From Coriobacteriia bacterium (lineage in GTDB: Bacteria > Actinomycetota > Coriobacteriia > Anaerosomatales > JAAXUF01): a DNA stretch of 64,000 bases. The stretch covers positions 124,001-188,000 of the forward strand of contig JAAXUF010000002.1 in the NCBI GenBank assembly GCA_013336165.1. The letters run 5' to 3'. How positions within the stretch are numbered: the first letter of the stretch is position 1; every line of letters starts with the position of its first letter. A program made the translations under genes and the position numbers. Shown here piece after piece: positions 1 through 64,000 of this stretch. The notes beneath the pieces were generated by a model. It ran no database searches and was not told where the DNA came from. It saw only the letters and a program-made list of their open reading frames with translations.

Positions 1-228
1 GCCGCGATCTCGCTGAGCCTGCTGCTCGCGATCATCGTTGTACTGTGCCGAGCGCTCGAGCGGCTGACCCTGCCGAGCATGCAGCATCCGATCGGGTCGG
101 GGATCTCGCTGTTGGTCTGCCTGGTGGCCATCTTCTTCGCGGGCGCGTCATCACCGATTGCAGCGTGCGCGACCGCGGCGGTGGCGGTCGGGATTCTCGG
201 CAGCATGGTCGAGGCCGGGCGGCTTTAA
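1..228 (+). CDS. C-terminal end of an integral membrane protein
   Basis: The window opens inside a reading frame (frame 1) that runs for 75 codons to a TAA at 226-228. The visible part is almost entirely hydrophobic: one membrane segment near residues 1-17 (AISLSLLLAIIVVLC) and a second long one from about residue 36 to 66, joined by a short polar linker. This is the end of a polytopic membrane protein. The fragment carries no motif that names the family. Its stop overlaps by four bases with the stop of the convergent HEPN gene, so there is no intergenic space. Coding in this frame is likely because the hydrophobic pattern is coherent and unbroken; the function is unknown. Confidence 0.6.
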   Translation, partial: AAISLSLLLAIIVVLCRALERLTLPSMQHPIGSGISLLVCLVAIFFAGASSPIAACATAAVAVGILGSMVEAGRL

Positions 229-683
229 TCAACATCGCCTATGGGATCGAATGACTGTTGTACCAGCAGCTCCTCGGCTTTGCCAAGGAACCTCCGCGCC
301 GCTTCCACTGCGGATTCCGCTCCATCTCGAGAGAAATCAGACCTGTAGTCTGCCGTCTCCCTTAGGAGCATGGTGGTGTCGAAGTCGTCTAGGTATTCCT
401 GAGCCAAGACGCCTTCATCCACAAAGAGCGCCTGAATCGCGGCTTTCAAGCAGAAGTGGCTCTTCTCCCGGTAGCCTTGACTGAAGAGCAGGGCCCTGGC
501 GGCATGGAAGATGCCATAGTACGCCTGTATCGTCGCCCACTTGGGATTGCCGGACTCAAAACTCGCCTCGGCCCATCTCAAGTCATTCCGAGCGGAACCG
601 ATCTCGGCAGGGATCAAGTGCACCGCGTGCTCTTGTTTGACGATCCGATTGCTCGCAAGGCATTTCTCAAAGTCTCTGTTCAT
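225..683 (-). CDS. HEPN domain protein of an HEPN/MNT pair
   Basis: This is a 152-residue protein of the HEPN family (PF05168 type). The helical core is visible around YYGIFHAARALL, a signature of HEPN proteins paired with minimal nucleotidyltransferases, followed by an R-x3-H stretch (REKSH). In the known HEPN/MNT toxin-antitoxin systems the HEPN partner is a ribonuclease toxin and the nucleotidyltransferase neutralises it by modification. I chose the ATG at 683 because GAGAAAG lies just upstream; a TTG at 707 would add eight residues but has no site. The gene overlaps the end of the upstream nucleotidyltransferase gene by 17 bases, so the two are translationally linked. Toxicity here is inferred from the family. 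Confidence 0.75.
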   Translation of the reverse strand: MNRDFEKCLASNRIVKQEHAVHLIPAEIGSARNDLRWAEASFESGNPKWATIQAYYGIFHAARALLFSQGYREKSHFCLKAAIQALFVDEGVLAQEYLDDFDTTMLLRETADYRSDFSRDGAESAVEAARRFLGKAEELLVQQSFDPIGDVD

Positions 684-1239
684 CGATAGCTTTCTCGAAG
701 AGGACAACCCCCCTCTTTACCTCATCGATGAACGCTCCGTCTTTGATTCTGGATACCGCGTATTCCGCTGACGTCTGAATCACCGGCATGATCAGACGAT
801 CGCTGGGAAAACATCGGATCTCAGCCGCAACCTTGTCGGGCTCCTCAGTGATCACAAAGAGATCGATATCGCTCTCAGAAGTATCGGTGCCCTGCGCGGC
901 GCTCCCATATAGGATCACCCGAGCCGAGATTTCTGCAATCCTGCGAACCAATCCGGACAACATGATGAGGTTCTCAAGGACGCGAAAGTGCTGCGCGAGT
1001 GGATTCTGTTCCAGCGTGTATAACCACATCTTCCCGATTCTTTTCCGGGAGACGAGTCCGTTCTTGAGAAACTCGTTCAGGATCTGACTTGTGGCGCCAC
1101 GGCTGACTCCGGTCGCATCCGAAATTTGCGCTCCATAAACGGCTTCGTTCGAGTGCAGGGTAAGGAAACTCCAGACCCGGTAGGGTCTCGTCTTCAGGAA
1201 AAGACTTGGTAATGAGTTTGTTTTCATTTTCTGTGACAT
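667..1239 (-). CDS. Nucleotidyltransferase with N-terminal winged helix (MNT partner of HEPN)
   Basis: The 190-residue product has two parts. Residues about 10-75 form a winged-helix DNA-binding domain (ISDATGVSRGATSQILNEF is the recognition region). Residues about 95-190 form a minimal nucleotidyltransferase domain with the GS-x10-DxD metal/nucleotide motif (GSAA...SDIDLF). It is the expected partner of the HEPN gene that follows with overlap. I prefer the ATG at 1239; a GTG at 1260 is in frame but lies inside the inverted repeat that seems to be the operator. With a -10 box ending at 1247, an ATG at 1239 would be leaderless; an ATG at 1227 is a second option. The DNA-binding domain plus palindrome suggest the protein represses its own operon. 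Confidence 0.75.
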   Translation of the reverse strand: MSQKMKTNSLPSLFLKTRPYRVWSFLTLHSNEAVYGAQISDATGVSRGATSQILNEFLKNGLVSRKRIGKMWLYTLEQNPLAQHFRVLENLIMLSGLVRRIAEISARVILYGSAAQGTDTSESDIDLFVITEEPDKVAAEIRCFPSDRLIMPVIQTSAEYAVSRIKDGAFIDEVKRGVVLFEKAIDEQRL

Positions 1240-1240
1240 T

Positions 1241-1277
1241 GTGTTCAATATATGGAACACGAAAACGAGTATGTCAA
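1241..1277 (-). promoter_or_regulatory. Promoter and palindromic operator of the MNT/HEPN pair
   Basis: On the minus strand a perfect -35 box TTGACA (1277-1272) is followed after 19 bases by TATATT (1252-1247). The -10 box sits inside an inverted repeat with 6-bp arms GTGTTC (1241-1246) and GAACAC (1255-1260). The start codon at 1239 lies about seven bases beyond the -10 box. The -35 box overlaps the stop codon of the upstream EamA gene, so the pair has its own promoter although it follows on the same strand. Repression by the winged-helix partner is inferred. Confidence 0.6.
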
Positions 1278-2197
1278 GAGCGAGTGCTTCGCGGCTCCTT
1301 ACTCGCCTCCGGCCTCCCTTTCGCCTGCACCAACGCCACGCCGGCGATCGCGATCACGCCGCCAAGGATTCCCGTCGCGGGCGGTATCTCCGCGAGGAAG
1401 ATGATGCTGATTGCGAACGCGGCCACCGGCACACAATAGAGTGCGGTGGTCGCAACGGTGACTTCGAGACGCTGAAGCGCATACGCCCACGTCAGGAATG
1501 CGACGACCGAGGCGAACGTCGCGAGCCACAGCACCGCAAGCGTCGCGGAAAGCGGCGCCACGCGAACCGCATGCGGCAGGTTCACGGCGAACGGAGTCAG
1601 GAGCAGGGCGCCGATCCACATCGGCCACGCGGTGAGCGCGAGGCTGTTGTAGCGGTCGGACAGGGTCTTCTGGAGGACGAGGTAGGTCGCCCACAAACAC
1701 GTGGCCGCGACAATCAGCAGAACTCCCAAGCCGCCCGAGAATGACGCGCCCGATGAGATCGCGATGGTCGCAGCGCCGACAAAGGCGATTCCCGTACCGA
1801 CCCATCCAAGCTTCGTGAGCCGCTCCCCGAGAAACGCGACCGCTAGGAGCGACGCCAGTATCGGCGAGGTTGAGACAAGCAGCGACGCGGTACCGGCGTC
1901 AACCGTGCGCTCACCGACGTTCAGCAACAGATGGTAAAGTGCCTGGCCGATAAGCCCGAGGATGAAGAAACGGATCCAGTCACGCCCTTGCGGCACCTTC
2001 ACTCCGCCGCGCGCAATGACGAGGATTCCCAGCAACAGCGACGCAAGGATCATGCGACCTGCCGAGAGTTGACCCGGCGTGTACGCACCGGAAGCCACGA
2101 CCGCACGGATGGCGACGAACGCCGAACCCCAGAAGATGACCGTGATGACGAGGGCCGCGAGGGCCTTTAGGCGTTGGTTTCTCGGCAGGTTCTTCAT
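1274..2197 (-). CDS. EamA/DMT family transporter
   Basis: This 307-residue protein has ten predicted membrane helices and the two-fold repeat typical of drug/metabolite transporters of the EamA family (RhaT-type permeases). The first helix shows the characteristic pattern IFWGSAFVAIRA. Proteins of this family export amino acids, nucleosides or drugs across the inner membrane; the substrate cannot be read from the sequence. The ATG at 2197 is followed by a typical positive-inside N-terminus (KNLPRNQRLK). It is the last gene before the HEPN/MNT pair and lies on the same strand, but the pair has its own promoter overlapping this gene's stop codon. Confidence 0.85.
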   Translation of the reverse strand: MKNLPRNQRLKALAALVITVIFWGSAFVAIRAVVASGAYTPGQLSAGRMILASLLLGILVIARGGVKVPQGRDWIRFFILGLIGQALYHLLLNVGERTVDAGTASLLVSTSPILASLLAVAFLGERLTKLGWVGTGIAFVGAATIAISSGASFSGGLGVLLIVAATCLWATYLVLQKTLSDRYNSLALTAWPMWIGALLLTPFAVNLPHAVRVAPLSATLAVLWLATFASVVAFLTWAYALQRLEVTVATTALYCVPVAAFAISIIFLAEIPPATGILGGVIAIAGVALVQAKGRPEASKEPRSTRS

Positions 2198-2265
2198 TCA
2201 CGCATTTTGCAGCATTTGGAACGATAGGTCGATTAAGGCTTTGTGTCGGCAGAAGTAAGCGGAAC

Positions 2266-2595
2266 TTACGGTTGGTTCGTCCGATGCGAGCCGGGCACCA
2301 GCTTGATCTCCACGTGATGCCCCACCGCTTCAGCATACTTCTTGAGCGTCGACATCGACGGAGAGTGTTTCCCAGAAGCCTCAAGCCGAGAAACCGCACT
2401 CTTGGTTGTGCCCATCCGTTCGGCAACCGCTTCTTGGGTGAGCCCAGCCTTGTATCGGGCGTTCAACAACTCGCGAACCAACAAATACTCGTCTTCAAGC
2501 GCGTCGTACTCTTCTTCAAAACCTTTGCGCTTCGACGCCCGCTCGAGAAATGCATCATGGTCGTGGTCGACCGGACGATACTCAAGATCGGCCAT
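2266..2595 (-). CDS. higA: XRE-family antitoxin (HigA-like)
   Basis: The 109-residue protein has a helix-turn-helix of the Cro/C1 type at about residues 50-105 (GLTQEAVAERMGTTKSAVSRLE). It follows a RelE/HigB-like toxin gene with a 14-base overlap, the toxin-first order typical of HigBA modules. AGGAGG lies six bases before the ATG at 2595; a GTG three bases earlier is less well spaced. In this family the antitoxin binds the toxin and also represses the shared promoter. Function is inferred from the pairing and domain; nothing in the sequence suggests inactivation. Confidence 0.8.
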   Translation of the reverse strand: MADLEYRPVDHDHDAFLERASKRKGFEEEYDALEDEYLLVRELLNARYKAGLTQEAVAERMGTTKSAVSRLEASGKHSPSMSTLKKYAEAVGHHVEIKLVPGSHRTNQP

Positions 2596-2914
2596 CACGT
2601 ACCTCCTTCAATCGCTTGCGTGCAGTCGTCAGATCTCGTTCCGCTGTCGTTTGTGTCTTCTTGATGGCAGCGTGGAGTATGATCACGCGCTTTCCAACAA
2701 CGAAGCAGTAGAAGGCGCGTCCGATACCATCGCGACCATGTGGGCGGAGTTCGAAGAGACCCTGCCCCATTGATCGCGAATGTGGCATCCGAAGATCGGG
2801 GCCGTAGTCCACCAACAACTCAACTATCCGTACGTAGTCAGCCAGGACACTCACGGGCCAGCATTCTATCTCGGCCAGAACGTTGGGGTGGAAGTATTCG
2901 ATGGAGTACGCCAT
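2582..2914 (-). CDS. higB: HigB/RelE-type toxin (phage Gp49-like)
   Basis: This is a 110-residue basic protein of the phage-derived Gp49-like/HigB family. Diagnostic stretches are LFELRPHGRDGIGRAFYCF and the following KRVIILHAAIKKTQ, which match the RelE-fold core (strands 2-4) of mRNA interferases that cleave at the ribosome. Basic residues in RKRLKEVRDG close the protein, as usual. The gene overlaps the start of the antitoxin gene by 14 bases. A possible promoter upstream (TTGACG at 2949-2944 and GATAAC at 2928-2923) has a short 15-base spacer. The start has no clear ribosome binding site. Confidence 0.78.
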   Translation of the reverse strand: MAYSIEYFHPNVLAEIECWPVSVLADYVRIVELLVDYGPDLRMPHSRSMGQGLFELRPHGRDGIGRAFYCFVVGKRVIILHAAIKKTQTTAERDLTTARKRLKEVRDGRS

Positions 2915-2945
2915 GACAGGACGTTATCAAATACGCTAACTTCCG

Positions 2946-3791
2946 TCAATCGCCTTTCCGTTTCCGCCCGCTTCGCTCCGCCCGGAAGCCCTTCTCGATG
3001 AAGACCCCGTCGGACGTGAACCTGCGGCGGTACGTGAGCAGCAGCGCCACGACGCTGCCCATCGCGGTCGCGGCGGCCACCATCAACATGACGACGATCT
3101 GGTAGCCGGTGGCGGTGACCGGATCGGCCCCGGCCAGGATCTGGCCGGCCATCATGCCGGGGATGAAGACGAGGCCGGCCGCTGCCATCGAGTTGATGGT
3201 CGGGATAAGGCCGGCGCGAAGCGCGGTCCGGATCGAGCCATGCGCCGCCTCCCACGGTGTCGCCCCGAGCGCGGTCAGCGCCAGCAGCTCGCCTTCGCGC
3301 GCATCCAGGTCCGCATACACGCGCTCGATCGCGAGCGCAATGCCGGTCATAGAATTGCCGATCACCATTCCGGCGAGCGGGATGACGTACTGCGGCAGAT
3401 ACCACGGCTGCACCTGCACGATCACCCCGGTAACCGCGAACGTCACGATGAAACCCGTCAGCGCCATCGAGATGAATGCGCTGCCAAAGATGCCGGGCGG
3501 CGCGTCGGGACTCCGGCGCACGATGATGCGCGCCGCAAACAGCACCATGACCACGATCAGGCCAATGACCAGCCACGGCGAGTTGATACGAAACACCCAG
3601 CGCAGAATGAAGCCGAGGGCCAGCAGCTGCACGTATGTGCGCACGGTCGCAATCGCGAGGTCCTTCTCGATACCGAGTGCCAGGCGGATCGAGATCACGC
3701 CGACGAAGACGACGAACAGCGTCGCCAGTGCCAGCTGCACCCAGCCGATGGGGATGACGCCTCCTGTCGCGGCAACCGCCGAGGCGTTCAC
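2946..3791 (-). CDS. fetB: FetB-type ABC exporter permease (UPF0014)
   Basis: The 281-residue membrane protein belongs to the UPF0014/FetB (YbbM) family. Conserved features are the early RTYVQLLALGFIL segment, PLAGMVIGNSMTGIALAIERV and IPGMMAGQILAG, which together are specific to this family. In E. coli FetAB exports iron and protects against peroxide. The start is a GTG whose last bases overlap the stop of the ATPase gene (GTGA), so the two are translated together. About seven membrane helices are visible. The C-terminus is a short basic cytoplasmic tail. Iron as substrate is taken from the E. coli homologue, not seen here. Confidence 0.85.
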   Translation of the reverse strand: MNASAVAATGGVIPIGWVQLALATLFVVFVGVISIRLALGIEKDLAIATVRTYVQLLALGFILRWVFRINSPWLVIGLIVVMVLFAARIIVRRSPDAPPGIFGSAFISMALTGFIVTFAVTGVIVQVQPWYLPQYVIPLAGMVIGNSMTGIALAIERVYADLDAREGELLALTALGATPWEAAHGSIRTALRAGLIPTINSMAAAGLVFIPGMMAGQILAGADPVTATGYQIVVMLMVAAATAMGSVVALLLTYRRRFTSDGVFIEKGFRAERSGRKRKGD

Positions 3792-4483
3792 GGCGTGATC
3801 TCCTCGGCGGTTGCGGTTGCGGTTGCGGGTGCGGGTATGAGGCAGCCGCCCTGCAGGAGCAGACGCCGTGCGGCCAGACCGTCGGCGCGGTGATGCCGGA
3901 CGCGCACAACGGCGCCGCCTGCGTCGGCGAACTCGCGGGTCATCGCCGAGACGGCGTCTGCGGAAGCGTCGTCGAGGGCAGCGTCGGGCTCGTCGAGCAG
4001 CAGTACGCGAGGCGCAGTAAGCAGCACGCGCAGCAGTGCGACTCGCGCTTGCTGGCCTACAGAGAGCCGCGCGGCATCGCGATCGAGTGCGACATCCAGA
4101 CCGACGCGCTCAATCGCCTCGGCAAGCATGGAATCCGTCGGCGCGCGGTGTCCGTGACGCGCCTTCAGTGTCCACGGCAGCAGCAGGTTATCGCGCACGG
4201 AGCCGTCGACGATCGCCGGCTTCTGCGGCACGAGTGCTACCTGCTCGCGCCAGGCTTGCGGTGCGATCTTCTCGGCAGGGACGGAGTCGAGGACGAGAGC
4301 CGCGGTCGCGCCCGGAAGGAGGCGCGCGAGCGCTCGGAGGAGCATCGACTTGCCGGCGCCGGACGGGCCGGTGACGTCGACGATCTCGCCCGCGGAGAGC
4401 TCGAGTTGGGCCGCGTCGAGCACGAGGACAGGGCCAGCATCACCGGCAAGCACGGCGGTTACGTCGCGCGCTTCAAACAGCAT
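3788..4483 (-). CDS. fetA: FetA-type ABC exporter ATPase
   Basis: This 231-residue ATPase carries a Walker A motif GPSGAGKS, a signature motif LSVGQQ and a Walker B motif LLLDEPDAALD, followed by a switch histidine near the C-terminus. It couples to the FetB-type permease that starts within its stop codon. The frame stays open far upstream, but that stretch lies across the lipoprotein gene in another frame. The ATG at 4483 fits the start of the ATPase fold (MLFEARDV) and is preceded by AAAGG. The signature LSVGQ in place of LSGGQ is acceptable for the family. The last residues (ATATATAEE) are a low-complexity tail. Confidence 0.83.
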   Translation of the reverse strand: MLFEARDVTAVLAGDAGPVLVLDAAQLELSAGEIVDVTGPSGAGKSMLLRALARLLPGATAALVLDSVPAEKIAPQAWREQVALVPQKPAIVDGSVRDNLLLPWTLKARHGHRAPTDSMLAEAIERVGLDVALDRDAARLSVGQQARVALLRVLLTAPRVLLLDEPDAALDDASADAVSAMTREFADAGGAVVRVRHHRADGLAARRLLLQGGCLIPAPATATATAEEITP

Positions 4484-4529
4484 TGAGACGTTCGACCTTT
4501 CTAGAAGATCAGTACCCGAAGCGCCGCTG

Positions 4530-5348
4530 CTACAGCTGCAGCACCTCGACGATGGCCGCCGGATAGTATGTGGCCGGCGAAGGCGGCTCCGGGCCGAGAA
4601 GCTTGCTCGTCCACTTGCCATCCGCGTACTTGCACCAGAACTCGAGCCCCTGGTAGTCGTTCTTGGAATCGCTGGTCGGTTGAATGTAGAGAACGCCCCA
4701 CCACGTGCCGCTCGTGTCCTTGGCGACCTTGTTGACAAGCGTCTTGTACGGCTTACCGTTGCCTGACATCGTCGTCGCGGCCCAAGCTTGGCCCGCCGTC
4801 TCGAGGCTTGCCTTGAGCGTAGCCTCGTCCAGCACAGCGGGGGCGGTCGGCGCAGTCACTATGGGCCACTTGATCTTGCCGAGCAGATCCGCCGAGAACG
4901 TGGGTAGTGCTGCCGCAGCCTGCGCGGCTGTGGCGCCGGTGTCTGTGGCGGGAGCCGTCCAGACCACCGTCCAGTCGGGCCCGGTCCACGCGACGAAGAT
5001 GTGTCCGCTCCCACCTGTGATCTGCTCGATCTCGCCGATGGCCGTGCTGCCTTGCGCAAACATCTGGTACGTGCGGAACTGCGACGTTGTAGCGTACTTC
5101 TTCCGCGCAGCGTCCAAGAGCGCGGTATAGGCGGCGTTGCCCGAGACCGGCGTCGTGATCGGCCCGGTCTCGACAGCCACTGACGCCTTGCCGCCGGCCG
5201 TGCCCGTCGCAGAGGCCGTCCCGGTTGAGACGTCGATGATCGCCGGGGCTGTCGGCGTATTCTTCTTGCACCCAGTACTCATTGTGGCCACAGCCAGCGC
5301 AGCCACTAACACGATCACGAGCAGCAACGGCTTTCGAAGCCTCGACAT
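4530..5348 (-). CDS. Secreted lipoprotein of unknown function
   Basis: The 272-residue product starts with a basic n-region and hydrophobic core (RKPLLLVIVLVAALAVAT) and a lipobox STGC, so it should be lipidated and held on the outer face of the membrane. After a linker rich in Thr, Ala and Gly, two similar halves follow, each about 100 residues, with repeated tryptophan-containing stretches (AWTGPDWTVVWTAPA and TSGTWWGVLYIQP). I do not recognise the family. The ATG at 5348 is preceded by GGAGGA. It lies 46 bases upstream of the FetA-type ATPase gene on the same strand and may be co-transcribed with it, but a shared role is not shown. Confidence 0.75.
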   Translation of the reverse strand: MSRLRKPLLLVIVLVAALAVATMSTGCKKNTPTAPAIIDVSTGTASATGTAGGKASVAVETGPITTPVSGNAAYTALLDAARKKYATTSQFRTYQMFAQGSTAIGEIEQITGGSGHIFVAWTGPDWTVVWTAPATDTGATAAQAAAALPTFSADLLGKIKWPIVTAPTAPAVLDEATLKASLETAGQAWAATTMSGNGKPYKTLVNKVAKDTSGTWWGVLYIQPTSDSKNDYQGLEFWCKYADGKWTSKLLGPEPPSPATYYPAAIVEVLQL

Positions 5349-5391
5349 GCTCTCCTCCTTGGTTTGCTCAAGAACCACGCCCGGAGCACTG

Positions 5392-6276
5392 CTACTTGGG
5401 TGGCTCCACCATCCGGGTCACTCGGCCAAACCTCGCGAACGTGTCCGGATCCGGCCCGATGCGCTGTTCTTTGTTGAGCCTGATTATAGTATCCATCTCA
5501 TCCGACGTGAGCGCGAAGTCGTAAACGTCGCAGTTCTCGGCGATTCGGGGCCGGTGCACCGACTTGGGTATCGTCACAATTCCGCTCTGCAGGATCCAGC
5601 GGATCGATACCTGCGCCGGTGTCTTAGCATGACGCGCGCCAACCTCGACCAGTTCGGGGATGTCGTTGACACGGCCGCGCATGATCGGCGCCCAGGCCTG
5701 GATCTGAATGCCGTGCTCGCGGCAGAATGCCTGCAGCTCAGGTTGCTGAAGCCGCGGATGGAATTCGACCTGGTTCACGGCCGGCGCGATGGTCGCGCGC
5801 GTGAGCAGCTCATCGAGATGGCGTGCCGAGAAGTTGCACACGCCGATCGCCCGCGCGCGTCCGGACGCTGCGATCTCCTCCATCGCACGCCATGTGCCGT
5901 GCATGAACCGCGTGTCCGGCCAGTGCACGAGGTAAAGGTCGACGTAGTCAAACCCCAGTCGCTCAAGGCTCGCATCGAACGCCGCAAGCGTCCGCTCGTA
6001 GCCTTGGTCGGAGTTCCAGACCTTGGTGGTGACGAAGACTTCCTCGCGCCGAAGCCCGCTTTCGCGAATCGCCGAGGCGACACCGCGCTCGTTCCCATAC
6101 ATCGCCGCAGTATCGATCAGCCGGTAGCCGAGAGATAGTCCGTAGCGCACCTCGCCCTCGACATCCGGACCCTCATCGACCTTGTAGGTCCCGAGGCCGA
6201 GCCGCGGCATCGCCACGCCGGGGGCGATCTCGACGGTATCGGCGAGGGAGTGGAGTTCGATTGAGTTACCGGTCAT
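5392..6276 (-). CDS. Aldo/keto reductase
   Basis: This 294-residue protein is an NADPH-dependent aldo/keto reductase with a TIM-barrel fold. The catalytic tetrad is visible: Asp55 and Tyr60 in DTAAMYGNE, Lys85 in VTTKVWN and His118 in LVHWPD. The phosphate-binding region near the end reads IPKSVHRPRIAEN, which is typical for NADPH binding in the 2,5-diketo-gluconate reductase-like group. Substrates of this group are small aldehydes and ketones. The start at 6276 (MTGNS) is favoured over a GTG-like extension to 6288; neither has a strong ribosome binding site. It is divergent from the one-heme lipoprotein gene. Confidence 0.88.
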   Translation of the reverse strand: MTGNSIELHSLADTVEIAPGVAMPRLGLGTYKVDEGPDVEGEVRYGLSLGYRLIDTAAMYGNERGVASAIRESGLRREEVFVTTKVWNSDQGYERTLAAFDASLERLGFDYVDLYLVHWPDTRFMHGTWRAMEEIAASGRARAIGVCNFSARHLDELLTRATIAPAVNQVEFHPRLQQPELQAFCREHGIQIQAWAPIMRGRVNDIPELVEVGARHAKTPAQVSIRWILQSGIVTIPKSVHRPRIAENCDVYDFALTSDEMDTIIRLNKEQRIGPDPDTFARFGRVTRMVEPPK

Positions 6277-6379
6277 GCGGGGAACCATCTTCTATGAGGG
6301 CGGTGTTCCTAGTCGTACTTACCCCAGTCGGGTACATCTAGAGTTACATGGTTGCAGTTGTCCCAGCAAGGAGATTCTG

Positions 6380-6655
6380 ATGTCGCGCTTCTTTTCCCGC
6401 CCGCTGTCCGTCTGCGCACTGGCCATGGCCATGGCGGTATTCGTGTTGGCCGGATGTTCCGGCACCCCCGATGGACAGAACCTTGTCAGTTCGAAATGCA
6501 GCCGATGCCACACACTGGATCAGGTCAACAACGCCAACAAGACCCAAGCCCAGTGGGAGCAGACCGTCGCGATCATGGAGGGTCACGGACTCCAAGTCAC
6601 GACTGCCGAGAAGTCTGCCATCGTGAGTTACCTGGTGAAGAGTTCCTCAAAATAG
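6380..6655 (+). CDS. Small one-heme c-type cytochrome lipoprotein
   Basis: The 91-residue protein has a signal peptide with lipobox LAGC and, 17 residues later, a single c-type heme motif CSRCH. The downstream pattern (W in the middle, then GLQVTTAEKSAIVSYL) matches the small monoheme domains of the quinohemoprotein/DHC type, where a methionine (here MEGHG) is the likely distal ligand. It should be an outer-face electron carrier anchored by lipid. AAGGAG precedes the ATG at 6380 with good spacing. It stands alone between divergent and convergent genes. No partner oxidoreductase is adjacent, so the electron donor and acceptor are unknown. Confidence 0.75.
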   Translation: MSRFFSRPLSVCALAMAMAVFVLAGCSGTPDGQNLVSSKCSRCHTLDQVNNANKTQAQWEQTVAIMEGHGLQVTTAEKSAIVSYLVKSSSK

Positions 6656-6657
6656 TG

Positions 6658-7290
6658 TCACGACCCACCGACCTGCAAAGCCGCACCGGATTCCCAGCTG
6701 CGTGCCCTCGCCTCCGCCGCCGCCAGCTCCTCAGGCGTGTTCACGTTCACAAATGCCTCGCCGAGAGGATCGATCTCCCTGATGCGCTCAGCGCTGAACT
6801 CTTGGAGCCTGACCGCGGGATACCACGCATCCGCCCGCTTGCGACCGGCGGCGAGCGCTTCTTCGACCGCCGCCCGGCAGACATCCCGGCGGTATACGGC
6901 GCAGAACGGCTCGTAACCGCCTTCCGTTCTCGGCACCGCGGCATCTGCTCCGGTCTCTTCGAGTAAATCGAACTCCGCCCGCAGCAGTTCGGCGTTCACG
7001 AACGCCATGTCGCATGCGACGATGGCGACGGCCTCGTGCATGGCCACCGTGAACGCCGTGAGCAACCCGCCGAGGGCTCCGCGCTCGGGCAAGAGATCCC
7101 GGTAGATTGGGATGCCGAGGTAGGTGAGGTCCTCGGGCATATTGCTCGTGATGATGAGTTCGTCCGCGACACCCGAAACGCGTTCGATGACGCGCTCGAT
7201 CAAGGGACGGCCGAGGAAAGGCGTGAGCGCTTTGTCGCGCCCCATACGGGAAGAAGCTCCACCTGCCTGTATGACGAGCGAACGCTTCAT
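6658..7290 (-). CDS. mobA: Molybdenum cofactor guanylyltransferase MobA
   Basis: This 210-residue enzyme transfers GMP from GTP to Mo-molybdopterin to make the guanine dinucleotide form. The N-terminal nucleotide-binding signature is visible as QAGGASSRMGRDKAL, with the metal-binding VACDMAF further on. The length is normal for MobA. The ATG at 7290 is preceded by GAGAGG; an ATG at 7305 is also possible. The gene starts 12 bases after the DNA glycosylase gene and may be co-transcribed with it, far from the main moa/moe operon. A dinucleotide cofactor fits the needs of the Mop-type oxidoreductase only in part, because Mop enzymes use the cytosine form, so MobA probably serves other molybdoenzymes. 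Confidence 0.85.
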   Translation of the reverse strand: MKRSLVIQAGGASSRMGRDKALTPFLGRPLIERVIERVSGVADELIITSNMPEDLTYLGIPIYRDLLPERGALGGLLTAFTVAMHEAVAIVACDMAFVNAELLRAEFDLLEETGADAAVPRTEGGYEPFCAVYRRDVCRAAVEEALAAGRKRADAWYPAVRLQEFSAERIREIDPLGEAFVNVNTPEELAAAEARARSWESGAALQVGGS

Positions 7291-7301
7291 GTGTGGGCCT
7301 C

Positions 7302-7904
7302 TCATGTCGCCGACAAGGCCCACAAGTACAAAGACGCTGTCGAACCGTAGGGCGAATACCGCTTTCGATACCGCAGGAACTGCTCCTTGCTGAGCGTTTC
7401 CAAGCCGTACAGCTTCATCATCCCACGCCGGATAGCGAGGTCTCCCCAGCTTACGACATCCGGCCGAGCGAGCGAGAAGATCAGCATCATCTCCGCGGTC
7501 CAGACCCCTATCCCGGCAAGCGACGAAAGCCCCTCGATGATCTCGGCGTCAGACGGCGAGTGGAGTGCGCCGAAATCGAGTCTCTCGGAGATCGCGGCTT
7601 CAGCTATGCCCTTGAGGTAGCCTGCCTTCTTCATCGTCATCCCGGCTTGCTGGATCGCGGTCACATTAGTGGCGGCAATGCTTTCCGGCGTCACCTCGCC
7701 CACAAGTTCATGGAGCCGACGAAACACCGTGTCGGCGGCTTTGGCGGAGATCTGCTGCGCGACCACACAATTGACGAGGGCGGTGAACAGATCGGGCGTC
7801 ACGCTGCGCTCGATCATCCCAATGCGATCGATCGCCACGGCAAGCTTCTTGTCGCGGCGCTTGAGGTGCTCTATCTCCGTATGCCCGTACGGGAATGTGT
7901 TCAT
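7302..7904 (-). CDS. DNA-3-methyladenine glycosylase, HhH-GPD family
   Basis: The 200-residue protein is a base-excision repair glycosylase of the AlkA/HhH-GPD superfamily. The helix-hairpin-helix reads LAGIGVWTAEMML and is followed by the catalytic aspartate in SWGDLAIRRG. The first part (FTALVNCVVAQQISAKAA) is the conserved alpha-helical entry of this group. It removes alkylated purines from DNA. It lacks the N-terminal TBP-like domain of E. coli AlkA, so it belongs to the short form. The ATG at 7904 follows GAAAGAAG; longer starts at 7934 and 7958 exist but add only basic residues. It shares a strand and close spacing with mobA. Confidence 0.83.
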   Translation of the reverse strand: MNTFPYGHTEIEHLKRRDKKLAVAIDRIGMIERSVTPDLFTALVNCVVAQQISAKAADTVFRRLHELVGEVTPESIAATNVTAIQQAGMTMKKAGYLKGIAEAAISERLDFGALHSPSDAEIIEGLSSLAGIGVWTAEMMLIFSLARPDVVSWGDLAIRRGMMKLYGLETLSKEQFLRYRKRYSPYGSTASLYLWALSAT

Positions 7905-7998
7905 GCGCTTCTTTCGGCCTGACGGTCCGCTCATCCGTACTGCAGGATTCGTGCCCATTCGCTGAACCCCCTCGCGGGCGGCGGTCCCCCCGCGCCCC

Positions 7999-9264
7999 TC
8001 AGCCCGCGCGCAACTCCCTCATCGCCTCGAGCGCCGCGTCCAAATCGGCATCCGTCGTCGACCAGCCCAGGCCGAAGCGCAGTGCGCCGGTTGCCATCGT
8101 GCCGAGCGTGCGATGCGCCCACGGCGCGCAGTGCAGGCCCGAGCGCACGGCGATCCCGAACTCGCGGTCGAGCGCGCCGGCGAGCAGACCTAGGTCGTGC
8201 CCCTCGGCAACGATGCTCACCACGGGCACGCGGGCCACGTCGACGGCGGGGCCGAGAACACGCACGCCGGGGATCTCAGCGAAGCCTTCGATGAGGCGGC
8301 GGGTGAGACGCGCTTCCTCGGCGCGGATCGCGTCGCCGTGCTCGGCGAGGTACGCAATCGCAGCGCCAAGACCCGCGATGCCGGGCATGTTGCGGGTACC
8401 GGCTTCGTAGCGGTCGGGACGGGTACGCGGCTGGATGGGTTCCTCGGAGGCGCCGCTGCCGGTGCCGCCGGAGATGAGTTCGGCGAGGTTGAAATCGGGC
8501 GCGAGATAGAGCACTCCCACGCCTTGCGGGCCGAGCAGCCCCTTGTGGCCCGAGGCCACCCAGGCGTCGACGCCCAGTGCCTCGAGGTCGACCGGCAGGT
8601 GACCAACCGACTGCGCGCCGTCGACGATCATGCGCGCGCCGGCGGCATGCGCTATGTCGGTGAGGTCGGCGATCGGCTGGATGGTGCCGGAGACGTTGGA
8701 GACGTGCAGACAGACGACGGCGTCGGTGTGAGCCGCGCTGACGGCGGCTTCGATGTCGTCGGGATCGATGAGCCCCGTCGAATCCGCGTCGATGACGACG
8801 ACCTCGACGCCGCTGCCGGCAAGGGCGTGGAGCGGCCGGCTAACCGCGTTGTGCTCCATCGAGGAGACCACGACGCGCATGCCCGGCTGAAGGAAACCGC
8901 GCAGCACGAGGTTCAGGCCTTCCGTGCAGCCGGTGGTGAGGATGATGTTGCGCGACTCGTGCACGCCGAGCATCTTCGCGAGCGCGGCCCGTGTCGAGAG
9001 CACGGCGCGAGCGGCGTTCATCGCCATCGTGTACGCGCCGCGCCCGGGGTTGCCGCCGAGTTCGTCGAGCGAGCGCACCATTGCCTCGGCGACGCCGGGA
9101 GGCTTGGGCCACGAGGTCGCCGCGTGGTCGAGATAGTGCGCGGGGACGCCGCGAGGCTCCTCCTCCGGAACTTCTTCAACACTTGCCACTGCTGCCCCCC
9201 TCGCACTCGAACTCTCGTCCCGCAAGCTTATACACCCCCGCGCCAAGAATACAGACCTGTTCAT
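7999..9264 (-). CDS. Cysteine desulfurase family protein
   Basis: This 421-residue PLP enzyme belongs to the aminotransferase class V cysteine desulfurase group. The PLP lysine lies in ASGHKGLLGPQG, the phosphate-binding GCTEGLN and the active-site cysteine loop RSGLHCAPWAH are also present. The short HCAPWAH loop resembles the subgroup near selenium- or molybdenum-hydroxylase genes rather than classic IscS. It mobilises sulfur as a persulfide. The gene is divergent from the NifX-like/Mop operon, 65 bases apart, which suggests it supplies sulfur for the sulfido ligand of the molybdenum site; that link is inferred. The start at 9264 has a modest TAAGGC; an internal GTG nearer the fold is possible. 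Confidence 0.82.
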   Translation of the reverse strand: MNRSVFLARGCISLRDESSSARGAAVASVEEVPEEEPRGVPAHYLDHAATSWPKPPGVAEAMVRSLDELGGNPGRGAYTMAMNAARAVLSTRAALAKMLGVHESRNIILTTGCTEGLNLVLRGFLQPGMRVVVSSMEHNAVSRPLHALAGSGVEVVVIDADSTGLIDPDDIEAAVSAAHTDAVVCLHVSNVSGTIQPIADLTDIAHAAGARMIVDGAQSVGHLPVDLEALGVDAWVASGHKGLLGPQGVGVLYLAPDFNLAELISGGTGSGASEEPIQPRTRPDRYEAGTRNMPGIAGLGAAIAYLAEHGDAIRAEEARLTRRLIEGFAEIPGVRVLGPAVDVARVPVVSIVAEGHDLGLLAGALDREFGIAVRSGLHCAPWAHRTLGTMATGALRFGLGWSTTDADLDAALEAMRELRAG

Positions 9265-9329
9265 ATTTGCCTTACGGCCGCTCGTGTTTCTCGAGCCCGA
9301 AATGGGTAGATGAGTCTCGGAGGTGACTC

Positions 9330-9734
9330 ATGAAAGTATGTTTCCCGGTTATGGCCGATGAAGGTACTGCGAGTCAGATCTACGGTCATTTCGCATCGGC
9401 TCCACTCTTCGTCATCGTCGACACCGATACCCTGCAAAGCGGCTCAATCGCCAACTGCGATCCGGAAGCTCCTCTCGTTGGCTGCGACCCGTTTCGCGCT
9501 CTCCGGCACCAAGCTCTTGACGGGATTGTGGTTGGAGGGATCGGCGACGAGTCGGTACGGGTCATGAACATCTGCGGATTCAGAGTCTTTCGGGCCAGCT
9601 CCTCATCGGTTGCCGAGAACCTCACGTTGTTCGAGGCTAACGGCCTGCCGGAGGTGGAGATGGCACAAAGCCAATTGGAAGGTCGGTGCGACGCCGGATC
9701 GGGTGCGCAAACCTGCAGTCACGGCGTTCACTAA
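9330..9734 (+). CDS. NifX/NifB-like dinitrogenase iron-molybdenum cofactor-binding protein
   Basis: The 134-residue protein has the small RNase-H-like fold of the Nif11-independent NifX/NifY/NafY family (PF02579). Diagnostic features are the opening MKVCFPV, the SQIYGHFASAPLFVIVD stretch and the ALDGIVVGGIG strand. Such proteins bind iron-molybdenum clusters or their precursors. A cysteine- and histidine-containing tail (RCDAGSGAQTCSHGVH) may bind metal. GGAGGTGACTC precedes the ATG. No nitrogenase genes are present, so here it probably acts as a molybdenum or iron-sulfur carrier for the aldehyde oxidoreductase encoded 68 bases downstream. Confidence 0.8.
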   Translation: MKVCFPVMADEGTASQIYGHFASAPLFVIVDTDTLQSGSIANCDPEAPLVGCDPFRALRHQALDGIVVGGIGDESVRVMNICGFRVFRASSSSVAENLTLFEANGLPEVEMAQSQLEGRCDAGSGAQTCSHGVH

Positions 9735-9802
9735 GCATTACGCCAGGCAATTGTGCAAGGGGCATATCGCCCGCACCAGAATCCAGAAAGGGGAAGGCAC
9801 GC

Positions 9803-12598
9803 ATGAACAAGAAAGTTCTCGTCGTCAACGGCATCCCGCGAACGTTGATCGTCGACCCGGAAGCTCGCCTGTCAGATGTGTTGCGCAAGCAGCTGCATCT
9901 GACCGGCGTGAAGGTGGGCTGCGGCATGGCCCAATGCGGGTGCTGCAATGTGATCCTGGGCGACAAACTCATCCGCTCGTGTTCCATGAAGATGAAGAAG
10001 GTGGAAAACGGGACCGAGATTACCACAATCGAAGGTATCGGCACGCCACTGAACCTTCACCCGCTCCAGAAGGCATTCATTTCCCATGGAGCTTTGCAGT
10101 GCGGCTTCTGCACTCCTGGCTTCATCGTCTCGGCCAAGGCCCTGCTCGATCATAATCCGAGCCCTACGCGCGAGGACGTTCGCGACTGGTTCCAGAGGAA
10201 CCGCAACGCCTGCCGATGCACGGGGTACGGAATGATCGTCGACGCGGTCATGGACGCCGCAAAAGTGATGCGCGGCGAGATGCCGGAAAACGCGCTGGAC
10301 TTCGAGCTTCCCGCTGACGGCGTAATCTACGGCTCGCGCGCGCCTCGCCCCTCGGCAATTGCCAAGGCCTGCGGCTTGTGGGACTTCGGCGCCGACATGG
10401 GTCTCCAGCTCCCCGACGACACTCTGCAGTGCGCACTAGTCCAGCCTGAGGTCTCGCACGCTCTCATCAAAGGCATCGACACGACCGAGGCCGAAAAGAT
10501 GCCGGGCGTGTTCAAAGTCGTCACGCATAAGGACGTCAAGGGCAAGAACCGCATCACGGGTCTGATCACCTTCCCCGCCAACAAAGGCGATGGATGGGAC
10601 CGCCCCATCTTGAACGACGAGAAAATCTTCCAGTACGGCGATGTCGTCGCCATCGTCTGCGCCGACACCATCGAGAACGCGAAGGCAGCAGCGGCGGCGG
10701 TCAAGGTCGACCTAGAAGTGCTGCCGGCCTACATGAATGCGCCGGCCGCCATGGCTGACGACGCCATCGAGATTCATCCCGGCACGCCCAACATCTACTA
10801 CGAGTGCACCCTGAACAAGGGCGAAGACACCAAGCCGATCATGGCGAAGGCGGCACACGTCGTCGAAGGCGAATACTACCTGCAACGTCAGCCCCACATG
10901 CCGCTCGAGCCTGATGTTGGTTTCGCCTACATCGACGGCGAGGGCCGCTTGGTCATCCATTCGAAGTCGATCGGGCTGTATCTGCACCTCTATATGATCG
11001 CCCCAGGCCTCGGGGTGGACCCGAGCGAGATCGTTCTCGTCCAGAATCCGACGGGCGGCACGTTCGGCTACAAGTTCAGCCCGACTATGGAGGCACTTGT
11101 CGGCGCCGCGACTCTGGCAACCGGCCGCCCGTGCTACCTCGGCTATGACTGGTACCAGCAGCAGACGTACACCGGCAAGCGCTCGCCAATGTGGCTCAGG
11201 ATCAAGATGGGCGCCGATGAGGACGGCAAGCTCCTCGCCATGGAGACCGACTGGAGCGTCGACCACGGCCCCTATTCGGAGTTCGGTGACCTGCTGACGA
11301 CGCGTGTCGCACAGTTTGCAGGTGCGGGATACGACATCAAGAGCATCCGCGGCTTGGGACGCACCGTCTGCACGAACCACTCGTGGGGCTCGGCGTTTCG
11401 CGCTTATGGCTCTCCGCAGGCGTTTCTCGCTTCCGAGTCAATCATGGACGAGCTTGCCAAAGAAATGGATATCGACCCGTTCGAACTGCGCTACAAGAAC
11501 ATCTATCGACCAGGGGCGACCAACCCCAGCGGACAGACACCCGAGGTCTTCTGCCTTGAAGAGATGTTCGACATCATGCGACCCAAGTACCAGGCAGCCG
11601 TGGCAGCAGCCAAGGCGGGTTCCACGGACACCAAAAAGCGGGGCGTCGGTGTTTCGGTCGGCGTGTACGGATGCGGTCTCGACGGTCCGGATTCGTCGTC
11701 AGCTGCGGCGGAGCTCAATCCCGACGGCAGCGTGACCGTCTTCAACACGTGGCAGGACCACGGCCAAGGCGCGGACGCCGGCACGCTCGCATTCGCCCAC
11801 AACACCCTGCGCCCTCTTGGGCTCAAGCCGGAGCAGATCCATCTCAGCATGAACGACACGAGCGACGATCCGAACTCCGGCCCCTCCGGCGGGAGCCGCT
11901 CGAATACGGTCACCGGCAACGCCATTCATGCGGCATGCAACCTACTGCTCGACGCCATGCGCAAAGCGGATGGCACCTACTGGAGCTACGACGAGATGAT
12001 CGCGGCCGGAATTCCGGTCAAGTACGAGGGCACCTGGACCACACCGTGTACGCCCATGGACGAGAACATGCAGGGCAATCCCTTCTGCAACTACATGTAC
12101 GCCCTGTTCATGTCCGAAGTCGAAGTTGACGTCGAGACCGGCAAGACGAATCTGCTCAAGATGACGTATGTCGGAGACAACGGAACCATCAGCAACCGGC
12201 TTGTCGTCGACGGTCAGGTGTACGGTGGCATGGCTCAGGGCATCGGCCTGGCTCTCAGCGAGGACTTCGAGGACCTGAAGAAACAGACGACGCTTATCGC
12301 TTCGGGCTTCCCGTACATCAAGGATGTCCCGGACACTCTGGAGGCCATCTACACCGAGTACCCGCGTCCCGATGGAGCCTTCGGCCAGTCCGGAGTCGGC
12401 GAGGGTCCGCTGACCTCTCCGCACGTCTCTATCATCAACGCCATAGACAACGCCTGCGGCGTGCGCATCAGATCGCTGCCGGCCTACCCGGAGAAGGTGC
12501 TGGCTGCGCTGAAGTCGCCCAAGAAAGCATTCGACGTCAGTGATGCTCTGGAAGGCGGGTACATGTCGCAAGGTGGATTCGAAACACTGAAGAAGTAG
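9803..12598 (+). CDS. mop: Mop-type molybdenum aldehyde oxidoreductase
   Basis: This 931-residue single-chain molybdenum hydroxylase oxidises aldehydes to carboxylic acids with water. The N-terminus holds two 2Fe-2S domains: the first cluster uses Cys40, Cys45, Cys48 and Cys60, the second Cys100, Cys103, Cys137 and Cys139. These are the same positions as in Desulfovibrio gigas Mop. There is no FAD domain; a short linker leads directly into the molybdenum domains. The catalytic glutamate is Glu867 in VGEGPL. Conserved GGTFGYKF and SAFRAYGSPQ contact the cofactor. I chose the ATG at 9803, which follows AAAGGGGAAGG. The following genes are its known companions. Electrons likely leave through the dicluster protein. 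Confidence 0.93.
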   Translation: MNKKVLVVNGIPRTLIVDPEARLSDVLRKQLHLTGVKVGCGMAQCGCCNVILGDKLIRSCSMKMKKVENGTEITTIEGIGTPLNLHPLQKAFISHGALQCGFCTPGFIVSAKALLDHNPSPTREDVRDWFQRNRNACRCTGYGMIVDAVMDAAKVMRGEMPENALDFELPADGVIYGSRAPRPSAIAKACGLWDFGADMGLQLPDDTLQCALVQPEVSHALIKGIDTTEAEKMPGVFKVVTHKDVKGKNRITGLITFPANKGDGWDRPILNDEKIFQYGDVVAIVCADTIENAKAAAAAVKVDLEVLPAYMNAPAAMADDAIEIHPGTPNIYYECTLNKGEDTKPIMAKAAHVVEGEYYLQRQPHMPLEPDVGFAYIDGEGRLVIHSKSIGLYLHLYMIAPGLGVDPSEIVLVQNPTGGTFGYKFSPTMEALVGAATLATGRPCYLGYDWYQQQTYTGKRSPMWLRIKMGADEDGKLLAMETDWSVDHGPYSEFGDLLTTRVAQFAGAGYDIKSIRGLGRTVCTNHSWGSAFRAYGSPQAFLASESIMDELAKEMDIDPFELRYKNIYRPGATNPSGQTPEVFCLEEMFDIMRPKYQAAVAAAKAGSTDTKKRGVGVSVGVYGCGLDGPDSSSAAAELNPDGSVTVFNTWQDHGQGADAGTLAFAHNTLRPLGLKPEQIHLSMNDTSDDPNSGPSGGSRSNTVTGNAIHAACNLLLDAMRKADGTYWSYDEMIAAGIPVKYEGTWTTPCTPMDENMQGNPFCNYMYALFMSEVEVDVETGKTNLLKMTYVGDNGTISNRLVVDGQVYGGMAQGIGLALSEDFEDLKKQTTLIASGFPYIKDVPDTLEAIYTEYPRPDGAFGQSGVGEGPLTSPHVSIINAIDNACGVRIRSLPAYPEKVLAALKSPKKAFDVSDALEGGYMSQGGFETLKK

Positions 12599-12615
12599 GA
12601 TTCGAGGCTGTTACA

Positions 12616-12655
12616 AGCCAGACGGACGCAGTGCCACAGTCGCGTCCGTCTGGCT
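12616..12655 (+). terminator. Strong stem-loop between mop and its companion genes
   Basis: AGCCAGACGGACGC (12616-12629) pairs perfectly with GCGTCCGTCTGGCT (12642-12655), a 14-bp stem with a 12-base loop. No long T-run follows (GTCTCC), so it may be a partial terminator or an RNA-processing/stability element that sets mop mRNA above that of the downstream genes. Confidence 0.6.
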
Positions 12656-12688
12656 GTCTCCATACGAAAGAAGCGGGAGGCCTGAGCC

Positions 12689-15127
12689 TTGGAGCAAGAT
12701 GAGCTGCGGGAATGGGAACGCAAGTGCATCCAAGAAGAGGCTCCGGGATGCACTGCGGCCTGCCCGATCCACGTCGACGCCCGGCTGTTTGCGAAGGAGA
12801 TGGCCCGGGGCGACTGGGAGGCCGCGTTTCAGGCGCTTGCCCGATCGATGCCGTTCCCCGGGATCCTAGCGAGGATCTGTGACCACCCCTGCGAGATGAA
12901 GTGCAAGCGGCGCGAGGTCGACGATCCGATCGCGCTCGGCGCGCTTGAGCGCTTCTGCATCGAGCGGACAACCGGAAAGGTCAGGCCCCAGCTTCTCCCG
13001 CGCAGAGAGCAGACGATCGCCGTTCTCGGCGGCGGGCTCGCAGGCCTGACGGTAGCTTGGGACCTCCGCAAGAAGGGTTTTGGCGTGACGATCTTCGAGC
13101 CGAGCGATCGTATCGGCGGATCGTTGTGGGATCTTGCCGAGCACCTCCTGCCGCCCGGGATCATCCGCGAAGAGCTTGCGGTACTGGACGCGCTCAAGAC
13201 CGAAATCCGGCTTGACGAGACTCTGAACGCATCGGCGTTCGAGACAATCTGTCGAGAGTACGAAGCTGTCTTCGTCGATCGGGAAGCCACCGCGGAGTGT
13301 GACCTGCCGCTGGGGCGGGACCGCGAGAGGGAAATCGCGGTCGACGCCGCATCCGGGGGGACCAGCCAGGAAAGGGTGTACGCAGGGGGCGGGACCCGGA
13401 GAAGCGGGACCTACTCTCCGATTAACGAGGCGTACCAGGGTCGCAAGGGCGCCCTGTCAATCGAGCGGTTCATCCAGAAGGCGCAGATGAGCGCCGGAAG
13501 AGAGAGCGAGGGGCCCTTCGACACGCGGCTCTTCACGAGCTTGGACGGAATCGAGAAGGCTCCGCGCATGCGACCGGCGAATGTCGGCGCTGGGTTCGAT
13601 GAAACCGAGGCACGCGCCGAAGCGAGCCGCTGCATCCAGTGCGAATGCATGGAGTGCACGAAGGTCTGCCTCTACCTGGAGCGCTACGACGGCTACCCAA
13701 AGAAGTACGCTCGACAGATCTTCGGCAACGAGCGAGTCGTTCTCGGCGCGGCCCACACGAAGAACCAGTTCGTGAACTCGTGCAGCGACTGCGGCCTATG
13801 CGAGACCGTGTGTCCGAACAGCTTCGACATGGGCGACCTGTGCCTGCAGGCGCGCCGGACAATGCGCAAACAGGAAATCATGCCGGCGTCGTTCCACGAA
13901 TTCGCCTTGCAAGATATGGCCTACAGCAACGGTGAACGCTTCGCACTCAGCCGTAACGAGCCGGGCCGGACTGCGAGCGCCTGGCTCTACTTCCCCAGTT
14001 GTCAGCTCTGCGCAACTTCCCCAGGCGAGGTGCTGGCTTCCTACCGATACCTGAGGGAGCGACTCACCGGCGGGGTCGGAATCATGCTCGGTTGTTGCGG
14101 AGCACCCGCCTTCTGGGCCGGTCGCGACGACTTGTTCGAGGAGGCCATGGGAACGCTGCGACGCACGTGGGAGTCGATGGGAAGACCTAACGTCATCACC
14201 GCGTGCTCCAACTGTCGCGGCCTCATCGCACGGCACCTCCCTGACGTGGAGTCGATCTCGCTATGGAAAGTCCTAGAGGACAACGGACTGCCCCTCCAGA
14301 CCTGTGCGGCGTCGGGAACGACCGTGTCCATTGCCGACCCCTGTACCACCCGTCATGACAGAGAGACGCAGGATGGCATCAGGCGAATCGCCCAGTCACT
14401 CGGGATAGCTGTCGATGAGCTCCTCTTGAGCCGTGAGAGGCCCGAATGCTGTGGCTATGGCGGGCTCATGTACAACGCCAACCCAAAGCTTGCCGATGAC
14501 GTGATCACCCATCGCGCCGTGCCACCCAGGCGCGATGATAGCGTCTCGCCCACGACACCGTTTAGGCCGCCCGGCGGGTGGTATCGGTCGCAGAAGCTGC
14601 AAGACAGCGACACCGCCTACTACCACACCGAGGTGAGCGCGCACGACTACCTCGCCTACTGCGCCATGTGCCGCGACAATCTGGCCGCAGCCGGCAAGAG
14701 GGTCAGCCATCTGATCGAGCTTCTCTTCCCGGCCGCCGAGGATACGGACCCGGCCGCCCGCGGCTGGATCTCGTGGACCGAGCGCCGCAGCAATCGCGCT
14801 AAGGTGAAGCAGGGAGTGCTCAGAGAGCTTGGCGAGAAGGGTGAAGACGTGGCAACGACGCGGGACGGCCTGGCGCTGGAGATGCGCCCCGAGGTACGGC
14901 GCAAGATCGATGAACGGCGGATCCTTGAGGACGACATCCGCTCAGTGATCGAGCATGCGGAGAGCACTGGGCAGCGACTGCACAACGTGCACAGCGGGCA
15001 GTACCGAGCCTACCGCCAGCTGCAAAACGTAACGTTCTGGGTTGACTACACGCCTAGCGGAGACGATCGGTTCGATGTCCACAATGCCTATTCACATCGC
15101 ATGGTGATCGTGGGGGTCAAGCGATGA
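12689..15127 (+). CDS. Pyridine nucleotide-disulfide oxidoreductase/dicluster-binding protein (DVU_1558-like)
   Basis: The 812-residue protein joins several electron-transfer modules. Residues about 10-90 carry cysteines (CTAACP, CDHPCEMKC) as in the Fe-S domain of glutamate synthase small subunits. A Rossmann motif VLGGGLAGLTVA starts an FAD domain near residue 112, but this domain is short and lacks an obvious second NAD site. Two 4Fe-4S motifs follow (CIQCECMECTKVC and CSDCGLCETVC). Two CCG-type motifs (GCCGAP and ECCGYGG) resemble heterodisulfide reductase HdrD/B. The family accompanies Mop-type oxidoreductases, so it probably takes electrons from Mop. The TTG start at 12689 is preceded by GGGAGG. 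Confidence 0.85.
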   Translation: MEQDELREWERKCIQEEAPGCTAACPIHVDARLFAKEMARGDWEAAFQALARSMPFPGILARICDHPCEMKCKRREVDDPIALGALERFCIERTTGKVRPQLLPRREQTIAVLGGGLAGLTVAWDLRKKGFGVTIFEPSDRIGGSLWDLAEHLLPPGIIREELAVLDALKTEIRLDETLNASAFETICREYEAVFVDREATAECDLPLGRDREREIAVDAASGGTSQERVYAGGGTRRSGTYSPINEAYQGRKGALSIERFIQKAQMSAGRESEGPFDTRLFTSLDGIEKAPRMRPANVGAGFDETEARAEASRCIQCECMECTKVCLYLERYDGYPKKYARQIFGNERVVLGAAHTKNQFVNSCSDCGLCETVCPNSFDMGDLCLQARRTMRKQEIMPASFHEFALQDMAYSNGERFALSRNEPGRTASAWLYFPSCQLCATSPGEVLASYRYLRERLTGGVGIMLGCCGAPAFWAGRDDLFEEAMGTLRRTWESMGRPNVITACSNCRGLIARHLPDVESISLWKVLEDNGLPLQTCAASGTTVSIADPCTTRHDRETQDGIRRIAQSLGIAVDELLLSRERPECCGYGGLMYNANPKLADDVITHRAVPPRRDDSVSPTTPFRPPGGWYRSQKLQDSDTAYYHTEVSAHDYLAYCAMCRDNLAAAGKRVSHLIELLFPAAEDTDPAARGWISWTERRSNRAKVKQGVLRELGEKGEDVATTRDGLALEMRPEVRRKIDERRILEDDIRSVIEHAESTGQRLHNVHSGQYRAYRQLQNVTFWVDYTPSGDDRFDVHNAYSHRMVIVGVKR

Positions 15128-15327
15128 ACCTGACTGATATCGCCCAGGATTGGAGTTGCACTTCCTGCGGAGGAGAACTTGAGATCGTGAAGGTGCAGTT
15201 CGCCTACATGAAAGGCCATTTCGAAGTCGATCTTCCTGCCTGCAAAGACTGCGGGCTTGTCTTGGTCCCAGAGGAGTTGGCGACCGGCAAAATGGCCGAA
15301 GCGGAGCGGATCCTTGAAGACAAGTAG
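15124..15327 (+). CDS. Small redox protein, DVU_1557 family
   Basis: This 67-residue protein is a compact zinc-ribbon or rubredoxin-like domain with two CxxC pairs, CTSCGG near the N-terminus and CKDCGL in the second half. The family is found only next to Mop-type oxidoreductases and the dicluster protein (DVU_1557 in Desulfovibrio vulgaris). The ATG overlaps the stop of the dicluster gene (ATGA) and the end overlaps the start of the methyltransferase gene, so the three are coupled. A metal-binding role is seen from the cysteines; a role as a chaperone or carrier is inferred. Confidence 0.8.
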   Translation: MNLTDIAQDWSCTSCGGELEIVKVQFAYMKGHFEVDLPACKDCGLVLVPEELATGKMAEAERILEDK

Positions 15328-16030
15328 CGGCGATACGTACGTGTCCTGCGTGAGCCGATACGAATCGGGGCCGATACGCGACATCACAGGAGCTGCCATC
15401 CGTCCGGGCGGTCTGGCACTGACCGAGCGCGCGATCGACTTCTGCTGCTTATCGACAGGTGCACGCATTCTCGACGTCGGCTGCGGAGCCGGTGCCAGCG
15501 TCGAGTACCTGACCGACCGCGGATTCGTCGCCAGCGGCGTCGACATCTCGCGAACTCTCCTCGCCGAAGGCCTGGATCGCAATCCTGCCCTTCAGCTAAC
15601 CGAAGCGTGCGCCGAGGCATTGCCCTTCGCCGAGGAGACCCAAGATTGCATCCTCTGCGAGTGCGTGCTGTCACTCCTGAAGGAGCCTCTGCAGGCGCTG
15701 GCCGAGTTTGCGCGGGTGTTGCGCCCAGGCGGCCACCTCATTCTGAGCGACATGTATGTCCGGGGGGCAGGCATGCCCAGCAGCCCTGACTGCGGTCTCG
15801 GCGGACCGGTAACCCGTGGGGAGATCGGGGCATGGCTCTCCGAGAGCGGCTTTGCGACGCTTCTCTGGGAGGATCACACCTCTCTTGTCCGCGAGATGGC
15901 GGCGCGCTTCGTCCTAGCGGGTGGTTCCGCCGAGGGATTCTCTTGCGCAACGGAGGTGGGCGGCGCCGTGGTACTGCCGGGCTATTACCTTCTGGTTGGG
16001 GCAAAGAACCGAACAAGGAGCGTGATCTGA
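15314..16030 (+). CDS. Class I methyltransferase, DVU_1556 family
   Basis: The 238-residue protein has a SAM-binding domain with motif I LDVGCGAGASVEYL, an acidic motif II (SGVDIS) and post-motif segments LRPGGHLILSDMY. It matches the DVU_1556 methyltransferases that belong to the Mop gene neighbourhood. The substrate is unknown; the setting suggests modification of a cofactor or a small molecule used with the oxidoreductase. I picked the TTG at 15314, which has GGAG eight bases upstream and overlaps the previous gene by 14 bases; a GTG about 30 bases later is the alternative. The stop shares bases with the ATG of the next gene (TGATG). Confidence 0.78.
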   Translation: MKTSSGDTYVSCVSRYESGPIRDITGAAIRPGGLALTERAIDFCCLSTGARILDVGCGAGASVEYLTDRGFVASGVDISRTLLAEGLDRNPALQLTEACAEALPFAEETQDCILCECVLSLLKEPLQALAEFARVLRPGGHLILSDMYVRGAGMPSSPDCGLGGPVTRGEIGAWLSESGFATLLWEDHTSLVREMAARFVLAGGSAEGFSCATEVGGAVVLPGYYLLVGAKNRTRSVI

Positions 16031-16479
16031 TGGACGACTTCGATGACGTCAATATGCGAATGCTGGAGCTGTCCTTCAAAGGCTATCTCTGCAGCCAGGT
16101 TCTGATCATTCTTGGCTTGGAGGCGCAAGGAAAGACCAACCCCGACCTGGTTCGGGCCATGCGAGGACTGACCCATGGCGGCTGCTCGGAGGAAGGAACC
16201 TGCGGCGCGCTGACCGGAGCAGCCTGCCTGCTCAGCTTGTACGCCGGCAAGGGCACCGACGACGAAGACCAGGGAGAGGGCCTCCCTTTGATGCTCGGCG
16301 ACCTCGGCGAGTGGTTTGCCGACAGGTACGGCACCCGCTACGGCGGAGTCAGCTGCGACACAATCCAGGGAGACCGAGCAGAGGTTCCCCAGCGCTGCAG
16401 AACAATCGTTGCGGAGATCTACGCCAAGGTTGCCGAGCTTCTGGTATCTCGCGGCTATGACATTTCGGTCGGTAGATAG
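16030..16479 (+). CDS. C-GCAxxG-C-C family protein (DVU_1555 type)
   Basis: The 149-residue helical protein belongs to the C_GCAxxG_C_C family, whose members are redox-active or metal-binding proteins with an invariant GCA-x2-G. Visible are CSQVLIILGLE near the start, GGCSEEGTCGALTGAACLL (the family core) and CDTIQGD and PQRCRTIV toward the end. The family sits in the Mop cassette (DVU_1555). The cysteines could hold an Fe-S cluster or make a disulfide relay. The ATG at 16030 overlaps the previous stop by one base. Confidence 0.82.
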   Translation: MDDFDDVNMRMLELSFKGYLCSQVLIILGLEAQGKTNPDLVRAMRGLTHGGCSEEGTCGALTGAACLLSLYAGKGTDDEDQGEGLPLMLGDLGEWFADRYGTRYGGVSCDTIQGDRAEVPQRCRTIVAEIYAKVAELLVSRGYDISVGR

Positions 16480-16520
16480 ATAGCACCCTTGTCGGACACC
16501 GCTCGATCCGGAGGTACCGA

Positions 16521-17858
16521 ATGGCTGAAGACACCAGCAGCAGTACGGCCACAGAGAGCCTCTGCCCCCGCTGCTTGGCACGAATCCCCGCCGAGCGACA
16601 GCGCGAAGGCGACGAAGTCCTCCTCGTGAAGAGGTGCCCCGAGCACGGTGAGTTCCGGACCACAATCTGGAGGGGTGAGCCCTCACTGTCCGGCTGGTCG
16701 CGCCCCAAGAAGCCGGTCAGCGTCGGCGCCTATCAGGGTGCAGAAACGCGGGGCTGCCCCTTCGACTGCGGTATCTGCGCCAACCACCGGCAGCAGTCCT
16801 GCACTGTCCTGCTCGAGGTGACCGGCCGCTGCAATCTGTCCTGCCCGTTCTGTTTCGCCGACGCCGGTTCCCGGGCTGCGGATGACCCGTCGCTGGAAGT
16901 CATCGCAGACCGGTTCCGGATAGCGTTCGATCAAAGCGGCCCACACAACATCGTCCAGCTCTCCGGCGGCGAGCCCACCGTCCGCGATGACCTGCCCGCC
17001 ATCATCGCCCTCGGCCGTGATGTGGGATTCCCCCATATTCAGCTGAATACCAATGGCGTGCGCCTGGCCGCCGATCCCGCCTACGCAGAGAAGCTGAAAC
17101 GCGCCGGGCTCTTCTCTGTCTTCCTGCAGTTCGATGGAACCGATGACCGCATTCACCGGTCAATCCGCGGACGTTCCTTGCTGGCCGAGAAGCTGCAGGC
17201 CATCGCACACTGTACGACTGCCGGCCTCGGAGTAGTCCTGGTCCCGACACTGGTCAGCGGGGTCAACACCGATAACGTCGGCGACATTCTCAGGCTGGCG
17301 CTGGATCTCGCACCCGGAGTGCGGGGAGTGCATTTTCAGCCTGCCAGCTACTTCGGGCGCCATCCCGGGCCTCCGGAAAACGCGGAGCGCTTCACCCTGC
17401 CCGATCTCATGCGGGCCATCGAGACGCAGACCGGTGGCCTCATGAAGGCGGAGCACTTCCGCCCCCCCGGGTGCGAGCATCCGCTCTGCTCGTTCCACGG
17501 CAACTTCCTGCGCTTACCGGACGGCCAGCTCCGGCCGTTGACACAACATGCGCCCGACTGTGAGCCGGATGAAGGCACGGGTCGCGCAGTGGCCTTTGTT
17601 ACGCAACAATGGTCCGCGCCGAGTCCTTCCTCATGTTGCTGCGCGACAAACAGCCTCGATGCCTTCCTGGAGGACCACCGCGCCAACACCTTCGCCGTAT
17701 CGGCTATGGCTTTTCAGGATGCCTGGAATCTGGATCTGGAGCGGGTCCAGGAGTGCTGCATCCACGTTCTGGCTCCTGGTGGCACGATGATCCCGTTCTG
17801 CCTCTACAACCTGACTTCGGACGAGGGCAGGCGGCTCTATCGGACAAGCCGATGCTGA
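16521..17858 (+). CDS. Radical SAM protein of the Mop cassette (TrsS-like)
   Basis: This 445-residue radical SAM enzyme binds a 4Fe-4S cluster through CNLSCPFCF (CxxxCxxC) near residue 104 and shows the GGEPT motif for SAM binding. An N-terminal cysteine pair (CPRC, residues 15-18) and CPEHGE resemble the zinc region of MJ0619-type radical SAM proteins. The C-terminal part has further clusters of cysteines (CEHPLCSF, SSCCCATN, ECCIHV). Related proteins near Mop genes can be selenoproteins (TrsS); here every position is a plain cysteine and no in-frame TGA interrupts the gene. Its reaction is unknown. The stop overlaps the start of the CoA ligase gene by seven bases. Confidence 0.82.
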   Translation: MAEDTSSSTATESLCPRCLARIPAERQREGDEVLLVKRCPEHGEFRTTIWRGEPSLSGWSRPKKPVSVGAYQGAETRGCPFDCGICANHRQQSCTVLLEVTGRCNLSCPFCFADAGSRAADDPSLEVIADRFRIAFDQSGPHNIVQLSGGEPTVRDDLPAIIALGRDVGFPHIQLNTNGVRLAADPAYAEKLKRAGLFSVFLQFDGTDDRIHRSIRGRSLLAEKLQAIAHCTTAGLGVVLVPTLVSGVNTDNVGDILRLALDLAPGVRGVHFQPASYFGRHPGPPENAERFTLPDLMRAIETQTGGLMKAEHFRPPGCEHPLCSFHGNFLRLPDGQLRPLTQHAPDCEPDEGTGRAVAFVTQQWSAPSPSSCCCATNSLDAFLEDHRANTFAVSAMAFQDAWNLDLERVQECCIHVLAPGGTMIPFCLYNLTSDEGRRLYRTSRC

Positions 17859-19189
17859 CTCCCCTCGAGCCCTGGATCGCGGCCAAGATCGGCCTGCCAC
17901 CCACCACGCCGCTGGCGACTGCGCTTCTGCACGACTACCAACTGAGTCGGTTGCAGGCGACGATTGACTACGTGTGCGATCGCAGCCCCTTCTATCGTCA
18001 GCACCTAGCAGGGGTTCGAGGCAGCGACCTCCACACGCTGGATGACATCGCCATGCTCCCCTTCACCACTCCAGAAGATATCCTGGAGGACGATCTTCGC
18101 TTCCTGTGTGTGTCTCAGGGCGAAATCGAACGGATCGTGACCCTGCGCACCTCCGGGACGACGAACGCTGCCAAGCGCCTGCACTTCACTGCCCAGGATC
18201 TGCAGCTGACGGTCGACTTCTTCCGGCATGGTATGTCCCCTCTGGTCAACCCCCACGAACGCGTACTGATCCTGATGCCGGGCGATGCGCCCGGAAGCGT
18301 CGGCGACCTGCTGGCGCAGGGGCTGGCGAGAATGGGTGCCGAGGGGATCGTCCACGGCATCGTCCAGGACGAACAGGCCGCCATCTCCGAGATAGTCTCA
18401 CGCCGGATCGACTGTCTGGTCGGCCTCCCCGTGCAGGTCCTCGGCCTCGCTCGGCATGCGGCAGCGGCGAGTGTCCCGGCAGGCAGAATCAAGAGCGTCC
18501 TCTTGAGCGCCGACTATGTGCCTGCCGCCATCGTCCGGGAGATCGAGCGAACCTGGAATGTCCCGGTCTTTAACCACTACGGCATGACCGAGATGGGCTT
18601 GGGCGGAGCGGTCGACTGCAGCCAAAGATGCGGCTGCCACCTTCGGGAAGCGGACCTCTACGTGGAAATCGTCGATCCCGGGACCAGCAGACCTGTACCC
18701 GACGGGGAGCCTGGCGAAGTGGTCTTCACGACGCTCACCCGAACCGGCATGCCGCTTGTCCGGTATCGCACCGGCGATCTCTCCCGGTTCATCCCGGAAC
18801 CCTGCCCTTGCGGGACGGTACTCAGGCGTCTGGCGTGGGTCAGGGGACGCTCATCCGGAAGGATCCGCCTGAATGGGAACGATCTCCTCAGCATGGCCGA
18901 CTTGGATGATGCCCTCTTCCCACTGCGCGGCCTGCTCAGTTTCCAAGCCGTGTTGACAACCGAGGACAACAAGGACGTCTTGCAGGTGAGTCTCTTCACC
19001 CGCACCGATGACACGGAAGGCCTCCGCCGTTCGGCCGAGCAGGCACTGTGCGCTGTACCGGCCGTGCAGAGAGCGATCGGTGGAAGCGGACTCAAGATCG
19101 GGCCGGTCATCATGTCTGACGAGATCTGGCAAAGCAGCGGCAGCATCAAGCGCACGATCCACGATCAGAGAGGGAACGCACCATGCTGA
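17852..19189 (+). CDS. AMP-dependent CoA ligase (phenylacetate-CoA ligase-like, DVU_1553 family)
   Basis: This 445-residue adenylating enzyme belongs to the PaaK-like branch of the ANL superfamily. The ATP-binding loop reads TSGTTNAAKRLHFT, the AMP-binding motif HYGMTEMGLGG and the hinge region YRTGDLSRF. A cysteine-rich insertion (CSQRCGC and CPCG) may bind zinc, as in PaaK relatives. It activates a carboxylic acid as acyl-AMP/CoA. Its partner, the Mop oxidoreductase, makes acids from aldehydes, so a link of oxidation to CoA thioester formation is possible, but a role in cofactor assembly is equally possible. The ATG at 17852 overlaps the previous gene. Confidence 0.82.
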   Translation: MLTPLEPWIAAKIGLPPTTPLATALLHDYQLSRLQATIDYVCDRSPFYRQHLAGVRGSDLHTLDDIAMLPFTTPEDILEDDLRFLCVSQGEIERIVTLRTSGTTNAAKRLHFTAQDLQLTVDFFRHGMSPLVNPHERVLILMPGDAPGSVGDLLAQGLARMGAEGIVHGIVQDEQAAISEIVSRRIDCLVGLPVQVLGLARHAAAASVPAGRIKSVLLSADYVPAAIVREIERTWNVPVFNHYGMTEMGLGGAVDCSQRCGCHLREADLYVEIVDPGTSRPVPDGEPGEVVFTTLTRTGMPLVRYRTGDLSRFIPEPCPCGTVLRRLAWVRGRSSGRIRLNGNDLLSMADLDDALFPLRGLLSFQAVLTTEDNKDVLQVSLFTRTDDTEGLRRSAEQALCAVPAVQRAIGGSGLKIGPVIMSDEIWQSSGSIKRTIHDQRGNAPC

Positions 19190-20238
19190 CGATTCAGATG
19201 CTGAAGGCCATCAGCGATTTGCTCGGCGACGGAGAGGATCTCGTCTTTGCCACGGTGCTCAGCAAGTCAGGGTCGGCGCCCAGCTCATCGGCGGCCCAGA
19301 TGGTGCTTCGCTCCGACGGACGTTCAGTTGGCACCGTGGGCGGCGGGAAGCTGGAAGCCGGGGCACAGCAGGCGGCCGCGCGGGTATTTGAGGCCCGCGC
19401 GGCAGAGGAGCTGTTCTTCGACCTTACCAGCGCGAATGCCAACGGCGCTGAGATGATCTGCGGCGGCCGGGTCAGACTGCTGTTGGACTACATCGAGGCA
19501 TCATCGGCTAACGTTGAGACGTTTCGCTCACTGCGGGACGCCGTGCAGGTGGGCAAGCGGTGCTATCTGGTCGCCTCTCTTGGCAAAGCCGACGGTGAGA
19601 AGAAGCAGACGGTACACTGCGCGGCTTGTGAGGACGGCTGCGTCGCCGGCGAGTTCGCGTTTCCCCGGTTGTGGCTGGACACACTGATGGAGCAGGCTCG
19701 CTACTCGGTCTATCCGGTCGCCCAGACGATCGCGGACGAGCAATTCGTGGTCGAGCGCTGTTTTATCCCGAGCACGGTCTTCATCGTCGGGGCGGGTCAC
19801 GTCGGACAGCACGTAGCACTGGTCGCCGAGATCGCCGGCTTCCGGACGGTTGTGCTCGACGATCGGAGCGAATACGCCAACCGGGAAAGGTTCCCCGATG
19901 CCGATGAGATCAAGCTGCTCCGCTCGTTCGAGCACAGCTTCACCGGAATCGAACTCGAAACCGACAGCTACGTGGTGATCGTCACTCGAGGTCACCTGCA
20001 CGACAAGATGGTGCTGTCGCAGGCCCTGCGGACCGGAGCAGGCTACATCGGCATGATCGGAAGTAGGACAAAGCGGGACAAGATCTACTCGGCGTTGCAG
20101 GATGAGGGCTTCTCGGCCGAGGAGCTCGCGAGGGTTCACAGCCCGATCGGTCTCGACATCGCAGCGGTGACTCCCGGCGAGATCGCCGTCAGTATCGTGG
20201 CCGAGCTGGTCCAAGCTCGCGCGAGGAACGCCCGGTGA
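19183..20238 (+). CDS. XdhC/CoxI family molybdenum-cofactor maturation protein
   Basis: The 351-residue protein has the XdhC/CoxF architecture. The N-terminal XdhC_CoxI domain (residues about 5-80) shows GTVGGGKLEAG, and the C-terminal Rossmann domain shows VGAGHVGQHVA, YIGMIGSRTK and HSPIGLDIAAVTPGEIAVS. XdhC proteins bind the molybdenum cofactor, promote addition of the terminal sulfido ligand and insert it into molybdenum hydroxylases, so this one should serve the Mop enzyme upstream. A cysteine pair CAACEDGC lies in the linker (residues 147-153). Start ATG 19183 overlaps the CoA ligase stop by seven bases. Confidence 0.9.
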   Translation: MLTIQMLKAISDLLGDGEDLVFATVLSKSGSAPSSSAAQMVLRSDGRSVGTVGGGKLEAGAQQAAARVFEARAAEELFFDLTSANANGAEMICGGRVRLLLDYIEASSANVETFRSLRDAVQVGKRCYLVASLGKADGEKKQTVHCAACEDGCVAGEFAFPRLWLDTLMEQARYSVYPVAQTIADEQFVVERCFIPSTVFIVGAGHVGQHVALVAEIAGFRTVVLDDRSEYANRERFPDADEIKLLRSFEHSFTGIELETDSYVVIVTRGHLHDKMVLSQALRTGAGYIGMIGSRTKRDKIYSALQDEGFSAEELARVHSPIGLDIAAVTPGEIAVSIVAELVQARARNAR

Positions 20239-21368
20239 CGCCGATGGGATCCATCGCGGCCATCATCCTTGCAGCCGGGTACTCGTCCCGGATGGGGGCG
20301 TTCAAACCGCTGCTGCCGTTTGGTGAGACGACTGTCTTGGAGCAGGCCGTTGCCGTGTTCCGGAAGGCCGGCGTTCAGGATGTGCGCGTTGTCGTGGGCT
20401 ACCGTTCGGAGGATCTATTGCCGGTGCTGGCGGGCATGAAGGTCCGCTCGGTCATGAACCCGTGCTATCAAGAGGGTATGTTCTCCTCGGTGCTCGCAGG
20501 TGTCGAGAGCATGGGCGCGGAATGCGAAGCATTCTTCCTGATGCCGGTGGATTTCCCGCTGGTGCGGCCGGAGACGATTGAGCTTCTGGCTCACGCACGC
20601 CGAGATACGTCGATCGGCATATTCTATCCGGCCTTCCTTGGTGAGCGGGGGCACCCTCCGCTGATATCGAACTCGTACCGAGAGCGGCTTCTCTCTTGGC
20701 GTGGCATGGGGGGCCTGAAAGCCTTCTTGGAACAGTATGAAGGCGACTCGATGACCGTTGAGAGCGGAGACGAGGGTATCCTGCTGGACATGGATACTCT
20801 GGAGGACTACGAACGGCTGCGCGCCTCCCTGCGCGTCGACTCAACTCCCTCCCGCCAAGTGTGCGAACAACTGCTGTGCGGGAGATTCGCCGCTGACAGC
20901 CCCGTGGTCGAGCACTGCAGGGCGGTGGCACGACTAGCCCTTGTGCTGGCGGAACGGCTGAACGAATGTGGCTGCCGGCTGGACACGGCCGTGGTCGAGG
21001 CAGGCGCGCTGCTCCACGACCTCGCTAGAGACGAGCCTGATCACGCTGCGGCTGGAGCCGCCGCTCTGACGCGAATGGGACATCGCGCGGTCGCCGATGT
21101 CGTCGCCACTCACATGGATATCCAGCTCGACCCCGGAGATGCCATCAACGCCGCCGAACTTGTATTCCTCGCCGACAAGCTCACTCGAGGAACCCGGTAC
21201 GTCCCCTTGGAAGTTCGCTTCCGAGACCAGCTTGAGCGTCACGCTCACGAAGACGATGTGCTGGCGAAGATCACATGTCGGCTTGAAAGCGCCCGCATGA
21301 TTGCGAAGGGCGTCGAGTCGCGGCTGGGCCGCAGGATTGAAGACGTGTGGACAGAGGCGACGCCATGA
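20235..21368 (+). CDS. MocA-like NTP transferase fused to an HD domain (DVU_1551 family)
   Basis: The 377-residue protein has two domains. The first (residues about 1-200) is a nucleotidyltransferase like MocA/MobA, with LAAGYSSRMGAFKPLLP and the metal-binding PVDFPLV. The second (about 205-360) is an HD phosphohydrolase domain with LLHDLARDEPDH. The transferase probably attaches CMP to molybdopterin, giving the cytosine dinucleotide cofactor used by Mop-type enzymes; the HD domain may hydrolyse a nucleotide product. The GTG start at 20235 overlaps the XdhC stop (GTGA); an ATG at 20244 is also possible. Confidence 0.82.
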   Translation: MTPMGSIAAIILAAGYSSRMGAFKPLLPFGETTVLEQAVAVFRKAGVQDVRVVVGYRSEDLLPVLAGMKVRSVMNPCYQEGMFSSVLAGVESMGAECEAFFLMPVDFPLVRPETIELLAHARRDTSIGIFYPAFLGERGHPPLISNSYRERLLSWRGMGGLKAFLEQYEGDSMTVESGDEGILLDMDTLEDYERLRASLRVDSTPSRQVCEQLLCGRFAADSPVVEHCRAVARLALVLAERLNECGCRLDTAVVEAGALLHDLARDEPDHAAAGAAALTRMGHRAVADVVATHMDIQLDPGDAINAAELVFLADKLTRGTRYVPLEVRFRDQLERHAHEDDVLAKITCRLESARMIAKGVESRLGRRIEDVWTEATP

Positions 21369-22009
21369 GTCACTCGGAGGAGAAGCCCTGCCTCACAATC
21401 TACCTCATGCGCCACGGCGATTCGCGCCCGGACTCAGTTCGCCGCTTCATTGGGCAGACCGATCACGCACTCAACGACAGAGGACGCGCGCAGGCAGAGG
21501 CGTGGGGCGTGAAGCTATCCGGTACCGCGCTTCATGACATCCTGTGCAGCGATCTGAAGCGCTCGATCGAGACGGCGCAAATCATCGGCGAGCAGACCGG
21601 CACGCCGCTCACCGTCCTGCCCGAACTGCGAGAGATAGGGCTCGGTAGTTGGGACGGGATGCCCATCGATGAAGTGCGACGACGCTTCCCGCAAGAGTAC
21701 GCCCTTCGGGGAGCGGACATCGAGCACTACCGCCCCCCCTCGGGGGAAAGCTTCGCCGATCTCTCCGGGCGCATGTTGCCGGCCTTCGAAAGCGCGGTCC
21801 GGCGGTCGCAAGGAGATCTCCTGATTGTCGGCCACGCCGGGGTGAACCGGGTCATCCTCTGCCGTGTTCTGGGGATGCCGCCAGCAGACCTCTTCCGCTT
21901 GGAACAGGAGTACGGATGCCTGAATGTCCTGAAGTTCGCCGAAGGCGGCTGGGTCGTGTGCAAGATGAATCTGACACTCGGGGCATCGCAGATCAGACCC
22001 CGAAGTTAG
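21365..22009 (+). CDS. Histidine phosphatase family protein
   Basis: This 214-residue protein is a member of the phosphoglycerate mutase/CobC-like histidine phosphatase superfamily. The catalytic histidine lies in the motif LMRHGDS, the second arginine in SDLKRSIETA, the acid in LREIGLG and the second histidine in IVGHAGVNR. The ATG overlaps the stop of the NTP transferase gene (ATGA), which makes it the last gene of the Mop operon. A dephosphorylation step in cofactor synthesis is a plausible role, but the substrate is unknown. Its stop overlaps the stop of the convergent moeA gene. Confidence 0.82.
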   Translation: MSHSEEKPCLTIYLMRHGDSRPDSVRRFIGQTDHALNDRGRAQAEAWGVKLSGTALHDILCSDLKRSIETAQIIGEQTGTPLTVLPELREIGLGSWDGMPIDEVRRRFPQEYALRGADIEHYRPPSGESFADLSGRMLPAFESAVRRSQGDLLIVGHAGVNRVILCRVLGMPPADLFRLEQEYGCLNVLKFAEGGWVVCKMNLTLGASQIRPRS

Positions 22010-23271
22010 CCAAGAACACCAACGCTTTCGTCGACATCTATCCGCAGGCAGTCCATGATCGTACCCTCCGGATACTCCCGTCCGTCTCCCGGCAAGACGA
22101 GAAGACAGTTCGCCTTGTGCATCGCCGTCATCAATGCCGAGGACTGGCTGCCCGTCAGCACGACGCTGAAGACGACGCAGTCGTCGCGCCCAGTGATCGG
22201 CTCGAGCCGAGCTCGCAGGTACTGTCGGCGTCCCGGCTTCTTCGAGATGCCCTCCGCGAGCACCGCACGTACGACGGGCCTGTCGATCGCCGAGATTCCT
22301 TGCATGAGACGCAGCATCGGGCGCGCGAACATCTCGAAGCCCATATAAGCTGATGTCGGGTTGCCCGGGAGTCCGAAGTACGGCACCCCGTTGATGACGC
22401 CATACGTCTGCGCTCCGCCCGGGCGCATGTTCACTTTGTGGAATGTCACCGAGCCGATCTCGGCGAGTACGCGCGGCGCGAAGTCGAAATCGCCCACGGA
22501 GACGCCACCTGAGCTGACCACGACATCGGCATCCGCCGCAGCCGCAAGGAACGCCGAGCGCACAGTCGCCTCATCATCGCGCACGATCCCGTGCACCACA
22601 GGAATCCCGCCAGCGGCGAGTACCAGCGCGGCGAGCGAAAGCGAGTTGGAGTCGCGGATCTTGCCCGGTCCGGGTCTCTCGTCGGTGTCGACGAGCTCGT
22701 CGCCCGTGGGCAGGATTGCCACGCGCGGGCGGCGATGGACCGACACGACCACGTTGCCGGTGGAGGCGAGCAGTCCGACTGCGGCCGGGCTGATGACCTC
22801 TCCCGCGGACAGGATCACCTGGCCCTCTCGGACTTCCTCGCCCCGAAAACGAACGTGGTCGCCGCGTGTGGCCGGGCGCTTGATCGCCACCGTCCCACCG
22901 GCCCCACCACCGGCCTCGAGCCCCTCGGTATCCTCGATCTTGACGATCGCATCGGCGCCTTCCGGCACCGGTGCGCCGGTCATGATACGCGACGCCGTAC
23001 CCGGCTGGAGAACATGCGTCGGAACGCTGCCCGCAGCGATGTGGTCGAGCACGCGAAGCACCACAGGCGTGTCTTCGCTCGCACCGCCCGTGTCCTCGGA
23101 ACGAACGGCATAGCCATCCATGGCGGTGTTGTCGAACGGAGCGACATCGATGTCGCTCAAGGCATCCTCGGCAAGCACCCGGCCGAGCGCCTCGAGCAGA
23201 CTCACCCGCTCAGTCGGCAAAGTCGAAACGCCGGAGAGCACCATGGCTCGGGCTTCCTCAACACTGATCAT
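22006..23271 (-). CDS. moeA: Molybdopterin molybdotransferase MoeA
   Basis: The 421-residue enzyme inserts molybdate into adenylylated molybdopterin. Hallmarks are PFDNTAMDGYA and RIMTGAPVPEGADAIV in the first half, and ILPTGDELV, SSGGVSVGDFD and LPGNPTSAYMGFEMF in the MoeA/MogA-like domain. Length and order fit the family. The ATG at 23271 follows GGGAGA; the frame is open further upstream but that part lies over mogA. It is the last gene of the mod-moa operon and lies convergent to the Mop operon, with overlapping stops. Confidence 0.93.
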   Translation of the reverse strand: MISVEEARAMVLSGVSTLPTERVSLLEALGRVLAEDALSDIDVAPFDNTAMDGYAVRSEDTGGASEDTPVVLRVLDHIAAGSVPTHVLQPGTASRIMTGAPVPEGADAIVKIEDTEGLEAGGGAGGTVAIKRPATRGDHVRFRGEEVREGQVILSAGEVISPAAVGLLASTGNVVVSVHRRPRVAILPTGDELVDTDERPGPGKIRDSNSLSLAALVLAAGGIPVVHGIVRDDEATVRSAFLAAAADADVVVSSGGVSVGDFDFAPRVLAEIGSVTFHKVNMRPGGAQTYGVINGVPYFGLPGNPTSAYMGFEMFARPMLRLMQGISAIDRPVVRAVLAEGISKKPGRRQYLRARLEPITGRDDCVVFSVVLTGSQSSALMTAMHKANCLLVLPGDGREYPEGTIMDCLRIDVDESVGVLG

Positions 23272-23330
23272 CGCTGTTCTCCCTTTGGATTCGTTGCTCT
23301 TGCAAGACCTGTGGCGCACCGGCAAGACCG

Positions 23331-23813
23331 CTAGTGCCCGCTCCCGGCCATCATCTGCACAGCATGCTCGACCTGATCGGCGAATGCCGAGAAGGTCTCG
23401 CGAGCAGCCTTCTCGGAGCCCGGCAGGTTCACGACGAGCGTGGTTCCGCGCACGGCCGCGCGTCCACGCGACAGCATAGCGCGTCCGGTGATCCTGAGGC
23501 TCTCTGCGCGGATCGCCTCGGCAATACCCTGAGCCTCGCGCGGGCACACGGCGAGCGTCGCCTCGGGGGTAACGTCGCGCGGACTCAGGCCGGTTCCGCC
23601 CGTGGTCAGCACTAAGTCGACGTCGACGACGTCCGCCATCTCGACGATCGCGGCCTTGATGGCTTCGGCGTCATCGAAGACACAGACGACCGGCAGCACT
23701 TCCCAGCCGCGTTCGGCGGACAGCGCCGCCAGCGCTGGTCCGGAGGTATCGACAGCCTCGCCGCGCGTGCAACGGTCCGAGCACGTGATGACTCCAACGC
23801 GCACGGCGCTCAT
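23331..23813 (-). CDS. mogA: Molybdopterin adenylyltransferase (MogA/MoaB family)
   Basis: The 160-residue protein adenylylates molybdopterin before metal insertion by MoeA. It shows the MoaB/MogA core with VGVITCSDRC, LTTGGTGLSPRDVTPEAT and the C-terminal NLPGSEKAA. The short single-domain form is usual in bacteria. The ATG at 23813 overlaps the stop of the MOSC gene (ATGA), which fixes the start. It is next to moeA, with which it works in sequence. Confidence 0.9.
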   Translation of the reverse strand: MSAVRVGVITCSDRCTRGEAVDTSGPALAALSAERGWEVLPVVCVFDDAEAIKAAIVEMADVVDVDLVLTTGGTGLSPRDVTPEATLAVCPREAQGIAEAIRAESLRITGRAMLSRGRAAVRGTTLVVNLPGSEKAARETFSAFADQVEHAVQMMAGSGH

Positions 23814-24472
23814 GATTCCACCCCTGCCTTGCGCAGCGTCGCATCGATCTTCGAGCAGGCGCTGCAGGCCTCGGCGCTGCACGTCGGCTCGGCGTCGCAG
23901 GCCCCCCGATCGGCCAGCGCGGCTTCGGTCTGTTCGCGTGTGGGGATCTCGCGGCCGAGCTCCTCGGCGGTGGGGATCGGGTAGTCCGACGGTGTGCGGT
24001 CGCAGGTGCCATCGCCCAGCTCAAGTACCTCTATCGGGTCGCCGACCCTGATGGTGCCGGCCTGGCGGATCGCGGCAAAGATGCCCTCGCGCGGCATGAC
24101 GCAGTCGCCGGCCTGATAGTAGATCGCGCAGTGAGTGTGGCACACCTTGCCGATCTGGCTCACTTCAAGCAGCACATCGTCTCCGATGCGGATCTTCGTG
24201 CCGACCGGCAGCAGGAGCAGGTCGATGCCCGTCGTGGTGATGTTCTCGGCGAAGTCACCGGGACCGACGTCGAGGCCGGCGGCGACCATTTTGTCGATCG
24301 ACTCCATCGCCAGCAGCGACACCTGGCGATGCCAGTCACCGGCGTGCGCGTCGCCGACAAGACCGCGGTCGAATTCGAGCTCGCATATCCCGGACTCGAT
24401 GGGCTTCTTGCGCATAGTCTTGCGTGGCGAGATGTTGATGGTCAGGATGGCGCCGGTCATTCCGTTGCTCAT
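23810..24472 (-). CDS. MOSC domain protein with a cysteine-rich tail
   Basis: This 220-residue protein has a MOSC domain (residues about 5-150), the fold shared with the C-terminal part of MoCo sulfurases. The core shows DRGLVGDAHAGDWHRQVSLL and a cysteine in IGKVCHTHC. Free-standing MOSC proteins in molybdopterin operons are thought to carry sulfur or bind the finished cofactor. Unusually, about 70 residues follow the domain, ending in a cysteine cluster (CDAEPTCSAEACSACSK, five cysteines in the last 30 residues or so), a possible metal or Fe-S site. The ATG at 24472 follows GGAG; it overlaps mogA downstream. Confidence 0.83.
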   Translation of the reverse strand: MSNGMTGAILTINISPRKTMRKKPIESGICELEFDRGLVGDAHAGDWHRQVSLLAMESIDKMVAAGLDVGPGDFAENITTTGIDLLLLPVGTKIRIGDDVLLEVSQIGKVCHTHCAIYYQAGDCVMPREGIFAAIRQAGTIRVGDPIEVLELGDGTCDRTPSDYPIPTAEELGREIPTREQTEAALADRGACDAEPTCSAEACSACSKIDATLRKAGVES

Positions 24473-24477
24473 TGGGG

Positions 24478-24990
24478 CTACTCCGTTTCGCGGATCCAGT
24501 GGCCGGACTTGCCGCCGACCTTCTCGAGAAGTTGCACGTCGCTGATCGTCATCCAGCGATCGACCGCCTTGCACATGTCATACATCGTGAGCGCCGCAAC
24601 CGAGGCGGCGGTGAGCGCCTCCATCTCGACGCCTGTCTTGCCGTCCGTCTCGGCGACGGCAGTGATGGCCACGCCGGGAACGGGCTCGGCAACGGGTTCG
24701 AGCTCGACCGCGACACGCGTGAGCGCGAGCGGGTGGCAGAGCGGGATGAGTTCGCTGGTGCGCTTGGCGCCTTGGATGCCGGCGATGCGCGCGACGGCGA
24801 GGACGTCGCCCTTCTTGGCGCGCCCCTCGGTGATCATGGCAAGCGTCTCCGGCAGCATCGAGATGAACGCTGTAGCGGTGGCCGAGCGATGCGTGACCAC
24901 CTTGTCGGCGACATCGACCATGTGTGCGTGGCCGGCGTCGTCGAGGTGCGTGAGGCGCGGAGCAGCGGACATATTCTGCGATTCAGTCAC
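24478..24990 (-). CDS. moaC: Cyclic pyranopterin monophosphate synthase MoaC
   Basis: The 170-residue enzyme converts the MoaA product to cyclic pyranopterin monophosphate. Conserved stretches are [23 protein letters not shown] and [14 protein letters not shown], with KAVDRWMTI near the end. The start is a GTG at 24990, seven bases after GGAGG; an ATG at 24972 lies six codons in. It sits between moaA and the MOSC gene in the mod-moa operon. Confidence 0.92.
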
Positions 24991-24993
24991 GGG

Positions 24994-26019
24994 TCATCCT
25001 CCGATCTGCGACATGCGGCGCACGGTGCCGCGCTGCTGGTGATGGCCTTCAGGCTTGCGCATAAGCGCCTCGCGAACGAGCGCTCGCACGTCCTCGGCGG
25101 TTCCGGTGCGCAGGACCGTACGCGCATCAAGTTCCTCGTCGGAGAACAGGCACATGCGCAGGCGCCCGTCGGCAGTGAGGCGCAGGCGGTTGCATGCGGC
25201 GCAGAAGTGGTGCGACAGTGGCGAAATTACGCCGATGCGACCCAGCGCACCCGGGAACGTGTAGTACGCCGCCGGGCCCCAACCGGATGGTCCTGCGTCG
25301 CGAGCAAGCGGCGTCAGTTCGCCGAGACCCGCGGCCAACCCCTCGGCGGCAAGGCGCGCGACGAGCTCGTCACTTGGGACGCTGTCCTCCTCGGTCCATC
25401 CTGCACCGGCGTCCGCGCCGCACGGGCCTTCGCCTTCCTCGCGATCGCCCACGGGCATGTACTCGATGAAGCGCACGTGGATCGGCTTCTCCATCGTCAG
25501 CTTCGCGAAGCCGAGCAGATCCTGCTTGAGCCTGCGCACCACAACGACGTTGAGTTTCACCGGATCCATCCCGGCTTCAAACGCCGAATCAACGCCGGCC
25601 ATCACGTCGGTGAGTTCTCCTCCTCGGCTGATCCCCCGAAAGACATCGGCGTCGAGCGAGTCGAGCGAGATGTTGACCCGCGTGAGTCCGGCGGCCACGA
25701 GGTCCTTCGCGTAGCGGGGCAGTAGGATCCCGTTCGTGGTGATCCCAATCGCCTCGATGCCCGGGATCGCGCCAAGCCGACGAACATGCTCGACCAGACC
25801 AGTGCGCACGAGCGGCTCCCCACCCGTCAGACGGATCTTGCTGATGCCTTCGGCGGCCGCGGCCTCCACAAAGCGTTCGATCTCCTCGAACGAGAGAATC
25901 TCATCGTGCGGCAGCGCCGCCACGCCCTTCTCGGGCATGCAATAGACACATCTGAGATTGCATCGGTCTGTGACCGAAATGCGCAGATAGTCAATGTGCC
26001 GTCCGTACGAATCAGGCAC
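24994..26019 (-). CDS. moaA: GTP 3',8-cyclase MoaA
   Basis: The 341-residue radical SAM enzyme starts molybdopterin synthesis from GTP. The SAM cluster is held by Cys20, Cys24 and Cys27 (DRCNLRCVYC); the GTP-side cluster by CAACNRLR and a later cysteine in RMCLF. The C-terminus ends in the two catalytic glycines (MSQIGG). I chose GTG at 26019 because GGAGG lies eight bases upstream, which also gives a normal N-terminus (VPDSYGRHIDYLRIS). The start overlaps the end of mobB. Confidence 0.93.
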   Translation of the reverse strand: MPDSYGRHIDYLRISVTDRCNLRCVYCMPEKGVAALPHDEILSFEEIERFVEAAAAEGISKIRLTGGEPLVRTGLVEHVRRLGAIPGIEAIGITTNGILLPRYAKDLVAAGLTRVNISLDSLDADVFRGISRGGELTDVMAGVDSAFEAGMDPVKLNVVVVRRLKQDLLGFAKLTMEKPIHVRFIEYMPVGDREEGEGPCGADAGAGWTEEDSVPSDELVARLAAEGLAAGLGELTPLARDAGPSGWGPAAYYTFPGALGRIGVISPLSHHFCAACNRLRLTADGRLRMCLFSDEELDARTVLRTGTAEDVRALVREALMRKPEGHHQQRGTVRRMSQIGG

Positions 26020-26599
26020 CTTTGGGACCTCCGTGTTCTTTGTCGTCCGCCGCACTCGCGACAGGCTCTTCAGTGAGTGAACCAGCAAGCAGTGTGCCCT
26101 CGATCAGGTCGACGACTCCCTGTACATCATCGAGCGCGAACACGGGTACGTCGCCCACGTCATGCGCACCGTCGGTCACAAGTGCAAAGAGGTCCTCCGG
26201 CACGCACGTAACGCTATCCGAATGCGCGGTGCGCACGATTTCAATCTGCGCAGCAGCGGGGTTCCTGATGCTCTCGGTGAGGAGAATGTCGATAGCGCCA
26301 TCGGCGACTCGGATCATCTCCTCCAGTGTCCGTTCGCGATCGACCTTGCGCACGACGCCGAGCTTGCCCTCGGAACTGATCATCGACACGACGGCACCGG
26401 CCTGCGCGTGGCGCCACGAGTCCTTACCCGGAATGTCGATCTCGAAGTCGGGAAGGTGGTGGTGTTTGGCCGTGCCCACGCGCCATCCGTGCTCGGCGAG
26501 CTCGCGAATCACGCCTTCGAGAAACGTCGTCTTGCCCGAACCGGAGACCCCGATGAAACAGACCACCGGCACGGAGAACATCGTGTGCTTTTCACTCAT
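26012..26599 (-). CDS. mobB: Molybdopterin-guanine dinucleotide biosynthesis protein MobB
   Basis: This 195-residue P-loop GTPase carries the Walker A motif GVSGSGKTT and the conserved HHHLPDFEID segment that follows the first domain in MobB. It assists MobA in nucleotide attachment or cofactor delivery. The C-terminal 30 residues are acidic and of low complexity. The ATG at 26599 follows GGGAG. It lies between the UPF0066 gene and moaA, which overlaps its last codons. Confidence 0.87.
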   Translation of the reverse strand: MSEKHTMFSVPVVCFIGVSGSGKTTFLEGVIRELAEHGWRVGTAKHHHLPDFEIDIPGKDSWRHAQAGAVVSMISSEGKLGVVRKVDRERTLEEMIRVADGAIDILLTESIRNPAAAQIEIVRTAHSDSVTCVPEDLFALVTDGAHDVGDVPVFALDDVQGVVDLIEGTLLAGSLTEEPVASAADDKEHGGPKGA

Positions 26600-26605
26600 G
26601 GAGAG

Positions 26606-27064
26606 CTACTCCCTTCCTGGGGGCTTCGGCCGGTCCGAACACCCGGCAAACCAGCCTTCGGAGGCTTCCGGAAAGGCGTCGAATCTCGGAATATACGGCT
26701 TGATGTCGAGTAGTGGAGTCCCATCGAGCACGTCGATCATGCCAACTTCAAGCAGAGTACCCTTGCGCGCGAGCAGCGTCACGACTGTGAGCCCTATGTT
26801 GTTCGGCCGAGACGGGAACCGGGTCGCGAACAATCCCTTCGGCTCGTCAGTAAGAAACGGCAAACAGCGAAGGCGTGGCGGTACCGCACGGTCGAACTCG
26901 TAAAGCAGGAACAGGTGACTGAATCCGTCTATGCCGTCCAGCGCCTCCACGTATTCGGGGAACACCTCAACCGTCCCGGCATATTCGGGATGGAAGGCTC
27001 CCTGGATAGGGGCTTCCTCCTTGCACGAAAACGGCGTATGGATGATCCCAATCGGGCTGGTCAC
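26606..27064 (-). CDS. UPF0066/TrmO-like protein
   Basis: The 152-residue protein belongs to the UPF0066 (TsaA/YaeB) family. Diagnostic features are IGIIHTPF at the start, DGIDGFSHLFLLYEF, and RPNNIGLTVVTLL followed by VLDGTPLLDIKPYIPRFD. E. coli TrmO of this family methylates N6-threonylcarbamoyladenosine-37 in tRNA. The short single-domain form is common in molybdenum operons of anaerobes, so it may act on something else here. I chose the GTG at 27064 (GAGGGAG six bases upstream), which overlaps the modC stop (GTGA). Confidence 0.8.
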   Translation of the reverse strand: MTSPIGIIHTPFSCKEEAPIQGAFHPEYAGTVEVFPEYVEALDGIDGFSHLFLLYEFDRAVPPRLRCLPFLTDEPKGLFATRFPSRPNNIGLTVVTLLARKGTLLEVGMIDVLDGTPLLDIKPYIPRFDAFPEASEGWFAGCSDRPKPPGRE

Positions 27065-27849
27065 GATAGACTCCCTCGTGCTGGCAGTACGCACTCCCCC
27101 GGCGTCTCGGCACTGCGAAAGATGTCAGGCGGCAACTCCGTAGCGTGCAGCAGGCGGCCGATCTCCGGGGTGCACGGATTGTTGATGATCTCCTGAGGAG
27201 TGCCAACCTGAACCGTGCCGGTACCCGAGTAGACGACCAGCGTGTGTGCGAGAGTGCACGCCTCGTAGAGGTCGTGCGTGACCAGGATGACCGGGACGCC
27301 AAGATCTCTCTGGATCGTTCGCAGCAGCTTGCGTATCTCAAGCCGAATCGGCAGATCGAGCGCCGAGAGCGGCTCGTCGAAGAGCAGCATGCGCGGACGC
27401 GGGGCGAGTGCGCGTGCGAGTGCGGCGCGCTGCTTCTGTCCACCGGAGAGCTGGCCCGGGCGCTTGTCGGCGAGTTCGGAGATGTAGAGGCTCGCGAGGA
27501 GCTCTGCGACACGTTCGTCGCGCTCGGCGCCGCGCACGCCCTTGAGCGCGTACTCGATGTTGCCTCGGACGGTCATGTGAGGGAACAGATCGCCGTGCTG
27601 CGAAACGTAGCCCATGCGTCGTTTTTGCGGAGGTACGAAGATGCCGGCTCGCGTGTCGACGAGCGTCTCGCCGCCAACAACGACACGCCCTTCATCGGGC
27701 CGCATCGTGCCGGCGATCATCGAAAGCGTAAGCGACTTACCCGCGCCCGAGTAGCCGAACAGCACGACGAAGCCGGCCTCAATCTCCCATTCAACGTCCA
27801 AGTCGAATCCCGGGAACTGCCTGCGCAACTCGACGCTAATGGTCGTCAC
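27061..27849 (-). CDS. modC: Molybdate ABC transporter ATPase ModC
   Basis: The 262-residue ATPase has Walker A GYSGAGKS, signature LSGGQKQR and Walker B LLFDEPLSALD, followed by VTHDLYEA. It pairs with ModB and ModA upstream. The typical C-terminal molybdate-binding MOP domain of E. coli ModC is absent; the protein ends soon after the ATPase domain, so feedback regulation in the ATPase is unlikely. The GTG at 27849 overlaps the modB stop (GTGA). It is the third gene of the mod-moa operon. Confidence 0.88.
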   Translation of the reverse strand: MTTISVELRRQFPGFDLDVEWEIEAGFVVLFGYSGAGKSLTLSMIAGTMRPDEGRVVVGGETLVDTRAGIFVPPQKRRMGYVSQHGDLFPHMTVRGNIEYALKGVRGAERDERVAELLASLYISELADKRPGQLSGGQKQRAALARALAPRPRMLLFDEPLSALDLPIRLEIRKLLRTIQRDLGVPVILVTHDLYEACTLAHTLVVYSGTGTVQVGTPQEIINNPCTPEIGRLLHATELPPDIFRSAETPGECVLPARGSLS

Positions 27850-28526
27850 TTCGTCACCACCCGCGTGAGCCTGTTGGCAACCAGAAGGAATCCGGCCGAG
27901 ACCCCAGTGAACAGCAGCACAAGCGTAGTCGCCGTCTCCCAACTACCGCCGATGACGGCGTTGTAGATCTCGAGCGCCATCGTGTTTGTGCGCCCGGGGA
28001 TATTCCCGGCGACCATGATGGTCGCTCCAAACTCGCCGAGTCCGCGTGCGAACGCCAGTGCGAGGCCGGCGATGATGCCGCGCGAAGCGAGCGGCAGCAC
28101 GACATAGACCGCAGTCTCCAGTTCGGAGCGGCCCAAGATACGCGATGCGTCCGAGTGTGCCCGATCCACCGCCGAGATTGCCGAACGTGCCGTGGTAATG
28201 CCGAGCGGCAGCGCGACGGCGAACGAAGCCAACACCGCAGCCTGCCACGTGAACGTGAGCCCCACCGCCGTGCCCGTCAGCGCCTTGGTGACCTTGCCGA
28301 GCACTCCCGCCCTGCCGATAAGCAGCAGGAGGTAGTAACCCGTCACCACCGGTGGCAGCACCATCGGCAGCATGAGGAACGTCTCAAGGAACCCCTTGCC
28401 GCGGAACTCCTTGGTCGCAAGCTGGTAGGCCAGTGGAATCCCGATGGCCGCGACCCCGAGGGTTGCCAGAAGCGCGACCTGAAACGACAGGCGCATCGGG
28501 AACACTATGTCGGCTGCGACGTCCAC
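27846..28526 (-). CDS. modB: Molybdate ABC transporter permease ModB
   Basis: The 226-residue permease has about five membrane helices and the ABC permease loop near LARGLGEFGATIMVAGNIPG, which is the signature of the molybdate/sulfate permease family. LMLPMVLPPVVTGYYLL is a further family mark. The GTG at 28526 has GGAGG immediately upstream (4-base spacing); an ATG ten codons later is an alternative. It is coupled to modC by a 4-base overlap. Confidence 0.9.
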   Translation of the reverse strand: MDVAADIVFPMRLSFQVALLATLGVAAIGIPLAYQLATKEFRGKGFLETFLMLPMVLPPVVTGYYLLLLIGRAGVLGKVTKALTGTAVGLTFTWQAAVLASFAVALPLGITTARSAISAVDRAHSDASRILGRSELETAVYVVLPLASRGIIAGLALAFARGLGEFGATIMVAGNIPGRTNTMALEIYNAVIGGSWETATTLVLLFTGVSAGFLLVANRLTRVVTK

Positions 28527-28599
28527 GGGCCTCCTTCAACATACGGACTTGAGCGCCACGGCCCACCCCACACGAGGCGGGCCGTAGCGTAGCGCTTCT

Positions 28600-29439
28600 C
28601 TACTTGGACAACTGCTTGAACCCTGCGTCCACCAACGCCTGCTGAAACTCTGCCGAGTTCAGGTACTTGACGTACGCGGCGGCCTCGGCGGCATGCGTAC
28701 TCGCCTTGATGGGAGCTGCGAAGTACTTGATCGGCTTGATCTGGTTCGAGGGTACAGTGTATGCGACCTCAAGATCGGTACGCGCCTTCGCATCGCTGGC
28801 ATAACCGATACCAGCATCAACTTCACCGCGCGCCACGTAGTCGTCCGTCTGAGCGGCGTTCTGCGCAAATACGAACTTCGGCTTCAGCGAATCCCACAAG
28901 CCGAGACCGGTCAACCACTCCTGGGCCTTGACGCCGTGTGGCGCAACCGCGGGATCCCCAGTGGTAAGACGGGTCGCCTTCGCCAGGTCGGCTGCTCCGT
29001 GGATGCCCTTCGGGTTTCCCTTCGGAACCATGATCACCAAGTCATTCCCGGCAAACGCCACGGTACTCTCGACAGAGATCAGGTTCCCCTTCACGAGGGC
29101 GTCGATTTGCGTACTGGCTGCCGAGAGAAACACGTCGGTCGGCGAGCCGCCTTCGATCTGCTTCTGGAGTACACCAGAAGCGCCGAAGTTAAGAACCAGT
29201 TTCACGTTGTTGGCCTTCTCATAAGCCGGCGCCGTCTTTTCGATCAGCGCTTGGAGCGAGGAAGCAGCAGATATGCTGAGCTCGACGGGCGGAGTGCTGT
29301 TCGCCGTGGAACTGCCGGATGTCGCGGACTTCGTACCGCATCCGGCCAGAAGAACAAGAGCAAACACGACTGTAGCAGCAAGCAACGCACGCACTGCACG
29401 CGCAATGAGCACAGAACCTGCTTTGGCAGAATCGTTCAT
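28600..29439 (-). CDS. modA: Molybdate-binding lipoprotein ModA
   Basis: The 279-residue protein has a signal peptide and lipobox LAGC, then a two-lobe periplasmic-binding fold. The molybdate-contact motifs are visible as SAASSLQ near the start of the mature part and ASGVLQKQIEGGSPTDVFLSA; the later AVAPHGVKAQEW and VDAGIGYASDA stretches are also typical of ModA. The ATG at 29439 follows AAAGGG. It opens the mod-moa-moe operon and lies downstream of RNA element A, about 260 bases away. Confidence 0.9.
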   Translation of the reverse strand: MNDSAKAGSVLIARAVRALLAATVVFALVLLAGCGTKSATSGSSTANSTPPVELSISAASSLQALIEKTAPAYEKANNVKLVLNFGASGVLQKQIEGGSPTDVFLSAASTQIDALVKGNLISVESTVAFAGNDLVIMVPKGNPKGIHGAADLAKATRLTTGDPAVAPHGVKAQEWLTGLGLWDSLKPKFVFAQNAAQTDDYVARGEVDAGIGYASDAKARTDLEVAYTVPSNQIKPIKYFAAPIKASTHAAEAAAYVKYLNSAEFQQALVDAGFKQLSK

Positions 29440-29635
29440 CAGATAAGACCCTTTCGATCTTCCCCCAGCTTTCAGAGGAAACGGCACCTTCGTCTCAAAT
29501 TAATCGATTGGCGTACCGGCAATCGCTGGCAGCGTGCACGGCCGACTAGTATGCCGATCGACTCACTGCATGCGCAAAGCACGCCGAGAGGGGCATAGCC
29601 GATACGCGGTTGAGGGTTTCGCTCGCGAACCGCGA

Positions 29636-29695
29636 CTAAGGCGACGGTATGTGCGAGCGTGCAGAAGGCGGGAAGCCGCCTTTGACCTGACGCAT
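29636..29695 (-). CDS. Possible 19-residue leader peptide after RNA element A
   Basis: An ATG at 29695 lies six bases after the GGAAAGGAG that ends RNA element A. It opens a 19-codon frame (MRQVKGGFPPSARSHIPSP) ending in TAG at 29636-29638. The first codons cover a 7-bp GC-rich stem-loop (29665-29682). Elements B and D also carry a short frame at this point, which supports a leader role; the peptide itself shows no motif. It does not overlap modA. Confidence 0.35.
   Translation of the reverse strand: MRQVKGGFPPSARSHIPSP
29665..29682 (-). terminator. Hairpin downstream of RNA element A
   Basis: AAGGCGG and CCGCCTT form a 7-bp stem with loop CTTC on the minus strand, 20 bases after element A. 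The other copies have a terminator hairpin at the same place, but this one lacks a T-run, so it may act as an attenuator of translation instead. Confidence 0.4.
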
Positions 29696-29701
29696 GTGAG
29701 G

Positions 29702-29815
29702 CTCCTTTCCGTAGCGGGAGGTCGAGGCGTTTCCACCTTGGCCCTTTGCCCTTGCGGGCTGGCCTGCCACCCGTGGACGCATTGCGTCGTTAGGGAGACA
29801 GACTCGGAGACGCCG
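29702..29815 (-). ncRNA. RNA element A, candidate Moco-family riboswitch before modABC-moa
   Basis: On the minus strand the element opens with CTCCGAG, has a hairpin GCCC-GCAA-GGGC, then a stem capped by a GGAAACGC loop, CGACCTCCCG and a final GGAAAGGAG. The same order is found in three other copies in this window. It lies upstream of the operon for molybdate uptake and molybdopterin synthesis, the classic place for the molybdenum-cofactor riboswitch (RF01055). I assign the family by its core, position and operon; the covariance model was not run. Confidence 0.7.
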
Positions 29816-29868
29816 TATTTGGCGTTGGAGACACAGTACTGCCGCAGAGGGCTACTCGGCAAGACGCA

Positions 29869-29925
29869 GTCGCCCCCCTGGTCGAGTGATGCCATTCAAA
29901 TGGCACATTCGGCAAGGGGGGCGAC
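29869..29925. repeat. Large inverted repeat between ech operon and element A
   Basis: GTCGCCCCCCT (29869-29879) pairs with AGGGGGGCGAC (29915-29925), an 11-bp stem; inside it TGCCATT (29890-29896) pairs with AATGGCA (29899-29905). The two-tier hairpin lies 14 bases after the echF stop codon. It may end the ech transcript, but no T-run follows on the minus strand. Confidence 0.55.
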
Positions 29926-29938
29926 GAAGCTCTCGGTC

Positions 29939-30289
29939 CTAAGAGGCCGCTTCTGCCTTGGTCACCGTCAGCGTCGACTTGCTCGTTGCCGGAGCGGTGT
30001 AGGTATTGACCATCGTGAGGCACTGTTTGGGGCACGCGATCACGCAAGCATTGCACTGTACACACCGAAACGGATCGATGGTCCAACTCTTGGCCGGCTT
30101 GTCCACGACGATCGCTTGGGACGGGCACTTCTTCTCGCAGATGCTACACAGAATGCAGGTCTCTATGTCGTTCTCGACATGTCCCTTGGTTCGCTCGAAG
30201 TACACGGGCGGCACCACCGGATACATGGCCGTGGCAGGCTTGCCGAGCAGGCTTCTCATCGTCATGCGTCCGAGCTTGAACGATCCCAT
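29939..30289 (-). CDS. echF: Ech hydrogenase ferredoxin-like subunit EchF
   Basis: The 116-residue polyferredoxin subunit carries two 4Fe-4S motifs, CILCSICEKKC and CVQCNACVIAC, each followed by a distal proline-cysteine arrangement. In Ech-type complexes it passes electrons from soluble ferredoxin to the small subunit. The C-terminal tail is rich in Ala, Thr and Ser. GGGAG precedes the ATG at 30289. It is the last gene of the ech operon. Confidence 0.88.
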   Translation of the reverse strand: MGSFKLGRMTMRSLLGKPATAMYPVVPPVYFERTKGHVENDIETCILCSICEKKCPSQAIVVDKPAKSWTIDPFRCVQCNACVIACPKQCLTMVNTYTAPATSKSTLTVTKAEAAS

Positions 30290-30299
30290 GAGTCTCTCC

Positions 30300-31388
30300 C
30301 TACCTTTCTGTGCAGCTTATGCACGGATCGATGGTGAGCACGATCATGGGCACGTCGGCGAGCTGACATCCGGCAAGCGCGGTGACCATGCCAGGGATGT
30401 TGATGCTGGTGGGGGTCCTGACCCTGAATCTGTCCAAGAACTTGGTCCCGTTGCCTTTGGCATAGTAGAAAGCCTCGCCGCGCGGCTGCTCCAACCTGCT
30501 CACAACCTGGCTTCCGGCCGCGGGAGCACCCTTGACAGCAACCGCAATCTCTCCGGCTGGAATCTTCGCGACAAGCTCCTTGATGATCTCGATAGAGGCT
30601 AGGACCTCCTTCACGCGCACTTCACATCTGGCGTAGGAGTCGCCGGCGGGCGAAGTGACCGGGACGAAGTTCGCCAGATCAGCATAGCCGCCGTAGCCGA
30701 TGGAGCGGATGTCGTAGGGAAGCCCCGAGGCACGTCCGAACGGCCCTACGGCGGAGAGGTCGTAGGCCTGCTCTTTCGTGAGCACGCCCACACCCACGAG
30801 ACGGTTATTGACCGAAGTGTCCTTAAGGAAAGCACCCGAGAGCTCCGCGTATTCCGAGGCGAGACCGTCAAGGACGGCCACGATGCCGGACAGCTCGGAG
30901 TTCTCGATGTCGTGCACCACGCCGCCCACCGTGCACGCCGAGAAGATGACGCGCCCTCCGGTGGTCTTTTCGAAGATATCGAGCACCCTCTCACGCAGGC
31001 GCCACGTGTGCATGAAGAGACTCTCGTAGCCAAACCCGTCGGCCACAAGCCCGAGCCACAACAAGTGGCTGTGAATACGCGAGAGTTCATGCCAGATGAC
31101 TCTCAAGTACTCGGCGCGTTTGGGGATCTCGACGTCCATGAGAGCTTCGATGGTCTGAGCGTATCCCAGCGAGTGCCCAAAAGAGCATATGCCGCAGATA
31201 CGTTCGGCGACATACATGAACTGGTTGTAGTCGCGCTTCTCAACGAGCTTCTCGAGTCCCCGGTGTACGAAGCCGATTTGGGGAATCGCAGCCACGACGA
31301 TCTCGTCTTCAAGCACGAGGTCGAGATGCACGGGTTCGGGAAGCACCGGGTGCTGCGGTCCGAATGGGATGATTGTTCTCTTTCCCAC
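30300..31388 (-). CDS. echE: Ech hydrogenase large subunit EchE
   Basis: The 362-residue NiFe subunit has both nickel-binding motifs: ERICGICSFGHS near residue 65 and DPCISCTER at the very end. The protein stops three residues after the last cysteine, so there is no C-terminal extension for a maturation protease, as in other Ech and CooH enzymes. It forms the catalytic site for proton reduction or H2 oxidation with ferredoxin. The GTG at 31388 follows AAGGAGG. Gene order and size match group 4 hydrogenases. Confidence 0.93.
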   Translation of the reverse strand: MGKRTIIPFGPQHPVLPEPVHLDLVLEDEIVVAAIPQIGFVHRGLEKLVEKRDYNQFMYVAERICGICSFGHSLGYAQTIEALMDVEIPKRAEYLRVIWHELSRIHSHLLWLGLVADGFGYESLFMHTWRLRERVLDIFEKTTGGRVIFSACTVGGVVHDIENSELSGIVAVLDGLASEYAELSGAFLKDTSVNNRLVGVGVLTKEQAYDLSAVGPFGRASGLPYDIRSIGYGGYADLANFVPVTSPAGDSYARCEVRVKEVLASIEIIKELVAKIPAGEIAVAVKGAPAAGSQVVSRLEQPRGEAFYYAKGNGTKFLDRFRVRTPTSINIPGMVTALAGCQLADVPMIVLTIDPCISCTER

Positions 31389-31389
31389 G

Positions 31390-31770
31390 CTACTTGCCCT
31401 CCTTTCCTTGTTCCTGTGCGGAGGTGTCGCTTGTCATCGGCGTGGGGGTGGTCACGTGATAGAACTTGCCTTTGAAGTCGACCGATATGTCCGATACCTC
31501 GATGCCGAACAGATCGTGCATCTCGTTTTCGAAAACGAAGGAGGCGCCGAAAACACCGCTGATGCTCCTGATTCCGACTCCATCAGGCAGGTTGATGCGA
31601 ATATTCTCGAGTACGAGATCCTTGTCGAAGGAGTACGTGAGCTCAAACCCGTTCTCGACCCGTGCCGCGAAGCACTGCACGAAGCGGTATCCCGCGCTCT
31701 TGAACACTTCGGCAGTCGGCACGAGTTCATCTGACTCTATAGTCCGAAAGTTCTGAGGTTCGATCCTCAT
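31390..31770 (-). CDS. echD: Ech hydrogenase subunit EchD (NuoC-like)
   Basis: The 126-residue protein resembles the NuoC/30 kDa subunit of complex I. The family mark is the stretch SISGVFGASFVFENEMHDLFGIE, in which ENEMHDLFG is the conserved core. It stabilises the catalytic module. The ATG at 31770 shares one base with the echC stop (TGATG). The tail after the domain is short and polar. Confidence 0.87.
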   Translation of the reverse strand: MRIEPQNFRTIESDELVPTAEVFKSAGYRFVQCFAARVENGFELTYSFDKDLVLENIRINLPDGVGIRSISGVFGASFVFENEMHDLFGIEVSDISVDFKGKFYHVTTPTPMTSDTSAQEQGKEGK

Positions 31771-32216
31771 CAACTCGCCTCCTTCTTGCTCTGGGCAAAC
31801 GCAGCGCTCTTGGCGTCGAGGACTCCGAGAGCGGTCACAACTCCGTCGATGATGGCCTGCGGGCGCGCGGCACACCCTGGTACGTAGACGTCCACGGGGA
31901 TAGCGGAATCCACTCCGCCGTAGGTGTTGTAGCACTCGCGGAACACTCCACCGGAAGTCGCGCAGATGCCGATGGCGACAACGACCTTGGGTTCGAGCAT
32001 CTGGTCGTAGATCTGACGGATGACGGGGAGGTTCTGTTCGTTCACGCTGCCGGTGACAAGGAAGATGTCGGCGTGCTTGGGATTGCCCGAGTTGATGATG
32101 CCGAATCTCTCGACATCATAAAGCGGGGTCAGGCACGCCAAGACCTCAATGTCGCATCCGTTGCAGCTGGTGGCGGCGTAATGGATGATCCACGGTGACT
32201 TGGTGGCAAAAGACAC
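31770..32216 (-). CDS. echC: Ech hydrogenase small subunit EchC
   Basis: The 148-residue small subunit (NuoB-like) binds the proximal 4Fe-4S cluster, visible as TSCNGCDIEV, GICATSGG and VPGCAARPQ, four conserved cysteines. I chose GTG at 32216 because AGGGAGG lies six bases before it; TTG at 32222 would place the site against the start codon. The gene is followed without a gap by echD. Confidence 0.9.
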   Translation of the reverse strand: MSFATKSPWIIHYAATSCNGCDIEVLACLTPLYDVERFGIINSGNPKHADIFLVTGSVNEQNLPVIRQIYDQMLEPKVVVAIGICATSGGVFRECYNTYGGVDSAIPVDVYVPGCAARPQAIIDGVVTALGVLDAKSAAFAQSKKEAS

Positions 32217-32231
32217 TTTCAACCTCCCTTA

Positions 32232-33089
32232 TTATATGTAGAAGACGATCAGGTTTACGAACCCGAGCACGAGCGCCACGAGCCAAGCCGACTCGAACAT
32301 CGCGGACCACTTGACGCGTGCGAAGTTGTTGTCGATGAGGATCTCGAGGAAGTAGATCACTGCGGCTACGACGATGGCCAAAGCGATGCTTGCGCCGCTT
32401 CCCGTGACGAAGAAGAGCGCAACCCACCCCAGAAAGAAGATGTTCTCGTACCAGTGGGTGACTTCGACCATGGCTAGCGTCCGTCCGCTCATCTCGGTCG
32501 TGATTCCCTTGACGAGCTCCTGATGAGCGTGATGCGAAGTCGACAGGTCGAAGGGCGACTTCCTGAGCTTGATCGTGAGTACGTAGACGAATCCTAGGAA
32601 CACCAGCGGCAGAGAGAAGATCATCGGCGAACCCGTAGTGGCTATCGCCGAGACGTCGAACGATCCGCTCGCCAGATAGAACCCGATGGCCACGAGCAGC
32701 ACCATCGGCTCATAGGCCATGACCTGGAGCATCTCGCGCGCGGCTCCGGCCTCCGCATACGGAGAACGGGTCGAATATCCCGCGATGATGAAGAAGAGGC
32801 TTGAAAGCGTCAGCACGAAGATGCAGAGCAGGAAGTTTCCGCCGGAGAAGAAGATGGCGCCGGCAATGATCGCGAACATGAGGTACATCGCGACGTAGAC
32901 GCCTTGGACCGCATTCACGCTTCGGTCGTCCTTCTCGATGAGCTTTCTCACGTCGTAGTACGGCTGCAGGATGGGAGGCCCGACCCTGCCCTGCATGCGG
33001 GCGGTGATGCGGCGGTCGATTCCGGCGAGCAGGGCGCCCGCCACGGGCGCGAAGATGACGAATCCGAGGAATCCGATGACTGAAGCCAC
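32232..33089 (-). CDS. echB: Ech hydrogenase membrane subunit EchB (NuoH-like)
   Basis: The 285-residue membrane protein corresponds to NuoH of complex I, which anchors the catalytic arm and forms the entry to the proton path. The conserved loop MQGRVGPPILQPYYDVRKL is visible near residue 32, as are AGYSTRSPYAEAGAAREMLQ and KLRKSPFDLSTSHHAHQE, with acidic residues typical of the quinone/proton pocket. About eight helices. The GTG at 33089 follows GGGAGT. Confidence 0.92.
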   Translation of the reverse strand: MASVIGFLGFVIFAPVAGALLAGIDRRITARMQGRVGPPILQPYYDVRKLIEKDDRSVNAVQGVYVAMYLMFAIIAGAIFFSGGNFLLCIFVLTLSSLFFIIAGYSTRSPYAEAGAAREMLQVMAYEPMVLLVAIGFYLASGSFDVSAIATTGSPMIFSLPLVFLGFVYVLTIKLRKSPFDLSTSHHAHQELVKGITTEMSGRTLAMVEVTHWYENIFFLGWVALFFVTGSGASIALAIVVAAVIYFLEILIDNNFARVKWSAMFESAWLVALVLGFVNLIVFYI

Positions 33090-33091
33090 GG

Positions 33092-35023
33092 CTACATCAC
33101 ACTCCCGAAGATGAGCGCGGCGGCAAGTCCGCAGATGAGCAGGACAACCGAGACAACCGTGCCGATGCGGGACAGCCGTCCTTCACCTAGGTAGGACTCC
33201 AGATACCAGTTGCGCGTGCTGGCGGGGGTGGCGTCTCCAAGAGAACCGGAGAAGGCCGTGACGCCCTCCGAGATGCCGACGCCGCCCATGTAGACCGGCA
33301 GATCCCGCTTCGATGCCCGAGCACGCCCGAGAGTGGAACCCAGAATGATCGCCAAGAGCGCGGCCATCGCCGCCATGATCATGAGGTTGCCCTGCGAGAT
33401 GGCCAAGGACACCGCCGGGAAGATCTCTCCCAGATAGGGCACCACGACTGCGGAGGAGATGAGCGGGAAGGCCACCGCCGCAAGAACCGTGAGTAGCGCC
33501 ATAAGCGCGATGGAAGCCCACTCCTCCGTGCGGATTGAGGCTTCGAGGTCGCTCGCTGGCCCCGCGATCGCGGTGACCTTGGCAAGCCACTTGGCCCAGA
33601 AGAAAAAGGTCGCCGCACTGCCGAACACAAGCAGGAAGACCAGGATGATGTTGCCCGAGTCGACGAATGCACCCAAGGCTGCCCACTTGGAGACGAGCAT
33701 GCCGAACGGCGCGATGAACATACCGGCGATGCCGATGACCATGAAGCGGGCAAGCGACGGCATCGAGGTGAAGAGCCCGTCCATGTCCTCGATGTCACGA
33801 GAGCCGATGTGGTGCTCGGCGGTGCCCACGCACAGAAACAGCAAGGACTTGGCCGCGGCATGGAAGATGATGAGGAAGATGGCCGCCCACACCGCTTCGG
33901 AGGTGCCGATACCGGCACACGCGGTAATGAGACCTAGGTTGGCGATTGTGGAGTATGCCAGCACGCGCTTGGCGTTGGATTGCGTAATGGCCGCCAGGGA
34001 GCACATCAGGAAGGTCACGCCTCCGACGAGCTGAACCGTGATGCCGGCGACGTTCCAGTGACCGGCGAGGCTCAAACCCAGCACCGGGGAGAGTTTGAGC
34101 AGAAGGAAAACGCCGGCCTTGACCATGGTCGAGGAGTGTAGAAGCGCGCTCGTGGGCGTGGGCGCGACCATCGCGCCCAAGAGCCACGTGTGGAACGGCA
34201 TCTGAGCGGCCTTGGTCATTGCCGCGAATGCGAGGAGCAGCACCGGTACCACGGTGGCGGCTCCGGAGAGACCGAGCGAGATGAGCCCGGAGAGTTCGAG
34301 CGTCCCAAACTGTGTGCCGATCCAGGCGATAGCGATAGCGAATCCAAGGCCGCCCGCTAGGTTCATGACGATCTGCAGGAAGGCGTTGTTTGTGGCTTCG
34401 GGCGTGCGCGTGTAGCCGATAAGCAGGAACGAGCACACCGTGGTGACCTCCCATGCGGTGAAGAGCCACGAGAGGTTGTTGGAAAACACCACACCAAACA
34501 TCGCGGAGAGGAAGAGGAACATCACCGCGAAGAACATCGGCCTTCTGTCGGGGACATCCGCATGGTGCTGCGCGAAATCGCGCATGTAGCCGATGGCGTA
34601 CACGCAGATACCCGAGCCGATGATGCCGATGATAAGGGCCATGATCACCGAGAGCGTATCGACATAGAGGTTGTTCTCAACCACGATCGCGTGGGCGGGA
34701 CCGAGATCGAACCACACCACGATTGCTGCCTGAATGGCGGCAAGGGCCACCGCAAGATACTGCTTATGCTTGAGCCCAACAAAGATGATGAAGAGTGAGA
34801 TCAAGAGGTCGATGCCCAATGCAGCGAGGCTCACCGCCTCGCTCTCGAATTCGAAGTGCACTGCCGAACCAGTCAGATACTGAACAGCCAACGCGATCGA
34901 CCCCGCCGCGATCGCGACTGCGGATACGGTGACGATCACCCCCCTTGCTCGGTCATTCCTGACCACCAAGAGAACTCCCGCCACGATCAGCGGAAACAAG
35001 ATCAAGAAACTTAGAGTTCCCAA
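33092..35023 (-). CDS. echA: Ech hydrogenase proton-pumping subunit EchA (NuoL-like)
   Basis: The 643-residue antiporter-like subunit has about 16 membrane helices. The charged residues of the ion channel are visible in AWEVTTVCSFLLIG, KAAQMPFHTWLLGAM and LHSSTMVKAGVFLL. It pumps protons or sodium as electrons pass from ferredoxin to protons. A long helix region and a basic loop lead to the C-terminal helix. The start is a TTG at 35023 with a long GGAGGAGGAGG upstream. It opens the ech operon. Confidence 0.92.
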   Translation of the reverse strand: MGTLSFLILFPLIVAGVLLVVRNDRARGVIVTVSAVAIAAGSIALAVQYLTGSAVHFEFESEAVSLAALGIDLLISLFIIFVGLKHKQYLAVALAAIQAAIVVWFDLGPAHAIVVENNLYVDTLSVIMALIIGIIGSGICVYAIGYMRDFAQHHADVPDRRPMFFAVMFLFLSAMFGVVFSNNLSWLFTAWEVTTVCSFLLIGYTRTPEATNNAFLQIVMNLAGGLGFAIAIAWIGTQFGTLELSGLISLGLSGAATVVPVLLLAFAAMTKAAQMPFHTWLLGAMVAPTPTSALLHSSTMVKAGVFLLLKLSPVLGLSLAGHWNVAGITVQLVGGVTFLMCSLAAITQSNAKRVLAYSTIANLGLITACAGIGTSEAVWAAIFLIIFHAAAKSLLFLCVGTAEHHIGSRDIEDMDGLFTSMPSLARFMVIGIAGMFIAPFGMLVSKWAALGAFVDSGNIILVFLLVFGSAATFFFWAKWLAKVTAIAGPASDLEASIRTEEWASIALMALLTVLAAVAFPLISSAVVVPYLGEIFPAVSLAISQGNLMIMAAMAALLAIILGSTLGRARASKRDLPVYMGGVGISEGVTAFSGSLGDATPASTRNWYLESYLGEGRLSRIGTVVSVVLLICGLAAALIFGSVM

Positions 35024-35042
35024 TCCTCCTCCTCCTTTGTGC

Positions 35043-35054
35043 TCTTGCTCAAGA
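35043..35054. promoter_or_regulatory. Short palindrome upstream of echA
   Basis: TCTTG-CT-CAAGA is a perfect 5-bp inverted repeat 20 bases before the echA start, just upstream of its ribosome binding site. It could be a regulator site in the 5' leader. Nothing else in the 254-base gap to the next gene (35024-35277) is recognisable. Confidence 0.25.
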
Positions 35055-35277
35055 ACATACGTCTAACTAGATATCACTCCTCTGAATCATTCGGTAGATG
35101 AACCCCTCGTCAGCGCCATCAACGGCATTAATCGACCCGCGAACGCACGCGTCAGGGCGCATTGAATGACGTCGGTCCACAGACGGCGTCCACAGAAGGA
35201 AAGCGGGCGGATGCGAATATGGCGCGGAGGTTGCATACTGGTGTACGCGCACGGCACGACCGCCACGCCGCGCCACG

Positions 35278-36519
35278 ATGGCGCTCTTGAGACGATTACT
35301 GATTCTGCACACGGGAGGCCACCTCTTGGCGCACGTACGCTCGCTCTTCTTCAAGGGACCGCTCTCTTCCGTCGAGAACAAGGCGATCACTGCCTTCAAG
35401 CTGGGGCGGCCCAGCGACGTGATCTGGAACATCACCAACCGCTGCAACCTGCTCTGTGATCACTGCTACATGGCCGCCGACGGCCACGGCCGACCCGCCG
35501 AACTCACCGATGCCGAGACGATCGCGCTCGTCGACCAGATGGGCGAACGCCGCCTGCCGGCCCTCTTCCTTTCGGGTGGCGAACCGATGCTGCGGCCGAA
35601 CTTCTGGGATATCCTCGAACGGACGCACAGCCACGGCATCCGGCCGACCATCTCGACCAACTGTACACTCATCGACCGCGACGCCGCCCAGCGCCTGAAA
35701 GCCAAGGGCGTCCGCTGGGTCGCGACCTCGCTTTACGGCCCCGACGAGTTTCACGACGCAATGGTCGGCGTGCCCGGCACCCGCGCGCGAGTACTAGAAG
35801 CGATCCGTACACTTCGCGAAGAGAGCGTCGGCGTCGCGGTCAAAACCGCCATCAGCGCCGCGACCTGGCCCTACGTCTACGACCTCATCGCCGAGGCCAA
35901 GGCGCTTGACTGCGGCCTCATCTACTTCTGCGACCTCATCACCGCCGGCCGCAGCGAAGGCGAGGACGACGGCCGTATCACCGCCGAACAGTGGCGCGAA
36001 CTCGGCGACTTCGTCGTCGACGACATCCTGTCCAAGGAATCCACGCTGGAGTGGGACATCGGCGCGATGCCGTCATTTATCCCCTACGTCGCCGAGCAGT
36101 TCCTCGAGCGCGACTTAGACATCAGCAATGGGCTCGAGCGGCTCAAGATCGTCTCGGCATGCCCTGTGGGTAAGGGGCACATGAACATCAACTCCGAGGG
36201 CGGCATCATGCCGTGCCAGTTCGCGCAGGACTGGACGATCGGCAACGTGCGCGAGATGTCGCTGCAAGACGCCGTCGCCGAGCTCTACAAGCTCGACCAG
36301 CAGGAAGCGAAGGGGGCATGCTCCCCCGAGGAGTGCGAGTACTCCCGTATCTGCCGAGGCTGTCGGGCGAAGGCGTGGCAGCGCACCGGCGATCCGATGG
36401 CCGAAGACGTGACCTGCCTGCTGCACGCGGGCGGCGACCGCGCGCGCGTGGCCGCGGAGATGGCGGCGGCACCGGAGTTCGTGCGAGGCGCGCCGTGCTC
36501 GGCGCCGGGATCCTGCTGA
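35278..36519 (+). CDS. Radical SAM/SPASM protein
   Basis: The 413-residue protein has a radical SAM domain with NRCNLLCDHCYMA near residue 53 and GGEPMLRP for SAM binding. The C-terminal SPASM region contains CPVGKG, GGIMPCQFA and CSPEECEYSRICRGCR, which can bind two more 4Fe-4S clusters. It resembles the PqqE/AhbC-AhbD/NirJ branch, which modifies peptides or tetrapyrroles. No substrate peptide or heme gene lies next to it. The ATG at 35278 has no clear ribosome binding site, so a different start is possible. It ends GAPCSAPGSC. Confidence 0.8.
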   Translation: MALLRRLLILHTGGHLLAHVRSLFFKGPLSSVENKAITAFKLGRPSDVIWNITNRCNLLCDHCYMAADGHGRPAELTDAETIALVDQMGERRLPALFLSGGEPMLRPNFWDILERTHSHGIRPTISTNCTLIDRDAAQRLKAKGVRWVATSLYGPDEFHDAMVGVPGTRARVLEAIRTLREESVGVAVKTAISAATWPYVYDLIAEAKALDCGLIYFCDLITAGRSEGEDDGRITAEQWRELGDFVVDDILSKESTLEWDIGAMPSFIPYVAEQFLERDLDISNGLERLKIVSACPVGKGHMNINSEGGIMPCQFAQDWTIGNVREMSLQDAVAELYKLDQQEAKGACSPEECEYSRICRGCRAKAWQRTGDPMAEDVTCLLHAGGDRARVAAEMAAAPEFVRGAPCSAPGSC

Positions 36520-36538
36520 TCTTCGCGTGAGCAAAAGA

Positions 36539-36563
36539 AAGGACCCCGTCTCCGGGGCCCCTT
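36539..36563 (+). terminator. Probable terminator of the radical SAM gene
   Basis: AAGG-A-CCCCG, loop TCTC, CGGGG-CC-CCTT form a GC-rich stem 20 bases after the stop codon, followed by pyrimidine-rich DNA. The rest of the gap to the Ogt gene (36564-36888) contains no open frame or RNA gene that I can support, apart from the inverted repeat at 36830-36857. Confidence 0.45.
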
Positions 36564-36829
36564 CCCATCGCTGCCGAACAGCGACGTTCATCCGATTTCT
36601 CGGTTTGCGCTAACGCTCGGGTTTGTCACCCGGAACGCCGCCGCCCTACGCGGGCCCGACCTCCGCATGCGCGGAATCGGTCAGGACCAGCACAGCGATG
36701 TGATTACTTCGCACTGCTGGATCACCCCCTTCGAGTCGGCGGGTCGCCCGAATGCGCCCCTCGGAATGCTCCGTGACATTGGGGACAGCGATTGTCATGC
36801 CGACTTCTCTCAACAGATGGAATCTGCAT

Positions 36830-36857
36830 GTCTCTCGGGGGTAGACTCCCGATAGAC
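36830..36857. repeat. Inverted repeat upstream of ogt
   Basis: GTCT-C-TCGGG (36830-36839) faces CCCGA-T-AGAC (36848-36857), nine paired bases with one mismatch, 31 bases before the ogt start. It may be an operator or a terminator of an upstream transcript. Confidence 0.4.
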
Positions 36858-36888
36858 ACTATTCCGCGCACAATGAGGGGACCGCCCC

Positions 36889-37407
<519 letters not shown>

Positions 37408-37428
37408 CGGACCGCCCTTTATGCGCCG

Positions 37429-37980
37429 CTAGTCAAGAACCGTATAGTACGCGGCCTTCCCGGCACACATCGCACAGAGCGTACGCCCATGGACAACGAC
37501 CTCTCGGCCGTCCATCACGAACTCGCCGCACTCCTCGCATTGGGCCTTACGGTGGGTTCCGGGCATGTCCTCGAGTGCAATGTCAACATAGACGGACTGC
37601 ACTGTGAAGAGTTCCTCATCCGAGAAAGGCTCAAGAAACGCGATCAGGTCCCCTTCCTTAGGAATCTTCGGCACCTCAGGGCGCGGGACAACGCGAATCC
37701 CCTTGCCCGTGCGGGAATCCACAAACGTCATCGCCATTCTGCCTATGTCGATCAGCTTGAGGCGACGCTTGCCGATGGTGAGGCCGGTGACGGCATACGC
37801 GCCATCGGACGCGCAGCGAGCCGCCTCGACATACACCATGAGATCGCGATCCTGGCGGGGATCCTCGATGCCGAGAGCCGCGCAGGCGTACCGCGCCATC
37901 CGCACTCCAAGAACGATGCCGCCACACAAGTGACCGTGGTAGGCACAGCCGACTGCCATGTCTTCTTCGAACGTTTTCAT
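37429..37980 (-). CDS. FmdE-family protein with zinc-ribbon tail (copy 1)
   Basis: The 183-residue protein is an FmdE-type domain (PF02663), named after subunit E of formylmethanofuran dehydrogenase. The family signature is YHGHLCGGIVLGVRMA, followed by VYVEAARCASDGAYAVTGLTIGKRRLK. The end carries two CxxC pairs (CEECGE and CAMCAG), a DksA/zinc-ribbon-like metal site. FmdE proteins are linked with tungsten or molybdenum enzymes and metal uptake, but their activity is not known. Its ATG overlaps the stop of the DUF364 gene upstream. It is the last gene of the element-B operon and has a paralogue at 55777-56352. Confidence 0.82.
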   Translation of the reverse strand: MKTFEEDMAVGCAYHGHLCGGIVLGVRMARYACAALGIEDPRQDRDLMVYVEAARCASDGAYAVTGLTIGKRRLKLIDIGRMAMTFVDSRTGKGIRVVPRPEVPKIPKEGDLIAFLEPFSDEELFTVQSVYVDIALEDMPGTHRKAQCEECGEFVMDGREVVVHGRTLCAMCAGKAAYYTVLD

Positions 37981-38798
37981 AGGTACTCTCCTTGTGCAGA
38001 AGATGCTTCTTGTGGATAGAGTTTTGATCCGATCCGCCGAGCATAATCATCAGCTGTTATCTGAACAGCAACGGCGCCGTGTTTCCATATGCCGTGCACG
38101 CCCGCCTCGGCGGTCGTACGCCAGACACCATCGCGATCGGCGACTATTGTGCCTGCAAGCACGTCGACGCCCCACTCGAAGAGTATGGGCGTGAGTGGAA
38201 CACTTGGCCCGACCATCACCACACACGCATCTCTTGCGAGTTGCAGGATTCTCGGCAGCGTCTTGTTGATGAGGGTGACACCTGTGATGAAGAGGTAATC
38301 CTGCTCGGGTAGAAGGTATTCCTCGGCGAAATCGGGCAGATCGCCCGGCTGAGTGCGGCGTTCAAAGACCGAGAGCTCGCAGATGTCACTTAGCACCTCG
38401 AGTTCCGGGAAATGGCCGATGACCCCGACCTTCTTCCCGACAACATCAGAACGCAGGGAGTGGAAGGCCATCGGCGCTGCCAGCTGAGCAAGAGACCGTC
38501 CGGTCCACTCCTCGATACGGTGCGCAATGTTGTAGTGCGCGTTCATCGCGGCCATCCCCAGCGAGGCCTCAGAAAGGCTCCAGCTCCGGACAGATTCTGC
38601 GAGGGCCCGGAGGCTCCGTCCTGTGGCCGAAGCCCGCATCCCTCCCCCTTCGCAGCATTCGTCTCTGCACGTCATTGCGACGCCCAGCCCGCCCGCGTCG
38701 ACCAGCGTCCAGCCGCTTCCAATCAGATAGGATTCGACAAGCCGGTCCTCCGGGATCTCGGCGAGCAGTCGGTCGTACAGTCCCCAGCTATTAGTCAC
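37977..38798 (-). CDS. DUF4213/DUF364 protein, putative metal chelation (copy 1)
   Basis: The 273-residue protein has an N-terminal DUF4213 domain and a C-terminal DUF364 domain, described as putative heavy-metal chelation. Visible features are GMAAMNAHYN, the Rossmann-like KVGVIGHFPEL and FITGVTLINKTLPRIL, followed by VGPSVPLTPILFEWGVD, all typical of the family. Cysteines in the first half (CRDECCEGG) could bind metal. The GTG at 38798 follows AGGAAGG. It lies between the surface protein and the FmdE-like gene and overlaps the latter by four bases. A paralogue is at 54944-55777. Confidence 0.82.
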   Translation of the reverse strand: MTNSWGLYDRLLAEIPEDRLVESYLIGSGWTLVDAGGLGVAMTCRDECCEGGGMRASATGRSLRALAESVRSWSLSEASLGMAAMNAHYNIAHRIEEWTGRSLAQLAAPMAFHSLRSDVVGKKVGVIGHFPELEVLSDICELSVFERRTQPGDLPDFAEEYLLPEQDYLFITGVTLINKTLPRILQLARDACVVMVGPSVPLTPILFEWGVDVLAGTIVADRDGVWRTTAEAGVHGIWKHGAVAVQITADDYARRIGSKLYPQEASSAQGEYL

Positions 38799-38849
38799 TC
38801 CGACGCCATCCTTCCTGCTCTCTCGCTGACCCCCTCAAGACAAGCGCGA

Positions 38850-38877
38850 CTCCCGAGGCTAACCCCAGCCTCGGGAG
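38850..38877. terminator. Perfect hairpin between the surface protein gene and DUF364 gene
   Basis: CTCCCGAGGCT and AGCCTCGGGAG form an 11-bp stem with a 6-base loop, 35 bases after the surface protein stop. No T-run follows on the minus strand. It probably lowers or protects the downstream part of the transcript. Confidence 0.6.
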
Positions 38878-38911
38878 CATAGTTGCGCTTCGCCCACTGA
38901 AGAGCGGATCG

Positions 38912-40462
38912 CTACTCAGCGAGCCAGTATGCGACTCCTTCGTTCACGTATGTGTCGGACCAACGAGCGATCACGACGTCGCGCTCCCCGGTGGAAGCGG
39001 TGTAGAAGTGGCTGCCGTTGGTCTTGTTGTAGAAGCGGTAGACGGGGGTCGCTCCGGCTCTCGCCGTCGCACACACGTTGTATGCCACGCCCTCGTACTG
39101 ATAGATCGCAGACCAACGAGCGATCACGACGTCGCGCTCCTCGGTGGAAGCGGTGTAGAAGTGGCTGCCGTTGGTCTTGTTGTAGAAGCGGTAGAGCGGG
39201 GCGTTGTTGTACGGATCTGCCGTATTTACGGAAAGGGCCACGCCCTCACTTGCGTATGTGTCGGACCAACGAGCGATCACGACGTCGCGCTCCTCGGTGG
39301 AAGCGGTGTAGAAGTGGCTGCCGTTGGTCTTGTTGTAGAAGCGGTAGACGAACGAAAGGTTCGATCCCATCTTGATCGCAAAGGTCACCGTCTTGGTTCC
39401 TGTGTAGTTGCCCTTGCCGGCGAGGGTCACCGTCGCCGTACCGATGTTGATGTTGTCGGCGTAGGTCACCGTGTAGTCGGTGTCCTTGACCAGCGTTGCA
39501 GACCCGTCGGTCAGAGTGACGCTCGGCGTGATCGCCGAGCCCGTGTAGGCCTGGTCGGGGATGGCGGAAGCGGTCGCATTGGCCAGAGCACGCGTGATGG
39601 TGACCGAGTTGACCTTGGACGGGAAGCGGTTGCCCCCGTTTGCCGCCGGGGTCGTGGAGGCGAAACCGGCGAGGAAGCGCGGCGTGTCGGAGGTGTTGGT
39701 CGAGACGCTTGCCAAGGTATCGGCGGCCGTCCCTGAAACGGCGGCATTGCCGCTCTTAAGGGCGATCACAGCCGGCGCGGCACTGCCTTCACCGGACAGC
39801 GAGCCGCTCGGTGTGGTGTCGCCGTAGAAGTAGAGGTTGGCCGAGAGCTCCTCGTAGGTCGGATAGTACTTCGTGTAGGCGCCGTCGGTTGCCGCGAAAC
39901 TCAGCGTCTTGCCCGCCGCCCAGGTGCCGGCTGGCAGACTCGAGGCCGCGAAGATGTCTGAGAGCGTGACGTGAGAGTCAGTGCCAATAAGCTGCCAGAC
40001 GCCGTTCTTGTTGTACATGTAGCCAAGCTTGCCGCTCGTGGCCATCGACGCGAGGTCGGCGCTCGTGAAGGCCTTGGCCACCTGGACGGCGCCAGAGGCG
40101 TCGACGTACTTCACGGTGAATGCGGCCACAATCTTGAAAGATACTGTCTTTGTGCCCGTGTAGTTGCCCGTGCCCGTGATCGTGATACTCGCGGTACCGG
40201 GGTTGGTATTGTTGGCGTAGCCCAACGTGTAGTCGGTGTCCTTCACGAGCGTAGTGCTACCGTCAGTGATTGTCACGTTCGGTGTGATCGCCAACCCGGT
40301 ATAGGCTTGGTCCGCGACGGAGGCTACCGTGGTGCTGGCGATGTCGGTTCCAGTCGCAAGAGCAGTGAGTGGAGTGAGCGCCAGCAGCAACGCCGCCGTC
40401 AATATGACGCTGGTGATCTTCCCTCCTCGGATTATCCGACGAACTCTCTTGTGTAGATTCAC
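38912..40462 (-). CDS. Secreted surface protein with Ig-like, Moco-fold-like and DUF5648 repeats
   Basis: The 516-residue secreted protein has a signal peptide (GTG at 40462, cleaved near TALATG). Two MBG-like beta repeats (SVADQAYTGLAITPNVTI and SAIPDQAYTGSAITPSVTL) flank a middle domain of about 170 residues (LSDIFAAS...LSFAATDG). The last 150 residues are three copies of a 51-residue repeat, YRFYNKTNGSHFYTAST-type, a DUF5648 domain found in cell-surface and glycan-binding proteins. Downstream are DUF364 and FmdE genes, upstream RNA element B and a leader frame whose stop overlaps the GTG start. It likely acts outside the cell as a capture protein. Confidence 0.8.
   Translation of the reverse strand: MNLHKRVRRIIRGGKITSVILTAALLLALTPLTALATGTDIASTTVASVADQAYTGLAITPNVTITDGSTTLVKDTDYTLGYANNTNPGTASITITGTGNYTGTKTVSFKIVAAFTVKYVDASGAVQVAKAFTSADLASMATSGKLGYMYNKNGVWQLIGTDSHVTLSDIFAASSLPAGTWAAGKTLSFAATDGAYTKYYPTYEELSANLYFYGDTTPSGSLSGEGSAAPAVIALKSGNAAVSGTAADTLASVSTNTSDTPRFLAGFASTTPAANGGNRFPSKVNSVTITRALANATASAIPDQAYTGSAITPSVTLTDGSATLVKDTDYTVTYADNINIGTATVTLAGKGNYTGTKTVTFAIKMGSNLSFVYRFYNKTNGSHFYTASTEERDVVIARWSDTYASEGVALSVNTADPYNNAPLYRFYNKTNGSHFYTASTEERDVVIARWSAIYQYEGVAYNVCATARAGATPVYRFYNKTNGSHFYTASTGERDVVIARWSDTYVNEGVAYWLAE
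38958..39349 (-). repeat. Three near-identical 86-base units with a 153-base period
   Basis: The units begin at 38958, 39111 and 39264, exactly 153 bases (51 codons) apart, and differ at only a few positions. They encode the FYNK-NGSHFYTAST core of the DUF5648 repeats. Near identity of the DNA shows recent duplication or gene conversion. They are coding repeats, not a CRISPR array. Confidence 0.9.
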
Positions 40463-40599
40463 GCTGTCTTGTCCCCTTTCATGATCGAGAGCCGCACGAC
40501 GCGGCAATCCGGCAGACGACGCCTTGCTTCCCTTGACACTCCCCCGAAAGCGCACGGCGCCCAGCGAGGATTCTCCAGTGCGAGCCAAGATTCAGCCAC
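40459..40599 (-). CDS. 46-residue leader frame coupled to the surface protein gene
   Basis: A GTG at 40599 follows the GGAAAGGAG at the 3' end of RNA element B by eight bases and opens 46 codons (starting MAESWLALENP) to a TGA at 40459-40461. The stop overlaps the GTG of the surface protein (GTGA), so its translation should feed that gene. The same GTGGC-G start lies after elements C and D. The peptide is basic and has no known motif. Confidence 0.5.
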   Translation of the reverse strand: MAESWLALENPRWAPCAFGGVSREARRRLPDCRVVRLSIMKGDKTA

Positions 40600-40607
40600 G
40601 ACTTCGC

Positions 40608-40735
40608 CTCCTTTCCAATTCCACCCCATATGAACTGGGGTTTCGGGTGGTCGGGGCGTTTCCAGCCCGGCCAGTGCCTTCGCGGCAGGAACCGCATCCA
40701 TTGGCGCAAGCCGGTAGGACGACGGTCTCGGAGCG
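40608..40735 (-). ncRNA. RNA element B, candidate Moco-family riboswitch
   Basis: On the minus strand it reads CTCCGAG, a GACCG/CGGTT stem, TGCC-GCGA-AGGCA (a GNRA-capped hairpin), GGGC-TGGAAAC-GCCC, CGACCACCCG, a hairpin CCCCA/TGGGG and GGAAAGGAG. Base changes against copies A, C and D keep pairing, for example in the GNRA hairpin (TGCC/AGGCA versus GCCC/GGGC). It precedes the leader frame and the surface protein, DUF364 and FmdE genes. Confidence 0.7.
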
Positions 40736-40804
40736 GATCTTCAATTGCTACGTCTTTGTCGCGACCTCCTCACTGAATAGACGGTGCGTCTTCCGGCTGA
40801 AAAA

Positions 40805-43800
40805 CTACGGCGCCAGCCAGAACACCGGCCCTTCGTAGGTATATGTGGACGACCAGAGTGCGACAACGGTGTCGCGCTCCTCGGCTGATGCCGTGTAGAA
40901 GTGGCTGCCGTTGAGCTTGTTGTAGAAGCGGAATACCAGTGTCGCTCCCACGACATTCGCCGCGCAGACGCAATATGCGGGTCCCTCGTAGGTATACGTG
41001 GACGACCAGAGTGCGATGACGGTGTCGCGCTCCTCGGCTGATGCCGTGTAGAAGTGGCTGCCGTTGAGCTTGTTGTAGAAGCGGTACAGCGGAGCGCTGT
41101 TGTTGGGGTTCGCTGTGTTAACCGAGTATGCCGGCCCCTCGTAGGTGTACGTGGATGACCAGCGGCCGATCACGACGTCGCGCTCCTCGGCTGAGGCCGT
41201 GTAGAAGTGGCTGCCGTTGAGCTTGTTGTAGAAGCGGAAGACCGGCATGGGCGTCGACGCTGCCTTCACCGTGAAACCGACTGTTGTAGTGGCCTCTGCG
41301 TTTCCTGCAGCGTCGGCCGACCAGAAATGCAGCGTGTGGTTGCCGACCCCGGACACGCTCACAGGCGCCGAGTACGTCCTCTGCGGATCGGCGTCCAGGA
41401 TGTAATAGGTGCTGACGCCGCCCACGCCGACATCGGTCGCCGACAGCATGAACATCGCCGAACCCGTGTAGCTGCCTCCCGAAGTGATGCCGGCGAGCGT
41501 TGTCACCGGTGCGATTCTGTCGGCGACGATCGAAAACGTCGCGCTCTTGGTCCCGGTGTAGTTGCCCTTGCCGGTGATGGTGAGACTGGCGGCTCCCACC
41601 GCCACATTGTCCTGGTAGGCGATGGTGTAGTCCGTGCCCTTCGCGAGCGTGGTGGAGCCGTCCTTCACCGTGGCCGTTGGCACTATCGCCGAGCCGGTCT
41701 GGATCTGATCGGGGATCGCCGAGATGCTCGCCGAGGAAATCGCCTTCGGTGTGATCGTGAAGGTCGCGTTCTTGGTCCCTCCGTATTCGCCCTTACCCGT
41801 GATCGTGACAGTCGCGGTGCCAGTGTTGACGTTGTTGGTGTAGGCAACGGTGTAGTCGGTCCCCTCGGCGAGCGTTGTCGAACCGTCCGTCACGACAACT
41901 GTTGGCGTGATGGCCGAACCGGTGTACGTCTGGTTGGAAATCGCTGCGATTGAGGCAGTCGAAATGGGCGCGCCTGCAACGATCGCGAAGTCCTTGGTAA
42001 CGGCGCTTCCGAGCACGTTTGAGCCGCTCGGCGTTATCGTGACGTGCCCTGTGCCGAGACCGTTGTTGTTGCTGTACGCAAGCGTGTAGTCAGTGCCCGA
42101 CTTGAAGTTGAGGGGCGCGCCGGTTGACGCATCGGTAAAGGTGACCTCCGGCGTCACAGGGCTCCCGGCGTAGAATGCCTGCGCGACTGAGATGTTGACG
42201 CTTCCGTCGCTCAGACTCGCCGGGGTGATCGAGAACGTCCCTATGAACGTCGAGGCGTTCGTCGCGGACGTACCCCGCAGATGAGCTCCCTCCGCGTTAC
42301 CGGCAACCGTGACGGTATACGCATTCCCGACGTTGGTGACGCCGCCGCCCTCCCCGGGGCCGGACTGGTTCACGGTAACCGTGAAGTCGCTGGGATCAAA
42401 AGCGGCACTCTTGCCTGAATCGACGATCGTGACCGACGGGACGATCGCATTACCGGTGTAGATGTAGGAGTTCTTCGCGTACGCGATGGAAGCCCATTGG
42501 TAGTAGCGCCAGTTGCTGATGTATGTGCTCGTCCTTACGCCGTTGTGGTCATAGTAGTAGTAGTACTTGTGATCGAGCGTCGCAGGCCGGATCTCGACCT
42601 CAAGGCTAAGAGAGAAGTCTGCCGCGAGATTCAGGTAGTTGGTCGATGCCAAGGTATTCGGCACCAGTCTTAGCGTGTAGATTCCAGGTTCGGCCGCCTT
42701 GGACACAGGCTCGGCATTCGCATTCAGGATTTGGGTGACGCTGAAGCAGCCCTTCTCGTACGCGTTCACCGCTTCGCCGGTGATGTGAACGGTCGGATCG
42801 GTCTTCCATGCAACGGTTAGGATGGATGCAAGGTCGGCCGCCGAGTAGCCGTTGACCCGGTAGGCGAACGCCTTGCCGACGTAGGACATCACGGGGTTGT
42901 CGGAATCGCCATTGCCGATCTTGATGTTCGCGTAGGTGTCAAAATCGGACGCCTTCAGGGTGCCCTTGTTGATCGTGAACGGCTTCGCCACGGACGTGCC
43001 TGTGTAAAATCCCTCGCCCGTGACTGTCAGGTTTCCGGTGCCCGGCCTAGCGTTCGCCGAGACGCTCAGTCCGCTCAGTTCATAGTCCACACCCGCAACC
43101 AGCGTCTCGTGCGTCGAGTTGTCGGTGACGATCACCTGAGGAACCGGTGTTCCGGCGGGGGTGTAGGTCACCGACCCTAGGGTAACCGTGCATCCGGTCC
43201 CGATGTTGGTGAGAGGCCTACTTGAGATCGTCCACGACAAGGTCACCGTGGCGAACCTGACGCTTCCCTCCTCGGTAGGCACGATGGCGTAGTACAAGAC
43301 GTCGCCGACTTGATAGGTCGTCGGAGAGGTGATCGTCGCGCCGCCGCGAACAAGATGATCGAACGTGGCTGTGTAGTTGGAGGGATCGACGGTGTTCCCA
43401 ACGTACGTGACCTTGGGTGTCATTCCTGTCGGCAGCTGGCCGCCGTTGTACGCAACCTCATTGCGAATCTGGCCAACTGCAAGCTTGCCGTCGCCGTTCG
43501 TCGCAGTAACCTGGTTGATATCGAAGGTCATCAGCACGTAGTTGGAAAGCCACGTATCACCCGACCCATAGCGGACTGTCACTGCTCCTGTGGTCTGCGC
43601 TTCCAGATTCGCAACCGCGCCTGCGTCGATCAGATCGCCGCTGGATCCCCCGCCATAAATGGCGAGGTAGTCTCCGCCGTTGGTAAGGCTGCGGCTTCCC
43701 CACAACACACCCATGACCTCGGGGTTGATCTCCTCACCGGTGTAGTCAACGCTCATCCCGTAGACCGGATTACCGCTGCCGTCCACGTGAAGCGGCTCGG

Positions 43801-46543
43801 CGGCCTTCAGCATCCTTCCAGCAGAAAACGTGTTCCCGGTGGTATCGGCTACGTCCGGCAGCGCATAGACCTCAGGGTAGCCGGTCCCGGGATCGTGGAT
43901 GACGTTGCCGGAGCCGTCCTTCTTCACTCTGGCTTCGTAGAACTTGTCTTGGTTCTCGTCCCAGTACCAGACGCGATCGCCATACGTCACGCCGATTACG
44001 TCGCACTGCAGGTAGAGATCGATCTTGTCGATCACGTAATAGCCGGTAACGCTTCCTGTGTAGTTGCTGTTGGCTTTGGCCGACGCAACAACAGGGTAGT
44101 TGTTCGAGGTCGTTGGCGTTCCCGGAACCCTCAAGTCGTACGAGACGTTGGTGCAGTCCTTGCCGTAGTTGACGAGGTACGTGTACACGGAGGAGTCGAC
44201 AGTCCCGCCGCCCGCGTCCCTCACGCTGACCGCCGGTGCATTCTGCGCTACGCCTGTGTATCTGGCGTGCGCGACAGAGACCACGCACGTGGAGAAGTCA
44301 CCCTTGTCGATCCCATAGGTGACACTACCCGTCTGTCCGCTATAGGCGCCCATGCCCCTGATGCTCGCCGAATATGGGGCCGTGCCGGGTGTCACGCCTT
44401 TGCAGACGCCGTTTCCGTCCAGCGCCGCACCGTCGCCGACAACGACATAGTCGGCTCCCTCGACAAGCTCGACCTGATTGCCGCTGATGGTCGCCACCAC
44501 ATGCAACTTCGGGGTCGGATTGAAGGACACCGAGTACTTCGCGTTCAAGACACGGGTGATGGAGCAGGGAATCGTCGACAGGTCGGTCGTGACCGGTGTC
44601 GCTTCGCCGTTCAGCACCGGATAGCCGTGGTTCGTCCCCGGGACGCCGATGTAGTAGCTTGCCCACATCTCCACGGGAGCATAGGCGTTGAGAAGTGCGG
44701 TCGCCCTGCTCGACGTAAGCGAGATCGCGGTGTTGGCTGCCGCCTCGGCGTCGGTGGGGTACACGACGGCGCAGTCGCTCACTACGCCGATATCCTCACC
44801 AACAAAGGCGTCGCTCCGCGTCGATGCCTTGCTCACCGTACCCGCGAGGAGCAGACAGTCATGGACCCTACCGTTGTTCTCGCCGACGATCCCGCCTTCC
44901 TTGTAGGTCAGACTCACCGCGTTGCAGTACACCTGACCTGTGTTGTAGCAGGCGTACACCTCTGGAACCGGATGCCGGATGCTCCCGTTCTGGGTGTAGG
45001 TGACGAGCATGCCAACGATGCCGGCCGTGTAGTAGCCCGTCTGAGTGTTCTCGCTGTCGCCATGGTTCCGGCAGTAGGAGACGACGCCGTAGCTCTGGCC
45101 GACGATTCCCGCGCCGGCTGGCTTGTTCCATCGGGTCGTGCGGACGTGGCCGACAAGACCGGTCGTGTCGAAGGTCGTTCCGTTCGCGCAACGCGTGATC
45201 TTCGTATACGTGCCCGCGGTACCGCAGATTCCGCCAACAGCGTGGAGGCCGGAAACGTAGCCGTCGTTGTAGCAACCGGTGAGAACGAGAGGATCTATGC
45301 CGCCGCCATCGATGCCGGCGTCGGTGCCCTCCGTGGCGAGACCGGACAGGGTCGAACCGCGCAGCGAACCGATGATGCCACCCACCCCGTCTCCGCCGCC
45401 AGCGGAATTCAGCAGTGCCGTTGAGTCGAGGTCCGAGGTGTCGGTGGCGGACGTGCACACGATCGTGCCGTGGTTTGTACAATCGCTTACGTTGCCGATC
45501 GTGATCCCGCCCACGCCCCCGACATAGCCGGACGCCGAAGCCACAACCTCGCCGAAGCGGTCGACTCCACCGGCGCCCGACGTGACGACCGTGATTGAAC
45601 CGGAGTTACTGCAGCCCGAAATGTCGCCATGCGTGCCGAGACCCGCTTGGCTGGGAGCGCCACCGGAGCGGCCGACCACGCCACCGATGTTGATGGCGAC
45701 TGAAGTGACGCTCTTGCCATCGTTGTCGAGGAATGCGTTCGCGGGCGTGGATACCCTGACGCTCCCCGAGAACGAGCAACCGGAGATGTCCTTGTCGCAG
45801 ATGCCGGCAATGCCGGCGACATTGGTTATGACGACCGCAGCCGATCGGTTACCGCCGGCTGCGCCATCGTCCCAGACGACGGTCACCGCAGCCGCGCTCG
45901 CGCAGTTCTGGATGCTGCCTTGGCAGTCGCCGACGAGCCCGCCTATGTTCTCGACGAACGCCGAAGACGACTGCACAGTAACCCTGCAAGAGTCCGTCAG
46001 GCTCAGGTTCCTGATCACGGAGTTAGGGCCTGTGACACCGAAAAGACCGGCATTCGAAGTGTCCGTCGCTTGGGTCACCGCAAGACCGGCTATCTCCTTG
46101 CCGGCACCATCGAAAGTCCCGTCGAACGGATGCGTCATCGTCCCGATCGGCTTGGACTGGTTGCCATAACCGCCGAGGAGATTGACGTTCCCGCCCATCG
46201 TCACGGTCTTCCCAGCGAAGTTCACGGCGTCATCGGCGGCGATGACCTTACCGTCGCCGTTGGTGTCGATCTCGCCATTCACCAGCGCCGAGAACCCGCT
46301 CCATGCGCCGGTCGTTCCCGGGAGCGTGAAGGACGAGGCGGCAGGGTTTGAGGTGTACCACGAAGTGTCCGGTGTCGCGTACGACGCATAGGCGGTGGCC
46401 GCGCCCGCAACGAGCACTGCGACAGTCCCGATCAGCGCAAGACCTGCGCGTCTCGGCCTTCGGTTCGGCTTGCCGCTCTCCCGCTTGTCCGACGTGAACA
46501 GACGCGAGCGGCTTGAAGTGTGCTTGACCCCAAGGCCAATCAT
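40805..46543 (-). CDS. Giant secreted surface protein (1912 residues)
   Basis: The protein has a signal peptide after a long basic n-region (RRPRRAGLALIGTVAVLVAGA). The N-terminal third has GLUG-type repeats such as GGIVGENNGRVHDC and GVGGIIGSLRG, and a dockerin-like calcium loop DTNGDGKV. The middle contains many Ig-like/MBG repeats (YTGSAITPTVVVTDGSTTL type). The last 150 residues hold three 51-residue DUF5648 repeats. There is no LPXTG motif or C-terminal membrane helix, so it is released or attached by other means. GAAGGAAGAG precedes the ATG at 46543. It is the last gene of the element-C operon, after the ExbB/DUF2149 pair. Confidence 0.85.
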   Translation of the reverse strand: MIGLGVKHTSSRSRLFTSDKRESGKPNRRPRRAGLALIGTVAVLVAGAATAYASYATPDTSWYTSNPAASSFTLPGTTGAWSGFSALVNGEIDTNGDGKVIAADDAVNFAGKTVTMGGNVNLLGGYGNQSKPIGTMTHPFDGTFDGAGKEIAGLAVTQATDTSNAGLFGVTGPNSVIRNLSLTDSCRVTVQSSSAFVENIGGLVGDCQGSIQNCASAAAVTVVWDDGAAGGNRSAAVVITNVAGIAGICDKDISGCSFSGSVRVSTPANAFLDNDGKSVTSVAINIGGVVGRSGGAPSQAGLGTHGDISGCSNSGSITVVTSGAGGVDRFGEVVASASGYVGGVGGITIGNVSDCTNHGTIVCTSATDTSDLDSTALLNSAGGGDGVGGIIGSLRGSTLSGLATEGTDAGIDGGGIDPLVLTGCYNDGYVSGLHAVGGICGTAGTYTKITRCANGTTFDTTGLVGHVRTTRWNKPAGAGIVGQSYGVVSYCRNHGDSENTQTGYYTAGIVGMLVTYTQNGSIRHPVPEVYACYNTGQVYCNAVSLTYKEGGIVGENNGRVHDCLLLAGTVSKASTRSDAFVGEDIGVVSDCAVVYPTDAEAAANTAISLTSSRATALLNAYAPVEMWASYYIGVPGTNHGYPVLNGEATPVTTDLSTIPCSITRVLNAKYSVSFNPTPKLHVVATISGNQVELVEGADYVVVGDGAALDGNGVCKGVTPGTAPYSASIRGMGAYSGQTGSVTYGIDKGDFSTCVVSVAHARYTGVAQNAPAVSVRDAGGGTVDSSVYTYLVNYGKDCTNVSYDLRVPGTPTTSNNYPVVASAKANSNYTGSVTGYYVIDKIDLYLQCDVIGVTYGDRVWYWDENQDKFYEARVKKDGSGNVIHDPGTGYPEVYALPDVADTTGNTFSAGRMLKAAEPLHVDGSGNPVYGMSVDYTGEEINPEVMGVLWGSRSLTNGGDYLAIYGGGSSGDLIDAGAVANLEAQTTGAVTVRYGSGDTWLSNYVLMTFDINQVTATNGDGKLAVGQIRNEVAYNGGQLPTGMTPKVTYVGNTVDPSNYTATFDHLVRGGATITSPTTYQVGDVLYYAIVPTEEGSVRFATVTLSWTISSRPLTNIGTGCTVTLGSVTYTPAGTPVPQVIVTDNSTHETLVAGVDYELSGLSVSANARPGTGNLTVTGEGFYTGTSVAKPFTINKGTLKASDFDTYANIKIGNGDSDNPVMSYVGKAFAYRVNGYSAADLASILTVAWKTDPTVHITGEAVNAYEKGCFSVTQILNANAEPVSKAAEPGIYTLRLVPNTLASTNYLNLAADFSLSLEVEIRPATLDHKYYYYYDHNGVRTSTYISNWRYYQWASIAYAKNSYIYTGNAIVPSVTIVDSGKSAAFDPSDFTVTVNQSGPGEGGGVTNVGNAYTVTVAGNAEGAHLRGTSATNASTFIGTFSITPASLSDGSVNISVAQAFYAGSPVTPEVTFTDASTGAPLNFKSGTDYTLAYSNNNGLGTGHVTITPSGSNVLGSAVTKDFAIVAGAPISTASIAAISNQTYTGSAITPTVVVTDGSTTLAEGTDYTVAYTNNVNTGTATVTITGKGEYGGTKNATFTITPKAISSASISAIPDQIQTGSAIVPTATVKDGSTTLAKGTDYTIAYQDNVAVGAASLTITGKGNYTGTKSATFSIVADRIAPVTTLAGITSGGSYTGSAMFMLSATDVGVGGVSTYYILDADPQRTYSAPVSVSGVGNHTLHFWSADAAGNAEATTTVGFTVKAASTPMPVFRFYNKLNGSHFYTASAEERDVVIGRWSSTYTYEGPAYSVNTANPNNSAPLYRFYNKLNGSHFYTASAEERDTVIALWSSTYTYEGPAYCVCAANVVGATLVFRFYNKLNGSHFYTASAEERDTVVALWSSTYTYEGPVFWLAP
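40851..41242 (-). repeat. Three 86-base units with a 153-base period in the giant surface protein
   Basis: Units begin at 40851, 41004 and 41157, 153 bases apart, and encode the FYNKLNGSHFYTASAEERD core of the DUF5648 repeats. They match the repeats at 38958-39349 closely, but each gene's copies are more alike to one another than to the other gene's. Confidence 0.85.
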
Positions 46544-46644
46544 CGCTCTTCCTTCCTCGGCGCAGTCAACATTGCGCCCCATCCCCTGTACCGACCGTTC
46601 CTGCTTCCTCGCATCGTCCGCGAATGCGCGCCGACGGAATAACG

Positions 46645-47037
46645 CTAGTCCGCGCCTTGTGCTCGACTTGTCGCGCTCGGCGCCGCAGTCTCCTCACCGG
46701 AACCGCTGCTCGAGCCGCCGTCCGCACCCTTCACTAGGTAGAGCTTGCCGGAAGTCGGATCTTGGTAGACGGTACCGACCTGGGTGTAAAGGCCGCTCCC
46801 GGACGTCAGCTCCTCGGCAAGCTCCTGGACCTTGCTCATTTCCGTCATCGCGTCCTGTTTCACGAGCTTCACGGAGGAGAAGTCGAGATTCCAGTACGAC
46901 AGCAGCGCGACCATGAGCCCGCACGAGAACACCAGCATCACGTCAACGAGGTTCACGAGCGACGTGCGCGGATCGACCTCGCTCTCGTCGCTGAGTGCGG
47001 TATGGAGGAATGCGCTACCTCTCAGAGTCCGCGCCAT
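46645..47037 (-). CDS. DUF2149 protein, ExbD-like partner of a proton channel
   Basis: The 130-residue protein has one membrane helix (VDVMLVFSCGLMVALLSYW) after a short cytoplasmic N-terminus and an extracellular tail. DPRTSLVNLVDVMLVF matches the DUF2149 family. The aspartate at the start of the helix (LVDVMLVF) corresponds to the proton-binding aspartate of ExbD/TolR. ExbD works with ExbB to turn proton flow into mechanical work. The C-terminal tail ends in a Ser/Gly/Ala-rich stretch. The ATG at 47037 comes two bases after the stop of the ExbB-like gene. Confidence 0.82.
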   Translation of the reverse strand: MARTLRGSAFLHTALSDESEVDPRTSLVNLVDVMLVFSCGLMVALLSYWNLDFSSVKLVKQDAMTEMSKVQELAEELTSGSGLYTQVGTVYQDPTSGKLYLVKGADGGSSSGSGEETAAPSATSRAQGAD

Positions 47038-47039
47038 CG

Positions 47040-47705
47040 CTATTCGCCTGAGCTTTCTTTCGGAGTCTTGCCGGAATTACGTTCGGCCGCCTTTTCGAGG
47101 ATGCAGGTTGCGGCGGACTCGAGAGAAACCATGTACGCGCCGTACCAGCGCTTCCTGAGCGTGACGACCGCCATGCAAACGATTGCGATGACGAGGCCGG
47201 TGACGGTGCCGTCGAATGCGATCAGAAGGGACTTCGAGAGCGTCGCCGTGTCGCCTTGGCCAAGCGCCACGACGCCTGGGCCGAGCGGGATGAGCGTTCC
47301 CATGAGTCCGAGCATCGGTGCGATCTTGACCGACAGGTTCATGTGCGACAGCGTCTTCTCGTATCGCGCATTCGTCTCGAACACCGATGACTTCGCGAGT
47401 GCATAGAGGTCGTCGTCGGGCAGGTCGATATTGTCGGCGAGCGTGATGAGCGCGTCCTTCTGCTTGCGCAAGAGCCCGCTATCCTCAATGACGCCCGTGA
47501 GCCCCCCGCCGTCGGCGTCGTGGATCGCGTTCACGAGCTTGGGCATCACCACCTTGAAGTGGCGGCGCTCGGTGAAGAACTCGGCGATGACCGAACCGAC
47601 GTGGAAGAGCGAGAACGCGATGAGGGCTATCAGCAAAGCCATCACTGGGACGAGCATCGACTGTGAAACCAGATGGAGCATGTCTCTGAGATATAGCGTG
47701 TCCAT
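47040..47705 (-). CDS. MotA/TolQ/ExbB family proton channel
   Basis: The 221-residue protein has three membrane segments. The family core is KIAPMLGLMGTLIPLGPGVVALGQGDTATLSKSLLIAFDGTVTGLVIAIVC (residues about 127-180), where GLMGTLIPLGP and the threonine/serine of the pore helix are conserved. It should form a pentamer around the DUF2149 partner and conduct protons. TonB and an outer membrane are absent, so the force would act on a surface protein or the ABC system. It begins three bases after the surface protein gene upstream. Confidence 0.87.
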   Translation of the reverse strand: MDTLYLRDMLHLVSQSMLVPVMALLIALIAFSLFHVGSVIAEFFTERRHFKVVMPKLVNAIHDADGGGLTGVIEDSGLLRKQKDALITLADNIDLPDDDLYALAKSSVFETNARYEKTLSHMNLSVKIAPMLGLMGTLIPLGPGVVALGQGDTATLSKSLLIAFDGTVTGLVIAIVCMAVVTLRKRWYGAYMVSLESAATCILEKAAERNSGKTPKESSGE

Positions 47706-47707
47706 GG

Positions 47708-49522
47708 TTAGGTAAGTTCCTTCTTGAATCGCAGGAATACATAGGAAGCGCCGACGAGCATCAGTGCCACCGCCGACGGCAGAGCCCAGGGTTGAAGCGG
47801 GTTGGTGAAGTCGATGGGATCAATGTCCGACGCCGACGAACCCATCATCTCGAAGACCTGCCAGCGGCCCTTTGCCGCACCGTCCCCGGAGTCGGCGCTG
47901 CCTCCGGTTCCGCTTCCGCCACCGTCGGCAGTGACCAGCACGGAGACGTTGCCACTGCCAGTGTCTACGCCGGATCCGGACTCCGACCCGGAGCCGGTAC
48001 CGGAGCTGCCACCCGATCCCCCGTCGCCGCCACTTCCGACCGGCGGCGACCCAGCCATCACGATGGTCATCGTGTGAATGTACTTGATCGACTTCGCGGT
48101 CGACGCGTCGGCAGCGCCCGTCGACCCGAAGAGTAGGCGCAGGCAGGTTCCAGGGTTGAGTCCCGAGTACTCCTCTTCGCAGGACCCGCCCTCGCGCCAA
48201 TTGTCAGCGAACGCAAGCATCGGCATGACGACCTGCCGATCAGCCATTAGCCCGCCGGTGTCGAAGTACGGAAAGTAGTAGCGTGTGTAGTCGAAGAGGA
48301 ACCGGCTGGTGATGGCGCCCGGGTTCGCACCATCGTTCGCCGCGAAGCGGAACGCGTAGACCTCGTTCAGCGAGACTCCGAGCTGCTCGATGAGCGTGGA
48401 CAGGTAGATGCCCTCGGCGCTGTCGGTGACGTAGTTGCCCGCGCTCCGTGTCAGCGTGTACGTGCACCGTGCGGTCTGGATGTCGCGCAGCTGGGCAATC
48501 GAGTAGATGTGCGTCTCCGCGACAAGCGACTCATCGTCCTGGTAGACAATCTTGATCTCGAGCGAGTCGCTCGGCAGGTACTCATCGCTACCGGTTCCCG
48601 TGTCGATCACGACCCACACGCGGTCCTGCACGGCACCGCCGTTGGCGGCGGGATCACCTCCGGTCATACGAGCATAGACGGCCACGGTGCCTTGAGCTTT
48701 CGCGATGAAGTTGCCGGAGGTGGCATTCACGTAGCCGACGTCGATGTTCGAGACCGACCACGAGAGTGTGGAGAGATCTGCCAACGCGGTGTAGTCCGAA
48801 GCGTTGGGAGCGTTGCACGCGACCTTGCCATCGGAGTAGGTGATGCGCGCGTATAGGTGCACGTTGGAGGAGGAATCGACCTTGTCGAAGCCGATCCGAC
48901 TGTCACCATAACTGACGCCCACGTCGTTGACGATGTCCACGTTCGTGACATAGGCGCCACTCTGGCCGAATATCCTGATGTTGACGGAGCCCGACGTGCC
49001 GTTGGGAGCTGTGGCGGTTATCCTGACCGTGCCATCGCCCACGGCGGTGACCACGCCTCGCGAGTCGACCGTCGCGATGTCAGCGTTGTTGGTCTTCCAA
49101 GCCAGCGTGACATCCCGCCAGTCGGCCTCATTCTGGTAGTGCGCCGAGCCGTCGCTCCACGTCACACACGCCAGCATGCGCAACTGACCGCCGAGAGTCC
49201 CGATCCCCTCGGCGACAAAGTACTCGCCACCTTCAGTCGTGCGACCGAGCTTCTTGATCCAGCCGCCGTTCGCGTCGGTCGTGCAGCCATACAGGTCGAT
49301 CTGCAGAACCGTCGGGCTTGGTTCGGGAGTGACCGTCTCGGCTTGGGCGGCTTGGACACCGAACGCCGAACACCCCCAAGTACGACCCTGCGCCGCCCCA
49401 GTCGCCTGCGACGCCGTCGGCGACGGGACGAAGAATCCCGAGATGGAGAGGAGTACAACAGCCACGGTGAGCAGCATGCCGCATGCTCTCCGTGCCCTCG
49501 TATGTCTCCTTGCCTCTCTCAT
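47708..49522 (-). CDS. Membrane-anchored surface protein with Ig-like and Moco-fold-like domains
   Basis: The 604-residue protein has a signal peptide (ACGMLLTVAVVLLSISGFF), a Big_2-type Ig domain (ATVDSRGVVTAVGDGTVRI), a second beta domain and a middle domain (SIAQLRDIQTARCTYTL, YLSTLIEQLG, FRFAANDG, MLAFADN and CLRLLFG) that follows the pattern of the sulfite-oxidase Moco fold. A Gly/Ser-rich linker leads to a C-terminal membrane helix (ALPSAVALMLVGASYVFLRF) with basic residues after it. This anchors it next to the ExbB/DUF2149 channel, coded immediately downstream. The ATG at 49522 has only a distant GGGAG. Confidence 0.78.
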   Translation of the reverse strand: MREARRHTRARRACGMLLTVAVVLLSISGFFVPSPTASQATGAAQGRTWGCSAFGVQAAQAETVTPEPSPTVLQIDLYGCTTDANGGWIKKLGRTTEGGEYFVAEGIGTLGGQLRMLACVTWSDGSAHYQNEADWRDVTLAWKTNNADIATVDSRGVVTAVGDGTVRITATAPNGTSGSVNIRIFGQSGAYVTNVDIVNDVGVSYGDSRIGFDKVDSSSNVHLYARITYSDGKVACNAPNASDYTALADLSTLSWSVSNIDVGYVNATSGNFIAKAQGTVAVYARMTGGDPAANGGAVQDRVWVVIDTGTGSDEYLPSDSLEIKIVYQDDESLVAETHIYSIAQLRDIQTARCTYTLTRSAGNYVTDSAEGIYLSTLIEQLGVSLNEVYAFRFAANDGANPGAITSRFLFDYTRYYFPYFDTGGLMADRQVVMPMLAFADNWREGGSCEEEYSGLNPGTCLRLLFGSTGAADASTAKSIKYIHTMTIVMAGSPPVGSGGDGGSGGSSGTGSGSESGSGVDTGSGNVSVLVTADGGGSGTGGSADSGDGAAKGRWQVFEMMGSSASDIDPIDFTNPLQPWALPSAVALMLVGASYVFLRFKKELT

Positions 49523-49581
49523 GTGGTGCTTCTTGTCTCCCGGTGCTCGGAATGATTGCCGGCCGCTGTATGCCGACCGAA

Positions 49582-50727
49582 TCACGCGCGGTACGGCGGA
49601 TAACTGTTGCCGAGAAGCTCCTTGACGTCGGCGTCAGTCACGTCGACCCAGTAGAACTTCGCGTAGAACTTCTTCACCTCTTCAACCATGTCAACGTCAT
49701 AGGCATCGGGATAGAGCATGTTCGCGACCCACTGGATGCCGACGAGCCGGTTCACTCCGGGCGGGCGGTCGCACCACGCATAGGGCGCGTTCGGCATGGT
49801 GTAGACCCTGCCCTCTTTCACCGCCGTGATCGACGCCCAGTCCGGGCTCTTCCTGATGTACTCGTCTGCACCTCCGCGCACGACGTCGTCCCATGCGACG
49901 ATCACCTGCGGGTTCCACTTGAGCACCTGCTCGAGTGAGACATTCGACATGCCGAGCCCCTGCGTCTCCGGCACCGCTGCCACGTTGTTCGCGCCCGCAA
50001 CTGCGAACGTGAGCGCGTGCTCAGACACGTCCGGCTCCGTCTGCAGCCCCTCGGGTCCCTCGGCGTAGTAGAGCGAGACGCGCCGATCGCTCGGCACCTT
50101 TGTGATGGCCTCCGTGACCGCCGAGTAGACTTTCTCGCAGTACGAGGCGAGTTCCTCCGCGCGCTTCTCTTGGCCAAGGACTTCGCCGAGGAGCCGATAC
50201 GCCTGCGCGATGCGATCAAACGAGCCGTCGATGACGACGACGGGAATGTTTGTCTGAGTCTGCAGATCTTGGGCTTCGGAGATGTTCGTCTTCGTGAGTG
50301 CGACTCCGCTGATCGAGAAGATGACCTGCACGTCTTCGACCAACAGGGCCTCGCGGTCGATCTCCGCGCCCCCCGAAAGCGTCCCCATGTACGGCAGGTC
50401 GGCCGTGCCCTTCGGCAGGTACTTGAGTTCCTTCTTCGTAAACTGGAGCCCCGTACCGGCGATCAAGTCCGGCGCGAGGGTGAAGCAGAAGATCTGGGCG
50501 AGCGAGCTCGTAAAGTAGATGCGCTTCAATTTCGAAACCGTCGGGATCTTCAGTTGCCGGCCGGCGTCATCGGTTATCGTGCGCTCTCCAGTGAAGAACT
50601 GGTCCGCGGCCTTGCAGCCAGGAAGAGCGGTCGCGGCCAGCGTCACGAGGAGTCCACCGCCGAGCCATCGGCAGAATATGCGCCGGGTGACTTGCGCGCA
50701 CTGTGCGTCCGCGTGCGTCTGATTCAT
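49582..50727 (-). CDS. FecB-type ABC substrate-binding lipoprotein (copy 2)
   Basis: The 381-residue lipoprotein has a lipobox LPGC and the cobalamin/iron-chelate binding fold (PF01497): opening RTITDDAGRQLKIP, then KRIYFTSSLAQIFC and, in the second half, LEQVLKWNPQVIVAWDD. It is a close paralogue of the binding protein at 51731-52897, from which it is separated by a methyltransferase gene. It should present a metal complex to the FecCD-type permease. The ATG at 50727 has no obvious ribosome binding site and lies six bases after the methyltransferase stop, suggesting coupling. Confidence 0.87.
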   Translation of the reverse strand: MNQTHADAQCAQVTRRIFCRWLGGGLLVTLAATALPGCKAADQFFTGERTITDDAGRQLKIPTVSKLKRIYFTSSLAQIFCFTLAPDLIAGTGLQFTKKELKYLPKGTADLPYMGTLSGGAEIDREALLVEDVQVIFSISGVALTKTNISEAQDLQTQTNIPVVVIDGSFDRIAQAYRLLGEVLGQEKRAEELASYCEKVYSAVTEAITKVPSDRRVSLYYAEGPEGLQTEPDVSEHALTFAVAGANNVAAVPETQGLGMSNVSLEQVLKWNPQVIVAWDDVVRGGADEYIRKSPDWASITAVKEGRVYTMPNAPYAWCDRPPGVNRLVGIQWVANMLYPDAYDVDMVEEVKKFYAKFYWVDVTDADVKELLGNSYPPYRA

Positions 50728-50732
50728 CACGA

Positions 50733-51602
50733 TCACTGTTCGTCGCGCCCGCAGCAAGACGAGATAGCGCGACTGGAGCGCTCTTGGCGCCAAGAGATGA
50801 ACGCCCATATGACAATCCTCGGCTCAGCCCATTCCCAGCAGGACTCGCCTTTACGATCGACTCCTGGCACAAGATGCTCGGCGAGGTAACGCTCGAGCAG
50901 CTCCTCCTCTCGTAGACTCACGTCGGACAACATGTCAGAGACGACTCTCCTCGCATCCTCGCGAGTCGCGAAGAACTCGGGCTTCGTGCTCTCAATGAAG
51001 CGAAGTTCGGGCCTGATCCCCATCTGAAAGAGGATGTTCATGGCGTAGACATAGCCAAGGTCGGTTGGGAATTCGCGGCCGATAGCGGCGAAGATCCGGC
51101 TGTCATGCCGAGGAGAGCCTCCTGCCGCCAGGGTCAGGCAAACGCGATACCGGGCAGCGGCGTTGAGCTTGCGAAGCGCCGAACCCAGGTCGGCGACGGC
51201 AATCGAACGCGATGCGATCGCAACGTCAGCCTGACCGACACCCGCCGCCTCCCAGTCGTCGTCCCAGCTCGCGCGCACGGTGCGGATCGACGAGAGGCCC
51301 TCTTTGGCAGCCTGCTGCTCAAGGAGCGAAAGCATAGCCGGTGAGAAGTCGGCAGACGTTACCTGGTGACCCTGGCGTGCCAGCGGCAGCGAAAGAGTGC
51401 CCGCACCGCATCCGAAATCCAAGACGGTCGCCCCCGGAGCGATCTGGGCGTATTCGAGGAATTCCGACGCATAGTGCGACGTGCCGGCCTTCGTGGCGAA
51501 GGAGGGGGCGCGCTTGTCCCAGTATGAGGGGGAGTCGTCGTAGCTGCGATTCGCCTGCAACTGCATCCACTCTCCATTCCAATCATGTTCCGTGAGCAAC
51601 AT
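50733..51602 (-). CDS. Class I SAM-dependent methyltransferase
   Basis: The 289-residue protein has a SAM-binding domain with motif I LDFGCGAGTLSLPLA, an acidic second motif (SADFSPAM) and a YWDKRAPSFATKAG opening seen in methyltransferases of anaerobe metal clusters. The last third is helical (REEELLERYLAEHLVPG). It lies between two binding-protein genes of the same transporter, so it may modify a metal chelator or the cargo. I chose the ATG at 51602, preceded by GAGGAGAGAAGG; an ATG at 51623 is possible. Confidence 0.8.
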   Translation of the reverse strand: MLLTEHDWNGEWMQLQANRSYDDSPSYWDKRAPSFATKAGTSHYASEFLEYAQIAPGATVLDFGCGAGTLSLPLARQGHQVTSADFSPAMLSLLEQQAAKEGLSSIRTVRASWDDDWEAAGVGQADVAIASRSIAVADLGSALRKLNAAARYRVCLTLAAGGSPRHDSRIFAAIGREFPTDLGYVYAMNILFQMGIRPELRFIESTKPEFFATREDARRVVSDMLSDVSLREEELLERYLAEHLVPGVDRKGESCWEWAEPRIVIWAFISWRQERSSRAISSCCGRDEQ

Positions 51603-51730
51603 CCTTCTCTCCTCGTATCGCATAGTCCGTCTCGGGGTCGTTCGCGTACCGCCACAAACCCCGATCTGAGGCCCAGCCCGACTCCTAGGCCGCAGATCGG
51701 GGTCAACCTTCTTCTGTGAGCGGTCTCCTG

Positions 51731-52897
51731 TTACTTCGTGTAGCTGTTGCCGAGCAGCTCCTTTGCTTGGGAGTCCGTCAAGTCGACGTGATAGAACAAG
51801 CTGTAGAACTCCTTGGTCACACTGACCATGTCGACCTTGTACGCGTTGGGATAAAGCGTGTTCGCCAACCACTGAACGCCGAGGAACCTGTTGACCGCAG
51901 GCGGGCGGTCGCACCACGAGAACGGCACGTTCGGCATCGTGTAGACGAGACCGTTCTTCACGGCGCTGATCGTTGCCCAGTCCCGGTTCGTGCGGATGAG
52001 TTCGTCCGCACCACCCCGCAAGACGTCGTCCCAAGCGATGATTACTTGTGGGTTCCACGCTAGCACCTGCTCAAGTGACACCTCGGACATGCCTTTGGAG
52101 GCACCAACCGCAACGCCGACCGCTGCGTTCTTTGCGCCAGCAAGCTTGAATGCTACGGCATGCTGAGAGGCCTCGGGCTCGGTCTGCAAGCCCTTGGGGC
52201 CCTCGGCATAATAGACGCTCACGCGCTTGTCTTGGGGGACCGTTTCAACAGCCTTCTGCACAGCATCCAGCGTGTTCTCGCAGTAGCTGGCGAGCTTCTC
52301 GGCTTCTTTTTCCTTTCCGAGAATCGTGCCGAGTTTCCGGTACGCGTTCGATATCTTGTCCATCGAGCCGTCTATGCAGACGACGGGAATTCCCGTTTGT
52401 TTCTGGAGGTCGTCCGCGGTACTGATGTCGCTCGCCGTCAGGGCCACCGACGAAATGTTGAAGATGACCTGAATCCCCTCCGCGACGATCGCCTCAGGGT
52501 TGAGCTTGCCACCCGAGGCGAGCGAGCCAAGGTTCTTGAGATCGGCGGTGCCTTTCGGCAGGTACTTCAGTTCGGCCGCCGAGAAATCCATCGTGGTTCC
52601 GCCTGAGAGTTCAGGTGCTAGCGTGAAGCAGAATATCTGAGCCACGGGGCTCGTGAAATAGATCTTTTTCAGCTTGCCGACCTCCGGGACGGTCACCGTC
52701 CGTCCGGCGTCATCGGTGATAGTACGATCGGCCATGGCATCGACCGTGGCGGCAGTGGTATCGGTCTTCACGGCAGCGGTGCTTTTGGAGCCAGTGCAGC
52801 CAAACAGCGAGCCCGTCGGCACAGCGAGCGCGAACACCAGCGCCAACACAGCTAACCGTCCGAGGCCTCTGGCCCCTCCTCTTGAACCTGATCTCAT
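51731..52897 (-). CDS. FecB-type ABC substrate-binding lipoprotein (copy 1)
   Basis: The 388-residue lipoprotein has a lipobox LFGC and the same fold as its neighbour: RTITDDAGRTVTVP, KKIYFTSPVAQIFC and LEQVLAWNPQVIIAWDD. The two proteins agree along their whole length, including VYYAEGPKGLQTEPE and the end (KELLGNSYTK versus KELLGNSYPPYRA). Both bind the same class of ligand or split two oxidation states or metals. The ATG at 52897 follows GGAGAGAAAGGG. It lies downstream of the ATPase gene. Confidence 0.88.
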   Translation of the reverse strand: MRSGSRGGARGLGRLAVLALVFALAVPTGSLFGCTGSKSTAAVKTDTTAATVDAMADRTITDDAGRTVTVPEVGKLKKIYFTSPVAQIFCFTLAPELSGGTTMDFSAAELKYLPKGTADLKNLGSLASGGKLNPEAIVAEGIQVIFNISSVALTASDISTADDLQKQTGIPVVCIDGSMDKISNAYRKLGTILGKEKEAEKLASYCENTLDAVQKAVETVPQDKRVSVYYAEGPKGLQTEPEASQHAVAFKLAGAKNAAVGVAVGASKGMSEVSLEQVLAWNPQVIIAWDDVLRGGADELIRTNRDWATISAVKNGLVYTMPNVPFSWCDRPPAVNRFLGVQWLANTLYPNAYKVDMVSVTKEFYSLFYHVDLTDSQAKELLGNSYTK

Positions 52898-52995
52898 CGT
52901 CGTTTCCGTCCCTTTCTCTCCCTGAACATTTCCGGATCTTCGTTGCTTCGCCTGATGCTCGATCCTCCAGACCTCCTTACTCCTCGCGTTCTCAC

Positions 52996-53772
52996 CTACA
53001 TCAACGGGACGCACACCCGTACCGATCTCCCCTGCGCACGACTGACTTCAGCAACGAGCACGCTGGTCCCGTAGATCGCCTGCATACACTCGTTGTCGAT
53101 CACGTCGGCGGGCGTACCGTCGTGCGTGATGACGCCGTCCTGGACGACGATCACCCGGTCCGCGCACAGCAGCGCGTGGTCGGGATCGTGCGTGACCATG
53201 AGCACTCCCATGCCTGCATCGGCAAGCTTGCGCATCTGCGCCATGACGATGTGCTGGTTTCCGAAATCCAAGCTCGCAGTGGGCTCGTCCATCACGAGCA
53301 GATCGGGCTTCTGTGCGAGAGCACGAGCGATGATGACGAGCTGGCGCTGCCCACCGGAGAGCTGCGTGTACGTACGACTCGCTAGGTGCTCGATCGAAAG
53401 GCGGCGCAGAGCGCAGACCGCAATCGCTTTGTCCTCCTCGGACACCACCGCAAGGCGGTTGATGTAGGGAGTTCTCCCCATGATCACGACGTCGGCGACT
53501 GTGAACGGGAATGGAGGCGTGTGTGCCTGCGGGATGTAGGCCACGCGCCGGGCGAGTTCGCGTTCGCGCATCCGCAACACACTGTCGCCATCCATCTTGA
53601 TGCTGCCCGAGAACGGCTTGGCGAAGCCGAGTACGTTCTTGAGGATCGTCGTCTTGCCGCACCCATTCGCGCCGAGCATGCACACGAACTCCCCGCGCCC
53701 TACCGAGAAGGTTGCGTCGTGGATGACCTCGTGCTTGTCGTACCCGGCGCAGAGATTGCGGACTTGGAGCAT
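52996..53772 (-). CDS. FecE/FepC-type ABC ATPase
   Basis: The 258-residue ATPase has Walker A GANGCGKTT, signature LSGGQRQ, Walker B LLVMDEPTASLD and switch histidine in MVTHDPDH. The IPQAHTPPFPFTVADVVIMGRTPYI stretch marks the iron-chelate/cobalamin uptake subfamily. The ATG at 53772 shares one base with the stop of the permease gene (TGATG). A GTG at 53781 would add three residues. Confidence 0.9.
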   Translation of the reverse strand: MLQVRNLCAGYDKHEVIHDATFSVGRGEFVCMLGANGCGKTTILKNVLGFAKPFSGSIKMDGDSVLRMRERELARRVAYIPQAHTPPFPFTVADVVIMGRTPYINRLAVVSEEDKAIAVCALRRLSIEHLASRTYTQLSGGQRQLVIIARALAQKPDLLVMDEPTASLDFGNQHIVMAQMRKLADAGMGVLMVTHDPDHALLCADRVIVVQDGVITHDGTPADVIDNECMQAIYGTSVLVAEVSRAQGRSVRVCVPLM

Positions 53773-54947
53773 CAGTTCCACCCCCGAACGTTGTGGCGGA
53801 AGATCACGACGAAGAACGGCACCCCGAAGATCGCCGTGAGAATGCCGATGGGAACCTCGACAGAGGACGCCAGACGAGCGATGTCGTCGACCAGCAGCAG
53901 GTAACTCGAGCCAAGCAGCACCGAGACCGGCAGGAGCACGCGGTAGTTGGGGCCGACAAGCGCCCGGCCGAGATGCGGGATCACAAGCCCGATCCAGCCG
54001 ATGACCCCCGCGACCGCCACTGCGGTCGAGACGACCAGCGTCGAAGCGAAGATGACGATCAGGCGCGTCAGGCGCGTGTTTACGCCCATGCTACGCGCCT
54101 CTTCCTCCCCGAACGACAACACATTCAGCCGCCATCGTTGCGTCATGAGAAGCACGAAGCCGAGAAGCATGGGCACGAGGATGGTGAGGAAGTCCCGCTG
54201 GTCGATCGACGCGAAGCTGCCCATCAGCCAGAACGTGATTGTCGGCAGCTTGTCGTTGGCGTCGGCGAGGTACTTCACGAGCGATGTGCCCGCCTGGAAC
54301 AGCGTCGATACCAAGATGCCGCCGAGAACGAGTCCGAGGATGGGGTCGTACTTCACCAGCCGGTTCATCCCCACCGCGAGTGCCACCGCGAGCATGCCGC
54401 CCGTGAAGGCGAAAAGCTGAATCATCGCCGTCGGCATGTTGAGCAGGAGAGCGAGGCACGCCCCGAGACTCGCTCCCGCAGATGCGCCGAGAATGTCGGG
54501 CGAGACGAGCGGATTCTTGAACATCCCTTGGTAGGACGCCCCCGCAACCGACAGGGCGCCCCCAACAATCATGGCAACAAGAACTCTGGGAAGCCTGATG
54601 TTGAAGATCACGGTCTGGATCTGCTGGTTGGTGATCGATGCCGGATCGGCGAAGTGCCACCAGATGTTCTGAATGAGCTGCCATGGCGTCACGGGATATC
54701 TCCCGACCGAGAACGACCCGACGAACATCACCACCATAAGGACGGCCAGCAACAGTTGTGTCCTCTTCGAAATCTTGCGCCCAAATGCAGCGTTCACTGA
54801 AGCAGCCGCGACGACGCCCTCGGCCTCAACGACAGCCGCGTCTTCCGGCGTGAGAGGAATGCCGGCGGGGCGTCGCACGCCGCACTGCGGCACCTTCTCC
54901 TGGTGCGGATCGACGTCGCTCGCTCGTGTCTGATTCGAGTCCCTCAC
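53772..54947 (-). CDS. FecCD/BtuC-type ABC permease
   Basis: The 391-residue permease has a hydrophilic N-terminal extension of about 55 residues, then about ten membrane helices of the FecCD fold. Family marks are RLPRVLVAMIVGGALSVAGASYQGMFKNPLVSPDILGASAGA and WIGLVIPHLGR. The conserved GASxGA loop contacts the ATPase. The GTG at 54947 overlaps the stop of the DUF364 gene (GTGA). It is followed by the ATPase and the two binding proteins. Confidence 0.9.
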   Translation of the reverse strand: MRDSNQTRASDVDPHQEKVPQCGVRRPAGIPLTPEDAAVVEAEGVVAAASVNAAFGRKISKRTQLLLAVLMVVMFVGSFSVGRYPVTPWQLIQNIWWHFADPASITNQQIQTVIFNIRLPRVLVAMIVGGALSVAGASYQGMFKNPLVSPDILGASAGASLGACLALLLNMPTAMIQLFAFTGGMLAVALAVGMNRLVKYDPILGLVLGGILVSTLFQAGTSLVKYLADANDKLPTITFWLMGSFASIDQRDFLTILVPMLLGFVLLMTQRWRLNVLSFGEEEARSMGVNTRLTRLIVIFASTLVVSTAVAVAGVIGWIGLVIPHLGRALVGPNYRVLLPVSVLLGSSYLLLVDDIARLASSVEVPIGILTAIFGVPFFVVIFRHNVRGWN

Positions 54948-55777
54948 CGTCCCTGACGCTCCAACTGCATCATCTGCACGCCGTCGTTGAACAACATGTG
55001 AGCGCCCTGTTCGATCAAGCGGCGGACCCGGGCCTTGTCCACAACGACCGAGCCTGCCGCGACGTCCACGCCATAGTCGAAGAGCACCGGTGACGGCACG
55101 ACGCTGGGACCCACTAGGATGCACGTGGCGCGTCGCGAGAGTTCGAGCAGCCGGACGATCGTCTTGTTGGTCATCGCCGTCCCCGTGATGAAGACAAAGT
55201 CCTGTCTAGGAAGGAGGAACTCACAGGCAGAGTCCGGCAAGTCGGACGTGGAAGCGGGCGAACGCTCGAGGACGGTGAGTTCGCAGAGGTCGGCAAGGTC
55301 CCCGACGGCCGGGAAATGACCGATGACGGCCACACGCCGGCCGCGAATCTGCTCGCGGTACGCTCTGAAGGCATCGTCTCGGCGACCGACGTCTCTCTCG
55401 GCGGACAGCCGGACGCCGAGGACGGCAAGCCTCTCAGGCGAGCTGTGCCACGCGTTGAGCGCCGCGATCCCCACCGATGCCTCGCGGAAGTTCCACGACT
55501 TCGCGTACGCTGCAAGCTCGTGCAGTTGAAGTCCATCCGCCTGCTCGGCAAGGGAGTAGGCGCCGGGCCCGCCTTTGACCGCAAGCGACACTCCCATGCC
55601 GCACTCAGCGTCGACGTATGCCCACCTGCTGCCGAGACACCAGTGCTCGATCCGGATGCCTCTCGGGATGCCAGCGATAAGGTGGTCGTAGAGCGCCCAC
55701 GGCTCCCGAGTAGCACCGGGGCACTCTGCGACCGTTCCCCCCACGGAGAGGCAGGCCGGCGCGGCATCGGCCCCCAT
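54944..55777 (-). CDS. DUF4213/DUF364 protein, putative metal chelation (copy 2)
   Basis: The 277-residue protein is a paralogue of the DUF364 protein at 37977-38798. The shared features are SVGIAALNAWH, RVAVIGHFPAV, FITGTAMTNKTIVRLL and VGPSVVPSPVLFDYGVDV. It should bind a metal or chelate in the cytosol. The ATG at 55777 shares a base with the FmdE gene stop (TGATG), and its stop overlaps the permease start, so it is firmly inside the uptake operon. Confidence 0.83.
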   Translation of the reverse strand: MGADAAPACLSVGGTVAECPGATREPWALYDHLIAGIPRGIRIEHWCLGSRWAYVDAECGMGVSLAVKGGPGAYSLAEQADGLQLHELAAYAKSWNFREASVGIAALNAWHSSPERLAVLGVRLSAERDVGRRDDAFRAYREQIRGRRVAVIGHFPAVGDLADLCELTVLERSPASTSDLPDSACEFLLPRQDFVFITGTAMTNKTIVRLLELSRRATCILVGPSVVPSPVLFDYGVDVAAGSVVVDKARVRRLIEQGAHMLFNDGVQMMQLERQGR

Positions 55778-56352
55778 CAGCCGACTTCGCACTTCGCGGC
55801 GCTCTTGCGGTAGTAGAGAGGCAGTCCGGCGCATGCCTTGCACAGCACGAGTCCGTCACGAACCAGATGGCGATTGTCGAGGACGTGCTCGCCACACGTG
55901 TCGCACGTCACGTGCGCTTTGGGCCTGCCCGGCAAGTCGTACTCGTCGATGTTGACGACCACATCTTCCACCGAGAAGAACTCGTCGTCCGCAAAGCGCG
56001 AGAAGAACTCGACCGTGTCTTCATTCGGACCGGGCTTTGCCTGCCCAATCGAACAGACACGAACGGCGGAGTCGGTATTGATGTCGTAGAACGTCGCCGC
56101 CATCTTCCCATAGTCAAACCACTTGAGCCGCCGGCGTCCGATGTTGCACTTCGCCACCGAGCAGACGGCGTCGGCAAGACACCGGTCGGCCTCGACGAAA
56201 GCGATCAGATCGCGATACGTTTCGGGCTCGTCGATCCCAAAATGCGCGAGCCCTATCCGTGCGATGCGCGTGCCCAGCACCTGCCCCGCGCACAGGTGAC
56301 CGTGATAGGCGACGGCCATGGCCAGATCCTCATCGAACGTTCTCTTCAGCAC
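55777..56352 (-). CDS. FmdE-family protein with zinc-ribbon tail (copy 2)
   Basis: The 191-residue protein is a paralogue of the one at 37429-37980. It has the signature YHGHLCAGQVLGTRIA, the core FVEADRCLADAVCSVAKCNIGRRRLKW and a C-terminal two-CxxC zinc ribbon (CDTCGE and CKACAG). The GTG at 56352 follows GAGAGG, seven bases upstream. It stands between the P-loop NTPase gene and the DUF364 gene. A role as metal sensor or chaperone is inferred from its pairing with uptake genes. Confidence 0.83.
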   Translation of the reverse strand: MLKRTFDEDLAMAVAYHGHLCAGQVLGTRIARIGLAHFGIDEPETYRDLIAFVEADRCLADAVCSVAKCNIGRRRLKWFDYGKMAATFYDINTDSAVRVCSIGQAKPGPNEDTVEFFSRFADDEFFSVEDVVVNIDEYDLPGRPKAHVTCDTCGEHVLDNRHLVRDGLVLCKACAGLPLYYRKSAAKCEVG

Positions 56353-56383
56353 TTGTGGACCTCTCTTCTTTGTCGGACGCTTC

Positions 56384-56974
56384 TCAGACGCCTGTCCTGC
56401 TTCTCGGCTCGCCTGTCTCGGCACAAACTTGGATGACTTCCGCACTTGGCCAGCGCGTGGTCGCGATCTCGAGAAGACTCGGCCGCACGACGACGAAGGC
56501 AGTGCGATACACACCGGAATCGATGACGGAAAGCGCCGACTGCCACCCCACGCCGCTGAGGAGTTCGAGCGGCCCGATCTCGTCGACAATGAGATATTCC
56601 GAGGCGCGGAGCAGATCGAAGTGGCGCTCGACGCGCTGCATCAGTTGAGAGTCGAAGTTCCACGCGAGCCGAAAAGTTGAGGGGTCGCTGGGGATGCTGA
56701 GATCGCGGCGCTCGGCCAGCCGCAGACGCGTACCGTCCTCTTCCCCGCCGAGGAACGCGACGTCGATTCCGGTCTTCCGGCCATTCTCGAAGACCGGCGG
56801 GCAGACAACTCCGTGGAATTCCACGCCGGTGAGTTGTGCCTGCGCGAGGAGGGCAAGACACCATGAGGTCTTACCACAGCCGGATGGGCCGCTCACGATA
56901 TTGAGCCGAGAAGCGCCCGAGGACGTCAAAACGTCCGTCGGGAGACCTCCCGACGGACGCCAAAATTCCGCCAC
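56384..56974 (-). CDS. P-loop NTPase of THEP1 type
   Basis: The 196-residue NTPase has Walker A GPSGCGKTS and Walker B YLIVDEIGPLEL, the pattern of the THEP1/DUF2478 group of nucleotide-triphosphatases, some of which lie near molybdenum genes. It is the first gene after RNA element C. The GTG at 56974 lies nine bases after GGAAAGGAG, but the first 16 codons run through a perfect terminator hairpin (56928-56959), so the true start may be the TTG at 56929, at the end of the T-run. The protein may use energy to load metal or chelate onto FmdE or DUF364. Confidence 0.75.
   Translation of the reverse strand: MAEFWRPSGGLPTDVLTSSGASRLNIVSGPSGCGKTSWCLALLAQAQLTGVEFHGVVCPPVFENGRKTGIDVAFLGGEEDGTRLRLAERRDLSIPSDPSTFRLAWNFDSQLMQRVERHFDLLRASEYLIVDEIGPLELLSGVGWQSALSVIDSGVYRTAFVVVRPSLLEIATTRWPSAEVIQVCAETGEPRSRTGV
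56928..56959 (-). terminator. Intrinsic terminator of RNA element C
   Basis: CGTCCGTCGGGAG (56947-56959 on the minus strand) pairs perfectly with its 13-base complement at 56932-56944, with a two-base loop, followed by TTTT at 56931-56928. It lies inside the start of the NTPase frame and 25 bases beyond element C, so it is the natural expression platform of the riboswitch. Confidence 0.8.
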
Positions 56975-56983
56975 GGGCGTTGT

Positions 56984-57113
56984 CTCCTTTCCAAGTTAAA
57001 CCTCGTATGTGCCGAGGTTTCGGGTGGTCGAAGCGTTTCCACTTCGGCCATTGCCCTTGCGGGCGGGGCTTGGCTCCCATTGGCTCACGCCGGCAGGTAA
57101 CCAAGCTCGGAGG
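56984..57113 (-). ncRNA. RNA element C, candidate Moco-family riboswitch
   Basis: Minus strand: CCTCCGAG, stem GCTTGG/CCAAGC, CCTGCC.., hairpin GCCC-GCAA-GGGC, CGAAG-TGGAAACG-CTTCG, ACCACCC, hairpin AAACCTCG/CGAGGTTT, then AACTTGGAAAGGAG. Copies C and D are the most alike. It controls the NTPase-FmdE-DUF364-ABC-ExbB/DUF2149-surface protein operon of about 16 kb. No ORF lies in 57114-57229. Confidence 0.75.
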
Positions 57114-57229
57114 TATGCGATTACGGACACTCTAGGCTTAACTCCGGAAGAATAGCAAGACCGATGACCGCAATTCGCTGGAGTTGTTCAACAGGCGGCC
57201 GTGCGCGCGTACGGCAATCGTCCGCTGGA

Positions 57230-58120
57230 CTAGCAGTCGGTCGCCAAGTCGCTGCGAAATCCGCCAAGCCACTCGCTGTTCGGGCGGCACAACAGCCGAG
57301 CATGTTGATAGGCCCAGTCCGGATATATGATCGTTGTGGCTCGATACCAATCCCCTTGACGTGCAAGGGTCAGCACGAGATCCGGGCGGTTCGGGTCTCG
57401 CAGATACAAGGGAAGGAGAAGCTGGATCGCGTTCCCGTGGAACTGGGGAACTGCCACCCTGTGGTTTCTCAGTGCTAGCCGAATGCTGTGCTTCATCGCA
57501 CCTTCCAGCGCGTTTCTGGTGGCTAAGGGAACAGCGATATCTGCTTCTTCCGCATTCTCGCTGTCCGAATCCTCCGACTCCTCGACGTCTTCTTCACTGT
57601 CCGGTTCCAGGGGCACGCCGTTGGAGCCGAGGTTGCCACCCAACTCGACGGGGAACCGATTCAGGTTCTCACAGATGATGTGATCGAAATTCACTTGCAC
57701 GTGAAGATATGGGTTGAAGACCGTCTCTGCCGGATCCTCCCAGTATGTCGGCAGACGTGGTACTTCCATGAACTCGGTCAGACGCCGGTCGCTCGATGTG
57801 ATCCATTTGGTCAGGAACCACTTCCTGTTGGTCGAGCACAGCGGTTGGCTCGGGTCAAAGCGGTCGGATACTTGAAAGAGACCGAAAACCTCCTCTTGGT
57901 TGGGTGTGAGCAATCCCGTGTTGAAGCAGGAGAACTCCTCGCTCTCGCATATCTTGTGTTGCTCGCAAACCCGCTCGAATGTGTGGCGAATATAGGCTTC
58001 GAGGACCGGGAGCGGAGACACATCCGGAACCGACCTGTAGGTCCATCGCTCGGGTTCGGCCAATCTCGCCAAGGACTGCAGCCGATTTTCCCACGCGCTC
58101 ACAAACGCGTAATCATTCAT
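57230..58120 (-). CDS. DUF3825-domain protein
   Basis: The 296-residue protein matches the DUF3825 pattern: AFVSAWENRLQSLARLAEPERW, then CFNTGLLTPNQEEVFGLF and VNFDHIICENLNRFPVEL, with LLPLYLRDPNRPDLVL near the end. An acidic insertion (EEDVEESEDSDSENAEEAD) lies near residue 185. The DUF has no known activity. The ATG at 58120 overlaps the stop of a 33-codon leader frame (ATGAATGA) that follows RNA element D. No other gene shares its operon, so a molybdenum-linked regulator or scavenger function is only inferred. Confidence 0.75.
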   Translation of the reverse strand: MNDYAFVSAWENRLQSLARLAEPERWTYRSVPDVSPLPVLEAYIRHTFERVCEQHKICESEEFSCFNTGLLTPNQEEVFGLFQVSDRFDPSQPLCSTNRKWFLTKWITSSDRRLTEFMEVPRLPTYWEDPAETVFNPYLHVQVNFDHIICENLNRFPVELGGNLGSNGVPLEPDSEEDVEESEDSDSENAEEADIAVPLATRNALEGAMKHSIRLALRNHRVAVPQFHGNAIQLLLPLYLRDPNRPDLVLTLARQGDWYRATTIIYPDWAYQHARLLCRPNSEWLGGFRSDLATDC

Positions 58121-58214
58121 TCGCATTTGGATCTTCCACCCCATTTTGCCAACGTGCCCGGAAACGTGAAAAGCCCGCCGGGAGACTCCCAGTGGGCGCT
58201 AAGGTCGCCGCCAC
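58113..58214 (-). CDS. 33-residue leader frame coupled to the DUF3825 gene
   Basis: A GTG at 58214 lies nine bases after the GGAAAGGAG of RNA element D and opens 33 codons (starting MAATLAPTGSLP) to a TGA at 58113-58115. The DUF3825 ATG at 58120 overlaps the end of the frame by eight bases, so translation of the leader should feed the next gene. The frame passes through the element's terminator hairpin (58169-58197). Confidence 0.5.
   Translation of the reverse strand: MAATLAPTGSLPAGFSRFRARWQNGVEDPNANE
58169..58197 (-). terminator. Intrinsic terminator of RNA element D
   Basis: GCCCACTGGGAG pairs with CTCCCGGCGGGC (two mismatches) and is followed by TTTT at 58172-58169 on the minus strand. 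It lies at the same distance from element D as the terminator of element C and inside the leader frame. Confidence 0.7.
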
Positions 58215-58223
58215 AGGCACTGT

Positions 58224-58354
58224 CTCCTTTCCAAGTTCCACCCCGGCTAACCGAGGAAGCGGGTGGTCGAAGCGTTTCCGCTTTGGCCATCGCCCTTGCG
58301 GGCTGGGCTTGGTTCCCACGTGCGAGCACACGGCAGGGAGCCAAGCTCGGAGAG
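58224..58354 (-). ncRNA. RNA element D, candidate Moco-family riboswitch
   Basis: Minus strand: CTCTCCGAG, stem GCTTGG/CCAAGC, hairpin GCCC-GCAA-GGGC, CAAAG-CGGAAACG-CTTCG, ACCACCC pairing with GGGGTGG, then AACTTGGAAAGGAG. It shares long identical stretches with element C. It precedes the leader frame and DUF3825 gene. The gap from 58355 to 58556 holds only the inverted repeat near 58504. Confidence 0.75.
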
Positions 58355-58503
58355 TATGTTGTTGGGCACACTGTACAGCCTCTTCGCAAGATGGCAATAG
58401 CGCCTTGTCAGATCTCCTGTGTTGATTCCGTGTCGGATCATGGCCGTCGACGAGCCCGCGATGATGACGAGCTGGCGCACTCTGATCGACACCCCCTTTC
58501 TCG

Positions 58504-58525
58504 GGTATACCAGTAGTTGGTAACC
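58504..58525. promoter_or_regulatory. Inverted repeat upstream of rubrerythrin
   Basis: GGTATACCA (58504-58512) and TGGTAACC (58518-58525) form an imperfect inverted repeat with a 5-base spacer, 31 bases before the rubrerythrin start. TATACC resembles a -10 box. It may bind an oxidative-stress repressor. Confidence 0.4.
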
Positions 58526-58556
58526 TGATGAGGACATCGTGCGAAAGGGGCACCCA

Positions 58557-59132
58557 ATGGCAAGCATCAAAGGCACCGAGACCGAGAAGAACCTCCTGAA
58601 GTCGTTCGCCGGCGAATCGCAGGCGCGCAACCGCTACACGTACTTTGCGAGCGTCGCACGTGATGAGGGGTTTCAGCAGATTATGGCGATCTTCCAGGAG
58701 ACCGCCGAAAATGAGAAGGAGCACGCGAAGGTCTTCTTCAAGTACCTTGAGGGCGGCGACACTGAGATCACGGCCAGCTACCCGGCCGGTCGCATCGGCA
58801 CGACGGCCGAGAACCTCCTGGCCGCTGCCGAAGGCGAGCTCATGGAATGGGGCACGCTCTATCCCGAATTCGCTCGCATCGCCGATGAAGAGGGCTTCGC
58901 CGACATCGCTACTTCATTTCGTGAGATCGGCGAGGTCGAAGAGCACCACGAGGCGCGCTATCGCAAGCTCCTCGAAAACGTGAACGGTCACGTGGTCTTC
59001 AAACGCGACGGCGAGGTCTACTGGAAGTGCCGCAACTGCGGTTACGTCCACAAGGGCGCGGAGGCGCCGGCCGAATGTCCGGCGTGCAAGCACCCGCAGG
59101 CGTACTACGAACTCCTCTGCGAGAACTACTAG
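58557..59132 (+). CDS. Rubrerythrin
   Basis: The 191-residue peroxidase has an N-terminal four-helix di-iron domain, with glutamates in FAGESQARNRY, AENEKEHAK and EVEEHHEAR, and a C-terminal rubredoxin domain with CRNCGY and CPACKHPQ. It reduces hydrogen peroxide in anaerobes. GAAAGGGG precedes the ATG at 58557. A terminator follows the gene directly. Confidence 0.93.
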   Translation: MASIKGTETEKNLLKSFAGESQARNRYTYFASVARDEGFQQIMAIFQETAENEKEHAKVFFKYLEGGDTEITASYPAGRIGTTAENLLAAAEGELMEWGTLYPEFARIADEEGFADIATSFREIGEVEEHHEARYRKLLENVNGHVVFKRDGEVYWKCRNCGYVHKGAEAPAECPACKHPQAYYELLCENY

Positions 59133-59144
59133 GATTCCATTATT

Positions 59145-59188
59145 AAGCCGAGGACCCAGTCGTATCGTGCGATTGGGGTCCTCGGCTT
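59145..59188 (+). terminator. Terminator of the rubrerythrin gene
   Basis: AAGCCGAGGACCC (59145-59157) pairs with GGGTCCTCGGCTT (59176-59188), 13 bp, followed by TGATTT. It lies 13 bases after the stop codon. Confidence 0.8.
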
Positions 59189-59218
59189 TGATTTGGATCA
59201 TTTCTTCCCTGAAATGCA

Positions 59219-59250
59219 TAAGCGCCCCACCTGAACATGTGAGGCGCTTA
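59219..59250. terminator. Bidirectional terminator hairpin
   Basis: TAAGCGCC (59219-59226) pairs with GGCGCTTA (59243-59250), with CAC/GTG extending the stem. It separates rubrerythrin from the small membrane protein gene, which converges on it. Confidence 0.6.
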
Positions 59251-59297
59251 CCAGGAAAGCCGACGCCGGGGGATGGCCGACGCCGGCTGCAAGGGGA

Positions 59298-59396
59298 CTA
59301 GAGAATATTGAGCAGTACTGCGAGCGCCATAACTACGCCAACAATTGCCAGCGTACGGCCGTAGAAGACGCCGCCTTCACTCAGACTGTCATGCAT
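59298..59396 (-). CDS. 32-residue single-span membrane protein
   Basis: A small gene with GGAGG seven bases before an ATG at 59396. The 32-residue product (MHDSLSEGGVFYGRT, then a helix LAIVGVVMALAVLLNIL) has a short acidic N-terminus and one membrane helix that reaches the C-terminus. It is divergent from the LysR gene, a place often held by its target. Two near-identical CCGGCGTCGGC stretches and a hairpin lie between its stop and the terminator at 59219. I do not recognise the family. Confidence 0.6.
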   Translation of the reverse strand: MHDSLSEGGVFYGRTLAIVGVVMALAVLLNIL

Positions 59397-59501
59397 GTCG
59401 AACGCCTCCTTCAATGCTCGTCAACCGATCACTTTCTATGGTGCTATCATCGCTCCATCAAGCCACAAGAACAATTGCTGATTTCTTATGTATATCGTAA
59501 G

Positions 59502-60461
59502 ATGAACTACATGTTGAACGTCACCCGGCTGAAGATGCTCCGTGAAGTCGCCTCCCGCGGCACGATCGCTGCAGCGGCGGAGGCCCTTTTCATGACGCCA
59601 TCTGCTGTCTCCCAGCAGATGGCGGTGCTTGAGCGCGAGGCCGGAATCCAGCTTCTCGAGCGGCATGGCCGAGGCGTGAAACTCACCGATGCTGGATCGC
59701 GGCTCGTCACCAACACCGAACGCGTCCTCGCAGAGCTTGAGCGCGCGGAGGCCGATCTGGTTGCTGCGTCCCGCGGGATCGTGGGACATGTCAGAGTATC
59801 CGCATTCCCGACGGCCGCGCGCGCTCTCTTGGTGCCGGTATTTCCCACGCTGCTCAAGGACTATCCAAACCTGCGAGTCTCGATGGTCGACCTAGAGCCG
59901 GAGGAGTCTCTTCCTGCTCTGAAGAACGACGCGCTGGACCTCGTCGTCACCTATGAATGGAACGTGCTCCCCAGCCTCGAGGATCCGGGCATCGAGCGGG
60001 AGCAGCTCTTCACCGAACCGGTATTCCTCGCCCTGCCTGCAGGCCATTCACTTGCGAACAAGGAACAGATCGCCGTCGCCGACCTGCGCGAGGAGGAGTG
60101 GATCGTCGGCCGAGACGCGACATCGATGCTGGAGCTTGTCGTCACCGCGACTCGGCGCGAAGGGTATGAGCCGCGCACTGACTTCCACTCGATGGACTTC
60201 CAGGTCATCCTTGCCGCCGTCGGCGCGGGCCTAGGCGTGGCACTCGTTCCCCCGCTGGCGCTGATCGGCGAGTATCCGGACGTGGCAATTCGCCGAATCG
60301 AAGGCCTGCATCTAGACCGAACCATCTGGTCGAACATCCGCCGCGGCAGTGGAGGTAACCCCGGCATCGCCGTCGTTCTTGCGGCGCTTCGCGCGACAGC
60401 CGCCGATGTTTCCGCGCACATGAGCGTGCATCCGGCAGACGGCGCCCCTGCGAAAACCTAG
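59502..60461 (+). CDS. LysR-family transcriptional regulator
   Basis: The 319-residue regulator has an N-terminal winged helix (LKMLREVASRGTIAAAAEALFMTPSAVSQQMAVLERE) and a C-terminal effector domain (FPTAARALLVPVFPTLL onward). It should control divergent genes in response to a small ligand. The ATG at 59502 is the better start; one at 59511 is also possible. The region upstream (59397-59501) has AT-rich stretches for binding. It ends convergent with the NAD(P)-binding protein gene, with overlapping stops. Confidence 0.88.
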   Translation: MNYMLNVTRLKMLREVASRGTIAAAAEALFMTPSAVSQQMAVLEREAGIQLLERHGRGVKLTDAGSRLVTNTERVLAELERAEADLVAASRGIVGHVRVSAFPTAARALLVPVFPTLLKDYPNLRVSMVDLEPEESLPALKNDALDLVVTYEWNVLPSLEDPGIEREQLFTEPVFLALPAGHSLANKEQIAVADLREEEWIVGRDATSMLELVVTATRREGYEPRTDFHSMDFQVILAAVGAGLGVALVPPLALIGEYPDVAIRRIEGLHLDRTIWSNIRRGSGGNPGIAVVLAALRATAADVSAHMSVHPADGAPAKT

Positions 60462-61072
60462 CCGGCGACGGTGACCACCCGCCGCCAGTACGTATCCGTC
60501 TCCAGCGCTTTGACCATCACCGATGCGACGTCCGCCCTGGGCACCGGCTTCATCGCCGAGAGGATCTCACCGGACAAGGACACGCGGTATTGCCCTCTCG
60601 GCGGGTCGTCCGTCAGGCCGAAGGGACGCACTATCGTCCAGTCAAGATCGGAGGCCACGATCCTGCGCTCCATCGCTTCAAGCTCGTCGATGTCGCGGCG
60701 CCGGACCGTCGTCGCCTTGAAGCGTTTGGCCAGCGGCAGTCGGCTGTCCCCGCGAGCGAAGGCACCCACCGCGCTCTCGGCGACCAGGCGGGTCGACATG
60801 TTCTCGGCCATCGCATGAATGATGTTGGCGATTGCGCCTTCGTAGGCGCCTCCCCCTTCAGGAAGCACGACGGCGACGCCGGAGACGCCGCGCACCGCCG
60901 CGTTCACCACATCGAAATCGAGCGGATCTCCGTGGATGACGTCGAGACGGTCGTTGGCGACGGCGAGCGGTCCGCCACTCGTGAGCGCGCGAACTTCGTG
61001 TCCGTGCCCCAAAGCCCGGACCGCCACTTCTCGCCCAAGGCGGCTCTCCGCCCCCACGATCAGGATCCGCAT
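60458..61072 (-). CDS. NAD(P)-binding Rossmann-fold protein (NmrA/SDR-like)
   Basis: The 204-residue protein is an atypical short-chain dehydrogenase. The nucleotide-binding motif is VGAESRLGREVA at the start, and LDWTIVRPFGLTDDP matches the NmrA-like group. It has no classic Tyr-x3-Lys site, so it may sense redox state or act as a reductase. The ATG at 61072 shares one base with the copA stop (TGATG), so it is co-transcribed with the copper pump. Confidence 0.82.
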   Translation of the reverse strand: MRILIVGAESRLGREVAVRALGHGHEVRALTSGGPLAVANDRLDVIHGDPLDFDVVNAAVRGVSGVAVVLPEGGGAYEGAIANIIHAMAENMSTRLVAESAVGAFARGDSRLPLAKRFKATTVRRRDIDELEAMERRIVASDLDWTIVRPFGLTDDPPRGQYRVSLSGEILSAMKPVPRADVASVMVKALETDTYWRRVVTVAG

Positions 61073-63702
61073 CAGGCCTCCTCGGCGATACGTGGCGCGT
61101 CTTTCGAGAAACTCGGGCGGAAGCGCCTCAGCATGAGGGAGCTTGTGACCACGCTCACGCTCGAGAGCGCCATGGCGGCGCCCGCGATCTCAGGGCGCAG
61201 CAGGCCGAGCGCGGCAATCGGGATGCCGAGACTGTTGTAGCCCAGCGCCCAGAAGAAGTTCTGGTGGATCTTGCGCATCGTGGCGCGCGAGAGCTCGATC
61301 GCGGTCACTACGTCGCGCAGATCGTTCTTGATGAGCACGATGCCGCCGGTCTCAACAGCCACGTCGGTTCCCGCGCCCATCGCGATGCCGACGTCGGCCT
61401 GCGCGAGCGCCGGCGTGTCGTTGATGCCGTCGCCAACCATCGCGGTGACCAGCCCGCGTGCCTGCAGCTTCGCGACCTCCTCGGCCTTGTGCTCCGGAAG
61501 GACCTCGGCGAGCACGCGGTCGGCGGGGATGCCGGCCTGCAGGGCGATCGCCTCGGCGGTGCGTCGGTTGTCGCCTGTGATCATGTAGACTTCGACGCCC
61601 ATCTTGGTCAGCCGAGCGACGGCCTCCCGCGAGTTTTCCTTGAGCGTGTCGGCGACTGCGATCAGACCGGCCGCGGTTTCGTCAACCGCGACCAGCATCA
61701 CGGTCTTGCCCTCGCCCTCGATCTGCTCGATGCGGCCCGCATGCGCAGCGATGTCCACGCCTTCGCGCTCCATGAGCCTTCGATTGCCCAGCACGACACG
61801 CCGACCGGCGACCGAGCCCTCAACGCCGTGACCCGGAATCGCCGAGAACCCCTCGACCGCCGGCAGCACAAGGCTGTCCTCACGAGCGCGGGCCACGATC
61901 GCCTCGGCAAGCGGATGCTCGGAAGACTTCTCGAGCGCCGCCGCGAGGCCGAGAAGTGCCTCCGTGTCGAACGACGCAAACGCCTCGGCCTCCGTGACAA
62001 CCGGCTTGCCGTGCGTCAGCGTGCCCGTCTTGTCGAACACGATCGCCTTGATCCGATAGGCCGTCTCAAGCGCGTCGCCGCTCTTGATCAGGATGCCGTT
62101 CTCGGCTCCCTTGCCGGTACCCACCATGATGGCGGTCGGCGTGGCCAGGCCCAGCGCGCACGGGCACGCGATCACGATGACGGCGGTGCCGGCTAAGAGC
62201 GCCCTCAGGAACGGAGTCGCCGTTGCGTAGAACGCCTCATCCACGAAGTTCGGCACGATCAGCAGCCAAACCAGGAACGTGAGCACTGCCGCGCCGACGA
62301 CCACGGGTACGAAGATCGCGCTGATGCGGTCGGCGAAGCGCTGCACCGGCGCTTTGGAGCCCTGCGCGTCCTCCACCAAGCGAACGATCTGCGCAAGCAT
62401 CGTGTCGGCGCCGACTTTGGTCGCGCGGAAGCGAAACGCGCCCATCTTGTTGAGCGTCGCACCAATGACCGTGTCGCCGGGGTTCTTCTCGGCAGGGATG
62501 GACTCGCCTGTGAGCATGGACTCGTCGACCGCCGAGACACCCTCGGTGATGACGCCGTCGACCGGCACCTTTTCGCCGGGGCGCACCACGACGATGTCGC
62601 CGACGACGACCTGCTCTGCGGGGATGTCGATCTCCGTTCCGCCACGCACGACGCGCGCCGTGCGCGCGGCCAGCCCCATCAGCTTCCTGATCGCGTCGCC
62701 GGTGCGGCCCTTGGCGGTAGCCTCCAGCAACTTGCCCAGCAGCACGAACATGATCAGCAGCGCGCCGGTCTCGTAAAAGACCGGCTGTAAGCTGAGTGAG
62801 GGGACAAACGTCGCGGCGACGCTGTAGAAGTACGCCGCCGAGGTGCCGATGGCGATCAGCGTGTCCATGTTGCCGCTGCGCCGCTTGAGCGCATACCAGA
62901 AGCCGCGATAGAACTGCGCGCCGGCGTAGAACTGCACAGGCGTTGCCAGAATGAACGCCAGGTATTTCTGTGCCATCTCCGGTTCCATCCAGACACCAGT
63001 GAGATTCGACATCACGATTGCATACCACGCGGGGATAGCGGTCATGAACGGCGGCACCATGGAGATCAGCAACGTCGGTATCGCGAACTCGGCCGCGATG
63101 ATCAGCATGCGGCGACTGTGCCTCACAGCGCGTTCTTGCTCAGCAGCTTGAACGTCCTGACCGCTGGTCGAGCCGGGCACCTTCTCGACGGCGACGACGG
63201 CATCGTAGCCAGCTTTCTTCACGGCGCTGATCAGGGCGTCGATGCTCACCAGCGCCGGATCGAAGTCGACCGTCCCCGTGTTGGCTGCAAGGTTCACGCT
63301 CGCCCGTTCCACGCCCGTCAGTCGCGTGAGGGTCTTCTCGATGACGGCCGCACACGACGCGCATGTCATGCCGAGAAGCCCGAGCGTGACGTGCCCCTGC
63401 GCAGGCGGCATGACCGGACAGGTGCCCGACGCTGTCGCAGCAGCGCCCGTCGTCGCAGGCACGGCGCTTGCGGCGGCCGGGGCAGCGCCCGGCATCTCGG
63501 TCGCGGTGTAGCCCGCGGATTGAACCGCAGCCACAATGCGCGCGGTGTCGATCTCGGCCGGATCATACGTGACCGTGAGCCTCTCAGTCGCCAAGTTGAC
63601 GACCGCCGAGGCAACGCCTCCCATCCTACCGACGATGCGCTCGATGATCGCGGAGCACGACGCGCAGGTCATTCCGCCAACTGCGAATACTGTTGTCTTC
63701 AT
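61072..63702 (-). CDS. copA: Copper-exporting P1B-type ATPase CopA
   Basis: The 876-residue pump has two N-terminal heavy-metal domains, each with a CxxC site ([10 protein letters not shown] near residue 9, [11 protein letters not shown] near 105). The membrane site CPC lies in [16 protein letters not shown], the phosphorylated aspartate in [10 protein letters not shown], the actuator motif in [10 protein letters not shown] and the ATP hinge in [12 protein letters not shown]. It exports Cu(I). A low-complexity Ala/Thr linker joins the two metal domains. AAAGGAGG precedes the ATG at 63702. Confidence 0.94.
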
Positions 63703-63730
63703 GTCTGCGCCTCCTTTGATGGTCATGCTA

Positions 63731-63946
63731 CTACGCAAGTATTTCGGCGCTGTAGCCGGCCTTGCGGATCTCCTCTGCGATGGCCTCCGCGGTCACTGCG
63801 GCCGGGTCGAACGTGACGGTCGTCAGGCCATCGGCGTTGCTCGCCTTGACGCTCTCGATACCGGGAAGATCTTCAACGCTAAGCTGGATGAGCATCGCAC
63901 ATGAGGGGCAGTGCATTCCGCCGGTCTTGATCTGGATGGTGGTCAT
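63731..63946 (-). CDS. copZ: Copper chaperone CopZ
   Basis: The 71-residue protein is a single heavy-metal-associated domain with the CxxC site [10 protein letters not shown]. It delivers Cu(I) to the pump encoded 28 bases downstream. AAGGAG precedes the ATG. The length and ferredoxin-like fold pattern fit the family. Confidence 0.9.
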
Positions 63947-63960
63947 TATTCGGACTCCTT

Positions 63961-64000
63961 CTAGTCGGTCGCCGGAACCACGACGAGCTGGCCGGACATC
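63961..64000 (-). CDS. C-terminal end of an upstream gene, cut by the window
   Basis: A reading frame enters from the right edge on the minus strand and ends at TAG (63961-63963), reading MSGQLVVVPATD. Such an ending is seen in cupredoxin-type copper proteins, which would suit a gene 14 bases before copZ, but the piece is too short to decide. Confidence 0.4.
   Translation of the reverse strand, partial: MSGQLVVVPATD

Follow-up and report, generated by a model that had tools for sequence, protein, structure and literature searches.

The DNA analysed here, a window of 64,000 nucleotides from a Coriobacteriia bacterium, carries at positions 9330-22009 eleven genes, all on the plus strand and all with intact frames. 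The first codes for a NifX-like protein of the dinitrogenase FeMo-co family (9330..9734; PF02579, 6e-9) and is followed by Mop, a molybdopterin-dependent aldehyde oxidoreductase with two [2Fe-2S] and Moco domains (9803..12598; NF045668, 1635 bits, cut-off 1100). Next come a GltD-like/dicluster/CCG oxidoreductase with Fer4_20, Fer4_17 and CCG domains (12689..15127; NF045663, 992 bits, cut-off 530), which is the probable redox partner, and a small CxxC protein of the DVU_1557 family (DUF7479; 15124..15327; NF045645, 96.7 bits, cut-off 60; PF24292). The middle of the operon is formed by a class I SAM methyltransferase of the DVU_1556 family, apparently starting at GTG (15341..16030; NF045667, 224 bits, cut-off 155), an all-helical C-GCAxxG-C-C protein of the DVU_1555 family (16030..16479; NF045669, 159 bits, cut-off 103), the Tes-type radical SAM enzyme TrsS in its Cys form (16521..17858; NF045646, 652 bits, cut-off 490) and a PaaK/F390-synthetase-like adenylate-forming ligase of the DVU_1553 family (17852..19189; NF045666, 480 bits, cut-off 300). 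Two proteins of the XdhC/MocA type of Moco maturation, both above their cut-offs, stand downstream: an XdhC-family factor (19183..20238; NF045664, 420 bits, cut-off 350) and a MocA-like NTP transferase of the DVU_1551 family joined to an HD domain (20235..21368; NF045665, 434 bits, cut-off 315; TIGR03310, 140 bits; PF01966). A CobC-like histidine phosphatase closes the set (21365..22009; PF00300, 192 bits).

All eleven genes listed in an earlier note on this DNA are thus present, in place and on one strand. That note had also called them overlapping, which is true of six junctions out of ten (1 to 7 bases); the other four are gaps of 68 bases (nifX-mop), 90 (mop-dicluster), 13 (DVU_1557-methyltransferase) and 41 (C-GCAxxG-C-C-TrsS). 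Nine of the eleven genes pass curated cassette-specific NCBIfam cut-offs, and the NifX-like protein and the phosphatase match only general families (PF02579 and PF00300). The families themselves are already catalogued in NCBIfam (NF045663-NF045669, NF045645, NF045646), where they are named after D. vulgaris loci, so the window locus is a further example of a catalogued cassette in an unusual host. A literature search on DVU1552-DVU1557 returned no match and no paper on the function of the cassette, and TrsS appeared in a single line of a selenoprotein table, which bears out the statement of the note that most members have no known biochemistry.

The same genes, mostly in the same order, recur at other Mop loci, which argues that their association is not due to chance. 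A Mop alignment scan of named genomes gave 80 loci, and conservation was scored in 50 loci, that of the window excluded, whose downstream sequence reached 9.3 kb or more. The dicluster oxidoreductase and DVU_1557 were found in all 50, the C-GCAxxG-C-C protein in 48, the methyltransferase in 47, TrsS and the ligase in 46 each, XdhC in 38, and the NTP transferase and the phosphatase in 33 each. Desulfobacterota keep the gene order from mop to the phosphatase, and Desulfosporosinus and Anaerolineae show it with minor rearrangements. Fusions of the dicluster protein with DVU_1557 (10 loci) and of TrsS with the ligase (one locus, L052) indicate that the core genes belong together, and the L052 fusion supports consecutive steps for TrsS and the ligase. 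A NifX-like gene, a cysteine desulfurase and MoeA were also considered as cassette parts and were set aside as not conserved next to Mop. The NifX-like gene lies near Mop in only five of the 50 full-flank loci, all of a Desulfuromonadales-like type, and is a lineage-specific accessory outside the core.

The window Mop is 79-84% identical to that of four Desulfuromonadales-type MAGs, and the window TrsS clusters with three of these four (four-row set, SH-aLRT 99). Within the host phylum TrsS exceeds its cut-off in one of 246 sampled genomes. From this kinship and this rarity the cassette was probably acquired horizontally by the present host. The same two observations, the nearest Mop and TrsS relatives being Desulfuromonadales, would also suit an inert or contaminating foreign insert, but the eleven frames are all intact, the cassette lies on a contig of 247,878 bases and the genome is rated as 0.26% contaminated, so that such an insert appears very improbable.

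The Mop protein is closely related to well-studied enzymes: it shares 65% identity with the crystallised Mop of D. gigas and 64% with that of D. desulfuricans, and C40, C45, C48, C60, C100, C103, C137, C139 and E867, the last being the catalytic glutamate, are invariant relative to 1sij and 1dgj. Natively purified D. gigas Mop, solved at 1.28 A, contains ordinary MCD (PMC10223205). The D. gigas genome (G465) encodes a Mop that matches the crystallised chain at 100% identity along 461 residues, and directly downstream of mop it holds intact genes for the dicluster protein, DVU_1557, the methyltransferase, the C-GCAxxG-C-C protein, TrsS, the ligase, XdhC and the phosphatase. Routine modification of Moco by the cassette is hard to reconcile with an ordinary cofactor in an organism that possesses it, and a modified Moco as the cassette product, which the earlier note had raised beside a ligand, is therefore disfavoured. 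Of the two findings which the note had named jointly as contrary to its reading, an ordinary cofactor in native Mop and a lack of effect on deleting the genes, the first is on record for D. gigas. Flavodoxin has been proposed as the electron partner of Mop by docking (PMC10223205).

TrsS is, judged by its sequence and its predicted fold, a relative of tetraether synthase (Tes, MJ0619). Among solved structures 7tol is the nearest to it in sequence, and the AlphaFold2 model (pLDDT 87.7) superimposes on 7tom with Z 46.8 and an rmsd of 2.2 over 401 residues at 38% identity, the next structural match being MoaA at Z 22.4. Against the Tes model NF045702 it scores 348 bits, below the cut-off of 450. 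With the metal ligands of GDGT-MAS as the reference set (PMC9433317), the rubredoxin-like CxxC..CxxH motif, the N-cluster CX3CX2C and its His, the radical SAM CX3CX2C, the C-cluster cysteines and the labile Met (M396) are invariant in 46 of 46 Mop-linked TrsS proteins; alignment assigns C323, C412 and C427 as the putative C-terminal cluster ligands. C94, which follows the N-cluster His by five residues, is likewise invariant in the 46. The position is Ile in MJ0619 and a TGA codon, presumably for selenocysteine, in a Synergistaceae copy of TrsS (L096); Cys or Sec at this position is a mark of TrsS defined in this analysis rather than by NCBIfam. Pterin methylation, suggested by the Pfam name HMPTM, was rejected as the TrsS reaction: MJ0619 is a tetraether synthase whose earlier role as a pterin methylase was not corroborated (PMC9433317), for which reason the label offers no argument for pterin chemistry. 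Since GDGT-MAS bonds a substrate carbon to cluster sulfur, TrsS might by analogy be expected to form a C-C or C-S bond at an alkyl carbon.

The C-GCAxxG-C-C protein is predicted to be all-helical (AlphaFold2, pLDDT 93.5), and a Foldseek search of the PDB gave no match at E<=0.001, a result that does not in itself make the fold a new one. The ligase, whose PDB relative is the PaaK structure 4r1l, scores 128.5 bits against the PaaK model TIGR02155, far below the cut-off of 646. In the window it is full length and retains the C-terminal KR region (..SIKRTIHDQR..), and in many Desulfovibrio the ligase is about 350 aa long and lacks the C-terminal domain. Assignment of the phosphatase as the alpha-ribazole phosphatase CobC was rejected at 156.7 bits for TIGR03162 (cut-off 162.9).

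At the level of whole genomes Mop and TrsS are tightly linked. Of the 288 genomes in the family of G249 (Desulfovibrio group), 187 have Mop, 181 have TrsS and 170 have both (Fisher p 5.5e-44); in the phylum of G247 (395 genomes) the corresponding numbers are 35, 44 and 34 (p 5.6e-39), Mop being counted strictly with the addition of one fragment and one TrsS being counted from fragments. It should be noted that these counts are approximate, few candidates having been scored per genome and genome completeness not being given, and that the p values are too strong, related genomes not being independent. Several Mop-only genomes of the G249 family proved on re-checking to have a TrsS that is partial or split by small insertions, in four more cases (L166-L169) the cassette is cut off by a contig end, and in five TrsS-only genomes of this family a whole or fragmentary Mop was recovered. 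Where the Mop locus lacks TrsS, several times at a contig end, TrsS lies elsewhere in the genome in all eight genomes checked. Two cases stand apart: G422, with two divergent Mops (47% identity) accompanied by XdhC and NTP transferase, and G520, with a lone Mop. TrsS was found in neither genome, and these may be incomplete or real exceptions.

Genomes with the cassette may also hold additional Mops. Twelve such Mops were inspected, with flanks of roughly 7 to 10 kb at either end, in nine genomes with one TrsS match each. Within these flanks none of the twelve has DVU_1557, the methyltransferase, the C-GCAxxG-C-C protein, TrsS or the ligase beside it, the dicluster protein is absent beyond one weak partial match (29%), and the NTP transferase adjoins one of the twelve. 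Redox-cofactor systems such as PQQ, F420 and mycofactocin are characterised by one biosynthetic set and scattered client oxidoreductases exclusive to genomes with that set (Haft, PMC3023750). Mop and TrsS follow this client pattern of mycofactocin-type systems, with G422 and G520 as possible exceptions.

The core of the cassette also occurs without Mop. Ten genomes of the 395-genome sample have TrsS and no Mop above the cut-off, and eight of them contain a Mop-less cassette (loci L150-L155, L157 and L158). The methyltransferase and TrsS are present in 8/8 of these, the ligase, the CCG/dicluster protein and a stand-alone version, 90 residues long, of the C-terminal domain of the dicluster protein in 7/8 each, and Mop, XdhC, the NTP transferase and the phosphatase in 0/8. 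Their neighbours differ. L150 and L155 adjoin 2-hydroxyacyl-CoA dehydratase-like proteins (HGD-D) and a BcrAD-type activase; four other cassettes lie beside parts of a TRAP transporter and a corrinoid reactivase of the RACo type. Of these four, three also have a corrinoid protein and two a flavoprotein resembling fumarate reductase; L157 and L158 have the TRAP transporter, B12 protein, RACo-type reactivase and TfrA-like flavoprotein together. A quick tree, with Tes as the outgroup, divides TrsS into a set that holds every Mop-linked copy (50 rows, SH-aLRT 99) and a set of the Mop-less copies (9 rows, SH-aLRT 91), the only odd row being L131, which starts near a contig end. The remaining two TrsS-only loci, L156 (cut by the contig) and L159, group in the Mop-linked clade. 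L127 is another Mop-less locus, with two TrsS-like genes, a ligase, DUF5714 and HGD-D.

The restriction of XdhC and the NTP transferase, perhaps also of the phosphatase, to the Mop form of the cassette marks them as the part that matures Mop. We infer that the operon consists of two joined parts, ordinary Mop maturation and an independent module. The description of the whole as a Mop maturation cassette accordingly fits the genes that track Mop alone (XdhC, the NTP transferase, perhaps the phosphatase) and is not supported for the core, whose sister form lives without Mop; the accompanying remark that the set goes beyond what plain Mop needs is well taken, the radical SAM enzyme, ligase, methyltransferase and redox genes having the look of a surplus. 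Normal MCD would be made and inserted by XdhC and the MocA-like NTP transferase, probably together with the phosphatase. The dicluster/CCG oxidoreductase, DVU_1557, the methyltransferase, the C-GCAxxG-C-C protein, TrsS and the ligase would constitute a module apart from the cofactor of Mop, its sister form working with other client enzymes. Mop would either rely on this module or supply it.

What the module may do can be outlined from the predicted chemistry of its members. Like Tes, TrsS would act by radical chemistry on an unactivated alkyl carbon, forming a C-C bond there or, by way of its auxiliary cluster, a C-S bond; the ligase would adenylate or thioesterify a carboxylate, the methyltransferase would add a methylation step, and the dicluster/DVU_1557 protein would reduce or oxidise the product. 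Disulfides or quinones are the substrates reduced by HdrB-like CCG proteins. Mop could then pass the electrons of aldehyde oxidation to a diffusible carrier, a reading favoured by the lack of a flavin in Mop, by the CCG chemistry and by the cofactor-with-clients profile. The existence and chemistry of this small molecule, and its service as acceptor of Mop, are what we infer from these features. That a diffusible small molecule is both made and used by the module, and is perhaps the electron acceptor of Mop, seems a serious prospect, somewhat short of an even chance; the specific proposal that Tes-type radical chemistry in the core yields a new diffusible carrier of redox equivalents (or of acyl groups), that this carrier is the physiological acceptor of Mop and that the sister system serves other anaerobic enzymes is put forward tentatively.

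Several observations sit uneasily with such a carrier. With the docked flavodoxin as partner (PMC10223205) the missing flavin of Mop calls for no new carrier; the TRAP transporters, corrinoid and dehydratase-like proteins of the Mop-less loci look more catabolic; absence of the C-terminal domain from many Desulfovibrio ligases is odd for a biosynthetic ligase; and G422 and G520 have Mop and no detected TrsS. The main rival is a catabolic pathway, possible though doubtful, for one specific substrate. TrsS, the methyltransferase and the ligase would convert that substrate, Mop would oxidise an intermediate aldehyde, the ligase would make the CoA ester of the resulting acid, and the electrons would go to the dicluster protein; in the Mop-less loci a dehydratase, corrinoid demethylation or a fumarate-reductase-like flavoprotein would take the place of Mop. 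A pathway of this kind would account for carboxylates supplied by Mop to a PaaK-like ligase and for Mop-less cassettes beside TRAP/B12/RACo/TfrA-like genes (L157, L158) or HGD-D and a BcrAD activase (L150, L155), but a single-substrate pathway does not predict extra stand-alone Mops almost only in cassette genomes, and many ligases are without the C-terminal domain. Nor did the Mop form show a conserved transporter or CoA-ester enzyme, a weak point since only cassette genes were mapped.

Maturation of Mop proper, the original reading, in which the core modifies Moco or the Mop polypeptide, draws on the very tight co-occurrence of Mop and TrsS and on the presence of XdhC and the NTP transferase in the same operon. 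The crystallised D. gigas Mop, from a cassette-bearing genome, has ordinary MCD, however, a sister core is found without Mop, and TrsS belongs to the Tes family, for which the pterin methylase role was not corroborated (PMC9433317), all of which renders this reading unlikely. It is also rather improbable that the product of TrsS is, like that of Tes, a lipid spanning the membrane, with Mop and the ligase handling fatty aldehydes and acids. The structural match to GDGT-MAS (Z 46.8) with all metal ligands kept agrees with it, and lipid roles for bacterial Tes homologues were suggested by Zeng et al. (PMC8941075); but the score of 348 bits falls below the Tes cut-off of 450, the additional invariant Cys/Sec at C94 is absent in Tes, there is no lipid gene among the cassette members of the window, and the strict tie to Mop would be left unexplained. 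Tes-like proteins beside Mop in bacteria should not be taken as evidence for membrane-spanning lipids, and the pterin label on the radical SAM family of TrsS is outdated.

D. gigas Mop has served for four decades as a model molybdoenzyme, and its gene is almost never found without the radical SAM module. The new elements presented here are the link to D. gigas, the split between maturation part and core, the Mop-less sister clade and the assignment of TrsS to the Tes type, with complete metal sites; together, the sister form and the Tes-type radical enzyme turn a question of accessory genes into the search for a molecule. In families, order and strand the window cassette matches DVU_1551-DVU_1559 of D. 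vulgaris and the D. gigas mop cassette, with an additional NifX-like gene upstream in the window and with the NTP transferase absent at the D. gigas mop locus. The Fe-S cysteines and the catalytic Glu of D. gigas aldehyde oxidoreductase (1sij/1vlb) are the same in the window Mop, and sequence comparison reveals no cofactor-relevant difference. TrsS shares with Tes/GDGT-MAS (MJ0619, 7tol/7tom) the fold and all ligands of the rubredoxin-like Fe, the three [4Fe-4S] clusters and the labile Met, but it is shorter, lies under the Tes cut-off, carries an invariant Cys (Sec in L096) at position 94, where Tes has Ile, and adjoins Mop rather than lipid genes. The Mop-less cassettes have the CCG/dicluster protein, the C-terminal dicluster domain, the methyltransferase, TrsS and the ligase in common with the window, and replace Mop, XdhC, the NTP transferase and the phosphatase with HGD-D and its activase or with B12, RACo and TRAP proteins. 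In its distribution TrsS with Mop resembles the mycofactocin and PQQ systems (PMC3023750), which likewise combine a single radical SAM set per genome with scattered, exclusive clients, the difference being that the client here is a molybdoenzyme.

The operon (eleven plus-strand genes, window 9330-22009) forms a molybdenum cofactor island together with the MoeA/Glp-like, MOSC-domain and MoaA genes that converge on it from the minus strand (window 22006-26088). Desulfuromonadales-type loci place a 340-aa gene, apparently MoeA-like as judged by eye alone, between the NifX-like gene and mop (L010, 8800-9822; L012, 8795-9817; L027, 8845-9867), whereas the window operon lacks it. Divergent from the operon lies a minus-strand TIGR01977-type cysteine desulfurase gene (window 7999-9264), relatives of which occur close to the cassette in a handful of other loci (among L160, L162, L013, L021 and L147); at L162 the relative sits within the cassette, flanked by the C-GCAxxG-C-C protein gene on one side and that of the Tes-type radical SAM enzyme TrsS on the other.

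The adenylate-forming ligase of the cassette, compared between the window (17852-19189) and loci L016, L031, L033, L062, L080 and L082, exists in two size forms of about 440 and about 350 aa, the shorter without the C-terminal domain that holds the catalytic lysine region. Elsewhere in the window, a radical SAM gene adjoins complex I/hydrogenase-like 49-kDa and antiporter-like subunits (30300-36519), and two minus-strand genes (38912-46582) encode proteins of 558 and 1925 aa, each ending in DUF5648 domains.

The source genome also carries a second Tes/TrsS-like radical SAM enzyme (locus L112, C3:150000-168000), which scores 382 bits against the TrsS model, below its cut-off. Its neighbours are a DMSO-reductase-family molybdoenzyme, MobA, NrfD, a ferredoxin-DUF169 protein and two CCG proteins, both partial matches to NF045663; a genome of the same class (G054) has a comparable set at L135, with a molybdoenzyme 57% identical to that of L112.

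In some genomes of the Desulfovibrio group (G276, G278, G279 and G418; loci L023, L118 and L122-L124), small in-frame insertions near TrsS residues 111 and 273 break profile matches into pieces. TrsS itself (window 16521-17858) has at position 94 an invariant Cys/Sec adjoining the N-terminal auxiliary cluster, encoded by TGA in the Synergistaceae copy (L096); the tetraether synthase Tes, in contrast, has no Cys/Sec at the position of C94.

Follow-up and report, generated by a model that had tools for sequence, protein, structure and literature searches.

Known systems with parts in common with the locus

ExbB and ExbD usually power TonB at an outer membrane. Among the described systems closest to the locus reported here is the Hmu haem system of Bacteroidota (HmuS, a CobN-like dechelatase, HmuT, HmuU and HmuV), in which HmuU is ExbB and HmuV is DUF2149 (PMC10434189), and where the pair serves haem (PMC10434189, PMC12583661); the pair itself is thus already known, and it is common in monoderms beside CobN. 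A 2025 survey regards the Ton remnants of monoderms as likely non-functional (PMC12204202). Two other systems are relevant, namely the FecCD-class molybdate importer MolBC-A of Haemophilus influenzae (HI1470-1472), and the Moco riboswitch regulon with its ModABC and moa operons.

Like Hmu, the locus is a metal-acquisition operon in which an ExbB-DUF2149 pair adjoins an extracytoplasmic protein with a C-terminal membrane anchor, but it lacks CobN, HmuY and HmuR, no outer membrane was found, the anchored protein is Ig-like and possibly molybdopterin-fold-like, and there are a FecBCD importer and Moco riboswitch control. With ExbB-ExbD-TonB it has in common a channel of the MotA/TolQ/ExbB type and a single-helix partner with a conserved aspartate; however, that partner is DUF2149 rather than ExbD, its external part is much shorter, and no outer-membrane receptor was found. 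The FecB, FecCD and ATPase components are of the MolBC-A class, to which the locus adds a second binding protein, a proton-motive-force motor, surface proteins, FmdE and DUF364. The riboswitch class and the genomic island are those of the Moco regulon, but the importer is of the FecBCD class and most of the riboswitches carry an additional hairpin.

Organization of the locus

All of the parts named in a preliminary description were located by Pfam searches between positions 57112 and 37429 of the window (the whole 64,000-nucleotide stretch analysed), and the coordinates, Pfam matches and small gaps agree with its proposal of coupled operons on one strand, the minus strand, on which all of the genes given below lie. 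Downward from 57112 the order is a P-loop NTPase (NTPase_1, 56384–56929; PF03266, E 1e-11), an FmdE protein with a C-terminal zinc finger (55777–56352; PF02663, E 4e-26, and PF01258), which is one of two FmdE proteins found by a whole-genome search, a DUF4213-DUF364 protein (54944–55777; PF04016, E 2e-33), a FecCD/BtuC-type ABC permease (53772–54947; PF01032, E 1e-82), a FecE/BtuD-type ATPase (52996–53772; PF00005, E 2e-30) whose best NCBIfam matches are haem, corrinoid and FecE ATPases, and then two FecB-type lipoproteins (51731–52849 and 49582–50736) and a class I SAM methyltransferase (50733–51566; PF13649, E 2e-11). These are followed by a C-terminally anchored secreted protein, ExbB, DUF2149, two secreted surface proteins with C-terminal DUF5648 domains (40805–46582, 1925 aa, PF18885, E 2e-53; and 38912–40402, PF18885, E 6e-37), and a second pair of DUF4213-DUF364 (37977–38798; PF04016, E 1e-34; PDB 3l5o, E 1e-43) and zinc-finger FmdE (37429–37980; PF02663, E 2e-29) proteins. 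Because most gene pairs are separated by only −4 to 31 nt, with a maximum of 164 nt within the long unit, the genes are likely to be transcribed as two units, one about 16 kb long and the other about 3 kb; terminator and promoter scans of the locus gave scores not above those of shuffled sequences.

The same genomic island contains moeA-mogA-moaC-moaA-mobB, modABC and a molybdo-aldehyde oxidoreductase beside the operons, such that genes for de novo Moco synthesis are present in this organism and those for ModABC lie about 8 kb from the FecBCD operon. The genome is 99.5% complete, and searches of it in full revealed neither Omp85 nor a TonB-dependent receptor, extending genome-wide the earlier observation that nothing suggests an outer membrane; a Pfam search of the operon's proteins found no TonB. 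The CobN/HmuS chelatase (PF02514) is also absent from the whole genome, so that no CobN was found as a missing partner encoded elsewhere; in 98 ExbB-DUF2149 loci, CobN and FecCD are never present together.

A link to molybdenum

The candidate Moco-type riboswitches previously noted before both halves of the locus are confirmed by Rfam: four elements in the window score above the RF01055 gathering cut-off, with E-values too low to be attributed to chance. One is 5′ of the main operon (56984–57112, minus strand; 49.7 bits, E 6.8e-9), one is 5′ of the second unit (40591–40745, minus strand; 42.6 bits, E 8.3e-7), one is 5′ of a gene for a DUF3825 protein (58208–58363, minus strand; 44.5 bits, E 2.3e-7), and the fourth is at 29687–29819 (E 1.2e-11); the DUF3825 gene itself (57230–58120; PF12873, E 9e-63) is situated between two of them. 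The first three have an extra P5 hairpin, and all four have a P3 stem, that of the 56984–57112 element being GCCC-GCAA-GGGC. Presence of P3 correlates with Moco rather than with the tungsten cofactor (Regulski 2008, PMC2408646), and its retention in every copy therefore favors molybdenum. Of the two cargoes first suggested, tungsten is thus disfavored, the more so as a whole-genome search found no AOR-type tungsten enzyme. No other metal-cofactor riboswitch was found in the window. We consider the molybdenum linkage of the operon to be well supported; it provides a molybdenum context for FmdE and DUF364, two families that have solved structures but still lack an assigned function.

Both binding lipoproteins match Peripla_BP_2 (PF01497, E 1e-17 for the protein at 51731–52849, and E 2e-16 for that at 49582–50736, which has a twin-arginine signal and a lipobox), and MolA (PDB 3psa) is the third-best solved relative of each at E values of about 1e-16 to 1e-18 (2e-18 for the second protein), behind 4pag (1e-40 for the second protein) and 4ovk, both of which are closer to these proteins than MolA is.

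The ExbB-DUF2149 pair and its anchored neighbor

The ExbB/TolQ-type subunit (47040–47705) matches MotA_ExbB (PF01618) with 39 bits against a cut-off of 22.9, and the adjoining gene (46645–47037) matches DUF2149 (PF09919; 40 bits, cut-off 27.1) and not ExbD (PF02472). Both reading frames are intact. In ExbB, Thr137 and Thr167 are invariant among 16 sequences, and an alignment of 37 DUF2149 proteins shows one transmembrane helix with invariant Asn29 and Asp32; at the level of sequence, the conserved aspartate and threonines argue for a working channel. The likeness of DUF2149 to ExbD previously proposed holds for this single helix with its conserved aspartate but goes no further, the structure model consisting of one transmembrane segment and a short tail.

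Immediately upstream of exbB is the gene for the anchored protein (47708–49477; 589 aa), in which Ig-like domains (Big_2) are followed by an Oxidored_molyb-like domain (approximately 48041–48589), a linker, a WQVFEM motif and a predicted C-terminal transmembrane helix. It had been described as one of three secreted repeat proteins; its secretion and C-terminal anchor stand, but it is Ig-like and possibly molybdopterin-fold-like rather than a repeat protein. PF00174 matches five of eight homologous domains and not the window's own, a profile search found no solved structure for this domain, and a fold search of the whole protein (model mean pLDDT 59) returned only Ig, S-layer and cadherin matches; judged from its sequence relatives, the domain possibly resembles the molybdopterin fold of sulfite oxidase as a distant and perhaps non-binding version.

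C-terminally anchored secreted proteins adjoin ExbB-DUF2149 at many loci; at the locus L055 none is within reach. An EM search of 50 anchored proteins for a juxtamembrane motif scored 165 compared to 86.5 ± 3.3 for shuffles, a difference inflated by related sequences, and a motif trained on CobN-associated proteins, KAYE[VIL], transfers weakly to other anchored proteins (Fisher P 0.001 over 47; P 0.08 for the window's protein). We regard a common juxtamembrane motif as a lead. A possible contact between the motor and the 589-aa protein is suggested by where its gene lies, by the C-terminal anchor that such proteins share, and by this weak motif.

Related loci

Co-occurrence of these components in other genomes, proposed originally as a check, was found in Eggerthellaceae, a Bacillota metagenome-assembled genome and a methanogen. 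Eggerthellaceae and Coriobacteriales have FecB-ExbB-DUF2149-FecCD-ATPase(-DUF364) operons, and the window's ExbB is the sister group of their ExbB proteins in a tree (94/84). The Bacillota genome (L068) keeps nearly the whole set, including DUF364, the methyltransferase, FecCD, ATPase, FecB, a homologue of the anchored protein, ExbB, DUF2149 and a giant surface protein, and in Methanobrevibacter fwdACB (formylmethanofuran dehydrogenase) is beside FecBCD and ExbB-DUF2149. ModAB genes lie near the pair in two further loci (L062 and L084). A further independent link of the pair to molybdenum or tungsten is that, within the order, four other genomes have a Moco riboswitch no more than 5 kb from ExbB-DUF2149 (0.26 expected, P 1.4e-4), some of these loci containing Tup-like ABC genes. 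The genetically tractable Clostridium ljungdahlii (L082) also carries the module. The locus L132 combines a Moco riboswitch, FecB and an Oxidored_molyb-like lipoprotein.

Among class relatives, sulfite-oxidase-fold lipoproteins occur with FecBCD or ECF importers at Moco-riboswitch loci, some of which add a secreted calcineurin-like phosphoesterase, an APH-like kinase (firmly assigned only for L142) or MobB. No DUF2149 was found where FecBCD and such lipoproteins follow these riboswitches, and the motor is therefore at most an accessory to import.

Proposed function and alternatives

The reading we prefer, to which we give roughly even chances, is that the locus encodes a Moco-repressed, molybdenum-related FecBCD importer with a surface receptor worked by a proton motor. 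When Moco falls, the two riboswitches would release expression, their action as off-switches being assumed from homology. The lipoproteins, permease and ATPase would import molybdenum in a form that is probably chelated or linked to a pterin, because plain molybdate has its own ModABC nearby, and DUF364, FmdE, the methyltransferase and the NTPase may act on it inside the cell. ExbB and DUF2149 would make up a motor powered by protons; its moving element would work on the C-terminal anchor of the 589-aa protein and so help surface-bound receptors to give up their ligand to the lipoproteins. The two DUF5648 proteins may fix the assembly in the cell wall or S-layer.

Alternatively, the same machine could carry an organic pterin and salvage molybdopterin or Moco that other cells have released, just as B12 riboswitches control B12 importers. 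The riboswitch binds Moco itself, molybdate is already provided for, cofactors or chelates are the usual freight of FecBCD/BtuCD and ECF importers, the class-relative loci described above have a salvage-like set of genes, and a derivative of a pterin or flavin has been put forward as the substrate of DUF364 (PMC2954201). We nonetheless think this unlikely, since the window's locus encodes neither a kinase nor a secreted phosphoesterase, Moco is highly labile when free and the organism makes its own, the receptor domain may not bind, and the kinase is firm in one locus only. The full version, in which sulfite-oxidase-fold receptors capture the cofactor or a piece of it, ExbB-DUF2149 pulls the anchor to set it free, FecBCD imports it, and the cofactor shuts the operon through the riboswitch, is a little less likely again; a literature search found no description of Moco import, nor of a surface receptor worked by a proton-motive-force motor where there is no outer membrane.

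We would give similarly low weight to import of another metal complex (iron, haem, corrinoid or nickel), with Moco control serving only to keep it in step with molybdoenzymes for which the same metal is also required. The permease and ATPase are most like BtuC, FecE and haem types, the Bacteroidota pair serves haem, and no Moco riboswitch reaches the gathering cut-off in the nearest FecBCD-ExbB loci, which also counts against the preferred reading; but the window offers no riboswitch for such a metal and the genome no CobN/HmuS chelatase, and FmdE, fwd and mod neighbors recur in independent lineages.

It is improbable that the pair drives a surface process, such as moving, displaying or releasing giant surface proteins, and is merely co-transcribed with the importer. 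The anchored partner is Ig-rich, and large surface proteins occur without FecBCD at many related loci (FecCD is in 13 of the 98); however, ExbB-DUF2149 directly adjoins FecB or FecCD in six (L044, L047, L053, L055, L059 and L087), mostly between both, and molybdenum or tungsten genes recur beside surface proteins that otherwise differ.

That the channel is a functionless vestige, as proposed for the incomplete Ton systems that Actinobacteria and other monoderms carry (PMC12204202), is hardly credible given its conserved residues, intact frames and a gene order preserved across phyla, and the motif set of that survey (PF02472, PF03544) does not include DUF2149. An ExbB in a monoderm had seemed an oddity, and no outer membrane was indeed found, but there are precedents: many archaea and Bacillota have the ExbB-DUF2149 pair, which often adjoins CobN-like proteins. 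The motor with its DUF2149 partner is kept in metal-acquisition operons of Actinomycetota, Bacillota and archaea, lineages usually regarded as monoderm, and its retention in several phyla suggests that ExbB-type motors probably do useful work even where an outer membrane is lacking. The role of a TonB-like motor in such cells thereby becomes a testable question, and the locus raises the possibility of cofactor salvage under Moco riboswitch control.

Gene content and riboswitches of the locus

Gene finding and Pfam scans of the window recovered all of the parts named in the preliminary description, all on the minus strand (57112–37429), with gaps of −4 to 31 nt between most gene pairs, the long unit also having wider ones (62–164 nt). 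The two FmdE genes of the locus are the only ones in the genome, which is 99.5% complete. Moco riboswitches had been proposed in front of both halves of the locus, and those at 56984–57112 and 40591–40745 are borne out by Rfam scores above the gathering score, as are two others, preceding a DUF3825 gene (58208–58363) and modABC (29687–29819). All four retain the P3 hairpin; in the work defining the motif, RNAs with P3 were associated with Moco and those without it with the tungsten cofactor (PMC2408646). An additional P5 hairpin is common to all but the modABC riboswitch, which suggests that these three derive from one another. The DUF3825 gene (57230–58120), which has no known Mo role, is flanked by two such riboswitches, one of them its own.

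Elsewhere the window contains moeA, mogA, moaC, moaA, mobB, modABC, a MOSC protein gene, and a molybdopterin aldehyde oxidoreductase accompanied by maturation genes of the DVU_155x type (9803–22009). PF00384 molybdopterin oxidoreductases match at ten places in the host genome, in which neither CobN nor an AOR-type tungsten enzyme was found. The premise of a cell lacking an outer membrane holds as far as genes show, because Omp85 and TonB-dependent receptors are also absent from this genome.

Distribution of the ExbB-DUF2149 pair

DUF2149 is present in 18 of 99 relatives, and 80 loci were obtained when named genomes were searched with an alignment of ExbB. The pair corresponds to HmuU-HmuV of the Bacteroidota haem operon, whose HmuS is a CobN-like dechelatase (PMC10434189, PMC12583661, PMC13227078). 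Among 98 loci whose neighbourhoods were analysed, 13 are of a CobN type (Bacillota, archaea and others) and 13 include FecCD, with no case of both together; a propeller type characterizes the window's own order, and further types have other surface proteins. In itself, a motor of the ExbB type is thus nothing new for a monoderm, but its partner is not TonB. The predicted structure of DUF2149 (mean pLDDT 66) has one helix, an invariant Asn-x-x-Asp and a short tail; the helix appears to resemble that of ExbD, whereas ExbD's sizeable outer domain is apparently missing. In Clostridium ljungdahlii (L082, 4967–6275) a 1224-aa C-anchored secreted protein is followed by ExbB and two tandem DUF2149 genes. 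A TiaS-like 250-aa protein lies 3′ of DUF2149 in the propeller type (L022, L023, L026, L033 and others) and recurs at Gordonibacter and Methanobrevibacter loci.

The named best matches of the window ExbB are from Eggerthellaceae and other Coriobacteriia; a 16S sequence was not found, so the host's class is deduced indirectly. In a maximum-likelihood tree it is sister (94/84) to the ExbBs of L044, L047, L053, L055, L059 and L087, where ExbB-DUF2149 adjoins FecB, with FecCD-ATPase next where the contig allows. It is separate from the propeller-type ExbBs of its own order, whose genomes bear another, different ExbB-DUF2149 operon, and this placement points to either lateral gain or differential loss. 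Co-occurrence in related genomes, proposed as a check, is supported. A Bacillota MAG (L068) has the order DUF364, methyltransferase, FecCD, ATPase, FecB, anchored-protein homologue, ExbB, DUF2149 and giant surface protein, and finding such an arrangement in a different phylum speaks for joint function of the parts. FecBCD-type DUF2149 copies (window 46645–47037, L044, L047, L053, L055) share a tail, (R)A.GAD, possibly originating from overlap with the ribosome site of the next gene.

The molybdenum link

Four other genomes of the order have a Moco riboswitch no more than 5 kb from DUF2149, against 0.26 expected within 10 kb (P 1.4e-4, or 2.3e-3 with two congeneric genomes counted once), and in two of these Tup-like ABC genes follow the riboswitch. 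ModA/ModB genes adjoin ExbB-DUF2149 in L062 and L084, and a Methanobrevibacter locus (L109) has fwdA-fwdC-fwdB beside FecBCD, a C-anchored protein, ExbB-DUF2149 and the TiaS-like protein. Genome context led structural studies to put FmdE and DUF364 in the vicinity of metal transport (PMC2954224, PMC2954201). For both window FecBs, the molybdate binder MolA ranks among the closest matches of solved structure, but third. The proposal of PMF-driven Mo/W uptake stands in part: the Mo link is supported. Counting against it, a scan at the gathering cut-off shows no Moco riboswitch at the nearest FecBCD-ExbB loci, in Eggerthellaceae.

A proposed motor target and mechanism

We infer that the motor acts on the anchored protein (47708–49477), primarily because many loci have a protein of this kind, secreted and with one TM helix at its C-terminus, encoded directly 5′ of exbB or else just 3′ of DUF2149. 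The outer domains vary, being CobN, propeller, or Ig with an Oxidored_molyb-like domain. Five of eight homologues of the latter domain match Oxidored_molyb, a molybdopterin-binding family (best E 3.3e-5); the window's own copy does not. A short pre-TM motif, KAYE[VIL] in CobN types and WQVFEM in the window protein, is a weak lead to the motor contact. In Dethiobacter (L083), ExbB-DUF2149 and an Oxidored_molyb-like anchored protein are followed by ECF A/A′/T genes and a PBP-type regulator.

The gene content, order, riboswitches and conservation of the locus are established; the functional steps we infer are as follows. When Moco is scarce the riboswitches would let expression proceed, and the surface and anchored proteins would collect a Mo species. 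Driven by the proton gradient, ExbB-DUF2149 would shift the anchored protein and release the ligand, which the FecBs would pass to FecCD-ATPase for processing by DUF364, FmdE, the methyltransferase and the NTPase. The presence of ModABC makes free molybdate a less likely cargo than a chelate or an organic form.

That the window locus salvages Moco or molybdopterin is a conjecture, and we found no paper on salvage by such a route. Moco-riboswitch loci in two other families of the class (L132, L138, L139, L140 and L142, in genomes G085, G089 and G081) do read like salvage of Moco or molybdopterin itself; DUF2149 was not found in these genomes, which are 77–90% complete. They encode Oxidored_molyb-like (sulfite-oxidase-fold) lipoproteins beside importers, FecBCD in L132 and L140 and ECF in L138 and L142. 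MobB is present in L132 and L139, a secreted calcineurin-like phosphoesterase in L140 and L142, and an APH-like kinase at some of the loci, its assignment being firm only in L142.
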